Shown here: positions 1 to 64,000 of the stretch, one piece after another | Layout: each line of letters begins with the position of its first letter | Numbering within the stretch: position 1 is the stretch's first letter | From: a virus | IMG/VR virus record: IMGVR_UViG_3300012988_000001 | Span: 1 to 64,000 of that record | DNA: 64,000 nucleotides | Reading direction: 5' to 3' (one strand) | Program-made: the position numbers and the translations under genes | Notes under the pieces: model-generated | Databases searched by the model: none | What the model was told of the DNA's origin: nothing | The model's input: only the letters and a program-made list of their open reading frames with translations

Positions 1-295
1 AGAGATTCACGCAAAGGTTAACCGTAGCTCAAGCCGTTACAGTCACGAAAACACTGTAGGCGGCAGTGTAGAACTTGATTATAACATTGATTGGACTCCT
101 ACCCAAGAAGCGAACGCCGAACGGCTTGAAGAGTTTTTGACAGATACGATTCGCGACTTGTCACGCACTCTTTACCGCGAACTGGAAAAAGAGAATGATT
201 ATCAACAAAGCGATGAAGCACTTTGGGCTACTATCGAAGCGAACGAATACGATTTTAAAGTAAATCAGGATGGTGAAGTTTTGGGAATTGCATAA
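1..295 (+). CDS. Unknown protein, 5' end outside window
   Basis: Open from the window edge in frame 2 to a TAA at 293-295, giving 97 residues of a C-terminal part. The visible part is acidic, with a helical stretch around ERLEEFLTDTIRDLSRTLYR and a tail DEALWATIEANEYDF. The ...SDEA...I.ANEYEF... ending recurs in small phage and plasmid accessory proteins of unknown role (recollection, not a search). No catalytic motif is visible. The next gene has its own promoter directly after the stop. Confidence 0.75.
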   Translation, partial: EIHAKVNRSSSRYSHENTVGGSVELDYNIDWTPTQEANAERLEEFLTDTIRDLSRTLYRELEKENDYQQSDEALWATIEANEYDFKVNQDGEVLGIA

Positions 296-298
296 GAA

Positions 299-331
299 AG
301 TACTTGCATTACTCCCTGATAAGCGTATAAT
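299..331 (+). promoter_or_regulatory. Sigma-70-type early promoter, first of the AGTACT series
   Basis: AGTACT at 299-304 overlaps the -35 TTGCAT (304-309); 16-base spacer; -10 TATAAT at 326-331. The transcript would begin near 338 and carry a 5' hairpin (GGGGGAA/TTCCCCC, 342-360) just before the ribosome binding site of the gene at 381. This arrangement recurs through the first 18 kb. Confidence 0.85.
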
Positions 332-380
332 GATTTGCATAGGGGGAAACAACTTCCCCCGCTATTAAGAGAAACGAAAA

Positions 381-827
381 ATGACTATCTACTACCTGAC
401 TTTCAAAACTCCAGACGGCAACGTAACCGACGCGAACGTAACCGCAAACACTGTACATGAAGCAATGGCAGTACTGCAAGCCGAAGAGAAAGAAGCCGTG
501 ATCGTGTCGGTAGTAGATACTGACACAAATCTGGAAACGGTCATTGATCACTTCAATTTTTACAAAGGCCGCCCGTTACAAGACTGGTATCATATCGAGA
601 TTGAGACTCGCCAACTACCAGAAGAACAACAGCACTTTGAGTTAGGTACTAGCATTTGGGTTACTACCAGTAAGCAAGTATTTTTCTGTTCACGTATTCA
701 CGTTGAAAAGCGTATTAAGATCGGTGCAGACTCTTACAGTGGTCTGTTCACTACCAATGAGCTTATGAATTGTAATTATGTCAGTACTAGCATTTGCCAG
801 AAGATTGGCGGCAGTATCTGGGCGTAA
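381..827 (+). CDS. Unknown early protein, 148 aa
   Basis: Own promoter, leader hairpin and AAGAGAAACGAAAA before the ATG. The N-terminal 60 residues read as alternating beta strands and a helix (MTIYYLTFKTPDGNVTDANV), a pattern like small phage proteins that start with a converted-amino-acid strand. No known family or motif recognised. A strong hairpin terminator follows directly. Single-gene unit, presumably expressed immediately after infection. Confidence 0.85.
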   Translation: MTIYYLTFKTPDGNVTDANVTANTVHEAMAVLQAEEKEAVIVSVVDTDTNLETVIDHFNFYKGRPLQDWYHIEIETRQLPEEQQHFELGTSIWVTTSKQVFFCSRIHVEKRIKIGADSYSGLFTTNELMNCNYVSTSICQKIGGSIWA

Positions 828-835
828 CGATAACA

Positions 836-864
836 CAAGGGGAGGCAATGCTTCCCCTGTTTAT
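836..864 (+). terminator. Hairpin terminator, possibly bidirectional
   Basis: Stem AGGGGA-GC / GC-TTCCCCT followed by TGTTTATTTG on the plus strand. It ends the gene at 381-827. Read on the minus strand the same stem is followed by TTGTGTTATCG, so it may also end the minus-strand small RNA. Confidence 0.8.
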
Positions 865-925
865 TTGTACAGTACTAAATCCTATAGACGGACTGCTGCA
901 CCCTATGGGTTAGCTTGTTTTCATG
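836..925 (-). ncRNA. Small RNA of the CCCACAGGGTGC family, copy 1
   Basis: Minus-strand promoter: -35 TTGACA (955-960), 17-base spacer, -10 TATTAT (932-937), predicted start near 925. The transcript would carry the conserved core CCCATAGGGTGCAGCAGTCC (about 890-909), then CGTCTATA and AGTACT, and would run into the hairpin at 838-858. No ORF is conserved in it. It is one of nine such core copies in the first 18 kb; transcription itself is inferred. Confidence 0.65.
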
Positions 926-1137
926 AGATACATAATACAGGATTTGATCAGTACTGTCAACATCTTTTTCAAATGAATTTAAACGCTCTGTATCGCTCTA
1001 TAAGCCGTTCAACGAATAAGGCAAGCAAACATATTAGGGCAGTACTTTAAACGCGTTATAGGCTTGCTGGTGGCGTTATGCTTTAGTACTGAAATATAAG
1101 GAAAATGAAAAAAGATTGTCAATCTCTTAAAAAGTAC

Positions 1138-1166
1138 TTGACGGATGATCGCAGTACTGGCATAAT
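1138..1166 (+). promoter_or_regulatory. Sigma-70-type promoter, upstream of two
   Basis: -35 TTGACG (1138-1143), 17-base spacer containing AGTACT, -10 CATAAT (1161-1166). It fires into about 110 bases with no convincing gene (small hairpin CAGA/TCTG near 1225-1238) before a second promoter. It may make a leader RNA or simply boost the gene at 1358. Confidence 0.7.
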
Positions 1167-1278
1167 GTATCACATAGAGCGGCGGGACAGGTTAACTTCC
1201 CTAAGTAGACAGCCAGTAAGTCAGACGAAAATCTGGTGTCGCACTGAAAGAAAGATTGAAAAGAGTTTTAAAAAGTAC

Positions 1279-1307
1279 TTGACAAGCTGGTGGGAAATTG
1301 AGATAAT
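1279..1307 (+). promoter_or_regulatory. Sigma-70-type promoter for the 1358 gene
   Basis: AGTACT overlaps -35 TTGACA (1279-1284); 17-base spacer; -10 GATAAT (1302-1307). The leader ends in AAGAGGAAATATACA before the ATG. Confidence 0.85.
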
Positions 1308-1357
1308 GACCCCGTAGACAGCAAACAACCTAACTAAACCTTAAGAGGAAATATACA

Positions 1358-1954
1358 ATGACTACTACTAACAACGCAACCGAAGCACGTGTAACCCTGA
1401 AATCTGCTCTTGAAGCTGGCGACGTAAAAGGCTTGGGTGCAATCCTCGCTAAAATCGGTGGCGATAAAGACGGCGTATCAAAATTGGGCTTGACTTTCTC
1501 CCTCGCAGTAACGGCGGCGAAAGATGTACTCAAAGATCAGGCTAAACAGGCCGCCCTTAACGCAGAAGCCGCAGCGAAACGCCGCGAAGATAAAAAGGCA
1601 GCACGTCAGGCAGAGATCGAAGCACAGAACGCAGAGATCAAGGCAGAGAAAGAAAACATGATCAAGTTCCTCATGGACACCGTGAACGGCCTCGGCCTTG
1701 ACCTTGAAGCGGCAGAAGTAGCAGCACAGGCAGCCGTTGACAAAAAATACGGCGTAAGCGAAAAGGCTAAAAAGTACACCTTTACCCGCGTGGCAGTGGT
1801 TGTAGACGGTAAAGAATACGATATGCCAACGTCCGGTAACATGGTTCAAGTGCTTAAAGATGCCATGACCAAAGGCGGCTACGCAACACACAAAGACTTC
1901 ATTCTTGCACACGCTAAAAACGCAGAAGAAGCCGCAGCAGCTTTCGCTGAATAA
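1358..1954 (+). CDS. Coiled-coil protein with H-NS-like architecture
   Basis: 198 residues. Residues 60-105 are an Ala/Lys/Glu-rich coiled coil (AAAKRREDKKAARQAEIEAQ). The C-terminal 55 residues contain KYTF, then GKEYDMPTSGN, then VLKDAMTKGG and KDFIL. H-NS-type DNA-binding domains show the same order: K-Y-x-aromatic, a Gly-containing loop, an IKKAM helix, and D-F-L. The H-NS loop residues Q-G-R are not present (TSGN instead), so DNA contact through that loop is doubtful. Inference: an H-NS-like oligomer or H-NS mimic acting on the host nucleoid. Base composition is more GC-rich than its neighbours. It has two stacked promoters and a strong terminator, so it is probably abundant. Confidence 0.85.
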   Translation: MTTTNNATEARVTLKSALEAGDVKGLGAILAKIGGDKDGVSKLGLTFSLAVTAAKDVLKDQAKQAALNAEAAAKRREDKKAARQAEIEAQNAEIKAEKENMIKFLMDTVNGLGLDLEAAEVAAQAAVDKKYGVSEKAKKYTFTRVAVVVDGKEYDMPTSGNMVQVLKDAMTKGGYATHKDFILAHAKNAEEAAAAFAE

Positions 1955-1972
1955 GTCAAGTAATTAAAACTA

Positions 1973-2003
1973 AAAGCCTCGCATAATGTGGGGCTTTTTT
2001 TAT
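1973..2003 (+). terminator. Rho-independent terminator
   Basis: Stem AAAGCCTCGCAT/ATGTGGGGCTTT with a run of T residues. Ends the H-NS-like gene. Confidence 0.9.
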
Positions 2004-2025
2004 TATAAAAGATTGTAGAAAGTAC

Positions 2026-2053
2026 TTGCAATACTTTTCTAGTACTGTATAAT
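2026..2053 (+). promoter_or_regulatory. Early promoter with paired AGTACT
   Basis: AGTACT at 2021 and 2041; -35 TTGCAA (2026-2031); -10 TATAAT (2048-2053). Leader hairpin of GGGGAA/TTCCCC type precedes the start at 2101. Confidence 0.85.
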
Positions 2054-2100
2054 GGTTTGCATAGGGGGAAACAACTTCCCCACTAATTAAGGAAAGAATC

Positions 2101-2466
2101 ATGACACCTTTACAACTGATGGCTGACTCTTATATCACGGCGATGCATTGGGCTAGTACTGATGAAAATGGTGATCCACTCGACAACTACCCTACAGCAG
2201 CAGAGGCAAAAGATATTGCGGCAACTACCTGCAATAACTTCCTGAAAGTCCACGGTGATGATCTATCAATCGTAATGGGGTTACATCCTCATTATGGTTA
2301 TGAGCAAGCGGGGCATGATTTGTTTTTGACTCGCGAAGGTCATGGGGCTGGTTTCTGGGATCGTGATCTTGGTCACTATGGGGACGTGTTTACAAAGTAC
2401 TGTCAATCTATTGGTACGGCTGATCCGTATGTGGGCGATGATGGTTTTGTTTACGTTAATGTTTAA
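2101..2466 (+). CDS. Conserved phage protein with HGAGFWDR motif, 121 aa
   Basis: Start chosen by AAGGAAAGAATC before the ATG. The segment QAGHDLFLTREGHGAGFWDR (about residues 70-89) followed by a Y-V-G-D-D-G tail matches a family that I recall in many phage genomes (H-D-[FL]-x-L-T-R-x-G-H-G-A-G-F-W-D-R). Its function is unknown to me. The histidines and aspartates look conserved enough to be functional. Single-gene early unit. Confidence 0.88.
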   Translation: MTPLQLMADSYITAMHWASTDENGDPLDNYPTAAEAKDIAATTCNNFLKVHGDDLSIVMGLHPHYGYEQAGHDLFLTREGHGAGFWDRDLGHYGDVFTKYCQSIGTADPYVGDDGFVYVNV

Positions 2467-2472
2467 AAGTAC

Positions 2473-2500
2473 TTGCATTACTTCTTAAGTACTGTATAAT
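2473..2500 (+). promoter_or_regulatory. Early promoter with paired AGTACT
   Basis: -35 TTGCAT (2473-2478), -10 TATAAT (2495-2500), AGTACT overlapping the -35 and touching the -10, 20 bases apart. Leader hairpin GGGGGAA/TTCCCCC at about 2511-2529. Confidence 0.87.
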
Positions 2501-2548
2501 GATTTGCATAGGGGGAAACATCTTCCCCCATTAATTAAGGAAATGAAA

Positions 2549-2767
2549 ATGGATCTGAATATCAAGATCAACCTCACAGTGAAACAAGTCAATGGTGATG
2601 AAGTTCTCCCACACCACGTAGACGGCCTGCGAGAAAATGCCATTGCTTATATTCTGGAAATGGTTAGCGATGATTGCCGTGAAGGGGAATTTAATGAAGT
2701 AATGGAAAACATCTGTGATGATGAAGAAACAGAATATCGCGGGTACTGGTCGGTTGTAGAGGAATAA
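2549..2767 (+). CDS. Small early protein ending in YRGYWSV, 72 aa
   Basis: The ATG at 2549 is preferred over the in-frame ATGs at 2504 and 2543 because TTAAGGA lies 7 bases upstream. Acidic. The C-terminus (ETEYRGYWSVVEE) and the central helix resemble the product at 11064-11303 (TSYSGWWSVSKED), so the two are probably paralogs. Function unknown. It is followed three bases later by the TraR-like gene. Confidence 0.82.
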   Translation: MDLNIKINLTVKQVNGDEVLPHHVDGLRENAIAYILEMVSDDCREGEFNEVMENICDDEETEYRGYWSVVEE

Positions 2768-2769
2768 TC

Positions 2770-3030
2770 GTGGCTGTCGGATTTGCTAAAGACGGGGCAG
2801 AACAAAACGAGATTATAGCGGTCGTGGAGGCCGCTGTAAGCCACGCAAGGAATCAGCTAGGGGATAACACTACCCCATCGCTTACGCATTGCCTAGACTG
2901 TTCTAAGGCCATTCCTGAGCGTAGGCGTGAAGCTGTTAAGGGTTGCAAATATTGTATTGATTGTCAAGCTGAGTATGATACAATATTCAAACGCAATCCA
3001 CGTAACTGCTGGCACAGGAGTATGAGATGA
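2770..3030 (+). CDS. TraR/DksA-type C4 zinc-finger protein
   Basis: 86 residues from a GTG start with GAGG 8-10 bases upstream. Cysteines C41-x2-C44 and C62-x2-C65, in HCLDCSKAIPERRR and GCKYCIDCQ, match the four-cysteine finger of TraR/DksA. Known members bind the RNA polymerase secondary channel and mimic DksA plus ppGpp; the short length fits phage/plasmid TraR rather than DksA. Inference: alters host promoter choice early in infection. Cotranscribed with the gene at 2549. Confidence 0.85.
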   Translation: MAVGFAKDGAEQNEIIAVVEAAVSHARNQLGDNTTPSLTHCLDCSKAIPERRREAVKGCKYCIDCQAEYDTIFKRNPRNCWHRSMR

Positions 3031-3131
3031 TCTTTAAGTATAACATGGGTTGCTGTTCGCGTCAAGGGTTTTATGCAGTATATTCTGACGGGGTAAACTA
3101 TCGTTATCGGTTTGTCAAGTACTTTATGTAG
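3027..3131 (+). CDS. Micro-protein, 34 aa
   Basis: ATGA overlap with the TraR-like gene and GGAG 9-12 bases upstream. Encodes a 34-residue Tyr-rich basic peptide (MIFKYNMGCCSRQGF...), too short for most gene callers. Its stop sits in the terminator. Possibly the third gene of the operon. Function unknown. Confidence 0.5.
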   Translation: MIFKYNMGCCSRQGFYAVYSDGVNYRYRFVKYFM

Positions 3132-3153
3132 GGGAGAGATCCCCTGTTTATTT
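3129..3153 (+). terminator. Hairpin terminator
   Basis: Stem AGGGGA/TCCCCT followed by GTTTATTTGT on plus. Same layout as at 836 and 9948: plus-strand operon end abutting a minus-strand small RNA. Confidence 0.75.
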
Positions 3154-3211
3154 GTACAGTACTAAATCATAAGGACGGACTGCTGCACCCTGTGGGCCTG
3201 TTTTTGTCTAT
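3129..3211 (-). ncRNA. Small RNA of the CCCACAGGGTGC family, copy 2
   Basis: Minus-strand promoter -35 TTGACA (3241-3246), 17-base spacer with AGTACT, -10 CATAAT (3218-3223), start near 3211. Core CCCACAGGGTGCAGCAGTCC (about 3177-3196), then CGTCC and TTAGTACTG as in copy 1. On minus the hairpin is not followed by T residues, so the 3' end is uncertain. Confidence 0.65.
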
Positions 3212-3281
3212 GCGTGTATTATGCCAGTACTCCACCAGCTTGTCAACATCTTTTTTTCTGAATATTATTTGAAGAAAGTAC

Positions 3282-3309
3282 TTGCATTACTTTTGCAGTA
3301 CTGTATAAT
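3282..3309 (+). promoter_or_regulatory. Early promoter with paired AGTACT
   Basis: -35 TTGCAT (3282-3287), -10 TATAAT (3304-3309), AGTACT at both elements. Leader without G/C hairpin, ending GAGAGGAAAGCAAA. Confidence 0.86.
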
Positions 3310-3339
3310 ACTTACATCAACCACAGAGAGGAAAGCAAA

Positions 3340-3561
3340 ATGACTAAGTACCTGATGGAAGTTTTTACTACTGAAAACGTAGCAACCAATGTAAAGCGTT
3401 ATTACAAGGTTGTTTGTGGTGTAGGCCGCAGAATCAGTAAGGCAGACTATCAGAAGCTGGAAGATAACGCGGAGGGGGCTTGCTGCTTTAGTACTGTAAA
3501 CACGAAAACCCATATTAAGCAATACAAAACTTTAGAGTTCTATACTGATTTAGTTTTGTAA
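3340..3561 (+). CDS. Unknown early protein, 73 aa
   Basis: Strong AGAGGAAAG ribosome site. Sequence starts with a strand-forming MTKYLMEVFTTENV and is mildly basic, with Cys at 46-60. No family recognised. The stop codon lies immediately before the -35 region of the next promoter, so the unit is monocistronic. Confidence 0.83.
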   Translation: MTKYLMEVFTTENVATNVKRYYKVVCGVGRRISKADYQKLEDNAEGACCFSTVNTKTHIKQYKTLEFYTDLVL

Positions 3562-3567
3562 AAGTAC

Positions 3568-3595
3568 TTGCATTACTTCTTAAGTACTGTATAAT
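3568..3595 (+). promoter_or_regulatory. Early promoter with paired AGTACT
   Basis: -35 TTGCAT (3568-3573), -10 TATAAT (3590-3595). Leader hairpin GGGGGAA/TTCCCCC at about 3606-3623. Confidence 0.87.
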
Positions 3596-3642
3596 GATTT
3601 GCATAGGGGGAACAACTTCCCCCACTAATTAAGGAAACGAAA

Positions 3643-3867
3643 ATGGCACTTATCAAGATTATCGAATCAAACGTAGCAGGTCAAGAAAGCACTTTCATTG
3701 AATATGATACTGATTCGTTTGACGAACGTTATGCGGTGCAATACGGTGGATCTGGTATCACGTTCAATGGCACAAAGGAAGGTTGGAAATGTGCGGTTGA
3801 AGATTATTTGTCAAACGTTAAACACCAATTAGAAAGTGCCGCACAAGAAGGTGGCTACCTCGCATAA
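3643..3867 (+). CDS. Unknown early protein, 74 aa
   Basis: Start preceded by TTAAGGAAACGAAA. Short acidic protein with a beta-rich first half (MALIKIIESNVAG) and a C-terminal helix (CAVEDYLSNVKHQLESAAQE). No recognised family. Confidence 0.83.
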   Translation: MALIKIIESNVAGQESTFIEYDTDSFDERYAVQYGGSGITFNGTKEGWKCAVEDYLSNVKHQLESAAQEGGYLA

Positions 3868-3883
3868 AGTTTTACTCCAGTAC

Positions 3884-3912
3884 TTGACATACTAATCGAG
3901 TACTGGCATAAT
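3884..3912 (+). promoter_or_regulatory. Early promoter, TTGACA type
   Basis: AGTACT, then -35 TTGACA (3884-3889), 17-base spacer ending in AGTACTGG, -10 CATAAT (3907-3912). Confidence 0.85.
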
Positions 3913-3948
3913 GACTTTATCGAAACGAAACACTATTAAGGAATTATC

Positions 3949-4242
3949 ATGGCTAAGTATTGCAGAGAGTGCGGCGGGTTGTGTGTAGTAGATGATTTTG
4001 GTGTATCGAATCATATCTATGAAAACGGTGATATTCACCACGTGCTGGATGGTGATCATGTGGCTATCCCTGAGATGGAAGAAACATTGATCAATGAGGA
4101 AGTTTTCGACTTCTGCAAAGATCATTATGAATGTTTCAACGCATACCCTACTGAGTGCGAATTGTCAAACGGTGATGTTTATTCTTTTGCCGAAATGATG
4201 AAAGTACTTTCAGAGGAACAAAAGCAAGAAATTGAAAAATAG
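3949..4242 (+). CDS. Unknown acidic protein with N-terminal CxxC
   Basis: 97 residues, ribosome site TTAAGGAATTATC. The N-terminus YCRECGGLCVV has CxxC plus a third Cys, a possible partial metal site with His at 18, 26 and 27. The rest is acidic. No known family. Stop overlaps the next promoter region. Confidence 0.83.
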   Translation: MAKYCRECGGLCVVDDFGVSNHIYENGDIHHVLDGDHVAIPEMEETLINEEVFDFCKDHYECFNAYPTECELSNGDVYSFAEMMKVLSEEQKQEIEK

Positions 4243-4245
4243 TAC

Positions 4246-4273
4246 TTGCATTACTTTCTGATTACTGTATAAT
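4246..4273 (+). promoter_or_regulatory. Early promoter
   Basis: -35 TTGCAT (4246-4251), -10 TATAAT (4268-4273). The second AGTACT is degraded to ATTACT. Leader hairpin GGGGGAA/TTCCCCC follows. Confidence 0.86.
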
Positions 4274-4323
4274 GTTTTGCATAGGGGGAAACATCTTCCC
4301 CCATTAATTAAGAGAATAATATC

Positions 4324-4704
4324 ATGGCTAACCAAATCACTCCAGCACAGATCTTTAACAAGTACGAAATTCAGATTGTACTGGTAGAGTATGTTCCATC
4401 CTATGGATGGTCTGACGCTTGCGTAGCCGAAGATGTAGCCGATGCAAAGCGTATCATTAAAGAGTATGCCGCAGAAGGTATCAGCCTGAAAAGTGTTCGC
4501 CGCTGGGTGCTTAACAAAGATGCGTTTCTCTGTCAAGCCCTGTTGAACTTCTGCCGTGACTACTATCGCCGTACTGGTGGACTTTGGCCTAATGAGGTTG
4601 AAGTACTGAAAGCTAACGGGGTGAAGAAATTCACCTTGACTTTGAAAGAAATCGAAGAAGTACTGGGTAATGATTGCCGTTTAGTTACTTCTCAGGCAGT
4701 ATAA
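4324..4704 (+). CDS. Unknown early protein, 126 aa
   Basis: Start supported by TTAAGAGAATAATATC. Mixed alpha/beta protein; the middle (KDAFLCQALLNFCRDYYRRT) is an amphipathic helix with two Cys. No recognised domain. Monocistronic. Confidence 0.84.
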   Translation: MANQITPAQIFNKYEIQIVLVEYVPSYGWSDACVAEDVADAKRIIKEYAAEGISLKSVRRWVLNKDAFLCQALLNFCRDYYRRTGGLWPNEVEVLKANGVKKFTLTLKEIEEVLGNDCRLVTSQAV

Positions 4705-4711
4705 AAAGTAC

Positions 4712-4739
4712 TTGACACTATACGGGGATATGATATTAT
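4712..4739 (+). promoter_or_regulatory. Promoter with -10 inside an inverted repeat
   Basis: -35 TTGACA (4712-4717), 16-base spacer, -10 TATTAT (4734-4739). GGGGATAT and ATATCCCC flank the -10, a possible operator. Similar palindromes lie at the promoters before 9311, 10760 and 15114. Confidence 0.8.
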
Positions 4740-4769
4740 ATCCCCATCTTAAGCAAAGAAGGTAATACA

Positions 4770-4961
4770 ATGTCTAGAATCTCAAACGCCGCCTTAGATG
4801 CTTTCGCACTGAAAGTAATGGCTGTTAGTACTAACAAGTCATGGGGTACTGATCAGTTTAAACGTCTGGTAATTTGTGCGGGTAACGGCATGACTGTAGA
4901 AGAAACCGCCAAAGAAATCGATGCAATGACTATTGACAAAGATCAGGATAATGGACTATAA
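4770..4961 (+). CDS. Unknown early protein, 63 aa
   Basis: AAGAAGGTAATACA before the ATG. Entirely helical in appearance, Ala-rich first half (NAALDAFALKVMAV). First gene of a three-gene unit with 4951 and 5142. No recognised family. Confidence 0.82.
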   Translation: MSRISNAALDAFALKVMAVSTNKSWGTDQFKRLVICAGNGMTVEETAKEIDAMTIDKDQDNGL

Positions 4962-5142
4962 TAAGGTTAACAAGCGAGTACTGGAGTTATCAAGGAAAGC
5001 ACGTAAAGAGTACACCTTAGATCGTTCAATTAGCAACTATCATTTAATGCAAGGTGATAAGTTTATTGTTATTGACGAACCGCTGGAAGTAGTGTATATT
5101 GTAGTTAATGCGATGATTCGCGACAAAACGAGGATTAAGTAA
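4951..5142 (+). CDS. Unknown basic protein, 63 aa
   Basis: Start at MDYNKVNKR overlaps the previous gene by 11 bases; an in-frame ATG at 4933 is the alternative, and neither has an ideal ribosome site (AGGA is only 2 bases from 4951). Basic N-terminal half (VLELSRKARKEY) and a strand-rich second half. Linked to the next gene by a TAATG junction. Confidence 0.72.
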   Translation: MDYNKVNKRVLELSRKARKEYTLDRSISNYHLMQGDKFIVIDEPLEVVYIVVNAMIRDKTRIK

Positions 5143-5390
5143 TGCGTACTATCTTTGACCTGCAAGACAAAGGAACTATGGCACGTAGATCAATGGTTAC
5201 TGTAGGCGGGAAACAACACTGGAGCGGTTATGTATGCTTCATTGTTGGCGGGAAAATGTATGAGCGGGTAGTATACCACAAAGAGCTTAATTACATTCTT
5301 TTCCGTAAAGAAGTGATCGCTATCGAACCAGAAGCCCTCAAACCGATTGCAGGGGCTTGGAATAAAGAATCGCTGAATGTATCAGCTTAG
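5142..5390 (+). CDS. Unknown early protein, 82 aa
   Basis: TAATG junction with the previous gene; GAGGATTAAGTA ribosome site. Beta-rich with YVCFIVGGKMYERVVYH. No known family. Ends the 4770-5390 operon at a GC hairpin. Confidence 0.82.
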   Translation: MRTIFDLQDKGTMARRSMVTVGGKQHWSGYVCFIVGGKMYERVVYHKELNYILFRKEVIAIEPEALKPIAGAWNKESLNVSA

Positions 5391-5397
5391 TTAATTA

Positions 5398-5420
5398 AAG
5401 GCCGCACAGAGCGGCCTATC
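5398..5420 (+). terminator. GC hairpin after operon
   Basis: Stem AGGCCGC/GCGGCCT with loop ACAGA. No T-run follows, so it may be a weak terminator or an mRNA 3' stabiliser. Confidence 0.5.
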
Positions 5421-5440
5421 GCTCATATGGGGGTATTATA

Positions 5441-5584
5441 ATGAATCCACGCAACATATTAATCAAACCACCAGCAACAAAGGCAGAACGGGCAGAACGC
5501 CGACGCAACCGCATGAAGTCACTTGTAAAGGCTGGCTATTCACGTTCACACGCTTTCAAACTTGCAAAGGAAGAAATAAAATGA
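5441..5584 (+). CDS. Small basic protein, 47 aa
   Basis: ATG at 5441 after GGGGGTATTATA. Contains KAERAERRRNRMKSLVKAG, strongly Arg/Lys-rich, then SRSHAFKLAKEEIK. Candidate nucleic-acid or polymerase-binding micro-protein. ATGA overlap with the next gene supports it being translated. Function unknown. Confidence 0.65.
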   Translation: MNPRNILIKPPATKAERAERRRNRMKSLVKAGYSRSHAFKLAKEEIK

Positions 5585-5778
5585 AACTTTGTCAAGTACT
5601 GGACGAGATTGAAAATATTGTTGACAGAAAACAACAATATGATACACTGTTATCAAGAAGTCAGGCAAATGAAGTTGAAAGGCAACGGATAGAAGGGGCA
5701 GAATGTGAATCGTTATACGCAACCGCAGCACAGGGGAATAAGTACAGCAGCACAACGTCGCAAGCCAGCAAAGACTAA
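5581..5778 (+). CDS. Unknown protein, 65 aa
   Basis: Begins in an ATGA overlap, AAAGGAAGAAATAA upstream. Predicted helical (VLDEIENIVDRKQQYDTLLS). Its last 74 bases overlap the gene at 5705, so one of the two ends may be wrong; the C-terminal Ser/Thr-rich part looks like out-of-frame sequence. Confidence 0.6.
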   Translation: MKLCQVLDEIENIVDRKQQYDTLLSRSQANEVERQRIEGAECESLYATAAQGNKYSSTTSQASKD

Positions 5779-6007
5779 ACACAGAAAGTACTTAAGAGAA
5801 CCCGTTCCCGTAGATACTAGCTGGCTGATGGATTATGACGTACAGCATATGTATTTGAATGGGGGATGGTCATTTGGTAACGGTATGATCTGGGGTAGTA
5901 CTGGCAGTGGTAAGAGTAATATCGGTGCAATGTATTTTAGTAAATTGAATGGCTGGACTTCTGCCGCCCCGAAAAAAGATTTTGAATCCCCGTTCAAAAA
6001 GGCTTGA
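5705..6007 (+). CDS. Small protein with a Walker A-like loop, 100 aa
   Basis: GTG start with AAGGGG 7-8 bases upstream. Basic N-terminus (AAQRRKPAKTKHRKY). GSTGSGKSN near residues 65-73 fits the Walker A pattern GxxxxGK[ST], but there is no room for Walker B or a full P-loop fold. The loop is encoded by AGTACT-rich DNA, so the match could be fortuitous. Stop overlaps the promoter of the following small RNA. Confidence 0.6.
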   Translation: MNRYTQPQHRGISTAAQRRKPAKTKHRKYLREPVPVDTSWLMDYDVQHMYLNGGWSFGNGMIWGSTGSGKSNIGAMYFSKLNGWTSAAPKKDFESPFKKA

Positions 6008-6032
6008 CACAATACCGGCTTAGTGAGATAAT
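6004..6032 (+). promoter_or_regulatory. Promoter of plus-strand small RNA
   Basis: -35 TTGACA (6004-6009), 17-base spacer, -10 GATAAT (6027-6032). The stop of the preceding gene is the TGA inside the -35. Confidence 0.8.
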
Positions 6033-6038
6033 ACTTAC

Positions 6039-6115
6039 AAGCCGGAACAAAGGCACATACCCACAGGGTGCGGAAAAGTATTCAGTACTTGAGAATGATA
6101 ATCATTTACATCAAC
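6039..6115 (+). ncRNA. Small RNA of the CCCACAGGGTGC family, copy 3
   Basis: Core CCCACAGGGTGC at 6060-6071, about 21 bases after the predicted start. The 3' half of the motif is diverged (GGAAAAGTATTC), then CAGTACTTG. Transcribed towards copy 4 on the opposite strand; the two cores form an inverted repeat about 70 bases apart. Extent is inferred. Confidence 0.55.
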
Positions 6116-6153
6116 AGACGGATTCCTGCACCCTGTGGGCTAGTTGTTTTCAT
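6085..6153 (-). ncRNA. Small RNA of the CCCACAGGGTGC family, copy 4
   Basis: Minus-strand promoter -35 TTGACA (6183-6188), 17-base spacer containing AGTACT, -10 CATGAT (6160-6165), start near 6153. Core CCCACAGGGTGCAGGAATCC then CGTCTG. Converges on copy 3; a short palindrome AATGATAATCATT (about 6094-6106) lies between the two cores. Confidence 0.6.
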
Positions 6154-6222
6154 GGCTTTATCATGCCAGTACTGGATAGGTTTGTCAACTACTTTTTAAT
6201 GAAAAGAATTTGAAAATAATGC

Positions 6223-6250
6223 TTGCAGTACTTTTAAATTAGCGTATAAT
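6223..6250 (+). promoter_or_regulatory. Early promoter
   Basis: -35 TTGCAG (6223-6228), -10 TATAAT (6245-6250). Leader hairpin GGGA-GA/TCTTTCCC weak version. Confidence 0.82.
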
Positions 6251-6298
6251 GTTTTGCATAGGGAGAGATAATCTTTCCCACTAATTAAGGAAATGAAA

Positions 6299-6664
6299 AT
6301 GGAACGTATCGTTTATGGTCGTGGTGCAAGTGCTGAAGTTGTTCCTGTAGAACTGCTGGCGATGTTAACCGAAATGATTCGCCGTAGTGATATTAGTTTT
6401 CCTCCGTCCGTAATGCCGTATGCTATCAGCTACGAAGTACGCAAGACTCCTAAGTACTGGAAGATTGACCGTGTAGAACTGGATAAAGATACAGGAGAAA
6501 TCCGTCAATATGGGCGTAGCTCTGCTGGTGCTGTAGACTTTGACGGAAACGTGTTTAAGTCTGCTAGTTATAACGCGGTGGCTAAAGGTATTCGCGGGAA
6601 TATCTTTGTTAATAACGGATTTAATGCAATTACTGGTGATGGTTATATCCGTTATTTAAATTAA
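6299..6664 (+). CDS. Unknown early protein, 121 aa
   Basis: ATG at 6299 preferred to 6293 by analogy with the identical leader before 2549 (TTAAGGAAATGAAA). Beta-rich, balanced charge, with GDGYIRYLN at the C-terminus. No recognised family. Confidence 0.84.
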   Translation: MERIVYGRGASAEVVPVELLAMLTEMIRRSDISFPPSVMPYAISYEVRKTPKYWKIDRVELDKDTGEIRQYGRSSAGAVDFDGNVFKSASYNAVAKGIRGNIFVNNGFNAITGDGYIRYLN

Positions 6665-6672
6665 GAAAGTAC

Positions 6673-6700
6673 TTGCAAAGTAATCAAAACAGCGTATAAT
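6673..6700 (+). promoter_or_regulatory. Early promoter
   Basis: -35 TTGCAA (6673-6678), -10 TATAAT (6695-6700); leader hairpin GGGGGAG/CTCCCCC. Confidence 0.85.
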
Positions 6701-6750
6701 GTTTTGCATAGGGGGAGATAAACTCCCCCACTATTAAGAGAAGAAATATC

Positions 6751-6990
6751 ATGGCACAGAAAATCACTCGCACCGAAGTTAATCATTATCTGGCAGTACT
6801 GAATGGTGTATTGGCAGCGATGGGTGCAAAGTATCGTTATAAATTGCAACCTGTTGCTGGTGGTTATACACTGGAGAAGTACAATACAGAGGGCGATCTG
6901 GTCGATACTTGTATTGGTGGTCAATCTTTACGTGCAGTATATGAGATCATTCGTTTTTCTGCAAACATGATCGGGGATAACGTGAAGTAA
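6751..6990 (+). CDS. Unknown early protein, 79 aa
   Basis: Ribosome site TTAAGAGAAG. Helix (TRTEVNHYLAVLNGVLAAMG), then three strands (YRYKLQPVAGGYTLEKYN), then a second helix: the layout of small phage proteins of unknown role. No motif seen. Confidence 0.84.
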   Translation: MAQKITRTEVNHYLAVLNGVLAAMGAKYRYKLQPVAGGYTLEKYNTEGDLVDTCIGGQSLRAVYEIIRFSANMIGDNVK

Positions 6991-7008
6991 TTATTATCAA
7001 AAGTACTC

Positions 7009-7037
7009 TTGACAATACTTTGAGAGTACTTTATAAT
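7009..7037 (+). promoter_or_regulatory. Strong promoter, TTGACA/TATAAT
   Basis: Perfect -35 TTGACA (7009-7014), 17-base spacer with AGTACT, perfect -10 TATAAT (7032-7037). Nearly identical to the promoter at 11003. Confidence 0.92.
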
Positions 7038-7069
7038 ACTTACATCACTTAAGCAAAGAGAGAAACAAA

Positions 7070-7378
7070 ATGGAAAAGACTAAACTGTTCGTAGCTCAGA
7101 TTACCCTGCGTCATGGCGAATATGAAACGCAAGTTCGAAAACTGATCCTTGCGAAGTCGCAAATTGAAGCCGAACTGTTCGCCCGTAGCAATGAAGGAAT
7201 GGCGATCTATGACGGCTCATGCATCGAAGATGGTAACAGCTATCAGGAAGAAGGTCAACCAAATACATGGTACTTCTGCGGCGGGGATTGGTGCGTTACT
7301 CTGGGCGTGATCTGGGAGATGGAAGATCGCGAAATGGCGAAACAAGTAATTGCTAGCGGCTTAGTATCTTTCTTGTAA
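7070..7378 (+). CDS. Unknown early protein, 102 aa
   Basis: Consensus promoter and AAAGAGAGAAACAAA leader. N-terminal strands and a helix (KLILAKSQIEAELFARSN), then EGQPNTWYFCGGDWCVTLGV with two Cys and Trp. No family recognised; expression signal suggests an abundant early product. Confidence 0.85.
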   Translation: MEKTKLFVAQITLRHGEYETQVRKLILAKSQIEAELFARSNEGMAIYDGSCIEDGNSYQEEGQPNTWYFCGGDWCVTLGVIWEMEDREMAKQVIASGLVSFL

Positions 7379-7395
7379 TTACTTTCAAAAAGTAC

Positions 7396-7423
7396 TTGCA
7401 TTACTTTCTGATTACTGTATAAT
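7396..7423 (+). promoter_or_regulatory. Early promoter
   Basis: -35 TTGCAT (7396-7401), -10 TATAAT (7418-7423). Leader hairpin GAGGGGAA/TTCCCCTC. Confidence 0.86.
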
Positions 7424-7474
7424 GTTTTACATAGAGAGGGGAAACGGTTCCCCTCCTAAATTAAGGAAAGTCCC

Positions 7475-7900
7475 ATGAGCAACAAAGTTAACATGACCGG
7501 TTTCGCTAACGACGCAAATTCCCCTACCATCCGTGCAGAAGGGTTGATCGGTGAAACGCAAGTGTTTATCGAGTACGATAAACTTACTGGCACTATTGTT
7601 GACAGTACTTTCAGGGAGTCATCCGATCTGTTCAAAGATATGGATAAGCAAGCCCGTCAGATTCTGGTGTTTAAAGTTCCTGTAGATCTGGCTGGTGATT
7701 CTTACACAGTACGCCAGTACAATCAAATGAATGAATGGCATGACAAACTGAAAGCGGCTGAGAAAGTACTTTCAGAAATGGATCGCCTTGTTACTTCTGA
7801 GGACTGGATGTATAACCAGTTAGGCCAAACTACTGGAAGCATTATCGACGCATTAAACGAGGTACGCATTGCACTGGATGCCCGTATAAGCAATTTATAA
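7475..7900 (+). CDS. Unknown early protein, 141 aa
   Basis: Ribosome site TTAAGGAAAGTCCC. Beta-rich first half (FIEYDKLTGTIVDSTF), C-terminal helices (WHDKLKAAEKVLSEMDRLV, IDALNEVRIALDARI). No known family. Followed by a composite terminator/promoter. Confidence 0.85.
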   Translation: MSNKVNMTGFANDANSPTIRAEGLIGETQVFIEYDKLTGTIVDSTFRESSDLFKDMDKQARQILVFKVPVDLAGDSYTVRQYNQMNEWHDKLKAAEKVLSEMDRLVTSEDWMYNQLGQTTGSIIDALNEVRIALDARISNL

Positions 7901-7904
7901 AGTT

Positions 7905-7943
7905 TAAAAAGGGGTTGACTTCGGTTAGCCCTTTTGCTATTAT
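7905..7943 (+). promoter_or_regulatory. Composite terminator-promoter, copy 1
   Basis: AAAAGGGGTTGAC-TTCG-GTTAGCCCTTTT forms a hairpin with UUCG loop and T-run (7907-7935) ending the upstream gene. The same bases supply the -35 TTGACT (7915-7920) and the spacer of a promoter with -10 TATTAT (7938-7943). The new transcript starts after the hairpin. Five near-identical copies exist in the window. Confidence 0.85.
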
Positions 7944-7949
7944 ATAGTC

Positions 7950-8026
7950 ATTGGCAGATAAGCTACTAACCCACAGGGTGCAATAGTCTGTCTGTTAAAA
8001 AGATATTAGTACTTTAATCTTTTATG
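7950..8026 (+). ncRNA. Small RNA of the CCCACAGGGTGC family, copy 5
   Basis: Begins after the composite element. TCATTGGCAGATAAGC leader shared with copies 7 and 8, then core CCCACAGGGTGCAATAGTC (7970-7988) and TGTCTG. A possible terminator stem AAAAGAT/ATCTTTT encloses an AGTACT near 7997-8022. The next gene has its own promoter, so this transcript has no gene of its own. Confidence 0.65.
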
Positions 8027-8036
8027 AAAATAGTAC

Positions 8037-8064
8037 TTGCATTACTTTCTGAATAGCGTATAAT
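8037..8064 (+). promoter_or_regulatory. Early promoter
   Basis: AGTACT overlapping -35 TTGCAT (8037-8042); -10 TATAAT (8059-8064). Confidence 0.85.
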
Positions 8065-8094
8065 TACTTTATTGAAACAAACGAGGGTAAAGAG

Positions 8095-8346
8095 ATGGAA
8101 GATTTTAAAATTGTTAAACAGTTCTCACTAGCACAGAAAGGTAATCAATTCTTCTGTACTATTTCACGTAGAGAAACCCCAAATACAGAAACTGGTCTGA
8201 CTTGGGAAGTGTTAAAACAGACTAACACAGAAAAGCCAGTACTTGAAACTTATGATCGTTATGCGATTGCGGAAATGGATTTTACTCACTACGTTATCGA
8301 GTCATTGAATACAGATCATTTTTATCAGTTTTCAGCAACAAAATAG
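8095..8346 (+). CDS. Unknown early protein, 83 aa
   Basis: GAGGGTAAAGAG ribosome site. Predicted four-strand sheet then helix (MEDFKIVKQFSLAQK..., IAEMDFTHYVIESLN). No family recognised. Its stop overlaps the next promoter. Confidence 0.82.
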   Translation: MEDFKIVKQFSLAQKGNQFFCTISRRETPNTETGLTWEVLKQTNTEKPVLETYDRYAIAEMDFTHYVIESLNTDHFYQFSATK

Positions 8347-8374
8347 TTGACTTACTTCTGAATAAGCGTATAAT
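8347..8374 (+). promoter_or_regulatory. Early promoter
   Basis: -35 TTGACT (8347-8352) directly after the upstream stop, -10 TATAAT (8369-8374); leader hairpin GGGGAGA/TCTCCCC. Confidence 0.82.
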
Positions 8375-8423
8375 GGTTTGCATAGGGGAGATAGTGTCTC
8401 CCCACTAATTAAGGAAATGAAAA

Positions 8424-8696
8424 ATGATCACTCTGTTAACTCGTGAAGAAATCGAAACAGTACTGACTACTAACATTCAGGACTGGAAACTAAACGCAGA
8501 CGTATGCGAGGCACAGGATCTTAACGAGGAACTAACGGAGGATGATATTAGTACTATTATCTCCCCTGAGTTCTATGATGATATTCATAGCATGGATGAT
8601 ACATGGAACGTATTAGAAAAACACTTCCTTGACACTGAGCTAGACATTTACTCGCGAGATACTTTTATTTTGATTCATAACATTTATAATCGTTAA
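8424..8696 (+). CDS. Unknown acidic protein, 90 aa
   Basis: TTAAGGAAATGAAAA before the ATG. Strongly acidic (LNEELTEDDISTIISPEFYDD), mostly helical. Acidic early proteins of this size are often inhibitors of host factors, but no family was recognised. Confidence 0.83.
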   Translation: MITLLTREEIETVLTTNIQDWKLNADVCEAQDLNEELTEDDISTIISPEFYDDIHSMDDTWNVLEKHFLDTELDIYSRDTFILIHNIYNR

Positions 8697-8702
8697 AAGT
8701 AC

Positions 8703-8730
8703 TTGCATTATTTTCTGATTACTGTATAAT
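8703..8730 (+). promoter_or_regulatory. Early promoter
   Basis: -35 TTGCAT (8703-8708), -10 TATAAT (8725-8730); leader hairpin GGGGGAA/TTCCCCC. Confidence 0.86.
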
Positions 8731-8778
8731 GTTTTGCATAGGGGGAAACATCTTCCCCCACTATTAAGAGAATGAATT

Positions 8779-9246
8779 ATGAATAGCAAAGAATTTACCG
8801 CAAAAGTTACCGCCGCTTTCCTCGCAGTATTCCCTAACGGTTGGGTACATGTTGGACGCCTCGCATTGGGTGGTGATGTTTGCATGGCGTTTGGTTTGAC
8901 TCGCGATCAAAAAGATTGCAGTTCAAACATTCGCGAAAATGATACTATGCGTATGACTTTCGCGATCCACGGCATGAAGTTTGGCAGTGATGATAATATC
9001 ACCGAAAAGCTGGAAATGGAACCGTACTACTCCGCGATAAGCACGATTCCACGCAAGCAATACTATGCTATGGGGCATGACAAGATCAAGACACGTAAAA
9101 CTACTAATACACCAGAAAAGCTCTTAGAAACGCTTGCACGCTATTTTAAAGCGGCTGGTGTTCAAGTACAGACATTAGCAGAAGCAAACGAGCTTTACAA
9201 TCAGGATCGCATTAAGCCGGAATATCTGCAAATTAATGTGAAATAG
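8779..9246 (+). CDS. Unknown early protein, 155 aa
   Basis: TTAAGAGAATGAATT upstream. N-terminal helix followed by a Gly-rich strand region (WVHVGRLALGGDVCMAFGLTRD), a basic loop (KIKTRKTTNTPEKLLETLARY) and a C-terminal helix. No recognised family. A single-gene unit. Confidence 0.85.
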   Translation: MNSKEFTAKVTAAFLAVFPNGWVHVGRLALGGDVCMAFGLTRDQKDCSSNIRENDTMRMTFAIHGMKFGSDDNITEKLEMEPYYSAISTIPRKQYYAMGHDKIKTRKTTNTPEKLLETLARYFKAAGVQVQTLAEANELYNQDRIKPEYLQINVK

Positions 9247-9249
9247 TAC

Positions 9250-9278
9250 TAGACAACCTAACGGGGCTATTATATAAT
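9250..9278 (+). promoter_or_regulatory. Promoter with -10 inside an inverted repeat
   Basis: -35 TAGACA (9250-9255), 17-base spacer, -10 TATAAT (9273-9278) within GGGGCTATTATATAATAGTCCC-type palindrome; same as at 10699. Confidence 0.8.
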
Positions 9279-9310
9279 AGTCCCATCTTAAGCAAACAGG
9301 AATAAAGAAA

Positions 9311-9541
9311 ATGTCAAATCGTGAAATCATTGCAACAGTACTGGTGCGTACACTGAATGCTTCGCGTTTAACCCAAGTTCGTAATATCGCCACTGCACAC
9401 GAAAACTGCTGGCGGGAGTTTTTGAATGGTAGTACTAGCTCACAGAATGCCGCTGATCATAAACTGACTGAGGCAGTTACTGCTGCGGTGGCAGAACTGG
9501 ATGATAAAGCAATTGAATATATTGCTACATTATTAAAATAA
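9311..9541 (+). CDS. Unknown early protein, 76 aa
   Basis: AACAGGAATAAAGAAA leader. All-helical appearance, Ala-rich (TEAVTAAVAELDDKAIEYIATLL). No known family. Confidence 0.82.
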   Translation: MSNREIIATVLVRTLNASRLTQVRNIATAHENCWREFLNGSTSSQNAADHKLTEAVTAAVAELDDKAIEYIATLLK

Positions 9542-9545
9542 GTAC

Positions 9546-9573
9546 TTGCATTACTTCTGAATTCGCGTATAAT
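9546..9573 (+). promoter_or_regulatory. Early promoter
   Basis: -35 TTGCAT (9546-9551), -10 TATAAT (9568-9573). Leader of the GAGAGGGGGAAATGGTTCTC type, shared with 16537 and 17695. Confidence 0.85.
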
Positions 9574-9626
9574 GTTTTATATCGAGAGGGGGAAATGGTT
9601 CTCCCTCCGAACTTAAGGAAAGTATC

Positions 9627-9944
9627 ATGACTATCTCCAACGTTCAAGCTAACTTCGAAAACGAAATCATTGCTCAAGCCCTGCGTTTAGATGACGGTGT
9701 AGCAAGAATTAACTACGGTTTCAATTCAGGTGGTTACGAACAATATCAGTACTTCATTACTGCTGATGGCGGTATTCTGGGGATTAATACTGTGATGGTA
9801 AACATCCAGAGCATTAACTTCAATGATCCCGATGATAGCCAGTGGTACATTGTAGGGGTAGACGTGAACTATGAAGACGACACCCTAACCGATGACCACA
9901 CAGGGGAACGTCTGGAAAGTGCTTACGGCGAACCTGAAGAATAA
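9627..9944 (+). CDS. Unknown acidic protein, 105 aa
   Basis: TTAAGGAAAGTATC before the ATG. Beta-rich, very acidic C-terminus (DVNYEDDTLTDDHTGE). No family recognised. Terminator follows within 10 bases. Confidence 0.84.
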   Translation: MTISNVQANFENEIIAQALRLDDGVARINYGFNSGGYEQYQYFITADGGILGINTVMVNIQSINFNDPDDSQWYIVGVDVNYEDDTLTDDHTGERLESAYGEPEE

Positions 9945-9947
9945 CAC

Positions 9948-9979
9948 GAAAGGGGGCAGATAGCCCCCTGTTTATTTGT
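9948..9979 (+). terminator. Hairpin terminator
   Basis: Stem AGGGGGC/GCCCCCT followed by GTTTATTTGT on plus; on minus followed by TTTCGTGTTATT, so usable in both directions. Confidence 0.8.
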
Positions 9980-10035
9980 ACAGTACTAAAACCTATAGAT
10001 ACATTTGTGCACCCTGTGGGCTAGTGTTCTCTATG
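9950..10035 (-). ncRNA. Small RNA of the CCCACAGGGTGC family, copy 6
   Basis: Minus-strand promoter -35 TTGACA (10065-10070), 17-base spacer, -10 CATAAT (10042-10047), start near 10035. Core CCCACAGGGTGCACAAATG, then TATCTATAGG and TTAGTACTG. Ends at the hairpin 9951-9969. Confidence 0.65.
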
Positions 10036-10104
10036 GGATACATTATGCCAAAATGCTGGTGGCTTGTCAACAACTTTTTTAACGAGTTAATTAAAATAAA
10101 GTAC

Positions 10105-10132
10105 TTGCATTACTTTGGTAGTACTGTATAAT
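10105..10132 (+). promoter_or_regulatory. Early promoter with paired AGTACT
   Basis: -35 TTGCAT (10105-10110), -10 TATAAT (10127-10132). Confidence 0.86.
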
Positions 10133-10162
10133 GTTTATATCAAGACGAGAGGACGAAACAAA

Positions 10163-10702
10163 ATGATTACTACACTGTACCACGGCAGCAGCAATTTTGA
10201 CCACAGACCGGGTTACCTCGGCGGGAAGAAAGATAACTTTCAATACGGTGTAGGGCTGTACACTACCAACTCTTACAACTGGGCAGAACTTTACGGGCGA
10301 TCTGTGTATGCTCTTACAGTAGAACTGAATGAAGCACAACACGCGAACAACGTAGAAATTAGCATTGAAAATCTTATGTACTGGACTAAATGCTATTGCT
10401 CGCAAAAGGTTGCGAAGCTCTTTGTAAAAGAGTTTAGCCAACGCGAAACAATGTCAGGGCAGCGGTTTGAATTGTGGCTGTACTGGAATGTAAGACGCTT
10501 GCACTTGATTGCAAAAGAGTTAGCCGCTTTCTTTACTGCTCAAGGCATCACACACAACAGCGATGCGGGGAACTACGGCGGCAAACTGATCCGAATCTAT
10601 GATTTCGATATTATCACACAAAGCACTAAAGATAAGAAAGTACTTAAAGATCTACAATATGCAACAACAGAACTACCTCAATATATCTTAGAAAGGGCTT
10701 GA
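10163..10702 (+). CDS. ADP-ribosyltransferase-like protein, 179 aa
   Basis: ATG at 10163 with GAGGACGAAACAAA upstream. LYHGSSNFD (residues 5-13) followed by YGVGLYTTNSYNWAELYG and VYALTVEL matches the opening of H-Y-E-clade ADP-ribosyltransferases and DUF3990-type proteins: a His in LYHGS, then G-x-G-[LF]-Y-x-[TS] and A...Y. The third catalytic residue was not placed with certainty. T4-like phages use such enzymes (Alt, ModA, ModB) to modify host RNA polymerase and ribosomal proteins, so an early takeover role is plausible. Confidence in the gene is high, in the fold moderate. Confidence 0.85.
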   Translation: MITTLYHGSSNFDHRPGYLGGKKDNFQYGVGLYTTNSYNWAELYGRSVYALTVELNEAQHANNVEISIENLMYWTKCYCSQKVAKLFVKEFSQRETMSGQRFELWLYWNVRRLHLIAKELAAFFTAQGITHNSDAGNYGGKLIRIYDFDIITQSTKDKKVLKDLQYATTELPQYILERA

Positions 10703-10727
10703 CGGTATAACGGGGCTATTATATAAT
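10699..10727 (+). promoter_or_regulatory. Promoter with -10 inside an inverted repeat
   Basis: -35 TTGACG (10699-10704) overlapping the stop of the preceding gene, 17-base spacer, -10 TATAAT (10722-10727) inside a CTATTATATAATAG palindrome. Confidence 0.82.
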
Positions 10728-10759
10728 AGTCCCATATTAAGCAAACAAGGAATTAAATT

Positions 10760-10984
10760 ATGTCTCTGTACTCATTAGATATTCAAACACCAGATTTCAT
10801 CACTAAAATAATTGTATCATCGGAACAGCGAGAATTAGATGATGCAAAGGCTGAAGTTCTGGAATGGGCGAAAGGTTTTTATCCTGCTGGTACTAACTTA
10901 CAGGTAAAATGGATCTCGCACGAAACGAAAATTGATTTACATTATTTTGTATCAGGTGGTTATTCCGCTATTAAAATTCTGTAA
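10760..10984 (+). CDS. Unknown early protein, 74 aa
   Basis: AACAAGGAATTAAATT before the ATG. Strand, helix (DDAKAEVLEWAKGFY), strands. No known family. Confidence 0.82.
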   Translation: MSLYSLDIQTPDFITKIIVSSEQRELDDAKAEVLEWAKGFYPAGTNLQVKWISHETKIDLHYFVSGGYSAIKIL

Positions 10985-11002
10985 TTATTATCAAAAGTAC
11001 TC

Positions 11003-11031
11003 TTGACAATACTTTGAGAGTACTTTATAAT
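11003..11031 (+). promoter_or_regulatory. Strong promoter, TTGACA/TATAAT
   Basis: Perfect -35 (11003-11008), 17-base spacer with AGTACT, perfect -10 (11026-11031). Duplicate of the promoter at 7009, including the upstream TTATTATCAAAAGTACTC. Confidence 0.92.
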
Positions 11032-11063
11032 AATCACATCACTTAAGCAAAGAGGCAAGACAA

Positions 11064-11303
11064 ATGGAAAGAGTACTGAAAATCTCCTACAACTGGACTA
11101 ACAACGACAACGAAAGTGGTGAAGTTCTGGAGCATCATAAAGAGTACTTAGAAGAAAGTGCTTTTGACCGGATCGGTTATATGATGAAACAGGGCTACAC
11201 AAGCGGGGAATTGTCTGATAACATTCATTCGCAGGAAGATCCCGCAGATCATGAAGGTACTAGTTATAGTGGCTGGTGGTCTGTAAGTAAAGAGGATTCG
11301 TAA
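11064..11303 (+). CDS. Small early protein ending in YSGWWSV, 79 aa
   Basis: Probable paralog of 2549-2767: both have a beta-strand start, a central helix, an acidic segment and an aromatic-rich Y-x-G-[YW]-W-S-V ending. Similar short proteins with a GWW ending are, as I recall, common in phages; role unknown. First of a two-gene unit. Confidence 0.84.
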   Translation: MERVLKISYNWTNNDNESGEVLEHHKEYLEESAFDRIGYMMKQGYTSGELSDNIHSQEDPADHEGTSYSGWWSVSKEDS

Positions 11304-11453
11304 ATGAAAAAAGAATTCATTCTACGCGTACAAATGAAATCAGGGGGAACCCGCACATTTCGCGAATGGGGATGGTCGGCGGGTGATGCATACCAGACTT
11401 TAAAAAAGAATAACCCCGATGTACAGTACAAGATAGAAGGAAAGGCGGCGTAA
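11304..11453 (+). CDS. Small basic protein, 49 aa
   Basis: Starts immediately after the previous stop, with AGAGGATTCGTAA upstream. MKKEFILRVQMKSGGTRTF then EWGWSAGDAYQTLKKNNPD: two strands and a helix. Not recognised. Too short for most callers but well spaced. Confidence 0.72.
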   Translation: MKKEFILRVQMKSGGTRTFREWGWSAGDAYQTLKKNNPDVQYKIEGKAA

Positions 11454-11469
11454 TTATTATCAAAAGTAC

Positions 11470-11498
11470 TTGTATTACTGGAGCGAGTACTTTATAAT
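11470..11498 (+). promoter_or_regulatory. Early promoter
   Basis: -35 TTGTAT (11470-11475), 17-base spacer with AGTACT, -10 TATAAT (11493-11498). Confidence 0.82.
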
Positions 11499-11546
11499 AC
11501 TTACATCAACTAAGCAATAACGCTTAATTAAACCGAGGACAGGAAA

Positions 11547-11684
11547 ATGAAAGAATCTCAATACGAAGCAGTACTGGCACAGACTGGTGAAGACCTGACG
11601 CCTGAGCAGTACGCGAAAATTGAGGAACTGCTGCTGGCTGGTAAGTCGGTTAAAGACACTGTGAAAGCCGTCCGTAAAATGTAA
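11547..11684 (+). CDS. Small helical protein, 45 aa
   Basis: AGGACAGGAAA ribosome site. MKESQYEAVLAQTGEDLTPE then KIEELLLAGKSVKDTVKAV: two or three helices, with a helix-turn-helix-like rhythm but too short to assign. Followed by a 10-bp inverted repeat. Confidence 0.72.
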   Translation: MKESQYEAVLAQTGEDLTPEQYAKIEELLLAGKSVKDTVKAVRKM

Positions 11685-11690
11685 TAAAGG

Positions 11691-11732
11691 GGCGTACAAT
11701 GATTAAACCAATAGATCCTATTGTACGCCTTT
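11691..11732 (+). terminator. Inverted repeat spanning a start codon
   Basis: GGCGTACAAT (11691-11700) and ATTGTACGCC (about 11720-11729) form a perfect 10-bp stem followed by TTTATTA. It could terminate the 11547 transcript, or hide the ATG at 11699 whose first two bases lie in the stem. Confidence 0.55.
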
Positions 11733-11839
11733 ATTACAACACGTACAAACCATCAGATCTCAAAAGGCTGGTGGAGGAAAGAAAAGAAGTACAAAAAGAT
11801 TTAAAAAGTACTTGCAATAAAATCGATATCAAAGTATAA
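11699..11839 (+). CDS. Possible small protein, 46 aa
   Basis: ATG with AAAGGGG 8 bases upstream; sequence MIKPIDPIVRLYYNTY then a charged helix LKRLVEERKEVQKDL. The stop (TAA) is inside the -10 of the next promoter. The start lies in a hairpin that may be a terminator, so the gene is uncertain. Confidence 0.42.
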   Translation: MIKPIDPIVRLYYNTYKPSDLKRLVEERKEVQKDLKSTCNKIDIKV

Positions 11840-11840
11840 T
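11812..11840 (+). promoter_or_regulatory. Early promoter
   Basis: -35 TTGCAA (11812-11817), 17-base spacer, -10 TATAAT (11835-11840). Leader hairpin AGCTAG/CTAGCT near 11850-11874. Confidence 0.83.
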
Positions 11841-11892
11841 GTTTACATCAGCTAGGGAATGGTCCACTAGCTAACTAACAGGAAATAAAATC

Positions 11893-12258
11893 ATGGCTAT
11901 CATCTCCGCTTTCTTCTCTTCTCGTAAACTGGCTCGTGATGCTAAAGTTGATCTGGGTGGTAAGATTGTTGATAATGGTACAACCGCACCAGCGGGACAG
12001 CGTTGGGAACTCCAGTACGAAGCAGCCCCGAAATCAGCAGCCATCGCAGAACTGGCGGCGATCATGGAAGCTGAAGTAGTGGACATGAAACTTGAAGAGG
12101 TTAAACCTCGTGATCTGATGGGCTTGCCACGCCCTGTAAGTAAACACCAAACGGCTCGCGAATATGTACTCAAGGATCGCAAAAACAATCCGGTACGCGT
12201 ACAGGTTCGCCGCAGTAAAACCAATGCCCTGTTAGCCGCTCACATGGCGAAAGCATAA
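11893..12258 (+). CDS. Unknown early protein, 121 aa
   Basis: AACAGGAAATAAAATC upstream. Basic C-terminal third (KDRKNNPVRVQVRRSKTNAL) and an Ala/Glu helix in the middle (AAIAELAAIMEAEVVD). GC-richer than average, like 1358. No family recognised. Confidence 0.85.
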   Translation: MAIISAFFSSRKLARDAKVDLGGKIVDNGTTAPAGQRWELQYEAAPKSAAIAELAAIMEAEVVDMKLEEVKPRDLMGLPRPVSKHQTAREYVLKDRKNNPVRVQVRRSKTNALLAAHMAKA

Positions 12259-12261
12259 CCG

Positions 12262-12297
12262 AACATGGGGGAGAACTTTCTCCCCCTCTTTTAAGAG
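12262..12297 (+). terminator. Intergenic hairpin with T-rich tail
   Basis: GGGGGAGAA/TTCTCCCCC then TCTTTTAAG. It lies between two genes with no promoter in between, so it may attenuate rather than fully terminate, and sits just upstream of the next ribosome site. Confidence 0.6.
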
Positions 12298-12304
12298 AAA
12301 GAAC

Positions 12305-12556
12305 ATGAAAAAGAAAGTACAGTTAGTTAACGGTAGTTTCATGCGATTGCATTATAAACCCATTCAAAGAGTCATTGATCGAGGTGTAGAAGTAGCTAAT
12401 AAGTATGTACTAGGAGAGATCCGACCTCGCAAACTTAATAACGGAAAGTTTGAAGTACTGGAAGTTTCACGCACAGAACGTATTGTAATTGACAAAGACA
12501 AAAACATCCACTTTCTGAGCCACGAAAAGTACAATGATTTCATCGAAAAATATTGA
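12305..12556 (+). CDS. Unknown basic protein, 83 aa
   Basis: AAGAGAAAGAAC before the ATG. Beta-rich with many Lys/Arg (MKKKVQLVNGSF, ISDK-type DKDKNIHFLSHEKY). No known family. Depends on readthrough of the hairpin at 12262. Confidence 0.82.
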   Translation: MKKKVQLVNGSFMRLHYKPIQRVIDRGVEVANKYVLGEIRPRKLNNGKFEVLEVSRTERIVIDKDKNIHFLSHEKYNDFIEKY

Positions 12557-12559
12557 TAA

Positions 12560-12595
12560 AAAAGGGTTGACTTCGGTTGGCCCTTTTGCTATTAT
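12560..12595 (+). promoter_or_regulatory. Composite terminator-promoter, copy 2
   Basis: AAAGGGTTGAC-TTCG-GTTGGCCCTTTT hairpin ends the upstream unit; -35 TTGACT (12567-12572), 17-base spacer, -10 TATTAT (12590-12595). Confidence 0.85.
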
Positions 12596-12601
12596 ATACG
12601 C

Positions 12602-12660
12602 ATAGAAACAAACTAGCCCACAGGGTGCATAAATACGTCTATAATTTACCGAAAGGAGAA
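12602..12660 (+). ncRNA. CCCACAGGGTGC element in an mRNA leader, copy 7
   Basis: Core CCCACAGGGTGCATAAATA (12617-12635) then CGTCTATA, ending at the ribosome site GAAAGGAGAAA of the gene at 12666. This is the only copy clearly placed as a 5' leader, which suggests the element can act in cis. Confidence 0.6.
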
Positions 12661-12665
12661 ACCAT

Positions 12666-13202
12666 ATGCCCGGACAATTCCGATCAAAAGCAGGTGCTAC
12701 GCTCGCAGGTCATAGCGACAAGTGGAGCGACGAGAACCGCAGAACAAACAGCCACAACGCAGGACAGGGTTCACGAGGTTCCCGCAACCAAGGCACTGGT
12801 GCACAAGGCAAAGCAAACACCGTAGCATCACAAGGTATCGACACATCCAGAATGAAACCAGAAGAGAAGCTACGCTATTTTAATTCTCTTGGATTACTTG
12901 GGAACAAACCAGAACCAGAAATCGAAGTAGAGCCACCAAAACACCACCAGCAAGCACCAGTAGACAGCAAGACACTAATCAGTAACCTACGCGAACAATG
13001 GTCCGAGATCTTCGGAGAGAACGCAGGACTGATGAAAGGCATCATTAACACAATGAAGCAAGTCCCACCAGCTAAGTTTAAGAAAGCAGCACAGGCAGCA
13101 TATAGAGCCACCGCAGAGATCACAGCAAAGACTGATGATATCTATGATATACAAGAATACATCCAGAACGCAATCAATGAGATTGCCTATCAAGATCTAT
13201 AA
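12666..13202 (+). CDS. Unknown protein with disordered N-terminus, 178 aa
   Basis: Start set by GAAAGGAG. Residues 1-60 are Gly/Ser/Asn/Gln-rich and basic (GQFRSKAGATLAGHSDK, SRGSRNQGTGAQGK), likely disordered; residues 90-178 are helical (TLISNLREQWSEIFGENAG, AAQAAYRATAEITAK). No known family. Only gene of the window led by the CCCACAGGGTGC element. Confidence 0.86.
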   Translation: MPGQFRSKAGATLAGHSDKWSDENRRTNSHNAGQGSRGSRNQGTGAQGKANTVASQGIDTSRMKPEEKLRYFNSLGLLGNKPEPEIEVEPPKHHQQAPVDSKTLISNLREQWSEIFGENAGLMKGIINTMKQVPPAKFKKAAQAAYRATAEITAKTDDIYDIQEYIQNAINEIAYQDL

Positions 13203-13206
13203 AAAA

Positions 13207-13242
13207 TAAAGGGTTGACTTCGGTTAGCCCTTTTGTTATTCT
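13207..13242 (+). promoter_or_regulatory. Composite terminator-promoter, copy 3
   Basis: AAAGGG...CCCTTTT hairpin with TTCG loop; -35 TTGACT (13214-13219), 17-base spacer, -10 TATTCT (13237-13242). Confidence 0.84.
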
Positions 13243-13269
13243 ATCAGTACAACAACAGAGGACAACACA

Positions 13270-13551
13270 ATGAAACATATACTCACCATTCTCGCAGTAC
13301 TGGCATCATTCAACGCAGCAGCCACGACACCACCGCATGAAGTTAGATGTACGTCCTCCGGTATTCCTAGCATCATTGTATTAGCTGATGGTGTACTGAT
13401 GGATGATATGGAGCGTCTTATTGCAACAGAGATTCACACTGGAATCTTTGAATCTATTGACGAATACGGCAAAGTAACATATACTATTCATGGTAACAAT
13501 ATTATCATGAAAGGAAACGGATTCACTAAAGAGTATGTCTGTGATCTATAA
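13270..13551 (+). CDS. Exported protein with signal peptide, 93 aa
   Basis: MKHILTILAVLASFNAAATT is a typical Sec signal: short basic n-region, hydrophobic core and an A-x-A site, cleavage near residues 19-20. The mature part is about 73 residues with two Cys (27 and 91) that could form a disulfide in the periplasm. Such early exported phage proteins are candidates for superinfection exclusion or envelope effects; no family recognised. Confidence 0.85.
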   Translation: MKHILTILAVLASFNAAATTPPHEVRCTSSGIPSIIVLADGVLMDDMERLIATEIHTGIFESIDEYGKVTYTIHGNNIIMKGNGFTKEYVCDL

Positions 13552-13726
13552 AATTGTACTCAAAGGCTTAATGCCCGGTAGCGAAGTCTGGGAACAGCAC
13601 ACAGCATTCATCTCATCACAACCCGGTGATGACATAGATGGCATGATACTTGCACACATCTATGAATGGCGTAGCAAAGCAGGATACTACAAAGTGAAAT
13701 ATATGTCAAAAGAGGTAATCCAATGA
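13535..13726 (+). CDS. Unknown protein, 63 aa
   Basis: Overlaps the exported protein gene by 17 bases, suggesting translational coupling. Beta-rich (MSVIYKIVLKGLMPG), basic C-terminus. No family recognised. Confidence 0.72.
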   Translation: MSVIYKIVLKGLMPGSEVWEQHTAFISSQPGDDIDGMILAHIYEWRSKAGYYKVKYMSKEVIQ

Positions 13727-13751
13727 GATAACTTTACAGAGGATTATCTTA

Positions 13752-13967
13752 ATGCCAACTCATTCTATTATTTTAAATGGTAAACGTTTCAAGATGACTG
13801 AGGGAGTTTTACAAAGTACTAACACACAATTGATCCTTGACAAATTGACTAAGGATGAATGTGATGCTATACTACGTGAAGCAAATAAAATTAAATCCAC
13901 CGTAGCAGCACATCCGGTCAAACGTCAACTGTTACAGGGAATTATTATGGGGTGTTTGCGTAAATGA
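13752..13967 (+). CDS. Unknown basic protein, 71 aa
   Basis: AGAGGATTATCTTA before the ATG. Strand followed by helices (TKDECDAILREANKIKSTV). ATGA overlap with the next gene. Confidence 0.78.
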   Translation: MPTHSIILNGKRFKMTEGVLQSTNTQLILDKLTKDECDAILREANKIKSTVAAHPVKRQLLQGIIMGCLRK

Positions 13968-14116
13968 TTTATCAAGAGATTGTCAAGCGATTAAAAGAGC
14001 TTGACTTTGGTAATGCAATACGTTATGCTAGTGCAAATGCATTCGAACTGCAAGCACTGCACGATCAAGGTCATAGCATTGAGTCGCTGGTGGAGATCTG
14101 TTTAAACCATAAATAA
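13964..14116 (+). CDS. Small protein, 50 aa
   Basis: ATGA overlap. MIYQEIVKRLKELDFGNAIR then EIQ-type helix and SIESLVEICLNHK. Helical, resembling small phage regulators, but not assignable. Confidence 0.65.
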   Translation: MIYQEIVKRLKELDFGNAIRYASANAFELQALHDQGHSIESLVEICLNHK

Positions 14117-14136
14117 CCTTGTAACCTTACAAGGAG
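14117..14136 (+). promoter_or_regulatory. Hairpin covering a ribosome binding site
   Basis: CCTTGTAA and TTACAAGG are perfect inverted repeats 2 bases apart; the right arm contains AAGG of the AAGGAG ribosome site of the next gene, so translation may be sequestered. Confidence 0.6.
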
Positions 14137-14142
14137 TATAAC

Positions 14143-14412
14143 ATGGTTAAAACAGATTTAAACACGGTCCAATCATGGCACAAAGTCCAGTTAGACCAAC
14201 TGCCCCAACTTTTAAAAGATCAAGGGTTCCAATATGTAAAAGCATTCAGTACTGATGAACATAGAATCTTTGTATCACAGGATGGTAACTACAAATTGAT
14301 TATACATAAAAACGTAGGGAAACTATATCCTACTAAAAATAATCAGTGCTTGCACACATTTGCAATTGTTGCACCAATGCCAAAATTAAATGACGTTAAA
14401 AGGGTTGACTAA
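14143..14412 (+). CDS. Unknown protein, 89 aa
   Basis: AAGGAGTATAAC before the ATG. Helix (HKVQLDQLPQLLKDQGF) then strands (YKLIIHKNVGKLY). The last four codons and the stop lie inside the next composite terminator/promoter. Confidence 0.8.
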   Translation: MVKTDLNTVQSWHKVQLDQLPQLLKDQGFQYVKAFSTDEHRIFVSQDGNYKLIIHKNVGKLYPTKNNQCLHTFAIVAPMPKLNDVKRVD

Positions 14413-14433
14413 GGTCGGCCCTTTTGCTATTAT
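14398..14433 (+). promoter_or_regulatory. Composite terminator-promoter, copy 4
   Basis: AAAAGGG...CCCTTTT hairpin, loop TAAG instead of TTCG; -35 TTGACT (14405-14410), 17-base spacer, -10 TATTAT (14428-14433). Overlaps the coding end of the previous gene. Confidence 0.82.
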
Positions 14434-14461
14434 AACTACATCGAAACGAAGGAGTTAAATC

Positions 14462-15052
14462 ATGTACGTCACTAAAGCAGCCAAAGCACATCTTAAAGCA
14501 CTGGACCTGTTACCTACTAATAACCAAATGCTTAAGTACTGTAGAGAGAATCTTACTCGTTTGGGTAAAGGTTCTAGTCGTGAAGTGTTTGCACTCTCCG
14601 ATACGCTGGTGGTCAAGGTGGCACTGGGCGGCGTAGGTGTGAAGCAGAACGAGAATGAGATCCGAGTGTGGAATCTCGTCAGCTATGACTACATCGGAAT
14701 GAAACGTTCCTTTGCTAAAGTACTGGTAAATGAAGGACACTGGAAGGACTTCTATATTGTAATGGAACGTCTGGAAACTAACACAGTGTCACGCAGCATC
14801 TTTAATACTAAAACAGTGCAGCAATGGCGTACTGATCGCAAAGCAATGCATCCTACTGCCAAGCGTATTTTTAAAGATGTACAAGACACCGACGACAACG
14901 CGTTTACCAATAACATTGCAGACATTACGCCTCGCAATATGGGAACATCAAAATCAGGTGTTGTCAAGATGCTTGACTATGGTTTTAGTACTCCCATATG
15001 GAATGGTATCGCGAAAGGCAAACTAAAAAATCGCGAATTACTTATTCGTTAG
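14462..15052 (+). CDS. Minimal protein-kinase-like protein, 196 aa
   Basis: Kinase-like signatures in order: glycine loop RLGKGSSREVF (residues 33-43), VVKVAL with the candidate Lys 52, acidic NENEIRVW (63-70), hinge-like IVMERLE, then NIADITPRNMG (about 152-161, catalytic Asp plus metal Asn pattern D-x4-N) and VVKMLDYGF (DFG-like, Asp about 171). The usual HRD is replaced by IAD. At 196 residues only the core is present. Known phage kinases (T7 gp0.7) phosphorylate host transcription and translation proteins; that role here is inference. Driven by composite element 4. Confidence 0.85.
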   Translation: MYVTKAAKAHLKALDLLPTNNQMLKYCRENLTRLGKGSSREVFALSDTLVVKVALGGVGVKQNENEIRVWNLVSYDYIGMKRSFAKVLVNEGHWKDFYIVMERLETNTVSRSIFNTKTVQQWRTDRKAMHPTAKRIFKDVQDTDDNAFTNNIADITPRNMGTSKSGVVKMLDYGFSTPIWNGIAKGKLKNRELLIR

Positions 15053-15055
15053 TAC

Positions 15056-15084
15056 TTGACAGATAATAGCTGGTGGGATATAAT
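15056..15084 (+). promoter_or_regulatory. Early promoter
   Basis: AGTACT overlapping -35 TTGACA (15056-15061), 17-base spacer, -10 TATAAT (15079-15084) flanked by GGGAT/ATCCC. Confidence 0.86.
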
Positions 15085-15113
15085 TATCCCATCAACTACA
15101 GAGGAAAGCAATC

Positions 15114-15335
15114 ATGGGATTCAAAGTTCGCCAGTGGTCAACAACAAACGCTCGCCCATTCGATGTAGTGTACGAAGACCACGCACTAAACAACGTACAC
15201 TATCAGCCAAACGTAGAGTTTAGTACTCCAGAACTGGCAGAGCATCACATGCAATCACTGGTTAAAAACTTCACAGATGATAGTCTATCATTCATTCGTG
15301 ATCACTGGCCTACCGATGGTGCAGTAACAGAATAA
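15114..15335 (+). CDS. Unknown early protein, 73 aa
   Basis: AGAGGAAAGCAATC upstream. Beta-rich N-terminus (MGFKVRQWSTTNARPF), C-terminal helix. No family recognised. Confidence 0.82.
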   Translation: MGFKVRQWSTTNARPFDVVYEDHALNNVHYQPNVEFSTPELAEHHMQSLVKNFTDDSLSFIRDHWPTDGAVTE

Positions 15336-15341
15336 CAAAAG

Positions 15342-15376
15342 AAAGGGTTGACTTCGGTCGGCCCTTTTGTTATTAT
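15342..15376 (+). promoter_or_regulatory. Composite terminator-promoter, copy 5
   Basis: AAAGGG...CCCTTTT hairpin with TTCG loop; -35 TTGACT (15348-15353), 17-base spacer, -10 TATTAT (15371-15376). Confidence 0.85.
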
Positions 15377-15400
15377 ATCAGTACATCCAAAGGGGGACAT

Positions 15401-15511
15401 ATGAAATATATTTTGATGGTAGGTATGATGATTTTATATCAACGCCAAACAGCATTCCCATTGCTGGGAATTATTGCAATTCTTACTGGTTTATTGATTT
15501 GGAGATGGTAA
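15401..15511 (+). CDS. Membrane micro-protein, 36 aa
   Basis: AAAGGGGGACAT before the ATG. MKYILMVGMMILYQRQT then PLLGIIAILTGLLIW: two short hydrophobic segments around a YQRQ turn, likely an inner-membrane hairpin. Ends three bases before the next ATG region. Function unknown. Confidence 0.68.
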   Translation: MKYILMVGMMILYQRQTAFPLLGIIAILTGLLIWRW

Positions 15512-15512
15512 C

Positions 15513-15665
15513 ATGGCTAAGGTCACGATTGAAACAGTAAAAGAAACCATTAAGTTAATGGATGAATTGAACGGCACGGATCATTATAATACTATTGATT
15601 GGGATAATCCCAGTACTGAATTACCTGCTTTCTTAACTGATAAGAAAGATGATAAAAAGGATTGA
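15513..15665 (+). CDS. Small acidic protein, 50 aa
   Basis: Follows the micro-protein directly (GGAGATGGTAAC upstream). Helix (VTIETVKETIKLMDELNG) then an acidic/lysine tail (DKKDDKKD). Stop TGA is the TGA of the next -35 TTGACA. Confidence 0.68.
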   Translation: MAKVTIETVKETIKLMDELNGTDHYNTIDWDNPSTELPAFLTDKKDDKKD

Positions 15666-15690
15666 CACATAACTGCCAATGAGATATTAT
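15662..15690 (+). promoter_or_regulatory. Small RNA promoter inside a 10-bp inverted repeat
   Basis: -35 TTGACA (15662-15667), 17-base spacer, -10 TATTAT (15685-15690). CTGCCAATGA (15673-15682) and TCATTGGCAG (15695-15704) flank the -10, a candidate operator. Confidence 0.82.
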
Positions 15691-15696
15691 ATAGTC

Positions 15697-15770
15697 ATTG
15701 GCAGATAAGCTACTAACCCACAGGGTGCAGTAGTCCGTCTATAGTTTGAGTACTTACAATATTGTAAATG
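15697..15770 (+). ncRNA. Small RNA of the CCCACAGGGTGC family, copy 8
   Basis: TCATTGGCAGATAAGC leader, core CCCACAGGGTGCAGTAGTCC (15717-15736), then CGTCTATAG and GAGTACTTAC. Most consensus-like copy. No ORF follows closely; 3' end unclear. Confidence 0.68.
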
Positions 15771-15790
15771 ATCTTGACCGCCGAGGCAAT

Positions 15791-15817
15791 TTGATCAATA
15801 ATTGATCAAGAAATTTT
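15791..15817 (+). terminator. Palindrome with T-run
   Basis: TTGATCAATAATTGATCAA perfect inverted repeat followed by GAAATTTTA; candidate terminator for small RNA copy 8 or a protein site. Confidence 0.5.
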
Positions 15818-15830
15818 AGAGTACTGGATT

Positions 15831-15983
15831 ATGGTTGAAATTATGAAACAATATGGTAATGTATTACTGAAAACGGAGAACGACTATTATGTAGTAAGAT
15901 CGGGCCGCGAAAGTATTCAAACACAAAACGCTTTCCATGCTCTGGTATGGTATGCAAAATTTATCATGAAGGAAAACAAATGA
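15831..15983 (+). CDS. Possible small protein, 50 aa
   Basis: ATG at 15831 (or 15843) with weak ribosome site. MVEIMKQYGNVLLKTENDYY then AFHALVWYAKFIMKENK. ATGA overlap with the next micro-protein supports translation. No promoter seen immediately upstream. Confidence 0.55.
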   Translation: MVEIMKQYGNVLLKTENDYYVVRSGRESIQTQNAFHALVWYAKFIMKENK

Positions 15984-16099
15984 GAATACCTGCTCTTATC
16001 CTTCTAGTACTCGTCGTGCTGTATGTAGCTAATGCTATACAGGATGAAAGCAGTATTCAGTACTGGAATGAAATGAAATATTATTGGAATAAGTCTTGA
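15980..16099 (+). CDS. Signal-anchored micro-protein, 39 aa
   Basis: MRIPALILLVLVVLYVANA is an N-terminal hydrophobic anchor or signal, followed by a 20-residue Trp/Tyr-rich tail (SSIQYWNEMKYYWNKS). AAGGAAAACAA upstream. Stop TGA lies in the next -35. Function unknown; likely inner membrane or periplasm. Confidence 0.68.
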   Translation: MRIPALILLVLVVLYVANAIQDESSIQYWNEMKYYWNKS

Positions 16100-16124
16100 C
16101 ATAGCTGGTGGACTATCCTATAAT
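16096..16124 (+). promoter_or_regulatory. Strong promoter, TTGACA/TATAAT
   Basis: -35 TTGACA (16096-16101), 17-base spacer, -10 TATAAT (16119-16124). Confidence 0.88.
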
Positions 16125-16153
16125 ATATACATCTTAACAAAGAGGATTACCAA

Positions 16154-16333
16154 ATGGTACACGTAGATCTGGAAGTACAAAAGAAAGTCTGGTACGATAT
16201 CGGCCTGAAAGGTATTAACTGGTCTGACGCTCAATACGCTGCACTCAAAGCACTTGACCGTTATCAACGTGAACAAGTACTTGAGGCACACAAGAAAGGT
16301 GTGAATGACCGCATCGATCTTGAAGTACTGTAA
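16154..16333 (+). CDS. Small helical protein, 59 aa
   Basis: AGAGGATTACCAA before the ATG. MVHVDLEVQKKVWYDIGLKG then AALKALDRYQREQVLEAHKK. Helical, balanced charge. No family recognised. Strong promoter and terminator define a single-gene unit. Confidence 0.78.
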   Translation: MVHVDLEVQKKVWYDIGLKGINWSDAQYAALKALDRYQREQVLEAHKKGVNDRIDLEVL

Positions 16334-16338
16334 ATCCT

Positions 16339-16369
16339 AAAAGGCCAATAACACATTGGCCTTTTTTTC
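16339..16369 (+). terminator. Rho-independent terminator
   Basis: AAAGGCCAAT/ATTGGCCTTT stem with seven T residues. Confidence 0.93.
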
Positions 16370-16455
16370 GTTTATACACTAAATCAATTACGATTTCAAG
16401 AAATTTTAGAAAGTACTTTAAATCGAAAATAGTTTATATAAATTTCAGAAAGTAC

Positions 16456-16483
16456 TTGCAATCAATATTAGAAAGCGTATAAT
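16456..16483 (+). promoter_or_regulatory. Early promoter
   Basis: -35 TTGCAA (16456-16461), -10 TATAAT (16478-16483), AGTACT at the -35 and another 35 bases upstream. About 85 AT-rich bases separate it from the preceding terminator. Confidence 0.85.
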
Positions 16484-16536
16484 GTATTACATCGAGAGGG
16501 GAAATGGTTCTACTCTCAAACGTTAAGGAAATGATT

Positions 16537-17067
16537 ATGTACTCTTCAGTTCAAACTATGGTTAACGTCAACGCTGCTACTGGTATCGCTTATGGTTACA
16601 TCAACGCTAACAATGTAAACGGTGATGTACTGCATGATATCTTCTGCAATGGCATCGATTCACGCAGATTAGAATGTGATATCGAGTTTGCTTCAAAACA
16701 TGGTTTCGTTACTCCTGAGCAGGAAGAGAATGAATTATTCAGTACTTACCTCGCTCGCATTCAAGATGTAATGCTTGACTTCCTTAACAATCTGCAAGAT
16801 GAGGAAGGTAATGATCTCACAGAACTGGTGGAAGAACATGATCGCCAGTACGAAGAGTTTACAGGTGATATCCACGTAGCAACAATCGATGACACTACTG
16901 TTATCTATAACACTGACAGTAATACTATCTGCGTGATGGATAGCAAAACTGTAGGGAAGTACTTCTTATGCTCCCCTTGCTGCCCTAACGCTGGTGATTT
17001 GGATAGTGCTGGTGGCGATGTAGAAACTTACGATGTACCAGCTAGCTGGCGTGAAATGGACTACTAA
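16537..17067 (+). CDS. Conserved phage protein ending in DVPASWR, 176 aa
   Basis: ATG at 16537 chosen over 16504 because TTAAGGAAATGATT precedes it. Acidic. The C-terminus CSPCCPNAGDLDSAGG...TYDVPASWR resembles a conserved ending I recall in unknown phage proteins (C-S-P-C-x-P-N-A-G-D). The clustered Cys suggest a metal site. Function unknown. Confidence 0.87.
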   Translation: MYSSVQTMVNVNAATGIAYGYINANNVNGDVLHDIFCNGIDSRRLECDIEFASKHGFVTPEQEENELFSTYLARIQDVMLDFLNNLQDEEGNDLTELVEEHDRQYEEFTGDIHVATIDDTTVIYNTDSNTICVMDSKTVGKYFLCSPCCPNAGDLDSAGGDVETYDVPASWREMDY

Positions 17068-17108
17068 TATAGCGAATGAGCGATGATATGTCAAGTCTAA
17101 AAAAGTAC

Positions 17109-17136
17109 TTGCAATCATCGCTCAGTACTGTATAAT
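17109..17136 (+). promoter_or_regulatory. Early promoter with paired AGTACT
   Basis: -35 TTGCAA (17109-17114), -10 TATAAT (17131-17136); leader hairpin GGGAGAA/TTCTCCC. Confidence 0.86.
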
Positions 17137-17186
17137 GATTTGCATAGGGAGAGAATAGTTTTCTCCCAATAGTAAGGAATACTGTT

Positions 17187-17471
17187 ATGTTTAACGGTCA
17201 TATTGCAAACTTCGCATTACGTCGCGGTGTAGAGATTCAAGTAGTCGAAGCAAATGAAATCGACAATGAATACAATGAATTGTGGTTCTACGCCGCAGAC
17301 AATGACTGTGAGCCAGAAATGATGTACATCCAAAACAATGATGGTACTTTATCATTCAAAGGTAAGTTAAACAAATCACTTGAAGATCTGCCAGCGTGGA
17401 TCGATAGCAAAGATAAACTGAAAAAAGTTATCTGCTATCTGTCAGATATGCTCGCTGCCGAAGCAATGTAA
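17187..17471 (+). CDS. Unknown acidic protein, 94 aa
   Basis: AAGGAATACTGTT upstream. Acidic (NEIDNEYNELWFYAADNDCEP), strands then C-terminal helix (KLKKVICYLSDMLAAEA). No family recognised. Confidence 0.83.
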   Translation: MFNGHIANFALRRGVEIQVVEANEIDNEYNELWFYAADNDCEPEMMYIQNNDGTLSFKGKLNKSLEDLPAWIDSKDKLKKVICYLSDMLAAEAM

Positions 17472-17488
17472 TCTTTACAAAACAGTAC

Positions 17489-17517
17489 TGGACATAACAA
17501 GCCAGTACTGTTAATAT
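17489..17517 (+). promoter_or_regulatory. Promoter of small RNA copy 9
   Basis: -35 TGGACA (17489-17494), 17-base spacer with AGTACT, -10 TAATAT (17512-17517). Confidence 0.7.
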
Positions 17518-17523
17518 GTAGTC

Positions 17524-17590
17524 ATTGGCAGATAAGCCGTAGCCCACAGGGTGCAGAGATCCGTCTATAGCTTTTAAGTACTAATTAATT
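17524..17590 (+). ncRNA. Small RNA of the CCCACAGGGTGC family, copy 9
   Basis: TCATTGGCAGATAAGC leader, core CCCACAGGGTGCAGAGATCC (17543-17562), then CGTCTATAG and AAGTACTAA. No ORF attached; next gene has its own promoter. Confidence 0.65.
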
Positions 17591-17612
17591 TTAAAAAGAA
17601 TGTAGAAAGTAC

Positions 17613-17640
17613 TTGCAAGGTAGTTTGGTTAGTGTATAAT
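17613..17640 (+). promoter_or_regulatory. Early promoter
   Basis: -35 TTGCAA (17613-17618), -10 TATAAT (17635-17640); leader hairpin GAGGGGGAA/TTCTCCCTC. Confidence 0.85.
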
Positions 17641-17694
17641 GTTTTACATCGAGAGGGGGAAATGGTTCTCCCTCCGGTCACTAGGAGATTCACC

Positions 17695-18093
17695 ATGTTC
17701 ACATTAAATCATTTCTCTGATGTTGTTGCTGTTGCTAAAACTTTCGGCATCGATGCTCTGAGATACGCGATGGATAACCGTACTGTATCACCGGGTGCGA
17801 CTCGTACCATCTGTGAATGCATGGCGTGGTCTAAAAACCAAACCATCAACATTGATAACTTCAATGATGGCAATAACGAATTCAGCATTGATGCTGTGTT
17901 TACCAGCGAGAAGATTGCAGGTCTGTACATCACTGGCCTGAATGAGATCCGTATCTCTCGTACTGGCTTAGGCTCATTCTACGGCGAAGTACGTGAAGCA
18001 ATTGAGCAGGGTGTCATTACTCCTGAGCAGTTAAACACTGTACTGAAAGAGATCGCGTTGCGTAATGAAGCAGCGAAAGCGTTTGGGTTCTAA
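17695..18093 (+). CDS. Unknown early protein, 132 aa
   Basis: ATG at 17695 with AGGAGATTCACC preferred to the GTG/ATG codons inside the leader hairpin. Helical N-terminus (SDVVAVAKTFGIDALRYAM), then strands, then a helix (TPEQLNTVLKEIALRNEAAK). No family recognised. Confidence 0.85.
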   Translation: MFTLNHFSDVVAVAKTFGIDALRYAMDNRTVSPGATRTICECMAWSKNQTINIDNFNDGNNEFSIDAVFTSEKIAGLYITGLNEIRISRTGLGSFYGEVREAIEQGVITPEQLNTVLKEIALRNEAAKAFGF

Positions 18094-18111
18094 TACCAAA
18101 CATCAAACACA

Positions 18112-18140
18112 AGGCCACTAGCACAACGCTGGTGGCTTTA
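18112..18140 (+). terminator. Intergenic hairpin
   Basis: GGCCACTAGC/GCTGGTGGC stem then TTTATCTATT. Likely (partial) terminator between 17695 and 18159 genes. Confidence 0.65.
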
Positions 18141-18158
18141 TCTATTGGAGGTAATACC

Positions 18159-18365
18159 ATGACAGCATATAGGGTAGAAGGTTGCTTAGGCGTAACTGTA
18201 GGACGTGTGAGCACTATCAATGAGGCAACTGCTTTAGTACTAAAGCAGATACCTATCAGCAATAAGACTATGAGCCAGCTAGCGGGTAAGCTATCCCGTA
18301 AGGCAGTAGGGCAACGGGTACACGTTGACTATGGCGGCACAGGATGTACTGTATTTGTGGAGTAG
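18159..18365 (+). CDS. Unknown basic protein, 68 aa
   Basis: GGAGGTAATACC is a full ribosome site, so the start is 18159 rather than the upstream GTG. Strand-helix-helix-strand layout (MTAYRVEGCLGVTVG, ATALVLKQIPISNKTM). No family recognised. Last gene of the early region. Confidence 0.8.
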   Translation: MTAYRVEGCLGVTVGRVSTINEATALVLKQIPISNKTMSQLAGKLSRKAVGQRVHVDYGGTGCTVFVE

Positions 18366-18384
18366 TGATTTAGTACTAACTTAG

Positions 18385-18425
18385 TTTTAAACTCATTCAT
18401 TCTAAAAACGGGTGAGTTTTAAAAT
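18385..18425 (+). terminator. Long AT hairpin
   Basis: TTTTAAACTCA and TGAGTTTTAAAA form an 11-bp stem. Marks the right border of the early gene block; 18426-18571 has no gene and no good promoter. Confidence 0.6.
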
Positions 18426-18571
18426 GAATAGTGTACTGGTTAACATTTTCTAAAATAAAATCGATGGACTATGCAAAAAAAATTTGACGTACTGAAGGCC
18501 AGTCCCCTTAGCACGTCTTAAAAATCGTATATATAGAATATAACTTATTAAAATAAATCCTAGGAGGTATT

Positions 18572-19099
18572 ATGAGGTGGAAGACCCTTAACGAATGTAA
18601 TAGATATGAAATTTCGGAATATGGTGATATACGCAATATTGAAACCGGAAAATATAGAACATCGACAACTAATAATCATGGTTATAAGGTTCTTTCCTTA
18701 TACTTCGGTGATGGAACAAAGAAAATGTATCAGGTTCATCGGTTGGTTGCATTGAATTTTCTTGCACCACCATCTCAAGAAATTATTGATTCGTATTCAA
18801 ATTCAAAAGACAAAACCGTGAAAGTTGATCATATCAATAGAAATAAACTTGATAATCACGTTTCTAATTTACGATGGTGTACTACTTCCGAAAATAACAC
18901 AAATACATCCTTTATCCGCAAGGGAGGTAACTGCCCTTACGCTTTACTTTCTGAAGAACAAATAGATGAAATTGTTGCTGCTTACAATTGTGGTACTTTG
19001 GATACAAAGCACTTCGCAACTAAGTTTAACGTGAATCAGTCAACCATAAACAAAAAACTAAGGTCACGTGGAATTCGACGTGCTGCAAAACGTTCTTGA
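18572..19099 (+). CDS. NUMOD4/HNH homing endonuclease, 175 aa
   Basis: CTAGGAGGTATT before the ATG. Residues 1-65 form a NUMOD4-like module (WKTLNECNRYEISEYGDIRN ... QVHRLVALNFL). The HNH core is KVDHINRNKLDNHVSNLRW (about 83-101) followed by CTTSENNTNT. The C-terminus (ATKFNVNQSTINKKLRSRGI) is a helix-turn-helix. Free-standing enzymes of this type cut and spread into related phages. It lacks AGTAC sites, like the six genes after it, and sits exactly at the junction between early genes and the paralog array, consistent with insertion. Confidence 0.93.
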   Translation: MRWKTLNECNRYEISEYGDIRNIETGKYRTSTTNNHGYKVLSLYFGDGTKKMYQVHRLVALNFLAPPSQEIIDSYSNSKDKTVKVDHINRNKLDNHVSNLRWCTTSENNTNTSFIRKGGNCPYALLSEEQIDEIVAAYNCGTLDTKHFATKFNVNQSTINKKLRSRGIRRAAKRS

Positions 19100-19124
19100 C
19101 AGGTAGAATCAATTGTTGTATACT
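19096..19124 (+). promoter_or_regulatory. Promoter for the paralog array
   Basis: -35 TTGACA (19096-19101) overlapping the endonuclease stop, 17-base spacer, -10 TATACT (19119-19124); GTAGA/TCTAC flank the -10. No AGTACT, unlike early promoters. Confidence 0.83.
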
Positions 19125-19151
19125 GTTGTCTACACTTTAATCGGGGGAACT

Positions 19152-19682
19152 ATGTCTTTATTTCAGGAACATATGAAGTTTGCTAATGATGTATTGCGTA
19201 TACGTAATGCAATGGTTGATGAAGAACTTAATGAAAGTCTTCGCATATTTTGGGAATATCGCAGTAATTATACGATTCGTATGTTTAAAATTCATGGCAA
19301 TACTTCATCAAGACCCATGTTATTTGGTGACTGTAGCACTATGCATTACACATTAGGCGATGACCAACTTGGTTCCGTCATTACTTCTAAAAGCATTGTT
19401 TACATACATGATGATAAACCAGCGTGGCTAACATTAGAAAGCATACCCGAACAATCAGTTGATATTGTTGAATATGATGAATCAACACACTTTCAGCATA
19501 GCTTGATTTACTCTGACACACAATTAAAAGCCTTGGTAGTCGCTTCTGTACTTCGGGCAAACCCTATTATGACTAAACGTAACAACACACCATCACATTT
19601 TGGAATGCGTTTTAAAATATACTGGTATTATGTTCCCATCCTAGCAAAACTATTGAGGTATAAAGATAATGGCATCTTATGA
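19152..19682 (+). CDS. FQxS paralog 1, 176 aa
   Basis: Start at MSLFQEHMKF (GGGGGAACT upstream) rather than the upstream in-frame codon at 19113. N-terminal helix HMKFANDVLRIRNAM; motif STHFQHSLIYSD near residue 114, helix QLKALVVASVLRAN after it. First gene of the array, directly behind its promoter. Belongs to the AGTAC-free island. Function unknown. Confidence 0.88.
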   Translation: MSLFQEHMKFANDVLRIRNAMVDEELNESLRIFWEYRSNYTIRMFKIHGNTSSRPMLFGDCSTMHYTLGDDQLGSVITSKSIVYIHDDKPAWLTLESIPEQSVDIVEYDESTHFQHSLIYSDTQLKALVVASVLRANPIMTKRNNTPSHFGMRFKIYWYYVPILAKLLRYKDNGIL

Positions 19683-20148
19683 AGAAGACGTAGCATACGC
19701 GAACAAGATACTTCGGGTACGAACGGCAATGATTGACGGTACTCTATTCAAAGACTCGGCGTTCCAATGTATCAATATTGGTGATGGTAATTATGAAATT
19801 ACTTTTGACCATAATGGCGGCGTAGGAATAGCTACAATTGCTTACTTAGAAAACCGACCATTCGTTGATGATGACTGTTCATATGCAGGGTATGCACGAA
19901 TCTTATTCAATAGCGAAAGCGATCTCTTTACTGTTATGGGTAGCGGTGAACAATATCGTTATATTCCAACTGCCCCAGATGAGGAATGGTACTTTCAGGC
20001 AAGTTTGGTTTCGAATGATAAGGTGCTAAGGGGAGCCACTATTATGAAAACGCTTTCGGCAACACCAATGCCGGAATTCAAACAATTCATTATTCTTCCA
20101 AATATATTGGATAAAATATTAAAACGTATGGATGATTCAGGAATATGA
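19669..20148 (+). CDS. FQxS paralog 2, 159 aa
   Basis: Overlaps paralog 1 by 14 bases; GAGGTATAAAGATA upstream. N-terminus EEDVAYANKILRVRTAM is close to those of paralogs 1 and 3. Motif EWYFQASLVSND near residue 107, tail EFKQFIILPNILDKI. AGTAC-free. Confidence 0.88.
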   Translation: MASYEEDVAYANKILRVRTAMIDGTLFKDSAFQCINIGDGNYEITFDHNGGVGIATIAYLENRPFVDDDCSYAGYARILFNSESDLFTVMGSGEQYRYIPTAPDEEWYFQASLVSNDKVLRGATIMKTLSATPMPEFKQFIILPNILDKILKRMDDSGI

Positions 20149-20609
20149 CATTTGAAGAAGACTTAGAATACGCCCATAAGGTTTTGCGGGTTCGCACTAT
20201 TTTGGAAAATCAAACTTATCTTTCGAATTCACGCTTTCGGCACTTCTCTTTGCGACCTGATGTTTTCGAATATCATATGAAACGCGGTGTCGGTGATGAG
20301 ATTGTTATTGGTTACCATGAAAAACGACAAGATGCAAAACATATCAATTACTACTCATGGGAACTATTGATTTACAATAATAGCAAACTTAACCGGATGC
20401 AGATTCCTATGACTAATAAAGCATTCATGTATCAGACTGATGAACTATGTGAGGAATGGCATTTCCAACAAAGTCTGGTTCATGAGCCTGATGTACTAAC
20501 GGGAATGGTTATCTTCAATGTCTTGGACAGCGTTCCAACAGATTTTGATTACTTTCAACTCAAGGTTCGGAACTTAGACGATATTATTATGAGGTATGAA
20601 CTACCATGA
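20145..20609 (+). CDS. FQxS paralog 3, 154 aa
   Basis: ATGA junction with paralog 2. N-terminus EEDLEYAHKVLRVRTIL; motif EWHFQQSLVHEPD near residue 106; tail DYFQLKVRNLDDI. The x-F-x-L-x-x-x-x-L-D-x-I tail is shared with paralogs 2 and 4-5. AGTAC-free. Confidence 0.88.
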   Translation: MTFEEDLEYAHKVLRVRTILENQTYLSNSRFRHFSLRPDVFEYHMKRGVGDEIVIGYHEKRQDAKHINYYSWELLIYNNSKLNRMQIPMTNKAFMYQTDELCEEWHFQQSLVHEPDVLTGMVIFNVLDSVPTDFDYFQLKVRNLDDIIMRYELP

Positions 20610-21061
20610 CATTCCAAGAGACTTTTAAATTAGGTAACGATATTGTATCCATCATGAAAGCAATGGATGATGGAAAGTTTAATGACTGTCCCAATATTCG
20701 GAGGGTTGTTAATTATGATTTAACTTTTTATTACATTGACAAAAGAAGGATTGGTGGACTTAGCCATTCAAAATATGATAACGAAACAACCATCAGGCAT
20801 CATGGTAAGATTGTCCATCACCGCCAACATGCACAACGAGTTTGTATCTTTCATGGTGGTGAAATAAAAGAATTCTTTGCAGGTGATCCTATGTTGACAC
20901 CAACAGCGGAACAATACTTTCAAAACTCATTGGTATATGAACAAGATGCACACCTACGTATATTACTATGGTATGGTCTACTTTCACAACATACATTTAA
21001 ACATAATGACGTTATGATTGATTACACTCATTTAGACACTATTCGCGAGGCATTACTATGA
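20606..21061 (+). CDS. FQxS paralog 4, 151 aa
   Basis: ATGA junction. N-terminus MTFQETFKLGNDIVSIMKAM; motif EQYFQNSLVYEQD near residue 103; tail NDVMIDYTHLDTI. One of the shortest complete members, useful as the minimal unit. AGTAC-free. Confidence 0.88.
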   Translation: MTFQETFKLGNDIVSIMKAMDDGKFNDCPNIRRVVNYDLTFYYIDKRRIGGLSHSKYDNETTIRHHGKIVHHRQHAQRVCIFHGGEIKEFFAGDPMLTPTAEQYFQNSLVYEQDAHLRILLWYGLLSQHTFKHNDVMIDYTHLDTIREALL

Positions 21062-21555
21062 CGTTCCAAGATGATTTAGACTTTGCTAAACGACTTGTAG
21101 ATCTCCGGGATGCATTTGTTAATGGTGAAATGGATGCATATGGTTACCTTAAGCATATCGATTATGGTGATTCTGATGTATACAAATACACACTCAAAAA
21201 CAACTATCAACCACCAATGGTTTTCAGGGTTAACAAATATGGGTTTGATGGTGTAAGCAGTTTTCAATTCAGTGATGAAGGTTATATGTTATTTCACCAT
21301 AACAAACCAACTAAAATTTGGATGCCTACTCTTGAAGATTGGATACCAGCCAGCGAGTTTGTTTGCACTGAGGAATTTCACTTCCAACAATCATTGGTGC
21401 ACAATGAATACACGGTGAGGGAAATGTTAACTATTGCATATCTGATTGAAAACCCTTTACCAGAACAATATGAATACTTTAAATTGAACATGGTATACCT
21501 CTTCGAGATGCAACAGATCCTAATCAAGCTAAGAGACAAATTAAATGCCAAATGA
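21058..21555 (+). CDS. FQxS paralog 5, 165 aa
   Basis: ATGA junction. N-terminus MTFQDDLDFAKRLVDLRDAF; motif EEFHFQQSLVHNE near residue 106; tail YEYFKLNMVYLFEM. Closest in motif to paralog 3. AGTAC-free. Confidence 0.88.
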   Translation: MTFQDDLDFAKRLVDLRDAFVNGEMDAYGYLKHIDYGDSDVYKYTLKNNYQPPMVFRVNKYGFDGVSSFQFSDEGYMLFHHNKPTKIWMPTLEDWIPASEFVCTEEFHFQQSLVHNEYTVREMLTIAYLIENPLPEQYEYFKLNMVYLFEMQQILIKLRDKLNAK

Positions 21556-22153
21556 ATACATCGATAAATTAGAACGTGTTCTGTACTTTGTTTCAACATT
21601 CCACAAGCGTGGTATAGAAATGAAGAAGCATTGGAATGGGACCAAAGAACTTTACATCTGCGAGCACTTAAAGATTGAACAGCCATACTATGAACCGAAC
21701 GGTGAAGTTACTATTCTTCTGTACGCTCATGACAAAGGTAATGAGGGAATAAGCATTGACCATGTTGTAAAAACTTACCCTCACAATTACCCCCATCCAA
21801 ATAATCCAAACGAAAAACTAGCAAATACTTATTACGATACCAGTTACTATCATCAATTCTTATTCTATAACAAAGATTGTGATACTATTGAATACCAACC
21901 TGAAACTCAACATGAAGCTAAACTGGATATCCCATCGTATGATGTGAACAGTGAGGGTGGAGAATTTCAATACAGCCTATTGCACGACGATGAAATGCTT
22001 GGTATAATGCAAGTTGTTCAACATTTTAAACGCAAGGGTCATCACTCTTTTGGCGATTGGATGCACCCTGCCTTTGATAAAATCTACGAGGAACTTAATG
22101 AATACTATGACATTGGGCGAGAAGATTACTTACTTGGCGACGGAATTTCATAA
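21545..22153 (+). CDS. FQxS paralog 6, 202 aa
   Basis: Overlaps paralog 5 by 11 bases. N-terminus YIDKLERVLYFVSTFHKRG; longer middle; motif GGEFQYSLLHDDE near residue 139, then LGIMQVVQHFKRKG. Last member of the AGTAC-free island. Confidence 0.87.
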   Translation: MPNEYIDKLERVLYFVSTFHKRGIEMKKHWNGTKELYICEHLKIEQPYYEPNGEVTILLYAHDKGNEGISIDHVVKTYPHNYPHPNNPNEKLANTYYDTSYYHQFLFYNKDCDTIEYQPETQHEAKLDIPSYDVNSEGGEFQYSLLHDDEMLGIMQVVQHFKRKGHHSFGDWMHPAFDKIYEELNEYYDIGREDYLLGDGIS

Positions 22154-22622
22154 GAATCCACAACCGTTCGTAGCAGCGTTCAAAGCAACTTGTAATTTCA
22201 CACATTCATTCCGTGACTTACAAGGAATGGATGATACAGACGATGAGTACATAGAATGTAGTACAGGAGGACAAGTACTAATCTGTACTGGAAAGTTTAA
22301 CAACAAGCTACAGAACGAACGGTGGCATTGGGCTGCTGTACAAGACGATTTACTCATGTTTTCACCTCAAAGTACTTACAACCCTCATCTTTATTATCAA
22401 GTACCCTTTGGTGGAGACAAGATACAATTTGACAACTTCCTTACTCATGATTACACAGAAGAAGAAATGTTTCAGTACTCAACAACTCTAAGCAATGGTG
22501 CTTTGGAAACGCTAGAAGCATTCGTGTATTGCAAGGAGCACTGTACTGTTCCTTTTAAGATTAACTTAGCTAAGGTGAATTTAGACTTAGCAGTAGAGGT
22601 GTATAAACGATGTCAAGCCTAG
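22098..22622 (+). CDS. FQxS paralog 7, 174 aa
   Basis: ATG at 22098 chosen for GAGGAACTTA upstream (overlap 56 bases); 22107 is the alternative. Motif EEMFQYSTTLSNG near residue 122, helix ALETLEAFVYCKEH. AGTAC sites return from here on. Confidence 0.85.
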   Translation: MNTMTLGEKITYLATEFHKNPQPFVAAFKATCNFTHSFRDLQGMDDTDDEYIECSTGGQVLICTGKFNNKLQNERWHWAAVQDDLLMFSPQSTYNPHLYYQVPFGGDKIQFDNFLTHDYTEEEMFQYSTTLSNGALETLEAFVYCKEHCTVPFKINLAKVNLDLAVEVYKRCQA

Positions 22623-23245
22623 AACCAATAACAGCAATTACAAAAGTCGTCCCTCGCAAAAGTAAAATTAACACTATTGATACTTTTGAAGAACTTGACA
22701 AATACATTACAGTACTAACTTCAATTCTAGATTACATAGATCGATTTGTAGGTCATCCGTTCTTTACAGACTACTCACATAATGGTAGGTATAATATTGT
22801 TAAGAAGACGCACGGTGTAGATGGTTATTGTTTAACTCTAGTAAAAGATGGAATAGAATTGGCCTCAGTTGGATACTATAATTTAGACCCAGAAGATACT
22901 TCATGGACTAAGGTTGACTTATCTGGTACTACTCATATCTATGGTTTTCCACAAGAGAATCAGAGTACATATTCTTATTACGATGCATGTGATTCATTAG
23001 AAGCAGATGTGGAATATAATATTGCAGATTACAATGAAACCATGTATACTCAGTTAGAGTTTGTCTATTCTAAAGCACAAGTTAATGGTGCAATGTGTAT
23101 GGCTAAGTTAGCACAAAGTGATCCTAATCGTAAGTACAGGCAGTTTGTGATTTATGAATATCCTTCAAGGGATTTTAATGTTTTACTTGAAGACCTAAAA
23201 GATTATATATTCGAACGTACCGTCATGCTGGCTAAGGGGTTTTAA
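22610..23245 (+). CDS. FQxS-family member with degenerate motif, 211 aa
   Basis: Overlaps paralog 7 by 13 bases. Helix ELDKYITVLTSILDYIDRF preceded by an extra 20-residue N-terminus. The motif is degraded to MYTQLEFVYSKAQ near residue 145 (no FQ). Middle strands and C-terminal pattern (FVIYEYPSRDFNVLLEDL) still fit. Confidence 0.83.
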   Translation: MSSLEPITAITKVVPRKSKINTIDTFEELDKYITVLTSILDYIDRFVGHPFFTDYSHNGRYNIVKKTHGVDGYCLTLVKDGIELASVGYYNLDPEDTSWTKVDLSGTTHIYGFPQENQSTYSYYDACDSLEADVEYNIADYNETMYTQLEFVYSKAQVNGAMCMAKLAQSDPNRKYRQFVIYEYPSRDFNVLLEDLKDYIFERTVMLAKGF

Positions 23246-23770
23246 ATGATTTTAACTGAAGAGTTCCAAGAAGCACACGATATATTATTATTTGTCTGTT
23301 CCAAGATTCCAGTACTGGAGCAAGGTTTCAAAGATGGACTACTACAAGGTAAGACTCCAAGTATCATGTTTTATGAGTACAATATACAGTATATTAGTAC
23401 AGGAAGTGGTACTTCAGATGCAGTCCAGAGTAATATAAAATTTGCTTCATTGAACAACTATAGTTTTATCAGAAGTGAAGATCATCGTAGGTCTAATGTG
23501 AATATTCATCTTGTATATAATACGGGTCCACATTTACGCTTAGGTAAAACAGTTATTGACAACTTTGATTACAGTGAAGAGAATGTGTTTCAGCAATCTT
23601 TAGTACTTGATAACGAATCAGCATTAGATTTAGATTTCATTACGTTCCTGAAGAATAAGAAGTTCAAGCAAACATTAATGTTCAAGCGTAGGGGATATTC
23701 TCTTGATGGATTGAAGATGATTAAAGAACGAGTAGAGGAAGCACTATGTTACCTATCCGACCAGAAATAG
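23246..23770 (+). CDS. FQxS paralog 9, 174 aa
   Basis: Begins directly after the preceding stop. N-terminus EEFQEAHDILLFVCSKI; motif ENVFQQSLVLDNE near residue 112; tail QTLMFKRRGYSLDGL. Confidence 0.87.
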   Translation: MILTEEFQEAHDILLFVCSKIPVLEQGFKDGLLQGKTPSIMFYEYNIQYISTGSGTSDAVQSNIKFASLNNYSFIRSEDHRRSNVNIHLVYNTGPHLRLGKTVIDNFDYSEENVFQQSLVLDNESALDLDFITFLKNKKFKQTLMFKRRGYSLDGLKMIKERVEEALCYLSDQK

Positions 23771-24288
23771 TTGAGTACAGTGAAGAATTAAAAAAGACAA
23801 TTCAGCTAATTAAAGAAACCAATGCAATAGCACATTTAGTTCACAAAACAGGAATGTGGTCTAATAATAATGTACAGATCAGTATTGACAATTATGAAGT
23901 ATTCTGTATTAATGATTGGGAAAGTACCTTTAAATTCTTTGTAAGTAATTACGATATGATTAGTGGTACAAGTGATTATAAAGAACATAATGACGGTTCA
24001 GTAGTTAAGTACAGAGATAGTTCAAAAGAAATCAACATATGTGGTACGTTGTACACAATGGAAGAAGCCTTTAGTAATTACGAAGAGATTTATTTCCAAC
24101 ACAGTACCTTAAATCATCAATGTGCTTTAGATGCTTTTGATATGTTAATGTATTTGCACCAAGATGGTTTAGAGGGTTCATTCTTATTGACAACCCCTAT
24201 GGACATTAAAGTACTTAAGGTGTTCAACATTGATTATGATATAATGATGCAAGATTCATACGAAAGGTTTGGGAGGTACAGAACATGA
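23746..24288 (+). CDS. FQxS paralog 10, 180 aa
   Basis: AGAGGAAGCACT before the ATG; overlaps paralog 9 by 25 bases. Helix YSEELKKTIQLIKETNAI; motif EIYFQHSTLNHQC near residue 114; tail SFLLTTPMDIKVLKVF. Confidence 0.87.
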   Translation: MLPIRPEIVEYSEELKKTIQLIKETNAIAHLVHKTGMWSNNNVQISIDNYEVFCINDWESTFKFFVSNYDMISGTSDYKEHNDGSVVKYRDSSKEINICGTLYTMEEAFSNYEEIYFQHSTLNHQCALDAFDMLMYLHQDGLEGSFLLTTPMDIKVLKVFNIDYDIMMQDSYERFGRYRT

Positions 24289-24839
24289 GTGAAGCATATG
24301 AGTACGCAAGGAAGTTCATCAAGATTAGTAAATTGATGGACGAATGTATGCACACGATGACACCAACACAACGCACCATACAAATCCTTCCTTATATTAC
24401 AATGCATGAGTTCAACGATAAGATGGACGTGTTGTATTATAACGATTATCCTGTATTAGATCATAAGATCGCATGGGGTGAGGATGCGTTCAATTACAAT
24501 TTCGTGACGAATAAGCCCATAGCTCGTGGGAGTATGGATTACAAAGATGCGATAATTGTTGACACGAGTACGAATATGTTTTATGCTAATAGGGATGATA
24601 TACAGTCGGATGGTTCAGTACCGTACAGTATGGAGTTTCTTGACGCTGAAGAACATCTATTCCAGATGGAAATAATGTTAGGTGAACGCTACGAGTTATA
24701 TAGTATATTACACGCATTGCATATGCTTGGTTACGATAACCGAGCGTATGTGCACGTACATTCATTAAACGTCTTAGATAAGATTATAGATGACGTGGAG
24801 ACATACCTTGAAAACCACCGTTACAACAAAGAATTTTAA
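24285..24839 (+). CDS. FQxS paralog 11, 184 aa
   Basis: ATGA junction. Helix EYARKFIKISKLMDECM; motif EEHLFQMEIMLGE near residue 123 (Ser replaced by Glu), helix LYSILHALHMLGYD; tail VHSLNVLDKIIDDVE. Confidence 0.87.
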   Translation: MSEAYEYARKFIKISKLMDECMHTMTPTQRTIQILPYITMHEFNDKMDVLYYNDYPVLDHKIAWGEDAFNYNFVTNKPIARGSMDYKDAIIVDTSTNMFYANRDDIQSDGSVPYSMEFLDAEEHLFQMEIMLGERYELYSILHALHMLGYDNRAYVHVHSLNVLDKIIDDVETYLENHRYNKEF

Positions 24840-25371
24840 CATCCAAGAAGTTCATGCATATGCGATAAAGATGAAGGAGTTGGTAGATTATATGTTTGCC
24901 AACATCTATTCGTGTAGGAATTTCGGTTCCTTCCATTTTAATAAAAAGATGGGTTCGGTGCAGTTCAAGAACAACGACCCAGAACGAGAGAATCAAATTT
25001 TTTCAGTACAAAGAGTATCACAAGGAGTATGGAATGGTAAACATAGTAAGGTAGCCCACAAACCATTTCCTTTCAAATTAGAGTATTTTGAGAATGGTAC
25101 AGACCTGTGTATAGAAGTATCTACAATCAAGGGTAAAGAAGAACAGCATTGGGGATTAGATTACCACAAATATTATTCGAAAGAACAATTAGAAGATGAA
25201 GGTTTTTTATTCCAGCAATCATTGGTAATGGAAGAAGAAGCCTTATTTGGTATATGCTGTGCTTCGTGGTTATATCATATGAAGATGCAGTTCACATATA
25301 TCATTTGTGAATTAGATGTAGATGAAATGAACCGAGTACATAAGGTGGTGTTCGATGATGACCGACCGTGA
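24808..25371 (+). CDS. FQxS paralog 12, 187 aa
   Basis: TTG start at 24808 suggested by GGAG 7 bases upstream; the in-frame ATG at 24790 is the alternative. Helix EVHAYAIKMKELVDYMF; motif EGFLFQQSLVMEEE near residue 132, then LFGICCASWLYH; tail YIICELDVDEMNRV. Confidence 0.82.
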   Translation: MKTTVTTKNFNIQEVHAYAIKMKELVDYMFANIYSCRNFGSFHFNKKMGSVQFKNNDPERENQIFSVQRVSQGVWNGKHSKVAHKPFPFKLEYFENGTDLCIEVSTIKGKEEQHWGLDYHKYYSKEQLEDEGFLFQQSLVMEEEALFGICCASWLYHMKMQFTYIICELDVDEMNRVHKVVFDDDRP

Positions 25372-25999
25372 AGTAATTCAAGCTGCTGATTATGTAGAGG
25401 AAGCGGTATTCCTTTTAGTAGAGATGGAAGAAATGATGGGACAGAAGATGAAGATATATGTTCCAGCAGACGGATTAATATTACACAATGAAGAACCAGT
25501 TAATCAAGCACATGTATTAATCAATTACAGCAATAACATGTATGAGGTATTTGATAATTGTGAGTGCAGTGTGAATTTAGGAATGTTCACATGGTTGAAG
25601 TATAAAATAGATGGCAAAGCAGAGAAGACCGCTAATACGATGCTACGTTCAGAATCAAATAAGTACAGTATAATTTTGAGTACAAATGCTGGTAGTAATG
25701 ATATAGTAAAATTAGTCCGAGCTAGTATGAATGTAAAATACGAAATGCATAAAATTGGCACACCTGAATGTGATGAGTATTTGTTTTTACGTTCATTAGA
25801 AGAAGAAGATTTCGAAATGAATGTTTTATTGTTTATGTACGAATGGCGTAGGCGTTATGGTCGTAATATAGTATTGCGAATTGGACGTGACCCAGTACAG
25901 ACATGTTCATTAATATTACAAACAGTTAAGGATGCATATGAAAAGTACATTGAATATAGCAGGAATCCAGAGAACGATACGAGCTTTAGAACAATATAA
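25355..25999 (+). CDS. FQxS paralog 13, 214 aa
   Basis: Overlaps paralog 12 by 17 bases; double ATG at 25355/25358. Helix ADYVEEAVFLLVEMEEM; motif DEYLFLRSLEEED near residue 141 (Q replaced by L/R), helix MNVLLFMYEWRRRYG. Confidence 0.86.
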   Translation: MMTDREVIQAADYVEEAVFLLVEMEEMMGQKMKIYVPADGLILHNEEPVNQAHVLINYSNNMYEVFDNCECSVNLGMFTWLKYKIDGKAEKTANTMLRSESNKYSIILSTNAGSNDIVKLVRASMNVKYEMHKIGTPECDEYLFLRSLEEEDFEMNVLLFMYEWRRRYGRNIVLRIGRDPVQTCSLILQTVKDAYEKYIEYSRNPENDTSFRTI

Positions 26000-26618
26000 T
26001 TCAGCGAACAATGCTAGGATTGAAGTTGGTTATTTCATTGTAGATGGTAAATCATATGGAATTCGGTTGCGTAAGAATTATTACGATACCAATTACGGCG
26101 ATGAGCGTTATACGATTTTAGTAGAGATTCAGTACCCAAGTACAAGTGGATTAGTGTGGGTGAGCTTAGGTGAATTCAGTGCAGTACATCCAGATTCATT
26201 TACATCATATACCCCAAAGATTCGTATTGATCGGAATTGGATTACCTACAAAGCGGCTCCAGAGCAAGATCAATGCAGTGCTGAAGTGACAGTTACCCCA
26301 ATTAAGAGTGTTGTTACGAAGCGGCTCTTTCATGTTTCCGGGGAAGAGATACACGAGATTGCTGATGATTTTGAGAGTCAGCAGTTTCAGCACAATTTAG
26401 TATGTGATGATGATGAATTAATGGATGAAGAGTACAATGCACAGTGCATGGAATTGGTGCTTAGTGAGTTCCAATTAATGTACGAAGGTAAAGCTGAAAT
26501 CACATGTATTGACATTATGCCGACACACATTATTGGTGCTGATGTTAATTTCGCAATTCCTTATGATAGTATTGCAACGGAGATTGAAAATTATGTCCAA
26601 GTCCACAAAAGTAAGTAA
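25938..26618 (+). CDS. FQxS paralog 14, 226 aa
   Basis: Second ATG (25938) preferred because TAAGGA is 5-6 bases upstream. Largest member. Motif SQQFQHNLVCDDD near residue 148; tail ITCIDIMPTHIIG then a final helix DSIATEIENYVQ. Confidence 0.85.
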   Translation: MKSTLNIAGIQRTIRALEQYNSANNARIEVGYFIVDGKSYGIRLRKNYYDTNYGDERYTILVEIQYPSTSGLVWVSLGEFSAVHPDSFTSYTPKIRIDRNWITYKAAPEQDQCSAEVTVTPIKSVVTKRLFHVSGEEIHEIADDFESQQFQHNLVCDDDELMDEEYNAQCMELVLSEFQLMYEGKAEITCIDIMPTHIIGADVNFAIPYDSIATEIENYVQVHKSK

Positions 26619-27225
26619 AGAAGCCAAGAAGTTTAGTGAAGCATATGAGATTGGTAAGGTATGGTTACCGAGGATAGTGAATGGTTTGTATATGATTCGT
26701 GATATGCGTTGTAGGAATGATAGTATTGAAGCGAGTGAAGTATTCCATATGTTTGACGAATTGAATTATTTCATTTCATATAGGGATGAGCTTCCTGAGT
26801 GTGAGAATATTTCATTAGGTAAAGGTAATAGTATGTACCTTAGTCTAAATCGTGGTATGCCAATTATTCCAACCAAACCATTGTGCGTTCATAGTATTGT
26901 TAAAGAGTTTCATGGTGATAAGAATTACGTCCAGTACGTTAATCGTAATACACCAGTATTTGGCGTAGTGAAGTATGATAATTTTCCAGTACAGTTACCG
27001 GAAGGTTTAGACATTATGGAATTACCGGAAGAGTCAATGTTTCAGACCGAAATGTGTATTGATTCGAAATTAGTTAATGGTGCTGCGGTGTGGATGGGTT
27101 TGCGTGATTTTGGATACAAGTTTGGTGAGATAATTTATTACGGAGATAGTTTGTTGAAGATTTATCGCCTTAATGATGCTGTAGAAACCGTTGTCAAGAA
27201 ATTACGTGAAAAATACGAAGCATAA
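26593..27225 (+). CDS. FQxS paralog 15, 210 aa
   Basis: ATG at 26593 gives MSKSTKVSKEAKKFSEAYEI; overlaps paralog 14 by 26 bases. Motif ESMFQTEMCIDSK near residue 148; tail GEIIYYGDSLLKIYRL. Last gene before a structured non-coding gap. Confidence 0.85.
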   Translation: MSKSTKVSKEAKKFSEAYEIGKVWLPRIVNGLYMIRDMRCRNDSIEASEVFHMFDELNYFISYRDELPECENISLGKGNSMYLSLNRGMPIIPTKPLCVHSIVKEFHGDKNYVQYVNRNTPVFGVVKYDNFPVQLPEGLDIMELPEESMFQTEMCIDSKLVNGAAVWMGLRDFGYKFGEIIYYGDSLLKIYRLNDAVETVVKKLREKYEA

Positions 27226-27229
27226 ATAA

Positions 27230-27345
27230 ATGTTACCCTTTATCGGGGGATAGGTGCACCGGGGCCAAAAAAAATTTCGCTTCACAAAGTGAAAAATAAG
27301 GTTTAACAACAATGAAATCGGCCCCCACGCACCAACGCTGCAATT
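27230..27345 (+). other. Structured non-coding gap inside the array
   Basis: The 158-base gap 27226-27383 has no gene. GGTGCACCGGGGCC (about 27251-27264) can pair with GGCCCCCACGCACC (about 27322-27335); between them TTCAC/GTGAA makes a small hairpin after a run of eight A. No promoter recognised, so it may be a processing site, attenuator or small structured RNA. Confidence 0.55.
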
Positions 27346-27383
27346 AGATTGCATTTAAGTTGTATTTGATTTTGGAGTCCAGA

Positions 27384-28004
27384 ATGAATTTATTTGATTT
27401 GCCCGAAAAAGAATTATTTGATATTAAAGAAGTAGGTTTAGTTATTCGTGATATAGCATTGTCTCGCATTCCTGATCGTATGTTGTCAGCCAGTGATCAA
27501 GTCATTTATAGTACAGAAGATTTCGAAGTACTGTTAATTAGTAATAGTGTAGTACTAAAGAAACACATTCAAGATGGAAGTCATAATAAATGGAAGACGC
27601 GATTCTGTTTCGCTGCTAACTATGATGATATGATAGATGAAAGACCTTGGAGTACTCGCTATAATGTAGACCGTGACCGATATGTTATTCGTTATACTTG
27701 GGCTAATAGTATCATTAAAGTAAATGACCGTAACGTTTTCTTCAGTTCTGTACAAGGAAACGAAGAGTACATTGATGTTATTGAAGAACATATTCACTAT
27801 AGTGATATGGAACCTGAGATATTTCAACGTGCACTTATTGAATCCCCAATGCAGATGAATGTCATTATGTTGAATTATCTATTCCGAAGGGATCTTCCAT
27901 ATCATCAAGCAGAACCTGAAATCACTTTACATGGCTATTTAACTGAGTTAGAATTGTTGTCTAAGGTTGTTCCACATATTGCGGAGTTACGTAAATTATG
28001 CTAA
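27384..28004 (+). CDS. FQxS paralog 16, 206 aa
   Basis: Start at MNLFDLPEKE with GGAGTCCAGA upstream. Motif PEIFQRALIESPM near residue 144, helix MNVIMLNYLFRRD; tail EITLHGYLTELELL. First gene after the structured gap. Confidence 0.86.
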   Translation: MNLFDLPEKELFDIKEVGLVIRDIALSRIPDRMLSASDQVIYSTEDFEVLLISNSVVLKKHIQDGSHNKWKTRFCFAANYDDMIDERPWSTRYNVDRDRYVIRYTWANSIIKVNDRNVFFSSVQGNEEYIDVIEEHIHYSDMEPEIFQRALIESPMQMNVIMLNYLFRRDLPYHQAEPEITLHGYLTELELLSKVVPHIAELRKLC

Positions 28005-28576
28005 CAATGGAAAAAGTTACTGCAATATATCGTCTATTGGATGTTCTATTGTATATGTACAAAGAGAAGGTTGGTGCAGTAAGGACAAGTGCTTTCAGTA
28101 CTAACATGTCTGCAATGAATAATACTTACATTATAGAGTCAGACACCAAACTTGCGTGGAGTGTTATTCTACGGGATAGTGAAGATGATTGGTTCATTGC
28201 ATCTATTCATCCAGATTCGGAACCGGGTTGTAGGCGTAGGTGGAATGCGTATACTAATAAAACACAGACTAACCAAATGTCATGTACCTTCTGTACAAAT
28301 GCTCCTAGTGCTTTGAATCATGGAGAGAAAGATGTAGTAATTCAAACACTTCCTAGTACAGTTGTTGATGAAGGTGATATCTTCAGTCTACAAACGTTGT
28401 ATGAAGATTGTTATGTACTGTGTCTAGTAATTGAGGCGTATTTACGTAATAAGATTGAAGAAGAGTTTTATATACCTTTGAACATTGATAAGTTAATGAA
28501 GATGGAAGTATATCACATTGAAGCTGTTACTCAATTCTGGGAAGAGTATATTGACGCACATGAGGAAATGCAATGA
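27998..28576 (+). CDS. FQxS-family member with degenerate motif, 192 aa
   Basis: Overlaps paralog 16 by 7 bases (alternative ATG 28007). Helix VTAIYRLLDVLLYMYKE; motif degraded to GDIFSLQTLYEDC near residue 126; tail FYIPLNIDKLMKM fits the family ending. Confidence 0.84.
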   Translation: MLTMEKVTAIYRLLDVLLYMYKEKVGAVRTSAFSTNMSAMNNTYIIESDTKLAWSVILRDSEDDWFIASIHPDSEPGCRRRWNAYTNKTQTNQMSCTFCTNAPSALNHGEKDVVIQTLPSTVVDEGDIFSLQTLYEDCYVLCLVIEAYLRNKIEEEFYIPLNIDKLMKMEVYHIEAVTQFWEEYIDAHEEMQ

Positions 28577-29142
28577 TTAGTTATATGCAGTGCATCGACC
28601 ATGCTATTATGGTTAAGGAAGCAATGTCATTTATGACACTCAACGGTGATAAGTACAGAGCAAATACGGCTAAGATGGGCGATACAGAGATTGACTATAC
28701 TTCTTCTCAGATTATAATTTTTCATGAAGGTTTGCAGATTGGTCATATTGAAACATTGATTAACTTGAGGTTACGTTTATCCATACCTAAGCACTTATCA
28801 TTTGCTACATTCTACACACAGACACCAGAGAATGGGATTGGTGAAGTTAATAAGCGTCCCGCAAACTTACAGACTGATACTTCCGAAGTGATTGATTTAT
28901 TACCGCAAACTTCAGAAGAAGAGTGGGATGCAGTTGCTTTCCAGTTAGAAACGATGTATGATAACAAAATTGCTTCATCATTGATGCTAGAACCTTTCTG
29001 TACTCAGGAATTGACCACATGGTATCCAACTAGGCATTTCCGGTACAAACAGTACACAATCAGTGATTCATGGGTTGATTTACCGTTTGAATTAATTGCA
29101 CAAAACATATTCGAGATGAACACTCGATTTAACAAAGAATAA
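28573..29142 (+). CDS. FQxS paralog 18, 189 aa
   Basis: ATGA junction. Helix CIDHAIMVKEAMSFM; motif WDAVAFQLETMYDN near residue 121. Followed by a combined terminator/promoter, so it closes the first transcription unit of the array. Confidence 0.86.
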   Translation: MISYMQCIDHAIMVKEAMSFMTLNGDKYRANTAKMGDTEIDYTSSQIIIFHEGLQIGHIETLINLRLRLSIPKHLSFATFYTQTPENGIGEVNKRPANLQTDTSEVIDLLPQTSEEEWDAVAFQLETMYDNKIASSLMLEPFCTQELTTWYPTRHFRYKQYTISDSWVDLPFELIAQNIFEMNTRFNKE

Positions 29143-29144
29143 AC

Positions 29145-29186
29145 TTGACAGGGACGGTGTACTGATGTATACTGTCCCTTTCTTAT
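29145..29186 (+). promoter_or_regulatory. Nested terminator and promoter inside the array
   Basis: -35 TTGACA (29145-29150), 17-base spacer, -10 TATACT (29168-29173). AGGGACGGTGTAC and GTATACTGTCCCT form a long stem followed by TTCTTAT: a terminator whose 3' arm contains the -10. Confidence 0.83.
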
Positions 29187-29198
29187 ATGGGGGTTATT

Positions 29199-29798
29199 AT
29201 GTCCAAGATGGTTAAGTTATATAATGAAATCTTCAAGTTGATGATTCTCATTGATTCAAAATGGGATGAAATTCTTGCTCGCAAAGAAGATGTAATTGAG
29301 GTTGGTTCCTATGTAATTAGCAAAGAGAAAGCTAAGTGGGATGACCATCACGAGTACTGGAGGGTTTCTATCGACAAACCTAATATATACTCGAACAAGT
29401 ACACTAACATCGTATGTTTTTATGAACGTGGTCAACGTAGTGCTATTGGTGGTATCCCGTACAATGTCAGTAAATTTGACGCTTTAGTTGTGTCAAAGTA
29501 CACAGACAGTGTTATGTTTTATAAAGAAGATCGTTGGGGTAAAGACGAAGAGTACACTTGTACTATCCCCTATGACCGTTCTGCTTCGGCTGAGGAACGT
29601 AAATTCAGTGTAGATTTGGCATTTGAGAGTCCCGGTGAACGCGAACTGTTGAATCGCATGATTGACTTCCAGAATATGGATTTGAAACACATCGATTTAT
29701 TTTCATATGCATTCGATTTATTTGTTGTCCTCACTGATGGATACGTGTATAATGATCTCATCAGCCGTCCTTTCTTTAAAATAGGAGCACCAAAATGA
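29199..29798 (+). CDS. FQxS-family member with degenerate motif, 199 aa
   Basis: Start MSKMVKLYNEIFKLM with GGGGGTTATT upstream; the ATG at 29187 is less likely. Motif region reads ERKFSVDLAFESPGE near residue 134 (FQ lost). First gene after the internal promoter. Confidence 0.84.
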   Translation: MSKMVKLYNEIFKLMILIDSKWDEILARKEDVIEVGSYVISKEKAKWDDHHEYWRVSIDKPNIYSNKYTNIVCFYERGQRSAIGGIPYNVSKFDALVVSKYTDSVMFYKEDRWGKDEEYTCTIPYDRSASAEERKFSVDLAFESPGERELLNRMIDFQNMDLKHIDLFSYAFDLFVVLTDGYVYNDLISRPFFKIGAPK

Positions 29799-30436
29799 AC
29801 CAGCATTCACTAGTACAGCACTACGAAATCCTTAAGTCTCTTAAGGAAATCAGCCATGCACTCTTCCTATCTGAGAGTAATGAACTTCCATTCCGCATGA
29901 AATGGGATCTAATGGAAACTGAAACAGATACTTATGTATTATTCAGTACTAAAAAGTCGGCTGCACTACAACTGGTACGTGTGAACAAAACAAAGCAAGC
30001 TGGGTATACTATTGCTCGCTTTTCTGTTGAGACAAAGAACTACCAACGGCAACCTAACAAAATTTACAAAGATGGCACTGGCTTCTTGTATGCAGGTGAT
30101 GAAACTACTCTACGTTTTGTCGAACCGGGAAAGAAAGAACCTGAAGTACTAGAATGTCTTCCACTCTATACGGTTCGCAACCTACTACTTGATGATAGTT
30201 TAGAAGAGTTGGAATTCCAGTACGGTACACTACATAACTTTGTTGGTGATTCATTTGAGATGTATTGCTTATTCAGTCTATTACACAACGTAGATGATAT
30301 TGGTAATGAAGTGAAAAGTGGTTATCACAACCGTCTATCCTTTTTGGATGTAGTGGGTGATGGTGTACTTGATTCTCTAGTACAGTCTATTAGTGAACTT
30401 AAAGTGAAAGTACTACAGGATTTAGAAAATGCTTAA
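29795..30436 (+). CDS. FQxS paralog 20, 213 aa
   Basis: ATGA junction with AGGAGCACCAAA upstream. Helix HYEILKSLKEISHALF; motif ELEFQYGTLHNFV near residue 140, helix FEMYCLFSLLHNV. Confidence 0.87.
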   Translation: MNQHSLVQHYEILKSLKEISHALFLSESNELPFRMKWDLMETETDTYVLFSTKKSAALQLVRVNKTKQAGYTIARFSVETKNYQRQPNKIYKDGTGFLYAGDETTLRFVEPGKKEPEVLECLPLYTVRNLLLDDSLEELEFQYGTLHNFVGDSFEMYCLFSLLHNVDDIGNEVKSGYHNRLSFLDVVGDGVLDSLVQSISELKVKVLQDLENA

Positions 30437-30977
30437 TAAGTATTATCAAATCTACGAACTACTTCAGAAGATATTGAAGATATCTCAATTCAATGATGTT
30501 GCGTTTACTTACCCTATGATTTCGGATCATAAACTAGTAGGTATGCGTCGTAAGGAAGGGTACTTGATTGGCGTTTATAGTGAACGTCATTCAATGAATG
30601 TCTTCTCATTACAGACTCAGAATGTCTTTAGTGATAAAGATTATAAAGCATCTTCCGTGAATGTTCGTACTAAAAATGGCGGTAGTAGTAATATTCAGAC
30701 ATGTTGTGTTATGGATGTATATGCATACAAAGAAGATATCCAAACACTACAATTGAGTACTGGTATAAATCTCGGTACTGGTGAAGGGTCGGATGAGATA
30801 TTCCAGATGAGTACTTTGCACCCTGACGTTGTTACTGATTGTTGGGCGTTATTGTCTCATTACAAAATGCATGGTTTAAGTGATTTATATCATTTAGGCT
30901 GGAGTGGTCATCTACCAGAAGCTGTACTTGGTATGTTGATTCTTAAACTACAAGTTATTTTGAAGGAAATAGAATGA
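30429..30977 (+). CDS. FQxS paralog 21, 182 aa
   Basis: Overlaps by 8 bases. Helix YYQIYELLQKILKIS; motif DEIFQMSTLHPDV near residue 123, then WALLSHYKMHGLS. Confidence 0.87.
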   Translation: MLNKYYQIYELLQKILKISQFNDVAFTYPMISDHKLVGMRRKEGYLIGVYSERHSMNVFSLQTQNVFSDKDYKASSVNVRTKNGGSSNIQTCCVMDVYAYKEDIQTLQLSTGINLGTGEGSDEIFQMSTLHPDVVTDCWALLSHYKMHGLSDLYHLGWSGHLPEAVLGMLILKLQVILKEIE

Positions 30978-31486
30978 AACTACTAAACTTTATGGAATCA
31001 GTTGTTCGTGCTCATAAGAAGTGCTATAAGACGTTTGAAGATACTCAAACTTTACACAGTGATAATTTCATGCTAGAGATTGGTCTTGGTGGGATTGATG
31101 TTATTCGTAAAGAACGTGATGAACCAGAGTATGGTCGCAGTAATGCACATAGTGTCTTTACTATGAATACAAATTCTGCGAAAATTTCACATCCAAACAA
31201 CGCACGTGCTTTCACATATGGTATAAGTTCCTTCTTCCGGGCATCGTCTGAAGAAGTTTTTAAAGTTCTAGATATCAATGGAACTCATCAGGAATTAGCA
31301 TTACCTCGTTACAATGACAACGAAGAAGAGTTATTGTTCACGTTAGATACTGTTACTGATTGCTCCATGCCAATTGTTCTCGCTGCGATTCTAATGACAC
31401 TTGACACTGAGCTTGCATCCATGTATACTTTTCGTCTATCCGATTCTGATTTAGATGAAATCATTGAACTATTGGGGAAAGTTTAA
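30974..31486 (+). CDS. FQxS-family member with partial motif, 170 aa
   Basis: ATGA junction. Helix NFMESVVRAHKKCYK; motif region EELLFTLDTVTDC near residue 119 keeps E-x-x-F but lacks Q and S; tail YTFRLSDSDLDEII matches the family ending. Confidence 0.86.
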   Translation: MKLLNFMESVVRAHKKCYKTFEDTQTLHSDNFMLEIGLGGIDVIRKERDEPEYGRSNAHSVFTMNTNSAKISHPNNARAFTYGISSFFRASSEEVFKVLDINGTHQELALPRYNDNEEELLFTLDTVTDCSMPIVLAAILMTLDTELASMYTFRLSDSDLDEIIELLGKV

Positions 31487-32083
31487 ATGGAACACATCAA
31501 GTACAGTAATCTTGTAAAAGCCATCTTGCACTGTCATATGACGGTGCATTCATTTTATTCTGATATATCAGTGATATATGAAAGAACGATGGAATTAATT
31601 CAAATTCAGTTGTTTGTAGATCGTTATGAAACACATTTAGACATATTCACTGGTGAGGGTACTAAAAAGATGAACCTCATCAAATTACGCATAGTGAACT
31701 TTCATGTACTGAACAATATCACTTGGGAAGAATCTGTCACTAAACACAACAGTTACGTGAATATTACACCTCGTGGTGAGTTTGATGTTATTAACTACAT
31801 CGAACTTAATCCTGAAGTTATTCAGTTATATAGGCGTGTAGTGGATAAGGAGATGATTGACCGGGATTGTATTGATGAACAACACTTTCAGTTCAGTACT
31901 GTAAAAGATATTGGACCAATTGAAGACTATCATTATATGTCTGGTATGTACGATCATTATCATGAATTTGTACCACAGGGTAAAGGTGTAATGGTTCGTT
32001 ATAATACTGACAATTTGTACTGTACTGATGAGTTCCGTGACTTTGTGGCGAAGAAAGTATGGGGGTTAATTGCGTTAGCATGA
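31487..32083 (+). CDS. FQxS paralog 23, 198 aa
   Basis: Directly abuts the preceding stop. Helix NLVKAILHCHMTVHSF; motif EQHFQFSTVKDIG near residue 132. C-terminal region longer and without the clear L-D-x-I ending. Confidence 0.86.
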   Translation: MEHIKYSNLVKAILHCHMTVHSFYSDISVIYERTMELIQIQLFVDRYETHLDIFTGEGTKKMNLIKLRIVNFHVLNNITWEESVTKHNSYVNITPRGEFDVINYIELNPEVIQLYRRVVDKEMIDRDCIDEQHFQFSTVKDIGPIEDYHYMSGMYDHYHEFVPQGKGVMVRYNTDNLYCTDEFRDFVAKKVWGLIALA

Positions 32084-32754
32084 AAACATTATATGAAAAA
32101 ACAAGCAATCTAGCGAATTACATACGAGACATTATGTACATGCAGAAGTACTGGATGGATAGTTATTCAGATGTTGCAAAGATACGTACTGCACGTATGA
32201 CTATTACACCACAGTCTTGCTATGAAACAGTTCGGGGTTATGCATTTGATACTACCAACCCTGAATTAGAAGATGGTAAAATCTTCCAAAGTCTTCAACG
32301 TAAAAGTGATTACAGTACTGATTATGTAATGACACTTACTAGCTCTTATACTCACATTAATAACAATACTAAGGGTAAAGTTGCTAAGTATCATTACGTA
32401 CAATACGTCCATAATCACCCTAATGATTTAGAGCAAGTTCTTAGTGGTGAATTACGAGATTTATTTCAAGCGTTACGTACTGGTATCAGTACTGATACTG
32501 TTCGGGAAACAGAATTTCAACAAACGTTGGTGCATAAAGATTACATAATTAATGGGTTCTATTTGTTCTTATTATTATATGAGGACTTAAAGAAAGTTCA
32601 GTTTGAACACAAAGATGTTATGTTATGTTTAGGTGATACTGACATTCGGGCTTTCATTCCTGCACGGAAAGCATTTATTGATTTATTGGATAAGAAGGTG
32701 GACAATGACTGGCGGCAAGCTATACTACAGCGTTATGGACATGATATTGGATGA
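32080..32754 (+). CDS. FQxS paralog 24, 224 aa
   Basis: ATGA junction start (MKTLYEKTSNLANYI) preferred to 32059. Motif ETEFQQTLVHKDY near residue 144, helix NGFYLFLLLYEDLKK; tail KDVMLCLGDTDIRAF. Confidence 0.86.
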   Translation: MKTLYEKTSNLANYIRDIMYMQKYWMDSYSDVAKIRTARMTITPQSCYETVRGYAFDTTNPELEDGKIFQSLQRKSDYSTDYVMTLTSSYTHINNNTKGKVAKYHYVQYVHNHPNDLEQVLSGELRDLFQALRTGISTDTVRETEFQQTLVHKDYIINGFYLFLLLYEDLKKVQFEHKDVMLCLGDTDIRAFIPARKAFIDLLDKKVDNDWRQAILQRYGHDIG

Positions 32755-32758
32755 TGAG

Positions 32759-33286
32759 ATGTACTTAAAAATACATCATTTACTTGAGCGTTGTAACAAT
32801 TTCTTTGGTCATAATCAAAGTATGAGTCATCATTATTTTGGTAAACCAGATGCAAATGAACGTGGTTGTACTATTGATATTACACACGAGAATATGTATT
32901 TTGGTCAGTACCGGAATGATAATGTTGCATTATCGTATTTGTACGACGATCAGTACAGTCATCAGAACTCAGTAACTTCTAAACATATTATTGTCAGTCA
33001 TGGTGCTAAACATACGGACTTTTCACCTTTCAAGAAAGTAGTGCATGATAAGATGTATGACCAAATTGGTTGGTTCGTAACGAACAATGTCATTACTGAT
33101 GAAATGGAAGGTGAACTATTCCAAGAGAGTACTGTATCTGATGTATATTCATTGTACGAGATGCAAGAAATCATGAACAGGATTCAAAACTTACCCATTC
33201 GTGAAAAGAAATCGTTGACAATCGATTCGATGTTAATGTATCCTAATATAAACAAATACCTAGACGAACTACTAAAAGGTTACTAA
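32759..33286 (+). CDS. FQxS paralog 25, 175 aa
   Basis: Start at MYLKIHHLLERCNN, 4 bases after the preceding stop with GGATGATGAG upstream; in-frame ATGs at 32735 and 32741 are alternatives. Motif GELFQESTVSDVY near residue 120; tail KKSLTIDSMLMYPNI. Confidence 0.82.
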   Translation: MYLKIHHLLERCNNFFGHNQSMSHHYFGKPDANERGCTIDITHENMYFGQYRNDNVALSYLYDDQYSHQNSVTSKHIIVSHGAKHTDFSPFKKVVHDKMYDQIGWFVTNNVITDEMEGELFQESTVSDVYSLYEMQEIMNRIQNLPIREKKSLTIDSMLMYPNINKYLDELLKGY

Positions 33287-33694
33287 ATGATTCTCTACCA
33301 TGCTAGTACTGTAAAAATTGAGGAATTCTACATCCCATATGGTGGCTTGCATGTGGGAGGTCTTCATAGTGCTCTTGAGGCGGCTTTACGCAAGATCAGG
33401 AGCTATGATGGTCCGTTTGAACAGCATGTCTATGTGCACCGCGTAGAGGTCGATACAGGCCGTGTGATGGCATATGATGATATGGGTGATGACCACGGCT
33501 GGCGTTGTGCAATTGTCTGCTATGGTAAAGATTACGATAGTATTGAGTACAATAATAAGTTTGAGCCTGATGTGGTGAATTCTTTTGTACTATGGGATGC
33601 AAAACGTGTTAAAATTTTGGACGTGGATATTTTGAGCCACGATGAAGCAGAGGACAAACTTAATGAGTTTTACGAAGAAAACAACCTTTACTGA
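33287..33694 (+). CDS. AcrIF11-like ADP-ribosyltransferase candidate, 135 aa
   Basis: Directly abuts paralog 25 and interrupts the array. MILYHASTVKIEEFYIP, then GGLHVGGLHSALEAALRK and VYVHRVEVDTG. The order L-[YF]-H-[AG]-S, I-x-x-F/I, G-G-[LI]-[HF], a helix, then a strand pair resembles the opening of the anti-CRISPR AcrIF11, an ADP-ribosyltransferase, and related small toxins. No acidic catalytic residue was assigned; WDAKRVKILDVDIL ends the fold. It is not an FQxS member. Function by resemblance only. Confidence 0.82.
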   Translation: MILYHASTVKIEEFYIPYGGLHVGGLHSALEAALRKIRSYDGPFEQHVYVHRVEVDTGRVMAYDDMGDDHGWRCAIVCYGKDYDSIEYNNKFEPDVVNSFVLWDAKRVKILDVDILSHDEAEDKLNEFYEENNLY

Positions 33695-34277
33695 TAAGCT
33701 AGATGCAGAGATTTACGTATTCAGACTAATGCTTAATTTAGCAGAACAAGTGTGGGGTAGATGTAATGATGCAGAATTCAAGTTCAAAGGTTTCGATGTA
33801 GAAATTCAAACTAACACTGGTAGTGGGGAACGCGATGAATATTTTCTAGTACGAGTGAGAACACCAGATGAACGCTATGATATTTGTGAAATGGCTGGTG
33901 AAAATTATTTGGATATCATGAATTGCTGGCTACCTGAACGTGCTATGATAGTTCGTGATCCAGCATCAAGATACTTTGGTAAGTTCAGTGTAACTGATGC
34001 TCAAGGTGAAGAAGAGTTCATGCCAAGTGATGAGCTACTTGATTCATATCTTGTTGAAGGTATCAATAATATGCCAGAGGATGTATACTTTCAAGAGATG
34101 CTAGTACGACCACATCATATGTATAAGTATGAGGATATTGATCGTCTTCTTGATGCGTTGAAAACACCTAGTACTATTAGTGGTTCTTTCTTCCATGCTA
34201 AAGTTCCGGGGTTCACAGTAGATGATTATGAAAAACTATATCATATTGTTTTGGGGATGAAACATGACACTAAATGA
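33663..34277 (+). CDS. FQxS paralog 26, 204 aa
   Basis: ATG at 33663 (AGAGGACAAACTTA upstream) gives a 32-base overlap with the previous gene; 33642 is the alternative. Helix AEIYVFRLMLNLAEQ; motif DVYFQEMLVRPHH near residue 141; tail FFHAKVPGFTVDDYEK. Confidence 0.84.
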   Translation: MSFTKKTTFTDKLDAEIYVFRLMLNLAEQVWGRCNDAEFKFKGFDVEIQTNTGSGERDEYFLVRVRTPDERYDICEMAGENYLDIMNCWLPERAMIVRDPASRYFGKFSVTDAQGEEEFMPSDELLDSYLVEGINNMPEDVYFQEMLVRPHHMYKYEDIDRLLDALKTPSTISGSFFHAKVPGFTVDDYEKLYHIVLGMKHDTK

Positions 34278-34848
34278 AGAAGTGGAATTAATACACTTCA
34301 CTCTCAAGATGGCTGAAGTACTTCAGAAGAATATCCACGATGTACATGATACGTTTATTGATCTCAAAAATGGTGCTTCACTTTCTATCATCAATGATGA
34401 AGGTAATATGTATGTGAAGTGGAAACCAGATCACAGTGCAGATCGCCATACAGTATTCGCATTTGATGCGAGTGATTATACGAACGTTCGTGGTAATGAT
34501 TGCTGGACAGTTAACTTCTACAAAGATGGCGATTTTGCCAATTATTACAGTGTAGTTAATTCCGTTAAGGATGAACTAAAAATAGAAGAAGAGTTCATTG
34601 ATAAACACTGTGAAAATGGTCGTATCATGACAGAGGATGAGTACTTTCAAGCTGTTCTAGTGCATCCTGAAATGCCAGATACTTACGAAGATACAGTACT
34701 CATTTTGAAAACTCTAAAAGAGTGCAGGGAGAAGTACAAGTTAGAAGAGTGTTCATTTGTTATCTATAACAGTGAGCAAGTCACAATGAAGTTGATGCGT
34801 ATGATTCGCCGTCAGCTAATGTTTCGTTTAGGGATTAAATTTTTATGA
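34264..34848 (+). CDS. FQxS paralog 27, 194 aa
   Basis: Overlaps by 14 bases. Helix EVELIHFTLKMAEVLQK; motif DEYFQAVLVHPEM near residue 126; tail ECSFVIYNSEQVTM. Confidence 0.87.
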   Translation: MTLNEEVELIHFTLKMAEVLQKNIHDVHDTFIDLKNGASLSIINDEGNMYVKWKPDHSADRHTVFAFDASDYTNVRGNDCWTVNFYKDGDFANYYSVVNSVKDELKIEEEFIDKHCENGRIMTEDEYFQAVLVHPEMPDTYEDTVLILKTLKECREKYKLEECSFVIYNSEQVTMKLMRMIRRQLMFRLGIKFL

Positions 34849-35297
34849 TTTCAGTACTTGACAACATAGACACAGTGAATTATATTATCCAGAACTGCGT
34901 ATCCGAGGGGCGTTCAAAGCCTCTCCGTGGTATGAATGCGTTCGTGGTGGGTGATGGTTATGCAATGGATGTGATTACTTCAAAGGGTAATACCATTCAG
35001 TTAACGGTGCGTACCAGTACTTTACAGACGTTATGCCGTATTACATTCACACCTACACAAATGCTTGTTCGTTATGGTCCGAAGTTTATGTTCCTATACA
35101 ACAAGAAGACAAACCTTTTCACCACCAATTTATTCGATGATGCATTTACATTAGAAGAGATGGAGGGTGCATTCTTTACACAGAATTTAGTTGTCGATTG
35201 GGGTTTACAAGTACAATTCGACTTTGCTATAATGTCTGAAACATTAACACAATGCTGGAGTCTCTATAATGATTTCTTGGTTTCTATCAAAAAATAA
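34845..35297 (+). CDS. FQxS-family member, shortest, 150 aa
   Basis: ATGA junction. Motif shifted to GAFFTQNLVVDWG near residue 109 and the C-terminal tail after the helix is nearly absent, so this looks like a shortened member. Confidence 0.85.
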   Translation: MISVLDNIDTVNYIIQNCVSEGRSKPLRGMNAFVVGDGYAMDVITSKGNTIQLTVRTSTLQTLCRITFTPTQMLVRYGPKFMFLYNKKTNLFTTNLFDDAFTLEEMEGAFFTQNLVVDWGLQVQFDFAIMSETLTQCWSLYNDFLVSIKK

Positions 35298-35736
35298 AAC
35301 CCGGACAACGACCTGTGATGAACTAGTTGATGTACTGGTACAAAACAAAGACCTTCTATATAAAGAAGGTATTACTAACATTGGTGGTATCAACCTTTAT
35401 CATTTCAAGAATGATAGTGATGCGGCTGAGTTCTCCTATGGTTCAGTATCACTAACTGTTGCTAAATTGAGTGGACGGTCGGCTCACGGACGTGCTGTAG
35501 TTGGTATTAGTACTATTGATAACAAGAACGATCTACTCGAATGTTTAATTCGGGAAGAAGACGTGTACTTTACCTGTAAGAATGGCAGTGGTGCAGACGT
35601 ACCAATCTCTGCATTCGAAAGTGATGTTGATTTCTTCCAGTACACACTACTGAATCTAAAATACGAATGCAGTGATGCATCTCTAATCAAACTAATCAAA
35701 TTTATTTCGGAGTTCATAAATGAGCAGTCTAAATAA
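35269..35736 (+). CDS. FQxS paralog 29, 155 aa
   Basis: Overlaps by 29 bases. Motif VDFFQYTLLNLKY near residue 121; C-terminal tail truncated after helix SLIKLIKFISEFI. Confidence 0.86.
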   Translation: MISWFLSKNKTRTTTCDELVDVLVQNKDLLYKEGITNIGGINLYHFKNDSDAAEFSYGSVSLTVAKLSGRSAHGRAVVGISTIDNKNDLLECLIREEDVYFTCKNGSGADVPISAFESDVDFFQYTLLNLKYECSDASLIKLIKFISEFINEQSK

Positions 35737-36199
35737 TCTATTTTCCGCATTCTCTTCGTATCTAGGTGGTTCTCGTACAAGTGGAGTGCATCTAAGCGGA
35801 TCTATCTACCAGATTACAACTGGTACTGAAACAATGATCATTGGTCGTGATACACTACGTTTTACCTACAGTGATAATGAAAAGAATGCTATGATTTCAT
35901 TTACCCCTGTAAAAGCGACTGTAGGCTCGTTTGAGCAGCCTTTGAACTTGACCCTATCTTGCTTCGAATCAGGGTTAAACGAGCCGTATAGTCGCTTGCA
36001 CGTCGATGGCGGAGAGCTATTTCAGTACAGTACAGTACATGATTTCGACTTCGCAATCCTCCCTGATCTTTACACTAAATACCTAGAGCTTCTAAAAGAA
36101 ATGAAAGAATCTCCAGTGGTAAAAGGTGAAAAGCTACTCATCGATGAGGCTATTCAAAATCTATCCGATACCGTGGAGCTTTATAACAAAGAAGCATAA
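35720..36199 (+). CDS. FQxS paralog 30, 159 aa
   Basis: Overlaps by 17 bases. Motif GELFQYSTVHDFD near residue 99, encoded across two adjacent GTAC sites. C-terminus replaced by a plain helix. Last gene of the main block; a hairpin follows. Confidence 0.86.
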   Translation: MSSLNNLFSAFSSYLGGSRTSGVHLSGSIYQITTGTETMIIGRDTLRFTYSDNEKNAMISFTPVKATVGSFEQPLNLTLSCFESGLNEPYSRLHVDGGELFQYSTVHDFDFAILPDLYTKYLELLKEMKESPVVKGEKLLIDEAIQNLSDTVELYNKEA

Positions 36200-36205
36200 T
36201 ATGGT

Positions 36206-36232
36206 AGAGAGCACAAGGATATGTGCTCATTA
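36206..36232 (+). terminator. Hairpin after the main block
   Basis: GAGCACA/TGTGCTC stem, followed by ATTAGG only; weak terminator or processing hairpin. Confidence 0.5.
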
Positions 36233-36249
36233 GGTTCAAGGAGTGAACT

Positions 36250-36723
36250 ATGATCGGATTAAATGAGAGTGGTCCCGTACAAGATATCATCACTCAAGAT
36301 GCCTTTGAGATTCATGACACAATGTTTAGTGTCAAAGATGTGATACAATGTTTATTTTTATGCAGTAAGTCAATGCATGACTTATTTCATTCAGACAAGT
36401 GTAATATTTTTATTGTTACTATCAGTACTGAAAATGCGTGGGTCATGGGTATGCCAATGTATACCAATCAGGATTATAACGAAAGGGTTTGTCGCAATAC
36501 TGAAGGTGACACTGCACAAAGCAATGTCCAAAATCGTCGTAATACGTACTTGATTAAAGATGAAAATAAGTATATGCTATTCCTTACTAAAGGATACATT
36601 CTCGATAACTTCACAGTAAAAGATAGTTATCACGATTTCAAGATCGCAGAAGACAAACCACATGTAATGATACATGCTGCTGATATTGAGAGCCTAACCG
36701 TTAAAAACCCAACATTGGAGTAA
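36250..36723 (+). CDS. Unknown protein, 157 aa, possible diverged array member
   Basis: CAAGGAGTGAACT upstream. A helix SVKDVIQCLFLCSKSMHDLF then strands (NIFIVTISTENAWVMG) fit the first two thirds of the FQxS plan, but the sequence stops after a strand region (KPHVMIHAADIESL) with no motif. Either a truncated relative or an unrelated fold. Confidence 0.82.
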   Translation: MIGLNESGPVQDIITQDAFEIHDTMFSVKDVIQCLFLCSKSMHDLFHSDKCNIFIVTISTENAWVMGMPMYTNQDYNERVCRNTEGDTAQSNVQNRRNTYLIKDENKYMLFLTKGYILDNFTVKDSYHDFKIAEDKPHVMIHAADIESLTVKNPTLE

Positions 36724-36726
36724 ACA

Positions 36727-36879
36727 ATGGCAAATAAGAAAAAGAAACCTGTGCAGAACAACCCGGTTGCGAAGTACATGGAAACTTTCAACAAACCTAA
36801 GACGTTTGAAGATCGTAAACAAGCAGCCAAGAATGGCAAGATTAAACATAAAGGACGTGGCTGGGACACGTCCTTTTAA
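36727..36879 (+). CDS. Small basic NPVAK-motif protein, 50 aa
   Basis: ATG three bases after the previous stop (GGAGTAAACA). MANKKKKPVQNNPVAKYMET then FNKPKTFEDRKQAAKNG and KHKGRGW. The NPVAK-x-M-x-x-FNKPxTFxDRK pattern recurs in small proteins of many T4-like and other large phages (recollection). Highly basic, likely binds nucleic acid or polymerase; function unknown. The last eight codons form a terminator hairpin. Confidence 0.82.
   Translation: MANKKKKPVQNNPVAKYMETFNKPKTFEDRKQAAKNGKIKHKGRGWDTSF
36852..36879 (+). terminator. Terminator overlapping the end of a coding region
   Basis: GGACGTG/CACGTCC stem with TTTT; the T-run runs into the stop codon of the 36727 gene. Confidence 0.75.
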
Positions 36880-36895
36880 CATTTGTGGGGTACGC

Positions 36896-37780
36896 ATGAT
36901 AGAAATGATGGACTACAAAAAATACTCAGTACATGAGTACAATACAATACTTCGTGATTGGTACTATGGTAAACCACCGGAAGATACTAACATCTTTAAG
37001 TACTCAATCAATCACGTCAAACGAAATGTAGATAACATGCTGATAATGTTCGACAATAATCACTGGCTCAAAGTCGATAGTGAAGGTTGGTGGGCTGAAG
37101 CATATTCGGACGATACTCGTGATGTTATTAGTAATCGCCATTTCTACACGAAGAATCGCACTTCTGAATCTTTGGGGTTGGGTAATATTGCGTTCACTTC
37201 ACGTCCAGCAAAGGGTATTACTTACAAGAATATAGTACTTAAAGGTGTTAATATTACACGCAATGACCACACTATAGTACGTGTGAACTGCCGTAATCAT
37301 TACCACTTCAACACTCAACAATTCAAGAAGTATAAAGAGATTCAGTTCAATACGAATTGCGGTCTATCTTACTTTGAGAAAATTAATAACAAAAATGAAG
37401 TACTCAAGACTGTTATCAGGGTGTCAGATAAGGAATCCAAGGATACTTATAGCTGTAATCTAGAGTGGGATCGCAATCGTAATGTAGTTAACATGCAATT
37501 GTATAAGAACTTCCAGCGTGAAAAGTTATTCCCCATGAAGTTTAAAGATTGTAGTATTGATAACATCTTTAACAAGTATATTATGTTTGAATTTGAACTC
37601 ACGACTGATCAAAAGAATTTTGAGGCTTTAGAGAATGTACGTACTCTATTGAAGAAACACATCCAAAATACGTACACAAAAGTAAAGGAAGATGGACTCA
37701 ATACTACACTAATTAGTCATGTATTGAAACGGATTGAGGTAATTGAAAGTGATGAACATCAAGTTCAAAGACGGCCCTAA
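36896..37780 (+). CDS. Unknown protein, 294 aa
   Basis: Start at MIEMMDYKKYS with GGGGTACGC upstream; the open frame extends upstream across the previous gene, which is a shadow. Basic, Asn- and Tyr-rich, beta-rich middle (NDHTIVRVNCRNHYHF), C-terminal helix (KNFEALENVRTLLKKHI). No domain recognised and no FQxS motif. Confidence 0.86.
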   Translation: MIEMMDYKKYSVHEYNTILRDWYYGKPPEDTNIFKYSINHVKRNVDNMLIMFDNNHWLKVDSEGWWAEAYSDDTRDVISNRHFYTKNRTSESLGLGNIAFTSRPAKGITYKNIVLKGVNITRNDHTIVRVNCRNHYHFNTQQFKKYKEIQFNTNCGLSYFEKINNKNEVLKTVIRVSDKESKDTYSCNLEWDRNRNVVNMQLYKNFQREKLFPMKFKDCSIDNIFNKYIMFEFELTTDQKNFEALENVRTLLKKHIQNTYTKVKEDGLNTTLISHVLKRIEVIESDEHQVQRRP

Positions 37781-38075
37781 GTTCCCAAATTTGGGACACA
37801 GGATTAAACCAAAAAATGCGAAAGAAGTAGTTCACCCGGACGGTAAAGTACTATACTTATTGGATGCACCAAGCGAAAAGGCTGCATTGGATACGTTGGT
37901 AATTACTTCTCGCTTTAACAAAAGTACAGTCGATGTACCGTACTTAACCTATCTGTACTGCGAGCATATTATTGACTTCGATGAAGCTGATGAAAAAATG
38001 TTCGCGATGCTCTTGGATGACTTCAATGAATGGTGGAAACATATTGAAGGAAAACTTGGGACAGATGACCAATAA
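37752..38075 (+). CDS. Unknown protein, 107 aa
   Basis: ATG at 37752 (MNIKFKDGPKF) overlapping the previous gene by 29 bases. C-terminal acidic helix (DEADEKMFAMLLDDFNEWWK). No family recognised. Its end overlaps the next promoter. Confidence 0.82.
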   Translation: MNIKFKDGPKFPNLGHRIKPKNAKEVVHPDGKVLYLLDAPSEKAALDTLVITSRFNKSTVDVPYLTYLYCEHIIDFDEADEKMFAMLLDDFNEWWKHIEGKLGTDDQ

Positions 38076-38086
38076 TGTGATATAAT
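38058..38086 (+). promoter_or_regulatory. Promoter of GGGACA type
   Basis: -35 GGGACA (38058-38063), 17-base spacer ending GTGA, -10 TATAAT (38081-38086). The same GGGACA...GTGATATAAT arrangement occurs at 40819. Confidence 0.72.
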
Positions 38087-38120
38087 AACGCATCATAAAA
38101 AAACGAAAGGAGTCGAAATT

Positions 38121-38504
38121 ATGAACGCAACTCATTCTCAAAATCTAAAGGCAGTTGGTGGTGTAGTTCTAATTAACCATGAAGGTAGTGAAAAACTATG
38201 TTGTCTTGAAGATATGCAGCACACCAAATATTTTACTATCGGTCAATTATTCAATGCTATCCGAGTACTAAACAACAAAGAAGTACATGAATACGGTGAC
38301 CTATGGCCCTCCTATCGCAATCGCAAAACTGGCGAAGTTTCTGCTGATTGGGAAACACTAAAAGCAGTACTTGAGAACTGCGAATCTGACTACGACTTCA
38401 TGGTAGAAGTTTGTGCACAATTGAACGAAGAAGTTCCAGAGATTGTTGAACGTAAGATTGTTCTAGAGAATCTAGAAAAACTACGCCACGGCACTCTAAT
38501 CTAA
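38121..38504 (+). CDS. Unknown protein, 127 aa
   Basis: GAAAGGAGTCGAAATT before the ATG. Beta start (KAVGGVVLINHEGSEKLCC) then helices (ETLKAVLENCESDYDFMVEV). No family recognised; first of three genes from the promoter at 38058. Confidence 0.85.
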   Translation: MNATHSQNLKAVGGVVLINHEGSEKLCCLEDMQHTKYFTIGQLFNAIRVLNNKEVHEYGDLWPSYRNRKTGEVSADWETLKAVLENCESDYDFMVEVCAQLNEEVPEIVERKIVLENLEKLRHGTLI

Positions 38505-38514
38505 TAGGTAAATT

Positions 38515-38772
38515 ATGGAATTTAAAACACAACAAGTTATCGATGCAATAAACGCTGCTGGTATTACAGCAGTAAAAATCGATGCACCAATATTTGAATT
38601 GAAAGTTGGGACTGGTACAACTCCAGTTACTGTATATTCAGCTAAAGGTGATTCAATCGAAGAAGGGATCGAGTACATCATCGGTTTTAAACCGCTAGTT
38701 GTATTTGTAAAAGATGTATTCATTGAAGGTGACGGGACCGTTATCTTCAGGTATGCAACTATAGCACTATAA
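38515..38772 (+). CDS. Unknown protein, 85 aa
   Basis: TAATAGGTAAATT upstream. Helix-strand pattern with Val/Ile-rich second half (FKPLVVFVKDVFIEG). No family recognised. Confidence 0.82.
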   Translation: MEFKTQQVIDAINAAGITAVKIDAPIFELKVGTGTTPVTVYSAKGDSIEEGIEYIIGFKPLVVFVKDVFIEGDGTVIFRYATIAL

Positions 38773-38806
38773 AATCTAATAACATTTATTAAAAGGGAAT
38801 TTAAAA

Positions 38807-39115
38807 ATGGAAAACGAAAACAAATTTGATATGTTCGCAAGCCTAGCTGACCGTGATTTCAACGAAATCGAAAATGAAGAAGTTGAGCTAGTAAGTGTAA
38901 CTGCTAAAGCTGAAGGTAACAGTTCTAAGAAATTACGTACCGTTACTGTTCGCTCTCAAGAAGAGTACGAAACCTTTATTGAAAGTGTTCATTTCGAAAC
39001 GCTAAAGCACCCAACTACTGGAGAAGAATATCAAGTTAAAGTTACAGTACTTAAACCTGAAGTCAATCCACTAGAGAACATGCGTCCTGTATTTGCTTAC
39101 AGCACAAATCACTAA
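38807..39115 (+). CDS. Unknown acidic protein, 102 aa
   Basis: AAAGGGAATTTAAAA upstream. Acidic N-terminal half (RDFNEIENEEVELVS), C-terminal strands. No family recognised. Terminator directly after. Confidence 0.85.
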   Translation: MENENKFDMFASLADRDFNEIENEEVELVSVTAKAEGNSSKKLRTVTVRSQEEYETFIESVHFETLKHPTTGEEYQVKVTVLKPEVNPLENMRPVFAYSTNH

Positions 39116-39118
39116 GAC

Positions 39119-39150
39119 AAATAGCAGGGATTTCCCTGCTATTTTTTTAA
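39119..39150 (+). terminator. Rho-independent terminator
   Basis: AATAGCAGGG/CCCTGCTATT stem, loop ATTT, seven T residues. Confidence 0.95.
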
Positions 39151-39169
39151 TTAAAAAACGGAGGATACT

Positions 39170-39952
39170 ATGAAAAGCCTTAAAGAGATTCGCGACTATC
39201 AAGAAAGCGAATACGTTAAAATTAAAGATTTGAGTAGGAAGATTCACCACAAACTACTATCCAGATTATCCTTCCATGAATTAATGGATGATAATTTTGA
39301 TGCTATTGGTATAGAAGATAAGTACAATAAAACCATTCGTCCTTTAATTGTAGAGTACAAAAAGAATCTACGCGAGATGATCAATGATCACTTAGTGAAA
39401 TTCATTGAGGGATGGGCGTTTGTGCATCCTGAAGGTCGTTGGGGGATTTGGAAAGAAGATGGTAATATTTGTAGTGTTACCGATTATAGTATTGTTGATA
39501 ACTTCAATGATTATATTTTTGATCTAGAAATTGACGAGTACTGTCAACTTGTTTATGACATGCTAGATGATTACAAAATCCAACCATTCTGGCAACAATC
39601 TTATACTCTATATGGTGATGGTTATCGTAAGTATATCAGTAGTGCAAACAATGCTGAGTACTATATCAAAAACAATCGTAACCAGTTCAAGGGATATAAA
39701 GCCAATTATGAAGTACTTGCAGAGTTGGCAGAGCATACTAATAGTCTTCCTTATAAGATGAACCTACCCCCAATGCCGAATGATGTTTGCAGTTCGTTAC
39801 GCAGTAATGAATTACAAGATTGTGTTAAACACCATCGAGTACTCCATGCGTTCTTTGAGAAATATGGAGATGATCCAAAAGCGGGGGCATATTATAGTAG
39901 TGACCACAAAGATGGTACAATAACATTCTGTAGGAGTGATATAGATTTATGA
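39170..39952 (+). CDS. Unknown protein, 260 aa
   Basis: AACGGAGGATACT before the ATG. Helical first 90 residues (EYVKIKDLSRKIHHKLLSRL), then Trp-rich WAFVHPEGRWGIWKED and Tyr-rich segments. Acidic. Paired with 39949 by an ATGA junction. No family recognised; no promoter visible between the terminator and the start. Confidence 0.86.
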   Translation: MKSLKEIRDYQESEYVKIKDLSRKIHHKLLSRLSFHELMDDNFDAIGIEDKYNKTIRPLIVEYKKNLREMINDHLVKFIEGWAFVHPEGRWGIWKEDGNICSVTDYSIVDNFNDYIFDLEIDEYCQLVYDMLDDYKIQPFWQQSYTLYGDGYRKYISSANNAEYYIKNNRNQFKGYKANYEVLAELAEHTNSLPYKMNLPPMPNDVCSSLRSNELQDCVKHHRVLHAFFEKYGDDPKAGAYYSSDHKDGTITFCRSDIDL

Positions 39953-40830
39953 AGTTAAAATTGATTTATGATTCTGATGCATATTGTGGTGTTGGTGATG
40001 ATATTTGCATGGAAGAAGATGATGATCCGGGATATTGCTCGGACCAGTATGTAAACAGTCGTCATGACCATGAGCGTACTGATTACCGAGAATTACTACA
40101 TCGTCAAATGAATAAGTACTGCCGCAGTAAGGCCAGAACCCAAGACATGCATTTGGTTGATGTACCAGATGAGATTATGTTGCAATACATGCTCGAAGGG
40201 GTTTACGATTTGGATTGGATTGCTTTCAATCTAAAAGACTATCGCATCAGTATCTCGAATACTGCATGGGGTGCGTTACGCTATGGTGAAGAACGTCGCT
40301 ATGGTCGTGGTGGTTCAGTTTCTGCCAATGGGGGTGTCCCTAACCAGCGTTTCTTTGAGTTCAACATCTCTGCAACCAGTGCGTATGATGCACAGAACTC
40401 TGCTAGAGAGGATTATATGCTTGTCCCTGATGGGGAGCACTATAAGAATATCAAAGAGGCTCTAGAGCCTTACGTGCAGTTTAGATTGGCACAACATTTC
40501 TCTACGTGTAGTGATATGATTCGCAGTACTCAAGATTTTGGAAAAAGCGACTGTCGTTACGGTGGTTATGAGATAGAAGAAGATGGTTTGTGGTATGAGG
40601 ACCAAACTCTTGATACTATGCTTTCCATGAAGCGTGTATTCCAACCGGACGAGCATAAGTGTCGTGATTCTTGGGATATTCGCTATGATACATTCTTGAT
40701 GTGTATGGAGTTCTGGAGAGAGGACCATCCATCTTTCCTAGCGATCCGTCAATATTTGTCGGATTACGAAATTGAGTCCTTCCGTCTTCTTGATGAGCGT
40801 ATCAAGCGTAAGGTTTCTGGGACAAACTAA
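39949..40830 (+). CDS. Unknown protein, 293 aa
   Basis: ATGA junction with 39170. Rich in Tyr, Asp and Arg; segments RYGEERRYGRGGSVSANGG and CMEFWREDHPSFLAIRQYL. No domain recognised. The stop is followed at once by a promoter and then a long non-coding stretch. Confidence 0.86.
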   Translation: MKLKLIYDSDAYCGVGDDICMEEDDDPGYCSDQYVNSRHDHERTDYRELLHRQMNKYCRSKARTQDMHLVDVPDEIMLQYMLEGVYDLDWIAFNLKDYRISISNTAWGALRYGEERRYGRGGSVSANGGVPNQRFFEFNISATSAYDAQNSAREDYMLVPDGEHYKNIKEALEPYVQFRLAQHFSTCSDMIRSTQDFGKSDCRYGGYEIEEDGLWYEDQTLDTMLSMKRVFQPDEHKCRDSWDIRYDTFLMCMEFWREDHPSFLAIRQYLSDYEIESFRLLDERIKRKVSGTN

Positions 40831-40847
40831 TAAAAATGTGATATAAT
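40819..40847 (+). promoter_or_regulatory. Promoter leading into the non-coding stretch
   Basis: -35 GGGACA (40819-40824), 17-base spacer ending GTGA, -10 TATAAT (40842-40847), start near 40854, inside the 5' arm of the following hairpin. Confidence 0.72.
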
Positions 40848-40849
40848 AT

Positions 40850-40884
40850 AGGGGTAGAGTCGTGCAGTCTCTACCCTTTTTCAA
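40850..40884 (+). terminator. Terminator adjacent to a promoter
   Basis: GGGGTAGAG/CTCTACCC stem with TTTTT. It can terminate the 39170-40830 operon; the promoter start falls inside its 5' arm, so the new transcript has only a shortened stem. Confidence 0.75.
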
Positions 40885-41500
40885 TTCTGAATGGCTCCAG
40901 TTCTGGAGATTAAAAAGCACCTGATTCACTCGAAAATGTAGAGGACAGTTGAGTAGTTCATTCAGTACGATTTGCAGAAGATACCCGTTAGGAGATGGCA
41001 TAGTTAATACCACCCACGGCAATGCGGCAAATAAAACTGGGATTCGTAATACTAATACTCCCAGCGTGTACACGGCACGATAGACATATAGGACTCGCAC
41101 CTACCAAATGTATAAGGGAATCACCTTATTTTGTGCGACGTTATTTTAGGGCTAGCCCTAGTTGCGTCCAGAATTTGAGTGATAAGTACAGTAACAGTTC
41201 ATGTTGTTATTGTATTAAGCGTACTAAGACTACGACCGTTGCATAGAACCGCGATAGGAAGAAACCGGGCAACCCGCTTCCGTTCTGTATGAAATTCGTG
41301 ACATGAAATGATGACACCACCAGCGTCAAAGCATTTATCTTCCCCACCCAGTGGGGGGATGAAATTGAATCAACAAACCTCGTCAATAACTAAAGTACAA
41401 ACAATTCAAAAGAATGAGATGGAATGAACGAAGTGAATTTCAACTCGTTCTAAATCATTACGCAAGTAATGATTCATTGCTTTGTATATCAACAAAGAGA
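40885..41500 (+). ncRNA. Putative long structured RNA, about 600 bases
   Basis: No convincing gene in 40831-41507. A promoter precedes it and several perfect stems follow one another: CTGGGA/TCCCAG (about 41036-41064), ATAAGG/CCTTAT (41112-41129), the palindrome TAGGGCTAGCCCTA (41147-41160) enclosed by GACG/CGTC, GGAAG...CTTCC enclosing CGGG/CCCG (about 41257-41281), CCCCAC/GTGGGG (about 41343-41357), and ATCATTAC-GCAA-GTAATGAT (about 41454-41473). No tRNA was found. This could be a phage ornate RNA (GOLLD/ROOL-like in size) or several small RNAs; class not determined. Confidence 0.5.
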
Positions 41501-41507
41501 AATAGCA

Positions 41508-42017
41508 ATGTTAAAAGTGGTATATAAACAGAAAGATGGTACTGAATTCAATTCACTACCTGAGTCCTTTACTGGCTATATGATTTCCAAATACGAGATC
41601 TCAACGCATTCTATAATTGAGTACCGTAAAGGTGAAATCATAGGGAATATAAAATTCCGTCCCACAAAAACACCTGTTATCTTTACTGTAGAGTATAATG
41701 GATATAATGAAATGCGTTATACTAATGGAAAAATACTAACCGTCTGGAACCAGAATGGAAAAATAATGGAAGGTGAGTGTCGTCAATTTTCGGCTGACGG
41801 TGATCTCACCGGAATTGAGTACTACCATAAGGGCAATAAAGTAACACAAGATATTCAATCATTCTTAGGTACTGATAAACCACTCAAGGATTATCGATTC
41901 GGAGAAGATGATATCTTTAACCTATACATGTTGTATGGGAGTAAATTTAAATTTTATAATGAATATAAACAGGATAGTAAGTACTTCGATGAGGTAGCAA
42001 ACTTCTGTTTAAAATGA
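41508..42017 (+). CDS. Unknown protein with MORN-like repeats, 169 aa
   Basis: Start MLKVVYKQKDG with AAAGAGAAATAGCA upstream, not the ATG at 41469, which lies in the hairpin. The middle has turn-rich repeats YTNGKILTVWNQNGKIMEG and FSADGDLTGIEYYHKGNKV, like MORN/antitoxin-type repeats. The C-terminus GEDDIFNLYMLYGSKFKFY recalls the FQxS motif region without the key residues. Function unknown. Confidence 0.83.
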   Translation: MLKVVYKQKDGTEFNSLPESFTGYMISKYEISTHSIIEYRKGEIIGNIKFRPTKTPVIFTVEYNGYNEMRYTNGKILTVWNQNGKIMEGECRQFSADGDLTGIEYYHKGNKVTQDIQSFLGTDKPLKDYRFGEDDIFNLYMLYGSKFKFYNEYKQDSKYFDEVANFCLK

Positions 42018-42028
42018 AAGGAAACTAT

Positions 42029-42550
42029 ATGGCAGACAAGGATATGTCAATACATTATAGTTCAGGCAACGACCACTGGACCACTCCTATTGAGTTGTTC
42101 AACGCATTAAATGCGTTATGGGGATTTACAGTAGATGTTGCTTGCGAAATAGAAACAGCGTTGTGTCATAAATTCTACACACCCGCTGAAGATGGGCTAA
42201 TGCAAGATTGGAGTAATGAAACATGGTGGATGAATCCCCCATACTCCGATTTAAAACCTTGGCTACAAAAAGCATCTGCATCACACAGGTACAATGAAAA
42301 CAGTAATGGACTTATATTAGTTCCATCCAGAACTGATACAAAAGCATTTCAAGATTACGCTGTACCTGATTGCACATGCATGTGTTTCATTAAAGGTCGT
42401 ATTAAATTTGGTGATCCAAATAATACAGACCCAAATAAGAAACAACACCCAGCACCCTTCCCAAGTGTTATCATCGTATTTGATAATGACTTAACGGAAG
42501 AAAAACTTAATTACCTACGCAGTATTGGAAGAGTAATGAAAAATGTCTAA
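42029..42550 (+). CDS. Phage Dam-like DNA N6-adenine methyltransferase
   Basis: ATG at 42029 with AAAGGAAACTAT upstream; the ATGA at 42014 is the alternative. HWTTPIELFNALNALWGFTV, DVACE and WWMNPPYSDLKPW (NPPY near residues 68-71) are hallmarks of the phage Dam family (PF05869): the D-P-P-Y/N-P-P-Y motif contacts the target adenine and S-adenosylmethionine. RIKFGDPN and PFPSVIIVF complete the family. Length 173 fits. Likely protects phage DNA from restriction or marks it; target site unknown. Confidence 0.92.
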   Translation: MADKDMSIHYSSGNDHWTTPIELFNALNALWGFTVDVACEIETALCHKFYTPAEDGLMQDWSNETWWMNPPYSDLKPWLQKASASHRYNENSNGLILVPSRTDTKAFQDYAVPDCTCMCFIKGRIKFGDPNNTDPNKKQHPAPFPSVIIVFDNDLTEEKLNYLRSIGRVMKNV

Positions 42551-43076
42551 ATGCGTTTTTATATACGGACGTATGAATCCATGCCATTTGGGTCATGGTA
42601 AAGTTTTTGAACAAGCCTTGGGATTACGAGATACTAATACTGATGTTCGTTTATATTTAAGTTCATCACAGGATAGTACTAAAAATCCTTTACCAAGAGA
42701 TTTACGTCAGTACTTTATTAGTAAGTTCTTTCCTAATATGGAAAGTACTATACAAGATGTAGATGTTAAAAATTTATTTGAAATCATGACTTCACTTGAT
42801 GGTGAATATGATGAAATTATATTTGTCGGTGGTTCTGATAGAGCCGAAGATTTTCAAAAAACACTTGACCGATATAACGGAACGTTGTATAATTTCAAAT
42901 CAATACAAACCGTTCTTGCTGGTGAAGATAGAACTGGATGTATATACAGTAGTACGTTGATGCGTCAGTCGGTACAGAATGATGATTTCCAAACATTCAA
43001 GATTTGTTTACCGGGAGATGATGAGTACTTAAAGTATGAGATGTTCTGTGGTGTTCAAACTTATATGAGGAAATGA
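42543..43076 (+). CDS. HxGH nucleotidyltransferase (NadM/cytidylyltransferase fold), 177 aa
   Basis: Overlaps the methyltransferase by 8 bases. FIYGRMNPCHLGHGKVFEQAL carries the HxGH signature (H15, H18), SSSQDSTKNPL the phosphate loop region, IIFVGGSDRAEDF the mid-strand, and YSSTLMRQSV (about 135-144) the second nucleotide-binding motif S-S-T-x-x-R. Family members transfer AMP or CMP to small molecules such as NMN or pantetheine phosphate. An NAD-rebuilding role is possible, but the substrate cannot be read from sequence. Confidence 0.87.
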   Translation: MSKCVFIYGRMNPCHLGHGKVFEQALGLRDTNTDVRLYLSSSQDSTKNPLPRDLRQYFISKFFPNMESTIQDVDVKNLFEIMTSLDGEYDEIIFVGGSDRAEDFQKTLDRYNGTLYNFKSIQTVLAGEDRTGCIYSSTLMRQSVQNDDFQTFKICLPGDDEYLKYEMFCGVQTYMRK

Positions 43077-43077
43077 T

Positions 43078-43371
43078 ATGGATCTAGATTTAGCACCAGC
43101 TCCTGCTGTACTATGGGCTGAAAATGAGAGTACTGGATACCGTCACGTTGGGGTAATGAGTGAAGGTCGAAAGATATTTGTTGTTGCTTCGCACTTGACA
43201 GATGGTTACTGGACGTGTAAAGTAATCCCTATGGGCTATTCATACACGAAAGATGAAATGTCAGATTTGGCATATCTTTTCAATGGTTTTATGCGTGAGC
43301 TAATGGATTTCCTAGAGCGTGATGAAGAAATCACCCACGACGATATCCTTGAATTCTTGGGGCATATATGA
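43078..43371 (+). CDS. Unknown acidic protein, 97 aa
   Basis: Starts one base after the preceding stop with GAGGAAATGAT upstream. Beta-rich then helical (KDEMSDLAYLFNGFMRELMD). ATGA junction with the next gene. No family recognised. Confidence 0.84.
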   Translation: MDLDLAPAPAVLWAENESTGYRHVGVMSEGRKIFVVASHLTDGYWTCKVIPMGYSYTKDEMSDLAYLFNGFMRELMDFLERDEEITHDDILEFLGHI

Positions 43372-43607
43372 GTCTAGTAATTGACGGAGTTGAAATCCAA
43401 GATGACTGTACTGTACTTGAGGGATTGTCCTTTTTGCATGTGTACTTTAAAGGGCTACGTAACAGTACTAAAGAATTTTTAGAGAGTGTTCAGAATGAAA
43501 CAGTTTACGTTAGTTATACTAACGAAGATGAATTCTATGAATATCCTCAAGCAATGATTATATACCTAGGCAACAATACGCTTTACGTATCTAGCTGGTT
43601 AAACTAA
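43368..43607 (+). CDS. Unknown acidic protein, 79 aa
   Basis: ATGA junction. MSLVIDGVEIQDDCTVLEG then a Tyr-rich strand region. No family recognised. Confidence 0.82.
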   Translation: MSLVIDGVEIQDDCTVLEGLSFLHVYFKGLRNSTKEFLESVQNETVYVSYTNEDEFYEYPQAMIIYLGNNTLYVSSWLN

Positions 43608-43616
43608 GGAGCACCA

Positions 43617-44234
43617 ATGTTATTATCTTCTGAAACTTTTGCACGGTATCATCGCATGGGACTTTCCCCGCGTCCGGTTCGTGGAAAAGCCAAAGACCAA
43701 GACCTAGCTGTGGCTTATTACTTCGATAATGTACAATATGTATTCAATGATTACGGTACATACGAAGAAGAGTCGAATGCTGAAGACATGAACCTAGCTG
43801 TTCAAAATCTTCAAGAAATCATTAACAGTGAACGTCATGACAAAGTTAAATCGGTACTTGAGCACATTCAGTCTCAGATGAAAGTACCACTATGGGTTGA
43901 GATTGCTTTAGACCCACAACTCGGAGTCACTTTCGGAAGTTCGGAAGGTAGTATTGCTGAGATGATTATGGATTTCCCAAGTGTTGAGAAGTTCGAAGAG
44001 TACAAAGAACGTATCATTGAACAACTTCGTTCATTAGGTGCAGACCTTGATAAAATGCCACCAATTGAAGATGTAAAAGAATTCATTGTAATCCCAACTG
44101 ATTCGAAGTATGATGTTGTTTTCAAAGACATGAAAGTAGATGGTGTAATCGTTGAAATCATGGATGACGACGATGGGTACTATATCGAAATCGATATGGA
44201 TGGTGATGATGACGACGATGATGAGGATGACTAA
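43617..44234 (+). CDS. Unknown protein with poly-Asp tail, 205 aa
   Basis: TAAGGAGCACCA upstream. Helical middle (DMNLAVQNLQEIINSERH) and a strongly acidic C-terminus: the last 13 residues are nearly all Asp/Glu. Such tails can mimic DNA or compete for basic proteins. TAATG junction with the HD gene. No family recognised. Confidence 0.85.
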   Translation: MLLSSETFARYHRMGLSPRPVRGKAKDQDLAVAYYFDNVQYVFNDYGTYEEESNAEDMNLAVQNLQEIINSERHDKVKSVLEHIQSQMKVPLWVEIALDPQLGVTFGSSEGSIAEMIMDFPSVEKFEEYKERIIEQLRSLGADLDKMPPIEDVKEFIVIPTDSKYDVVFKDMKVDGVIVEIMDDDDGYYIEIDMDGDDDDDDEDD

Positions 44235-44935
44235 TGCCAAAAACTGACTATTCCAAACTACGCACTAAAGTACTAGGCATCATTGAAGGGTTGGCTTTAG
44301 CTGACCCGGACTACAATGAACTACGTCGCCTACTTACTTTCTGTGAAGGTATTCATACAAATACCCGCAAAGATGGCTCACGTGAGTTCAGCCACCAGCT
44401 AGAAATGATTGCTTATGCAATCACTTTCCACTCCCAATTAACAGACCCATTATCGGTGTACTGTGCTATTTTAGTACATGATGTTCTTGAAGACTATCCA
44501 GAACAGCGTGGTTCTATGTTAGCTGAATTCCCAAGTGTAGTGGACTTGAGTACTCGCCTATCTAAGTTCAAAGATTCATCACATGATGAAGATACTTACT
44601 ACGGATATTTTTCAAGTCTTGCTAATTGTCCAGTTTGTAGTATTGTGAAACTAATTGACCGTGTTCACAATCTCAGTACTGCACCGGGTGTATTCAGTGT
44701 AGCTAAACTACGTGAGTATATTCGCGAAACCGAGAACTATTACTTCGGGTTAATTCGTGAATGTAAATTGCGTTATGAGAATCGTAGTGTGTATGAGAAT
44801 TTGAAATTTGTATTGACTACTCAAGTTAATACTATTAGTGCTCTACTACCACTACCACCAGCTAATGCACACCCACAACCTGACCCGGAACCAACTGAAA
44901 AGCGGAAGTTGGACTGCAACTACAATAGCCTATGA
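44234..44935 (+). CDS. HD-domain protein resembling SpoT/MESH1 hydrolase
   Basis: 233 residues. RKDGSREFSHQLEMIAYAIT (His near 52), AILVHDVLEDYPEQRG (HD near 81-82, with ED two residues on) and IVKLIDRVHNLS (Asp near 141) match the order H...HD..ED...D-R-[LV]-H-N of RelA/SpoT-type HD hydrolases such as MESH1. These cleave (p)ppGpp or NADPH using Mn2+. A phage version could lower host alarmone during infection. Substrate is inference. Followed by a small membrane protein with ATGA junction. Confidence 0.86.
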   Translation: MPKTDYSKLRTKVLGIIEGLALADPDYNELRRLLTFCEGIHTNTRKDGSREFSHQLEMIAYAITFHSQLTDPLSVYCAILVHDVLEDYPEQRGSMLAEFPSVVDLSTRLSKFKDSSHDEDTYYGYFSSLANCPVCSIVKLIDRVHNLSTAPGVFSVAKLREYIRETENYYFGLIRECKLRYENRSVYENLKFVLTTQVNTISALLPLPPANAHPQPDPEPTEKRKLDCNYNSL

Positions 44936-45150
44936 GAACGTTCAAAAATAAATTTAGGATTTTGATTAACAAATTACTAATTGTTATTATTTGGTTTATT
45001 ATGTTAATCTACTTTTGTGGACTATCTATTATTCCAATTAGTTCCATGTACATATTGTATGCGATTTCATGTGTGGTTGTAGTGTATGGTGGGTGTTGGT
45101 TCATGCATTTATTGGATGAAGCTAATAAAAAAATACGAAATCGTAATTGA
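44932..45150 (+). CDS. Small membrane protein, 72 aa
   Basis: ATGA junction. Two hydrophobic segments, KLLIVIIWFIMLIYFCGLSI (about 14-33) and MYILYAISCVVVVYGGCWFM (about 39-58), with a basic N-terminus and a charged C-terminus. Inner-membrane hairpin topology expected. Function unknown. Confidence 0.82.
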   Translation: MRTFKNKFRILINKLLIVIIWFIMLIYFCGLSIIPISSMYILYAISCVVVVYGGCWFMHLLDEANKKIRNRN

Positions 45151-45190
45151 CAAGACGATACAAACCCACTATAATGTGGGTTTTCTTTTA
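45147..45190 (+). promoter_or_regulatory. Nested promoter and terminator
   Basis: -35 TTGACA (45147-45152), 17-base spacer, -10 TATAAT (45170-45175). AAACCCAC (45162-45169) and GTGGGTTT form a stem whose loop is exactly the -10 TATAAT, followed by TCTTTT: upstream transcripts terminate here and a new one starts. Confidence 0.88.
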
Positions 45191-45208
45191 ACTGAAAAGT
45201 GAGGTTGT

Positions 45209-45847
45209 ATGAATAGCATTGAAGCATCAGAAATCAATGTCCCTAGTATTCTGAATTCTATTGAATTTATGATCAAGATGAGTACTAAAGGTATCTTCTT
45301 GGACGCTCTTGGGTTTCGCGTTTATGGTGATAGTTCCTATCAGAAACTAGAAACTGAATCACATCCATATGAAAGTGGACGCCCATCAATTAAAACTGAA
45401 TATTTATACTGTGCTCAACCAACTATCCGAACATTTTTTGGTGGTAGTAGACCAGCACTTATGTACTGTTCCACCCGTTTTGTGGGTGATATTCGTGGTC
45501 TACGTTCTAACCTAATCTCATACGATTACCGAGATAAAGAATGGGCGATCAAGGTTGAACAACCAAACCAACATTTCACAGTAACCCACAAGATTGAACC
45601 CGGTAATGTACCAACTGATCAAATTCAGGATATCAATGATGAAGCTGAAATGTTCCAGTACTCATTGACAAATCCATCAGTACCTGATATTGTATTTCAA
45701 GCTGCTCGTCGGATGATGGAGCTAATTCAGATCAGTCCACAAGTTGATGCAATTACTATGCGTATGGATAGTGTAGTTGTAGATTTGGAGTACTTGGATC
45801 TAGAAGAAGAATTTAACAGGAAGCAACAAGGCTTCCAGAACTTTTAA
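45209..45847 (+). CDS. FQxS paralog 31, 212 aa, outlying member
   Basis: GTGAGGTTGT before the ATG. Helix VPSILNSIEFMIKMST; motif EAEMFQYSLTNPS near residue 147, helix DIVFQAARRMMELI; tail VDAITMRMDSVVVDLE. Separated from the main block by 9 kb of unrelated genes. Confidence 0.86.
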   Translation: MNSIEASEINVPSILNSIEFMIKMSTKGIFLDALGFRVYGDSSYQKLETESHPYESGRPSIKTEYLYCAQPTIRTFFGGSRPALMYCSTRFVGDIRGLRSNLISYDYRDKEWAIKVEQPNQHFTVTHKIEPGNVPTDQIQDINDEAEMFQYSLTNPSVPDIVFQAARRMMELIQISPQVDAITMRMDSVVVDLEYLDLEEEFNRKQQGFQNF

Positions 45848-45886
45848 GGAGTAGTAAGGCAAGTTTATTCACAAGGATCGTGAACT

Positions 45887-46618
45887 ATGTTAGATAGAAT
45901 TAAATTTGCACAAGAACTCGCAAACGAGCTAAACATGGCTAGTTTCCAAGCACTAAATCCAATCATGGCAGAATACGCAACTGCGGCGGCTTCGTCAGGG
46001 GTACAGTGCGGTCAAGCTAATCTATTGGCTGATGTTTATAGTGAAGTACAGGGTATGCAGTACTCGGTAAAATCATATAAAGATAAGTTTGTGGGGATGT
46101 ATATGAAAGGGGAAGTAGAAGAGGAAAGACGTTTCACGGACTTCATTATTGAAAGACGTGTGTCTGGAGTCTCGAATCCTAATGCTGAACCTGATTTAGT
46201 ACTTAAGGAAGTACTACAGGATATCATGGAAAATGAACAAAAAAGTAAAGAAAAGTACAATGTACACACTACAGAGACTGTCTTGCTTGGATATTCCGAA
46301 GATGAACAGTATTATTATTTCCGACTAACGGAAGTACCTTACGTATACGATTTCCCTGAGAGTGTAAGTGAGAAGACTTTTACTGAACGTAGTAAGAACT
46401 TCCATAAGCACGAAGGGAACAGGAGAAGTATTGACGGCTACAATGAAGATGGTGTTCAAGTGTACGAATGGGTACACCCAAACAACTCAACTTATACCCG
46501 TTGTTTGAAGAAGCGTTATGACTTACAAGATGCTGATTCATTCTACTTCAAAATAGAAAAACAAAAATACCAACGACCAGATGAAAGTACTCTAATGGGT
46601 ATGGTTTCATTGATGTAG
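45887..46618 (+). CDS. Unknown protein, 243 aa
   Basis: Start MLDRIKFAQELANEL after GGATCGTGAACT. Helical N-terminus and Ala-rich segment (YATAAASSGVQCGQANLLA), charged middle, Tyr-rich C-terminus. No FQxS motif and no family recognised. Confidence 0.84.
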   Translation: MLDRIKFAQELANELNMASFQALNPIMAEYATAAASSGVQCGQANLLADVYSEVQGMQYSVKSYKDKFVGMYMKGEVEEERRFTDFIIERRVSGVSNPNAEPDLVLKEVLQDIMENEQKSKEKYNVHTTETVLLGYSEDEQYYYFRLTEVPYVYDFPESVSEKTFTERSKNFHKHEGNRRSIDGYNEDGVQVYEWVHPNNSTYTRCLKKRYDLQDADSFYFKIEKQKYQRPDESTLMGMVSLM

Positions 46619-46624
46619 TTTTAT

Positions 46625-46655
46625 TATGTACACGCTTCGGCGTGTACTTCTTTCT
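46625..46655 (+). terminator. UUCG-loop terminator
   Basis: GTACACGC-TTCG-GCGTGTAC stem then TTCTTTCT. GTAC sites at both ends of the stem. Confidence 0.88.
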
Positions 46656-46666
46656 GGAGAATACAA

Positions 46667-54955: not shown

Positions 54956-55182
54956 GCAATAAAACTGAAGTACAGAAAGAAATTGATCTACGTATCGAAG
55001 AAATCACACAGAAGATTCGCGAACTAGAACGTATCGCAGATGCGAACGATATCAACTTCTCTCTACCTGTAATTGATAAAGAATACTACTGTGAGAAACA
55101 TATCGAAGAAGACGAATGGCTTCGCGATTCTTGGGGTGGTAATGGTTGTGGTCAATGGCTATCTAGCTCTGACTTCTGCTAA
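54952..55182 (+). CDS. Unknown acidic protein, 76 aa
   Basis: ATGA junction. Coiled-coil N-terminal half (EVQKEIDLRIEEITQKIREL) and a Cys/Trp/Gly-rich C-terminus (CEKHIEEDEWLRDSW, NGCGQWLSSSDFC). Possible metal-binding tail. No family recognised. Confidence 0.84.
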   Translation: MSNKTEVQKEIDLRIEEITQKIRELERIADANDINFSLPVIDKEYYCEKHIEEDEWLRDSWGGNGCGQWLSSSDFC

Positions 55183-55186
55183 TAAA

Positions 55187-55207
55187 ACAGGGGGAGAATC
55201 CCCCAAT
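55187..55207 (+). terminator. Hairpin
   Basis: GGGGGA/TCCCCC with short loop, followed by AATTAATTT; weak terminator. Confidence 0.55.
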
Positions 55208-55225
55208 TAATTTAAAGGGGTAATT

Positions 55226-55795
55226 ATGGATCTCTCACAGTACAGTACTGAAGAATTAAAACTAAAACTAGCTTGCTCTACTTCTGAAATAGATATGATT
55301 TCTAGACAGATTAAACGTCTTCAAAATAATCAGCTAGAAGCGTGTGATCAAGAATTAGAATATCAAACTGAAATAGATAAGCGTGAAATTGAATACATCA
55401 TCGATGCTCCGTTTGAAGAACAAGTACAGTACTTCCTATATAATTATAGTATGAAACGTTCTGCGAAACATATTAGTACTTGTGATAAGTTCTTTGATAT
55501 GCTTTCGATTAAAATCCATCCACGTGACAGAACTGTTCGTTTCAAAGCACATCAAGATTTCATCAAATCCAATTATGATGTAATCTTAAGGTACTTACCG
55601 ATGTTGTTTGAGTTCTGTTATGAGCGTATTCAACTGGAAACTAATAAGTACCATATGATTACGGTAGAGAATAACCAGATGGTTGACCGAATCAACTATT
55701 ACCCAGCCACCAAAAGTTACTTTACTGATGGTGTATATATCCGTTCACATAAAACACTAGAGTCTGTTCTAGACCACATGATGGAGGTTGCATAA
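55226..55795 (+). CDS. Unknown protein, 189 aa
   Basis: AAAGGGGTAATT upstream. Coiled-coil start (EIDMISRQIKRLQNNQLEAC), helical middle, C-terminal strands. TAATG junction with the nucleotidyltransferase-like gene suggests they act together. No family recognised. Confidence 0.85.
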   Translation: MDLSQYSTEELKLKLACSTSEIDMISRQIKRLQNNQLEACDQELEYQTEIDKREIEYIIDAPFEEQVQYFLYNYSMKRSAKHISTCDKFFDMLSIKIHPRDRTVRFKAHQDFIKSNYDVILRYLPMLFEFCYERIQLETNKYHMITVENNQMVDRINYYPATKSYFTDGVYIRSHKTLESVLDHMMEVA

Positions 55796-56697
55796 TGTTA
55801 CAGATTGGTTCACGAGCACTAAAACAATATATCCCACAAATCGTACCTAACGATTTTGATTTCATGATCACCGCCGATGAACTATCTGACGTTATCAAAC
55901 AACACTCGGTTGATGATATGAAGTTCACTATGTTCAAACAGACTGATACGTACTGTTGTTATGAATATAATGACCATATGTATGAGTACTACATTGCTAA
56001 AGACAATAATAGTACTGAACAGATTCTCCGTTACTGTAATGCTATTGGTGATAATGTAGTAATGAATGCTTCTCTTGAAGTACTATACATGATTAAACTA
56101 TCTCACCGTTACTTGCGTAATAGTCCACACTTCATCAAAACTCGTGGTCATATCCGTGATATGGAAAAGTTTGGGGCGACATTGACATGCCCGGAGTTAA
56201 AGCGTATCCTAGCATTGCGTGAGAAAGAAACGTATAATTACACCCACCCAGTACTTGATCAATCCAAAGAAACCTTCTTCCAAGATGAAGTGGGTTATAT
56301 CTATGACCATGATACTATTCATGAGGCGATTGCTATCATGGATGCACCTGCGTACAAAGAGTACATGAAAGATGGTGCGGAAGTAATGGTAGATAAAGAG
56401 AAGTTCTTCGCTCTTTCCGAGATTAAACAATTACTAGGAGTATATGAAGAGACTTGTGTACTTGCATTAGAACGTTGTTTAATCCCATTCGATTATCAAC
56501 CGACACCTAAGCAAGCATTCGTTATGGCTCTTTCTAAAGTCTGTACTAGCATTACTTCAGGTTGGTTCCGGGAATTCGCTTATCAGAACTTCTATAAAGT
56601 AATTGCTTTGTACCGTGAGTTTGGTGAAGATGATTATGTTAATCGTTTCAAAGCAAATCAACACATGATTAAACCTTTCAAAGAGGAAATGAAATGA
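55795..56697 (+). CDS. Pol-beta-type nucleotidyltransferase-like protein, 300 aa
   Basis: GGAGGTTGCATA upstream. MLQIGSRAL (Gly5-Ser6) followed by PNDFDFMI (about 19-26) fits the G-S...D-x-D metal site of pol-beta nucleotidyltransferases. SLEVLYMIKLSHRYL and a long helical C-terminus follow. Phage proteins of this kind are known but I cannot name their substrate. It may add nucleotides to RNA or protein, or act in defence evasion. Functional call is tentative. Confidence 0.87.
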   Translation: MLQIGSRALKQYIPQIVPNDFDFMITADELSDVIKQHSVDDMKFTMFKQTDTYCCYEYNDHMYEYYIAKDNNSTEQILRYCNAIGDNVVMNASLEVLYMIKLSHRYLRNSPHFIKTRGHIRDMEKFGATLTCPELKRILALREKETYNYTHPVLDQSKETFFQDEVGYIYDHDTIHEAIAIMDAPAYKEYMKDGAEVMVDKEKFFALSEIKQLLGVYEETCVLALERCLIPFDYQPTPKQAFVMALSKVCTSITSGWFREFAYQNFYKVIALYREFGEDDYVNRFKANQHMIKPFKEEMK

Positions 56698-57029
56698 AAG
56701 AATCAAAAATCTATTACTCCGATTCTGGTCAGTTATTCTATGACATTGATGAAGCAGTAATGAATGATAAGATGGAAGAACTACGTAAGCAATCTGCTGA
56801 AATTTATAACAAGATGCAACAACTTCAAGAAAATTGTTCACATAAGCACATGACTGTTAGTGCATACTCTGATACTGGAAACTATTGTCGTTCCGATGAC
56901 TCGTTCTGGTACGAAGGGACTTGTCGTGCGTGTGGTCAAACCTTCCGGGAAGATCAATCTTACGGTGGAATCCTTGACAAGCGTTATACTGCAATCGGTC
57001 GTGATCCACGAGTGGAGAAGAAAAAGTGA
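56694..57029 (+). CDS. Zinc-ribbon-like protein, 111 aa
   Basis: ATGA junction. Coiled coil (DKMEELRKQSAEIYNKMQQL), then NCSHKH and GTCRACGQTFRED: C-x-H ... C-x-x-C, a possible zinc knuckle (residues about 47-82). No family recognised. Confidence 0.84.
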   Translation: MKESKIYYSDSGQLFYDIDEAVMNDKMEELRKQSAEIYNKMQQLQENCSHKHMTVSAYSDTGNYCRSDDSFWYEGTCRACGQTFREDQSYGGILDKRYTAIGRDPRVEKKK

Positions 57030-57709
57030 CACGTGATGAGCACACTAGGCTTATACGAGAACACAGAGAGGCTCAGAAAGCGTTATTCGATAAAACTATT
57101 GCTTTGTATGACAAACATATAAGGCCGCTAGAGATGAATCGTACAGACGCTGAGTGCCATGTTGCTGAATGTAGGTACAGTGGTGACGTAGATAAAGTCA
57201 ATGAGTTGGAAGTCGAGATTGATGAGTACACAAGAGATATTAAGTCTCTTGAAATATCAATTGGCCTCACTGACTTGGTTGAAGAAGGGGATCGCATGGA
57301 AGAAATACTTAATACCATGAAAGCCAATGCTCAATATGAATTAACAGAGTATGAGTACTGGACAAGTTCTATACCCGATGTTCATGACCGTGGCCTATAC
57401 TTTTCTGATTTTGGCTTAGTCTGTAGTACAATCTTCGGTATAACTAATGTTATAACCGTGAATAATTTGAATAAGAAATTCAATCAGGATGAACATATTC
57501 CATTCTTAGAAGGTATTTCACCCTTCATGCCATATAACCACGTATTAGATGGTATGGATGTTGTTCATTATGTATTTGAGATGAACACTGCCTGTACTAT
57601 TGCATACAGTAAAGAAAAAACAACTTGGTACTTACTAATGGAAGGGGATATCGTATTTGAAAGCGAGAACCTTAAAGACATTTTCGAGTACAGAAATATA
57701 GTAGGTTAA
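57026..57709 (+). CDS. Unknown coiled-coil protein, 227 aa
   Basis: GTG start in a GTGA junction, GGAGAAGAAAAA upstream. Residues 1-100 are a charged coiled coil (REAQKALFDKTIALYDKHIR); the rest is mixed alpha/beta with FSDFGLVCSTIFGITNV. No family recognised. Confidence 0.82.
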   Translation: MTRDEHTRLIREHREAQKALFDKTIALYDKHIRPLEMNRTDAECHVAECRYSGDVDKVNELEVEIDEYTRDIKSLEISIGLTDLVEEGDRMEEILNTMKANAQYELTEYEYWTSSIPDVHDRGLYFSDFGLVCSTIFGITNVITVNNLNKKFNQDEHIPFLEGISPFMPYNHVLDGMDVVHYVFEMNTACTIAYSKEKTTWYLLMEGDIVFESENLKDIFEYRNIVG

Positions 57710-57710
57710 T

Positions 57711-58337
57711 ATGGAATTTATAAACGACGCTGGTTATAAAGTATCGTTGTATGAAACCGTTGATGGGAAGTACAAGCAGACGTGGCAATGTCCGATATAT
57801 AAGAAATGGCATGATATGAAAACTCGTATTGTAAATGAGAAATATCACGACAAGAAGCCAACATACATAGGCTCAGATATACATGAGGATTGGCTATACT
57901 TTAGTAAATTCAAAATGTGGATTGATAATCATCAGGTTGGATCTTATATAAATGAATTGGAACTTGACAAAGACTTAAAAACCCATTTACATACATATTC
58001 ACCAGACACATGTCTTTTAGTCCCAATGTATATCAACAATGCATACCGAATTAGTGCTGGTAGTAGGGGCGTATTACCCCTTGGTGTTTCACTGGACCGA
58101 AATTTGTATAAAACATCAGTGAGAATGTTTGGAGTACTGAAAAATAAAGGTAGATATAAAACACCCGAAGAAGCACATCGTGTATGGCAATTGGGTAAAA
58201 TAGAATATACCGATATGATAATTGAAAAATATCAAACAGAACCTTTCTATTATAAAGATGTGGAAGATGCTTTGATGAAGATTAAAAATCAGTTATCATA
58301 TGAATATCTTAATAATATTGAGACTAAAAAAATATGA
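57711..58337 (+). CDS. HNH/AP2-like homing endonuclease, 208 aa
   Basis: Starts two bases after the preceding stop. YKKWHDMKTRIVNEKYHDKK, then WLYFSKFKMWID, LELDKDL and YSPDTCLLVPMYINN follow the order W-x-x-M-x-x-R ... W-x-x-F-x-x-F-x-x-W ... L-D-K-D ... Y-S-P-[ED]-T-C-x-[FL]-V-P of a common phage endonuclease family. The C-terminus (GVSLDRNLYKTSV, KTPEEAHRVWQLGK) resembles an AP2-type DNA-binding repeat. Probably a free-standing mobile endonuclease. Confidence 0.85.
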   Translation: MEFINDAGYKVSLYETVDGKYKQTWQCPIYKKWHDMKTRIVNEKYHDKKPTYIGSDIHEDWLYFSKFKMWIDNHQVGSYINELELDKDLKTHLHTYSPDTCLLVPMYINNAYRISAGSRGVLPLGVSLDRNLYKTSVRMFGVLKNKGRYKTPEEAHRVWQLGKIEYTDMIIEKYQTEPFYYKDVEDALMKIKNQLSYEYLNNIETKKI

Positions 58338-59077
58338 ATCATTTTCAAAAAATAGTCATCCCAGATGACAAAAACTTATACTTTGTAGGAGATCTTCATG
58401 GTAACGCAGACCTCTATGACCGGACTCTTCATGAGTTCGGAATTACTGATAATGATGTGGTTGTAAGTGTTGGGGATGTAATAGATCGTGGTCCAAGAAG
58501 TGCACGTTTGTTATTCGAATTTCTATTCAAACCAAATCGCTATATGATTATCGGAAATCACGAGGACATGTGCATTCGTGGTGAAACACGCCGTGACTTC
58601 TATCATTGCTGGCAGTCTAACGGTGGTAATGTTTTCCTTGACGAAGTGGGTGATAGTGGTATACAATTCTTCCGCCAATACTTAGACCAACTACCTCTCA
58701 TCCTAGAAGTACACCACCGTGGCAAGAAATATGGTGTTGTACATGGTGGCGTTCCTACACGCTTCACTGATTGGGATACATTCGTAGCTGCTGTTAAGCC
58801 TATGCAATGGAATATCATTGAAGAAATTATCTGGGACCGGAAAGTATTTGACGACTGCCGTAATAACAATTCCCCTCAAGCCCCACACATCGCTGGGATT
58901 GATTATGTACTCTCTGGTCACACTGGAGTGGTAGACCCACTTGTATATGGTAACCGAATCTGGATTGATAGTCAGTTCTTGAGTGGTGATTTAACCTTCA
59001 GTACTTTCAATGGTAATACCCCACGTCATTTCCGTAGAGAGAAAGACCAATATAGTTTTAACCGCTTCACGAGGTAA
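58334..59077 (+). CDS. Lambda-type serine/threonine protein phosphatase
   Basis: 247 residues, ATGA junction. YFVGDLHGNADLYDR, VVVSVGDVIDRGPRSARLL, YMIIGNHEDMCI, YGVVHGGVP and YVLSGHTGVVDP give the complete PPP metal set D-x-H, G-D-x-x-D-R-G, G-N-H-E, H-G-G and S-G-H-T, in the order of phage lambda protein phosphatase (221 aa). Mn-dependent phosphoesterase acting on phospho-Ser/Thr/Tyr or on 2',3'-cyclic phosphates. Could counteract host or phage phosphorylation, or trim RNA ends. Confidence 0.94.
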   Translation: MNHFQKIVIPDDKNLYFVGDLHGNADLYDRTLHEFGITDNDVVVSVGDVIDRGPRSARLLFEFLFKPNRYMIIGNHEDMCIRGETRRDFYHCWQSNGGNVFLDEVGDSGIQFFRQYLDQLPLILEVHHRGKKYGVVHGGVPTRFTDWDTFVAAVKPMQWNIIEEIIWDRKVFDDCRNNNSPQAPHIAGIDYVLSGHTGVVDPLVYGNRIWIDSQFLSGDLTFSTFNGNTPRHFRREKDQYSFNRFTR

Positions 59078-59078
59078 T

Positions 59079-59366
59079 ATGAGTAATCAACTGGAGTTTG
59101 AGATTGGATTGGATCGAGTTAAGATGTATTATGAATTGGCATCGCAAACGCTAAAGAAAACTGAGAAGTTCTTAAAAGATGAAGAAGTATTCATAGACTT
59201 CGATTCTAATCGATCAACTATGTTCGCTGAACTAATTGGAAAGAAAACTTTCTTCAATCGTTTTACAGATGCTGGATTACATTGTGTAATTTATTATTAT
59301 GATGGTCAAGAAGTTGAAGAATGCTGGCATGTTCCAGTTGAACTGATTAAATTCAAGGAATACTAA
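59079..59366 (+). CDS. Unknown protein, 95 aa
   Basis: Start at MSNQLEFEIGLDRVKMYYEL with GAGGTAAT upstream, one base after the phosphatase stop. N-terminal helix, beta-rich second half. TAATG junction with the next gene. No family recognised. Confidence 0.82.
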   Translation: MSNQLEFEIGLDRVKMYYELASQTLKKTEKFLKDEEVFIDFDSNRSTMFAELIGKKTFFNRFTDAGLHCVIYYYDGQEVEECWHVPVELIKFKEY

Positions 59367-59653
59367 TGAAAGAATTAAAACATAATGATAATTGGAACGG
59401 TGGAAGTTTCAATTTCAGTACTGAAGAAGTACTCAATAAAGAAATTGTAATTCGTTCCCCGGCAAATGCTGGTGTTGGAACAGGTAAAATTGTCAAAGAA
59501 ATAAAACGTTTCGGAACTGATCATGGTCATGGTCATGAGTATCGTTGGGAAAGTGTAGATTATCTTTATCAAATGCCTGATGATATGTTCGACCGCAACA
59601 CTAAATTACTAGACTTACTCAATCGTGGTTATCTAGTCTTTCTAAAGGATTAA
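59366..59653 (+). CDS. Unknown protein, 95 aa
   Basis: TAATG junction, CAAGGAATAC upstream. Gly/Asn-rich start, ANAGVGTGKIVKEIKRFG and DHGHGHEYRWESVDYLYQM: a small beta-rich fold with a His cluster. No family recognised. Confidence 0.82.
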   Translation: MKELKHNDNWNGGSFNFSTEEVLNKEIVIRSPANAGVGTGKIVKEIKRFGTDHGHGHEYRWESVDYLYQMPDDMFDRNTKLLDLLNRGYLVFLKD

Positions 59654-59654
59654 T

Positions 59655-60143
59655 ATGAAACTATATCTACTAACAAATATGTACATGGGCGGTACTCATC
59701 CGGGTGTACAAGGCGTTCACTCCGCTATTGAACTAGTCACAAAGTACACATATGATGGTCGTGACTTCCCTGAACTCGAACAGCAAGTAGTAGAGTTCAC
59801 AGAGCAGCATAAGACCGTAATCATGCTACGTAGTGGTATGGACCACAATGGTCTTCAAGAATTAGTTGACAGTCTAGACCAACTTCAGGGTGCAGTATCT
59901 TTTGCTCGTAGTCGCATGGAAGATTATCAACCAGACTTCCCACTACTACCATTCGCTGAGTTCAAAGAGCCGGGTCTAAACAACTCAATCACTAGTGTTG
60001 CAGTACTATGCACCGCTGAAATGGTTAATGACATGGCTGAACTAAGAAAAGGTGAGCTAAGTGAACGATACATGGTATCGGTGTATGGTGAAGTGGTAGG
60101 TGAACTACTAATGAAAATGGCTTATATGGGACTAGTATCATGA
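59655..60143 (+). CDS. PTH2-like protein, 162 aa
   Basis: AAAGGATTAAT upstream. MKLYLLTNMYMGGTHPGVQG then VHSAIELVTKY, KTVIMLRSGMDHNGLQELVD, then FKEPGLNNSITSVAVLC: the order K-x-Y-[LV]-[LV] ... H-[AS] ... T-V-[IV] ... E-P-x-L-x-x-x-x-T-[AS]-[VI]-A is that of peptidyl-tRNA hydrolase 2-type proteins, which occur in large phages. Catalytic competence is uncertain because the canonical Lys and Asp were not placed. Confidence 0.85.
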   Translation: MKLYLLTNMYMGGTHPGVQGVHSAIELVTKYTYDGRDFPELEQQVVEFTEQHKTVIMLRSGMDHNGLQELVDSLDQLQGAVSFARSRMEDYQPDFPLLPFAEFKEPGLNNSITSVAVLCTAEMVNDMAELRKGELSERYMVSVYGEVVGELLMKMAYMGLVS

Positions 60144-60367
60144 AAGAAATTGAAGTAACAGTAATCAAATACCAAACAGAAGATGGTAAAATCTTCGAAA
60201 ACCCAAATGAAGCAGAACACCACGAGCGTATGTTAAATGGTTCACGCCGTGTATGTACGTCCTGTAAAGGTTCGGGGCGTGTTCTAAGTGTTGATATGCG
60301 TTCAACTGAACCATGTCATGATTGTAACCAAAAAGGCTGGCAAGAAAAAGTAGAGGTGTGGAAATAA
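60140..60367 (+). CDS. DnaJ-type zinc-finger protein, 75 aa
   Basis: ATGA junction. VCTSCKGSGRVLSVD and CHDCNQKGW give two C-x-x-C-x-G-x-G-like repeats (cysteines about 39, 42, 59, 62), the DnaJ cysteine-rich module, preceded by FENPNEAEHHERM. No J domain. Perhaps a chaperone-like or RNA-binding zinc protein. Confidence 0.85.
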   Translation: MKEIEVTVIKYQTEDGKIFENPNEAEHHERMLNGSRRVCTSCKGSGRVLSVDMRSTEPCHDCNQKGWQEKVEVWK

Positions 60368-61572
60368 TGGCAATTCCTAAGAAGTTTTATGTATCCCGTA
60401 ACTATCGCGGGACCGAAGAAGTACTAGGCTTTATGGTTGTCGCAGATGCGGAACATACTAAAGCATTCCAGAAGAAGAAAGAAACTGCTGACCGTTGGGC
60501 GAGAGGAAGTCAAGTTGAACCAATCTACGTTGACAACGTTCCTCGTACTGGTTTCCAAATCGTAACTAATGTATCTAGATATAGTACTTCTAACGTAGTT
60601 TGGCGTTGTTATCACCCTGAAGGTTTTGAGTTTGAAATTACTTCAGATAACTTTATGGATCTAATTCAAACAAGTACAATCATTGAGGGTGCAATCCAAG
60701 AAGAACTATTCTTCACTGATAACAAGAAACTTGTTAGTACTAAGACAAAACTATTTGCAAAAGAAATCGCACTAGAAGAGAAGAAAGCAGAACAAGCAAC
60801 TCTACTATCTACTATCGAAGAAGGTGATATCTTTGAGTTTGCTGAAGAAAATTATCGGGAAATGTACAAAGACAAATATCAGTACTGTGGAAAGTACCAC
60901 GTTCTAGTAATGAACAAAACCAAACCACTATGCGTTCCAGAAAAGTCTTCTAAGAAAGAAGTTATTCAAAACCTAACTACTGGTAAGTATCATATTCGTT
61001 CTAAGATCTCACACATTTCTATTCGTAAATGTGGTAGTGGTAAAATTGATCGTTCTCAAGTTGTTGAAGCACTAAACGTCACACTACGTGATCCATTTAC
61101 TTCAACTGGTGGACGTGCATATGACCCACTAAACGATCATTACCATCTATTTGTGGCGGGTGATGCAAAACCATTCAAGAAGAGTGATTGTACTGTTGAG
61201 TACAAAGATATTGACCCACGCACAATTCGATGCTATACCGATGAGTACTTTATGTACTATGAATATCGTGGTAAAACCATGCGTATTCTAGGGGCATATT
61301 CTGACGACACTGGCTATTATCGAAATGAGAAAGCACAGAAAGAAACTTGGGCTGCTGCAAGTGGTATATTCGCATTTGATGCAGAACTACTAGAGAATGG
61401 ACAGTTGGATATGGTTGGTGTGGACTTAGAAGCACACAAAGGCTTCAGTGGCTGGCGTAATGAAACACCATTCTATGGTTTCGGACGTTATCATAGTGAT
61501 GCACCACATAAGCTACATTTCGACAAAATGCCAGAAACAATCAAGTTTGGGACGATTAAAATTGGGAAGTAA
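60367..61572 (+). CDS. Unknown protein, 401 aa
   Basis: TAATG junction with GGAAATA upstream (60358 alternative). Basic/Tyr-rich; MAIPKKFYVSRNYRGTEEVLG at the start, a coiled-coil segment (KEIALEEKKAEQATLLSTI, about 130-150) and aromatic-rich C-terminus. High expression-type codon use. No domain recognised despite its size. Confidence 0.87.
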   Translation: MAIPKKFYVSRNYRGTEEVLGFMVVADAEHTKAFQKKKETADRWARGSQVEPIYVDNVPRTGFQIVTNVSRYSTSNVVWRCYHPEGFEFEITSDNFMDLIQTSTIIEGAIQEELFFTDNKKLVSTKTKLFAKEIALEEKKAEQATLLSTIEEGDIFEFAEENYREMYKDKYQYCGKYHVLVMNKTKPLCVPEKSSKKEVIQNLTTGKYHIRSKISHISIRKCGSGKIDRSQVVEALNVTLRDPFTSTGGRAYDPLNDHYHLFVAGDAKPFKKSDCTVEYKDIDPRTIRCYTDEYFMYYEYRGKTMRILGAYSDDTGYYRNEKAQKETWAAASGIFAFDAELLENGQLDMVGVDLEAHKGFSGWRNETPFYGFGRYHSDAPHKLHFDKMPETIKFGTIKIGK

Positions 61573-61582
61573 ATACTTCCCA
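61563..61582 (+). terminator. Hairpin at gene end
   Basis: GGGAAGT/ACTTCCC stem around the stop codon with no T-run; probably a processing or stabilising hairpin. Confidence 0.4.
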
Positions 61583-61599
61583 ACTCATGGAGGATAAAC

Positions 61600-63030
61600 A
61601 TGAAAGATATTCTATCAATTCTAACTGAGATCAAAAATGATCCCAGTACTCTAGCTAAGAAACGTATTCTTACTGAGAACAAAGATAATCCAGTACTAGC
61701 ACGTGTACTCAAGCTCGCTCTTGATCCGGGCATTGTAAGTGGTTATAAAAAGATACCAGCACCACTACATGGTTTTTGTGATGAAATGGATTTAAATACT
61801 GCTCTAGATGAGTTAGATGCAATCTATTCTCGTAAACTTACAGGCCACACAGGTCGGGATTTCATTGCAAACATCCTTGGTTCAGTTTCAGATAACGATG
61901 CAGAAGTAATCCGTCGCGTACTAACCAAAGATCTAGAATGTGGTGCAAGTGACAAGATTACCAATGACGTATTCGGTAAAGGTTTTATCAAAGATGAACC
62001 TTACATGCGTTGTTCACTAGTAGATACTAAAACTATTCGTAACATTGATTTTGCAACTTACGGATATGCAGTATCTGAAACTAAGATGGATGGTCAGTAC
62101 TTAAACCATACAATCATCAATAACCAATTGACCTGTACTTCCCGTAATGGTAAAGTATATGACTTCCTCGGTGCTCGTGATGAGCTAATGGCAAACCTAG
62201 CACAGTCCGTACAGAAGCGTGATAATCGTTTCGGTAGCGGCGTTGTGTTCAACGGTGAATGCCTAATGATGGACGAAAGTGGACGTATTCTACCTCGCGA
62301 AACTGGTAATGGTATTATCCAGAAAGCGGGCAAAGGTACTATGACACCATTTGATTCTATGCGTGTGGTATTCGTTCTATGGGATGTTCTACCTTATGAT
62401 GCATTCCAAGAAGGTATTTGGGAAGTATCCCGTAAAGAGCGTCGTGAGCTATTAGAATCGGCTATTCAAGATATCGACTCTGAGTTTATTCAGATGGTTG
62501 AGTACCAAAAAGTACTAAACGTTACGGAAGCATTCGAGCATAACACACTTCTAATGGAACGTGGTGAAGAGGGTTCAGTACTAAAATGTGAAAGTGCTAT
62601 TTGGAAGTCTCACACATCTCCTAAGCAGTTGAAGATGAAACTCAAGATGCAACTCGACCTACGTATTGTCGGTTTCAATGAAGGTGAGAAGAAGCGTACC
62701 GGGATGCTTGGTTCATTGATTCTAGAATCTGAAGATGGTCAATTGACCACAAACTGCGGTACTGGTATCAAAGAGAAAGATGCTGAGTGGACATTCAAAA
62801 GTATCTGGGAAAAACGCGATGAGCTAATGGGTAAAGTTGTTACTATTGAATGTAACGAACTAACCAAAGACAAGAACTCTCTAATTCCAAAAGTGTTCCT
62901 ACCTGTATTCGTGGAATTCCGTTTTGACAAAGAAACCTGCGATACGTATGAACGTATTCTAGAAATCCGTGAAAGTGCAGTAGAAGTATTTGCTCAGACT
63001 ATTTCGGAGTCACTAAAAGGTAAAAAATAA
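61600..63030 (+). CDS. ATP-dependent DNA ligase, T4 gp30 type
   Basis: 476 residues (T4 ligase 487). GGAGGATAAAC upstream. Start MKDILSILTEIKNDPSTLAKK and RILTENKDNPVLARVLKLA align with the T4 N-terminus. DLECGAS (about 112-118) is conserved, ETKMDGQYLNH holds the adenylated Lys162 (motif I), FNGECLMMD motif III, EEGSVLKCESAIW motif IV and KQLKMKLKMQLDLRIVGF motif V, with a C-terminal OB fold (GMLGSLILESEDGQ, VTIECNELTKDKN). Seals nicks in replication and repair. Confidence 0.97.
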   Translation: MKDILSILTEIKNDPSTLAKKRILTENKDNPVLARVLKLALDPGIVSGYKKIPAPLHGFCDEMDLNTALDELDAIYSRKLTGHTGRDFIANILGSVSDNDAEVIRRVLTKDLECGASDKITNDVFGKGFIKDEPYMRCSLVDTKTIRNIDFATYGYAVSETKMDGQYLNHTIINNQLTCTSRNGKVYDFLGARDELMANLAQSVQKRDNRFGSGVVFNGECLMMDESGRILPRETGNGIIQKAGKGTMTPFDSMRVVFVLWDVLPYDAFQEGIWEVSRKERRELLESAIQDIDSEFIQMVEYQKVLNVTEAFEHNTLLMERGEEGSVLKCESAIWKSHTSPKQLKMKLKMQLDLRIVGFNEGEKKRTGMLGSLILESEDGQLTTNCGTGIKEKDAEWTFKSIWEKRDELMGKVVTIECNELTKDKNSLIPKVFLPVFVEFRFDKETCDTYERILEIRESAVEVFAQTISESLKGKK

Positions 63031-63485
63031 TGCAAGTATTCACCGTGTATATTTTCAATGAACGATTGAGAAGTGATAAAAAGCAAGGGGATTTGGCAAT
63101 CGTCGTCCCCTTTGCCATGATTGATAAGTACTCTGTTCCAATTCCCGGTTATTCTAAAATGGCTGCAATGGCAGATGCTGTGTACGGGTATGATATTGAT
63201 AAAGGTCATTTCACTACGTATAAGAATCGTCAAATCGGTTCTGGTTACAATCATAACGTACCTTTTGAGTACTTAGTAAATTCTCGTAGTATCTGGTTCA
63301 TGAATGATTACATTGGTGAAGGAATGATGCTTAACCAATTGCTTGTGGGGCAACCAACGCCCCCACAAATGTATGGTAAAAAATATTGTGAAATATCACT
63401 TGCTGGGATGAGCCATATTGAGCTATACTTGTCAGCATTGAGTGGCTACTATGGAGAAGACGATGAAATTTGCAGTGATATCTGA
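63030..63485 (+). CDS. Unknown protein, 151 aa
   Basis: TAATG junction with the ligase gene. MQVFTVYIFNERLRSDKKQG, then PGYSKMAAMADAVYGYD and beta-rich remainder; no catalytic motif seen. Overlaps the next gene by 23 bases. Confidence 0.83.
   Translation: MQVFTVYIFNERLRSDKKQGDLAIVVPFAMIDKYSVPIPGYSKMAAMADAVYGYDIDKGHFTTYKNRQIGSGYNHNVPFEYLVNSRSIWFMNDYIGEGMMLNQLLVGQPTPPQMYGKKYCEISLAGMSHIELYLSALSGYYGEDDEICSDI

Positions 63486-64000: not shown

Follow-up and report, generated by a model that had tools for sequence, protein, structure and literature searches.

The early terminal repeat of jumbo phages in the RaK2/121Q/GAP32/CBB/Munch group carries 10–12 copies of a short element with an invariant core, and nearly every copy has the character of a small non-coding RNA gene with its own host-type promoter. 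Sequence comparison establishes the conservation of its leader stem-loop, its non-coding nature, its copy number, its concentration in the terminal repeat and the conserved order of its copies. We infer that the RNAs are made early and that, present at high dose, they act in trans on a single conserved partner, which they may titrate. Studies of how jumbo phages take over the host early in infection usually look to their numerous small proteins of no assigned role. In the early terminal repeat of this group, the best-conserved feature found is an RNA element.

The DNA analysed here, the window, is a stretch of 64,000 nucleotides from a 366,160-base phage record (a 366 kb genome). By DNA similarity the phage, here called W, belongs to the RaK2/121Q/GAP32/CBB/Munch jumbo phage group, and its nearest relatives are the Klebsiella phage fENko-Kae01 and the Salmonella phages SE_PL, 7t3, Munch and PHA46. 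The terminal repeat is annotated at 19,736 bp in fENko and at 22,456 bp in CBB, where it has also been described in PMC5259590, and in both phages the copies fall inside it. Where no repeat is annotated, they sit in a comparable early region of ~20 kb.

Copies and their arrangements

A first-pass annotation of the window had listed nine cores. All nine are present, although some lie 1–2 bases from the positions first given. A core scan allowing up to 2 mismatches returns 10 matches in the 64 kb, against a mean of 1.41 and a maximum of 4 in shuffled sequence. The tenth, at 41344, has 2 mismatches and is at chance level. Two more copies with promoters lie beyond the window in the same terminal repeat, at 364779(+) and 364854(-), which makes 11 in the complete W genome; a twelfth match in the record, at 93685, has no promoter. 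Every one of the nine window cores is preceded by a sigma-70-like promoter with exactly 17-base spacing, and four of the nine are on the minus strand, both as first described. The distance to the core, put at 20–35 bases, measures 20–27 bases from the -10 hexamer in these copies. The continuation TCCGTCTATA, attributed to most copies, is exact in only three of the nine (909, 15717 and 17543); the family consensus 3' of GGGTGC is R-N-N-R-R-T-S-Y-R-T-C-Y-A-T. The AGTACT reported after most copies is indeed there, but it is over-represented ~4–7 times across the whole genome and is therefore not specific to the core elements.

Three arrangements recur: minus-strand singles, plus-strand singles and convergent pairs. 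Minus singles occupy 832–960 (-35 at 955–960, -10 at 932–937, core CCCATAGGGTGC at 898–909, hairpin at 839–857), 3125–3246 (-35 at 3241–3246, -10 at 3218–3223, core at 3185–3196, hairpin at 3131–3144) and 9945–10070 (-35 at 10065–10070, -10 at 10042–10047, core at 10009–10020, terminator hairpin at 9952–9968). A terminator-like hairpin lies 40–41 nt past the core of most such copies, with examples in W, fENko, SE_PL, Munch, Hallingskeid, CBB and BF. Minus singles are predicted to end at this hairpin and to give RNAs of ~90 nt; two of these would run from about 925 to 832 and from about 10035 to 9945. The minus-strand terminators are weak, the hairpin at 3131–3144 having been missed by the terminator scan, and their main role may lie with the upstream plus-strand gene.

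Plus singles are found at 7915–8013 (-35 at 7915–7920, -10 at 7938–7943, a stem-loop leader, core at 7970–7981, AGTACT at 8008), 15662–15754 (-35 at 15662–15667, -10 at 15685–15690, a stem-loop leader, core at 15717–15728, AGTACT at 15749) and 17489–17582 (-35 TGGACA at 17489–17494, -10 at 17512–17517, stem-loop leader TGGC-AGATAA-GCCG, core at 17543–17554, AGTACT at 17577). Such copies have no recognisable terminator. What follows them is the promoter that belongs to the next gene, 40–80 bp downstream in the majority, or, rarely, a gene itself. The copy at 7970, whose -35 sits within a terminator-like hairpin (7912), is followed by a promoter at ~8035 and an ORF at 8095, and the copy at 17543 by a promoter at ~17613. 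Plus singles would carry the same 5' element on transcripts heading toward the next gene and, being unterminated, would read into it, so that some copies may act in cis.

The plus copy at 12564–12665 (-35 at 12567–12572, within a terminator-like hairpin; -10 at 12590–12595; core at 12617–12628) is a true mRNA leader, with a Shine-Dalgarno sequence (SD) before ORF 12666–13202. SE_PL, Munch and one metagenomic relative share this arrangement. The ORF product matches phrog_16530, a virion structural protein. We considered an RNA-binding protein encoded behind this copy; none is recognisable, the product being a virion-protein relative.

The convergent pair of the window consists of a plus half at 6004–6071 (-35 at 6004–6009, -10 at 6027–6032, 5' stem-loop GCC-GGAACAAA-GGC, core at 6060–6071) and a minus half at 6128–6188 (-35 at 6183–6188, -10 at 6160–6165, core at 6128–6139). 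Between the cores, at 6091–6109 on the plus strand, is a Fur-box-like site (GAGAATGATAATCATTTAC) that agrees with the consensus at 16/19 positions, where 0.02 such sites are expected per window. The cores of convergent pairs face each other ~70–90 bp apart, and most pairs enclose a Fur-box-like site. In fENko, Munch, BF and CBB the left genome end is 996–1008 bp away from the first pair; in W the distance to the predicted left end is ~1050 bp. Each transcript of a pair includes core and anti-core and folds as a long hairpin. The left genome end is non-coding and contains repeat arrays (iteron-like or Fur-like repeats).

Is the core part of the promoter, or does it mark a kind of transcript? 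Among the strong promoters of eight early regions, an ORF with SD and ATG begins within 75 nt of 3/64 core-bearing promoters and of 114/157 coreless ones (p = 2.8e-22). The core is therefore no part of the promoter; it normally lies outside mRNA leaders and marks non-coding transcripts. In having their own promoter and normally no protein-coding continuation, the copies fit small non-coding RNA genes. The same comparison upholds the initial observation that eight of the nine window copies have no attached gene, the exception being 12617. A short conserved peptide was also considered and rejected, as open reading lengths vary widely and no shared start is seen.

Structure of the RNA

The core, CCCA-NN-GGGUG, was compared in 89 distinct copies (51 effective) collected by a search that tolerated one mismatch. 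No variation occurs in the CCCA and GGGUG columns; the two bases between them are variable, and the columns flanking the core are restricted to purine or pyrimidine. The core stem, RCCC-ANN-GGGU, is 100% pairable, and three of its four pairs never vary, which argues that the core is conserved as sequence and not just as a stem.

The stretch between transcription start and core is either short, placing the core ~20 bp past the -10, or longer by one stem-loop (~25–28 bp). Of 40 distinct long leaders, all 40 have a 5' stem-loop, against 16.6 +/- 3.0 (maximum 26) in shuffled sequence. These stem-loops are built from 23 different stems and have A-rich loops, while the short-leader copies begin instead with an unpaired GAAACAA. 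Since the leader stem changes freely and the core stem shows no compensatory change, the core is probably read by sequence. The RNA would be laid out as an A-rich-loop 5' stem-loop (or unpaired GAAACAA), then R-CCCA-NN-GGGUG-C, then a YRUCYAU segment.

A second helix, GGGUG/YRUCY, is 97.7% pairable and shows one-sided changes (G-U/G-C, U-A/U-G) in all five pairs, and slid versions of it are at most 70% pairable. It is mutually exclusive with the core hairpin, is predicted to be ~4 kcal/mol weaker and has no two-sided change; for these reasons a switch of the RNA between the two folds is considered possible only. In some copies the leader pairs with the UCUAU segment, although this signal is weak overall.

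Distribution and conservation

Pattern scans of the relatives and of IMG/VR yielded 92 promoter-borne instances in 12 genomes, W included. The others are fENko-Kae01, SE_PL, Hallingskeid, G17, OU509535, the metagenomic record 2029527005 and the IMG/VR records taken as RaK2, GAP32, CBB, BF and 121Q. A sequence model built from 44 diverse copies gave 11, 20, 11, 20, 10, 24, 10 and 12 matches in eight whole genomes. Records with 20–24 matches hold both repeats and count every copy twice, which leaves 10–12 copies per terminal repeat or ~20 kb early region. In IMG/VR a corrected pattern found contigs of the known records plus two more, of 354 and 358 kb, that stand outside the copy counts. A 107-nt probe matches the RaK2/121Q/GAP32/CBB/Munch group, and its other matches are marginal (Bacteroides phages, E = 0.3).

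Outside phages, pattern scans found no match to the core element in plasmids or E. coli genomes, and the strict pattern had no match in the bacterial and archaeal genome collection. Mimicry of a host element was rejected, none being present in E. coli genomes, plasmids or bacterial genomes. The core is present in all relatives examined, whereas its absence from close relatives had been named in the first-pass annotation as evidence against a family. What stands of that reading is a real, non-coding RNA family that has strong promoters of host type, occurs in every relative examined and keeps to the terminal repeat, where the early genes are. Made from the window alone, the first-pass annotation lacked the total of 11 copies, the architecture of convergent pairs, the 5' stem-loop and the restriction to the terminal repeat. 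The Rfam 15 covariance models, run on window positions 1–19000 at E<=5, gave best scores far below gathering that do not fit the copies. No description of the element, and no transcriptome from the phage group, was found in the open-access literature, where the three papers containing the core string concern other subjects.

The order of the copies, +-/-/+-/+/-/+++, is identical in fENko and Munch and nearly the same in W, Hallingskeid, CBB and BF. The early ORFs of W have detectable homologs for 12/56 in the CBB region and 15/56 in the BF region. Copy order and orientation are thus largely kept even where only 12–15 of 56 neighbouring genes are, and the RNA is conserved much better than its neighbours.

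Function and comparison with known systems

We favour the following explanation, for which we see about an even chance of being right: the element is a multi-copy RNA, made immediate-early and acting in trans, with an invariant core that is read by sequence, and it probably serves to decoy a conserved protein or RNA. On this view the copies are paralogs, a single phage family of non-coding RNA genes gathered in the terminal repeat. Each has a near-consensus promoter that the host's unmodified sigma-70 RNA polymerase would use once the DNA enters the cell. Convergent pairs would yield two partly complementary RNAs spanning a site that is Fur-box-like in most lineages. With many templates and a high dose, the RNA would serve in trans as a sequence-read ligand or decoy of a single partner that is conserved either among Enterobacterales hosts or within the phage group. 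The gene-free context, the defined ends of the minus singles, the copy number and the sequence-read core are what point to action in trans.

Candidates for the partner were considered. Antisense action on rRNA was rejected, the complement of the core being absent from the E. coli rrnB operon, and so was antisense action on phage mRNA starts, where the mean duplex energy over 467 starts was -10.71 against -10.69 +/- 0.58 for shuffled RNA. A CsrB-like sponge for CsrA was also rejected: the invariant stretch is GGGUG, and the GGA after it is only partly conserved. Of the two kinds of partner, a protein seems somewhat more likely than an RNA.

Does the element instead act on the transcript that carries it? 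A cis-acting 5' leader element, in which the transcribed core modifies the polymerase or its own transcript (by a put/nut-like mechanism, stability or processing), is the main rival, given that the plus singles lack a terminator and that one copy is a genuine leader. The fixed position of the element near the 5' end of each transcript also fits, but no ORF starts within 75 nt of ~95% of the core-bearing promoters, and most plus singles precede a promoter that the next gene has for itself. Antitermination of the minus singles would yield antisense RNA only, and these copies have a hairpin at constant distance instead; the convergent pairs serve no gene. On balance we consider the cis-acting explanation unlikely, if still a serious competitor.

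The convergent pairs invite a further explanation, antisense or replication control, in which the pairs of the left end make complementary RNAs in the manner of ColE1 and the singles titrate them. In fENko, Munch, BF, CBB and W (predicted end) a pair sits ~1.0 kb inside the left end, that non-coding end has repeat arrays, and pair transcripts combine core and anti-core in long hairpins, all of which agrees with this explanation. However, the NN positions of some pairs lose core/anti-core complementarity, and the majority of copies are singles outside pairs, which makes such control quite improbable. Still further down we place a DNA element, that is, a protein-binding site (operator or roadblock) in the initially transcribed region of early promoters. 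The core is invariably associated with promoters, and the neighbouring AGTACT and Fur-like sites are DNA motifs. Yet the distance from promoter to core shifts from ~20 to ~25–28 bp through insertion of an RNA stem-loop, whose stems vary with pairing kept. A promoter or operator element was rejected as the main reading because promoters of the same kind lack the core when they drive genes, and we regard a DNA element as very improbable.

The trans-acting decoy can be extended, tentatively and with rather less than an even chance, to a picture of infection. A jumbo lineage would flood its new host with an invariant RNA motif from 10–12 genes per repeat and so capture one conserved host factor, possibly with iron/Fur input through the convergent pairs; this would be an undescribed RNA-based step in take-over. 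The eight genomes, whose phages have hosts in several enterobacterial genera, carry ~10–12 copies each, in an order that outlasts most surrounding genes; an invariant sequence-read RNA at such a dose should have one important partner. Rfam would also gain a new family from the element, and annotators a terminal-repeat marker for these phages.

Each of several known systems resembles the family in part. The ColE1 RNA I/RNA II system likewise has convergent complementary RNAs, and the present pairs lie near a genome end with repeat arrays, but the likeness is limited to convergent pairs, most copies being singles. HK022 put and lambda nut likewise lie close to the 5' end of transcripts that the host polymerase makes from early phage genes. 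Unlike the present copies, which mostly lead to no gene and some of which meet a terminator-like hairpin, put and nut act in cis on transcripts that enter genes. CsrB/CsrC-type titrating RNAs also provide many motif copies per cell, as suits protein titration; CsrB has many GGA motifs in one RNA, whereas the present family has one motif per RNA and many genes.

Described phage sRNAs are mostly single-copy and act by base-pairing or have no assigned action. The present family differs from them in having 10–12 paralogs per terminal repeat and an invariant core in every genome of the group examined. Phage-encoded regulatory sRNAs, for which effects on host or phage gene expression have been proposed (reviewed in PMC12197685), are like it in being short non-coding transcripts. 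We place it among the phage-encoded small RNAs, as a putative member of unusual copy number and placement.

Early transcripts and their promoters

The long leaders of the small RNA family fold as a 5' stem-loop, and such a structure (GCATAGGGGGAAACAACTTCCCC) also opens many early mRNAs, as at 2050-2090 and 2505-2535 of the window and in similar leaders. With so many of these mRNAs beginning in this way, the early transcripts of this phage may generally carry a 5' stem-loop whose loop is A-rich. At four locations in the window (7912, 12564, 14402 and 15345) the -35 element of a promoter lies within a terminator-like hairpin (GGGTTGACTTCGGTTGGCCCTTTT, then TATTAT). A single short sequence thus seems both to terminate one transcript and to initiate the next. 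One early gene, at 2770-3030, encodes a zinc-finger protein of the DksA/TraR type (Pfam PF01258, E = 1e-8), which may modify the RNA polymerase of the host.

Over- and under-represented motifs

The sequence AGTACT flanks the -35 and -10 elements of many early gene promoters and is present within genes as well. The whole 366,160-base record (G000) contains 911 occurrences, against about 212 expected under a second-order Markov model. Density is 5.3/kb in the early region and about 2/kb in the rest of the record, positions 1-18500 of the window being the densest stretch. Similar enrichment is seen in all of the relatives checked.

Many 6-base palindromes are extremely depleted in G000 64001-344000, where AAGCTT, CCATGG and CAGCTG are each absent (117, 60 and 52 expected, respectively). 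GCGC is found neither there nor in the early regions of the window, Klebsiella phage fENko-Kae01 (fENko) and phage CBB. The lack of these palindromes and of GCGC looks like restriction-site avoidance.

The non-coding left end

In the window's phage, the non-coding left end carries clusters of Fur-box-like sites (L014:18240-18380, corresponding to G000 about 364440-364580). The non-coding left end of fENko has such a cluster at L009:690-800, and in its place the relatives CBB and BF carry another repeat array (GGATAGACGTTTAGACGG-like).
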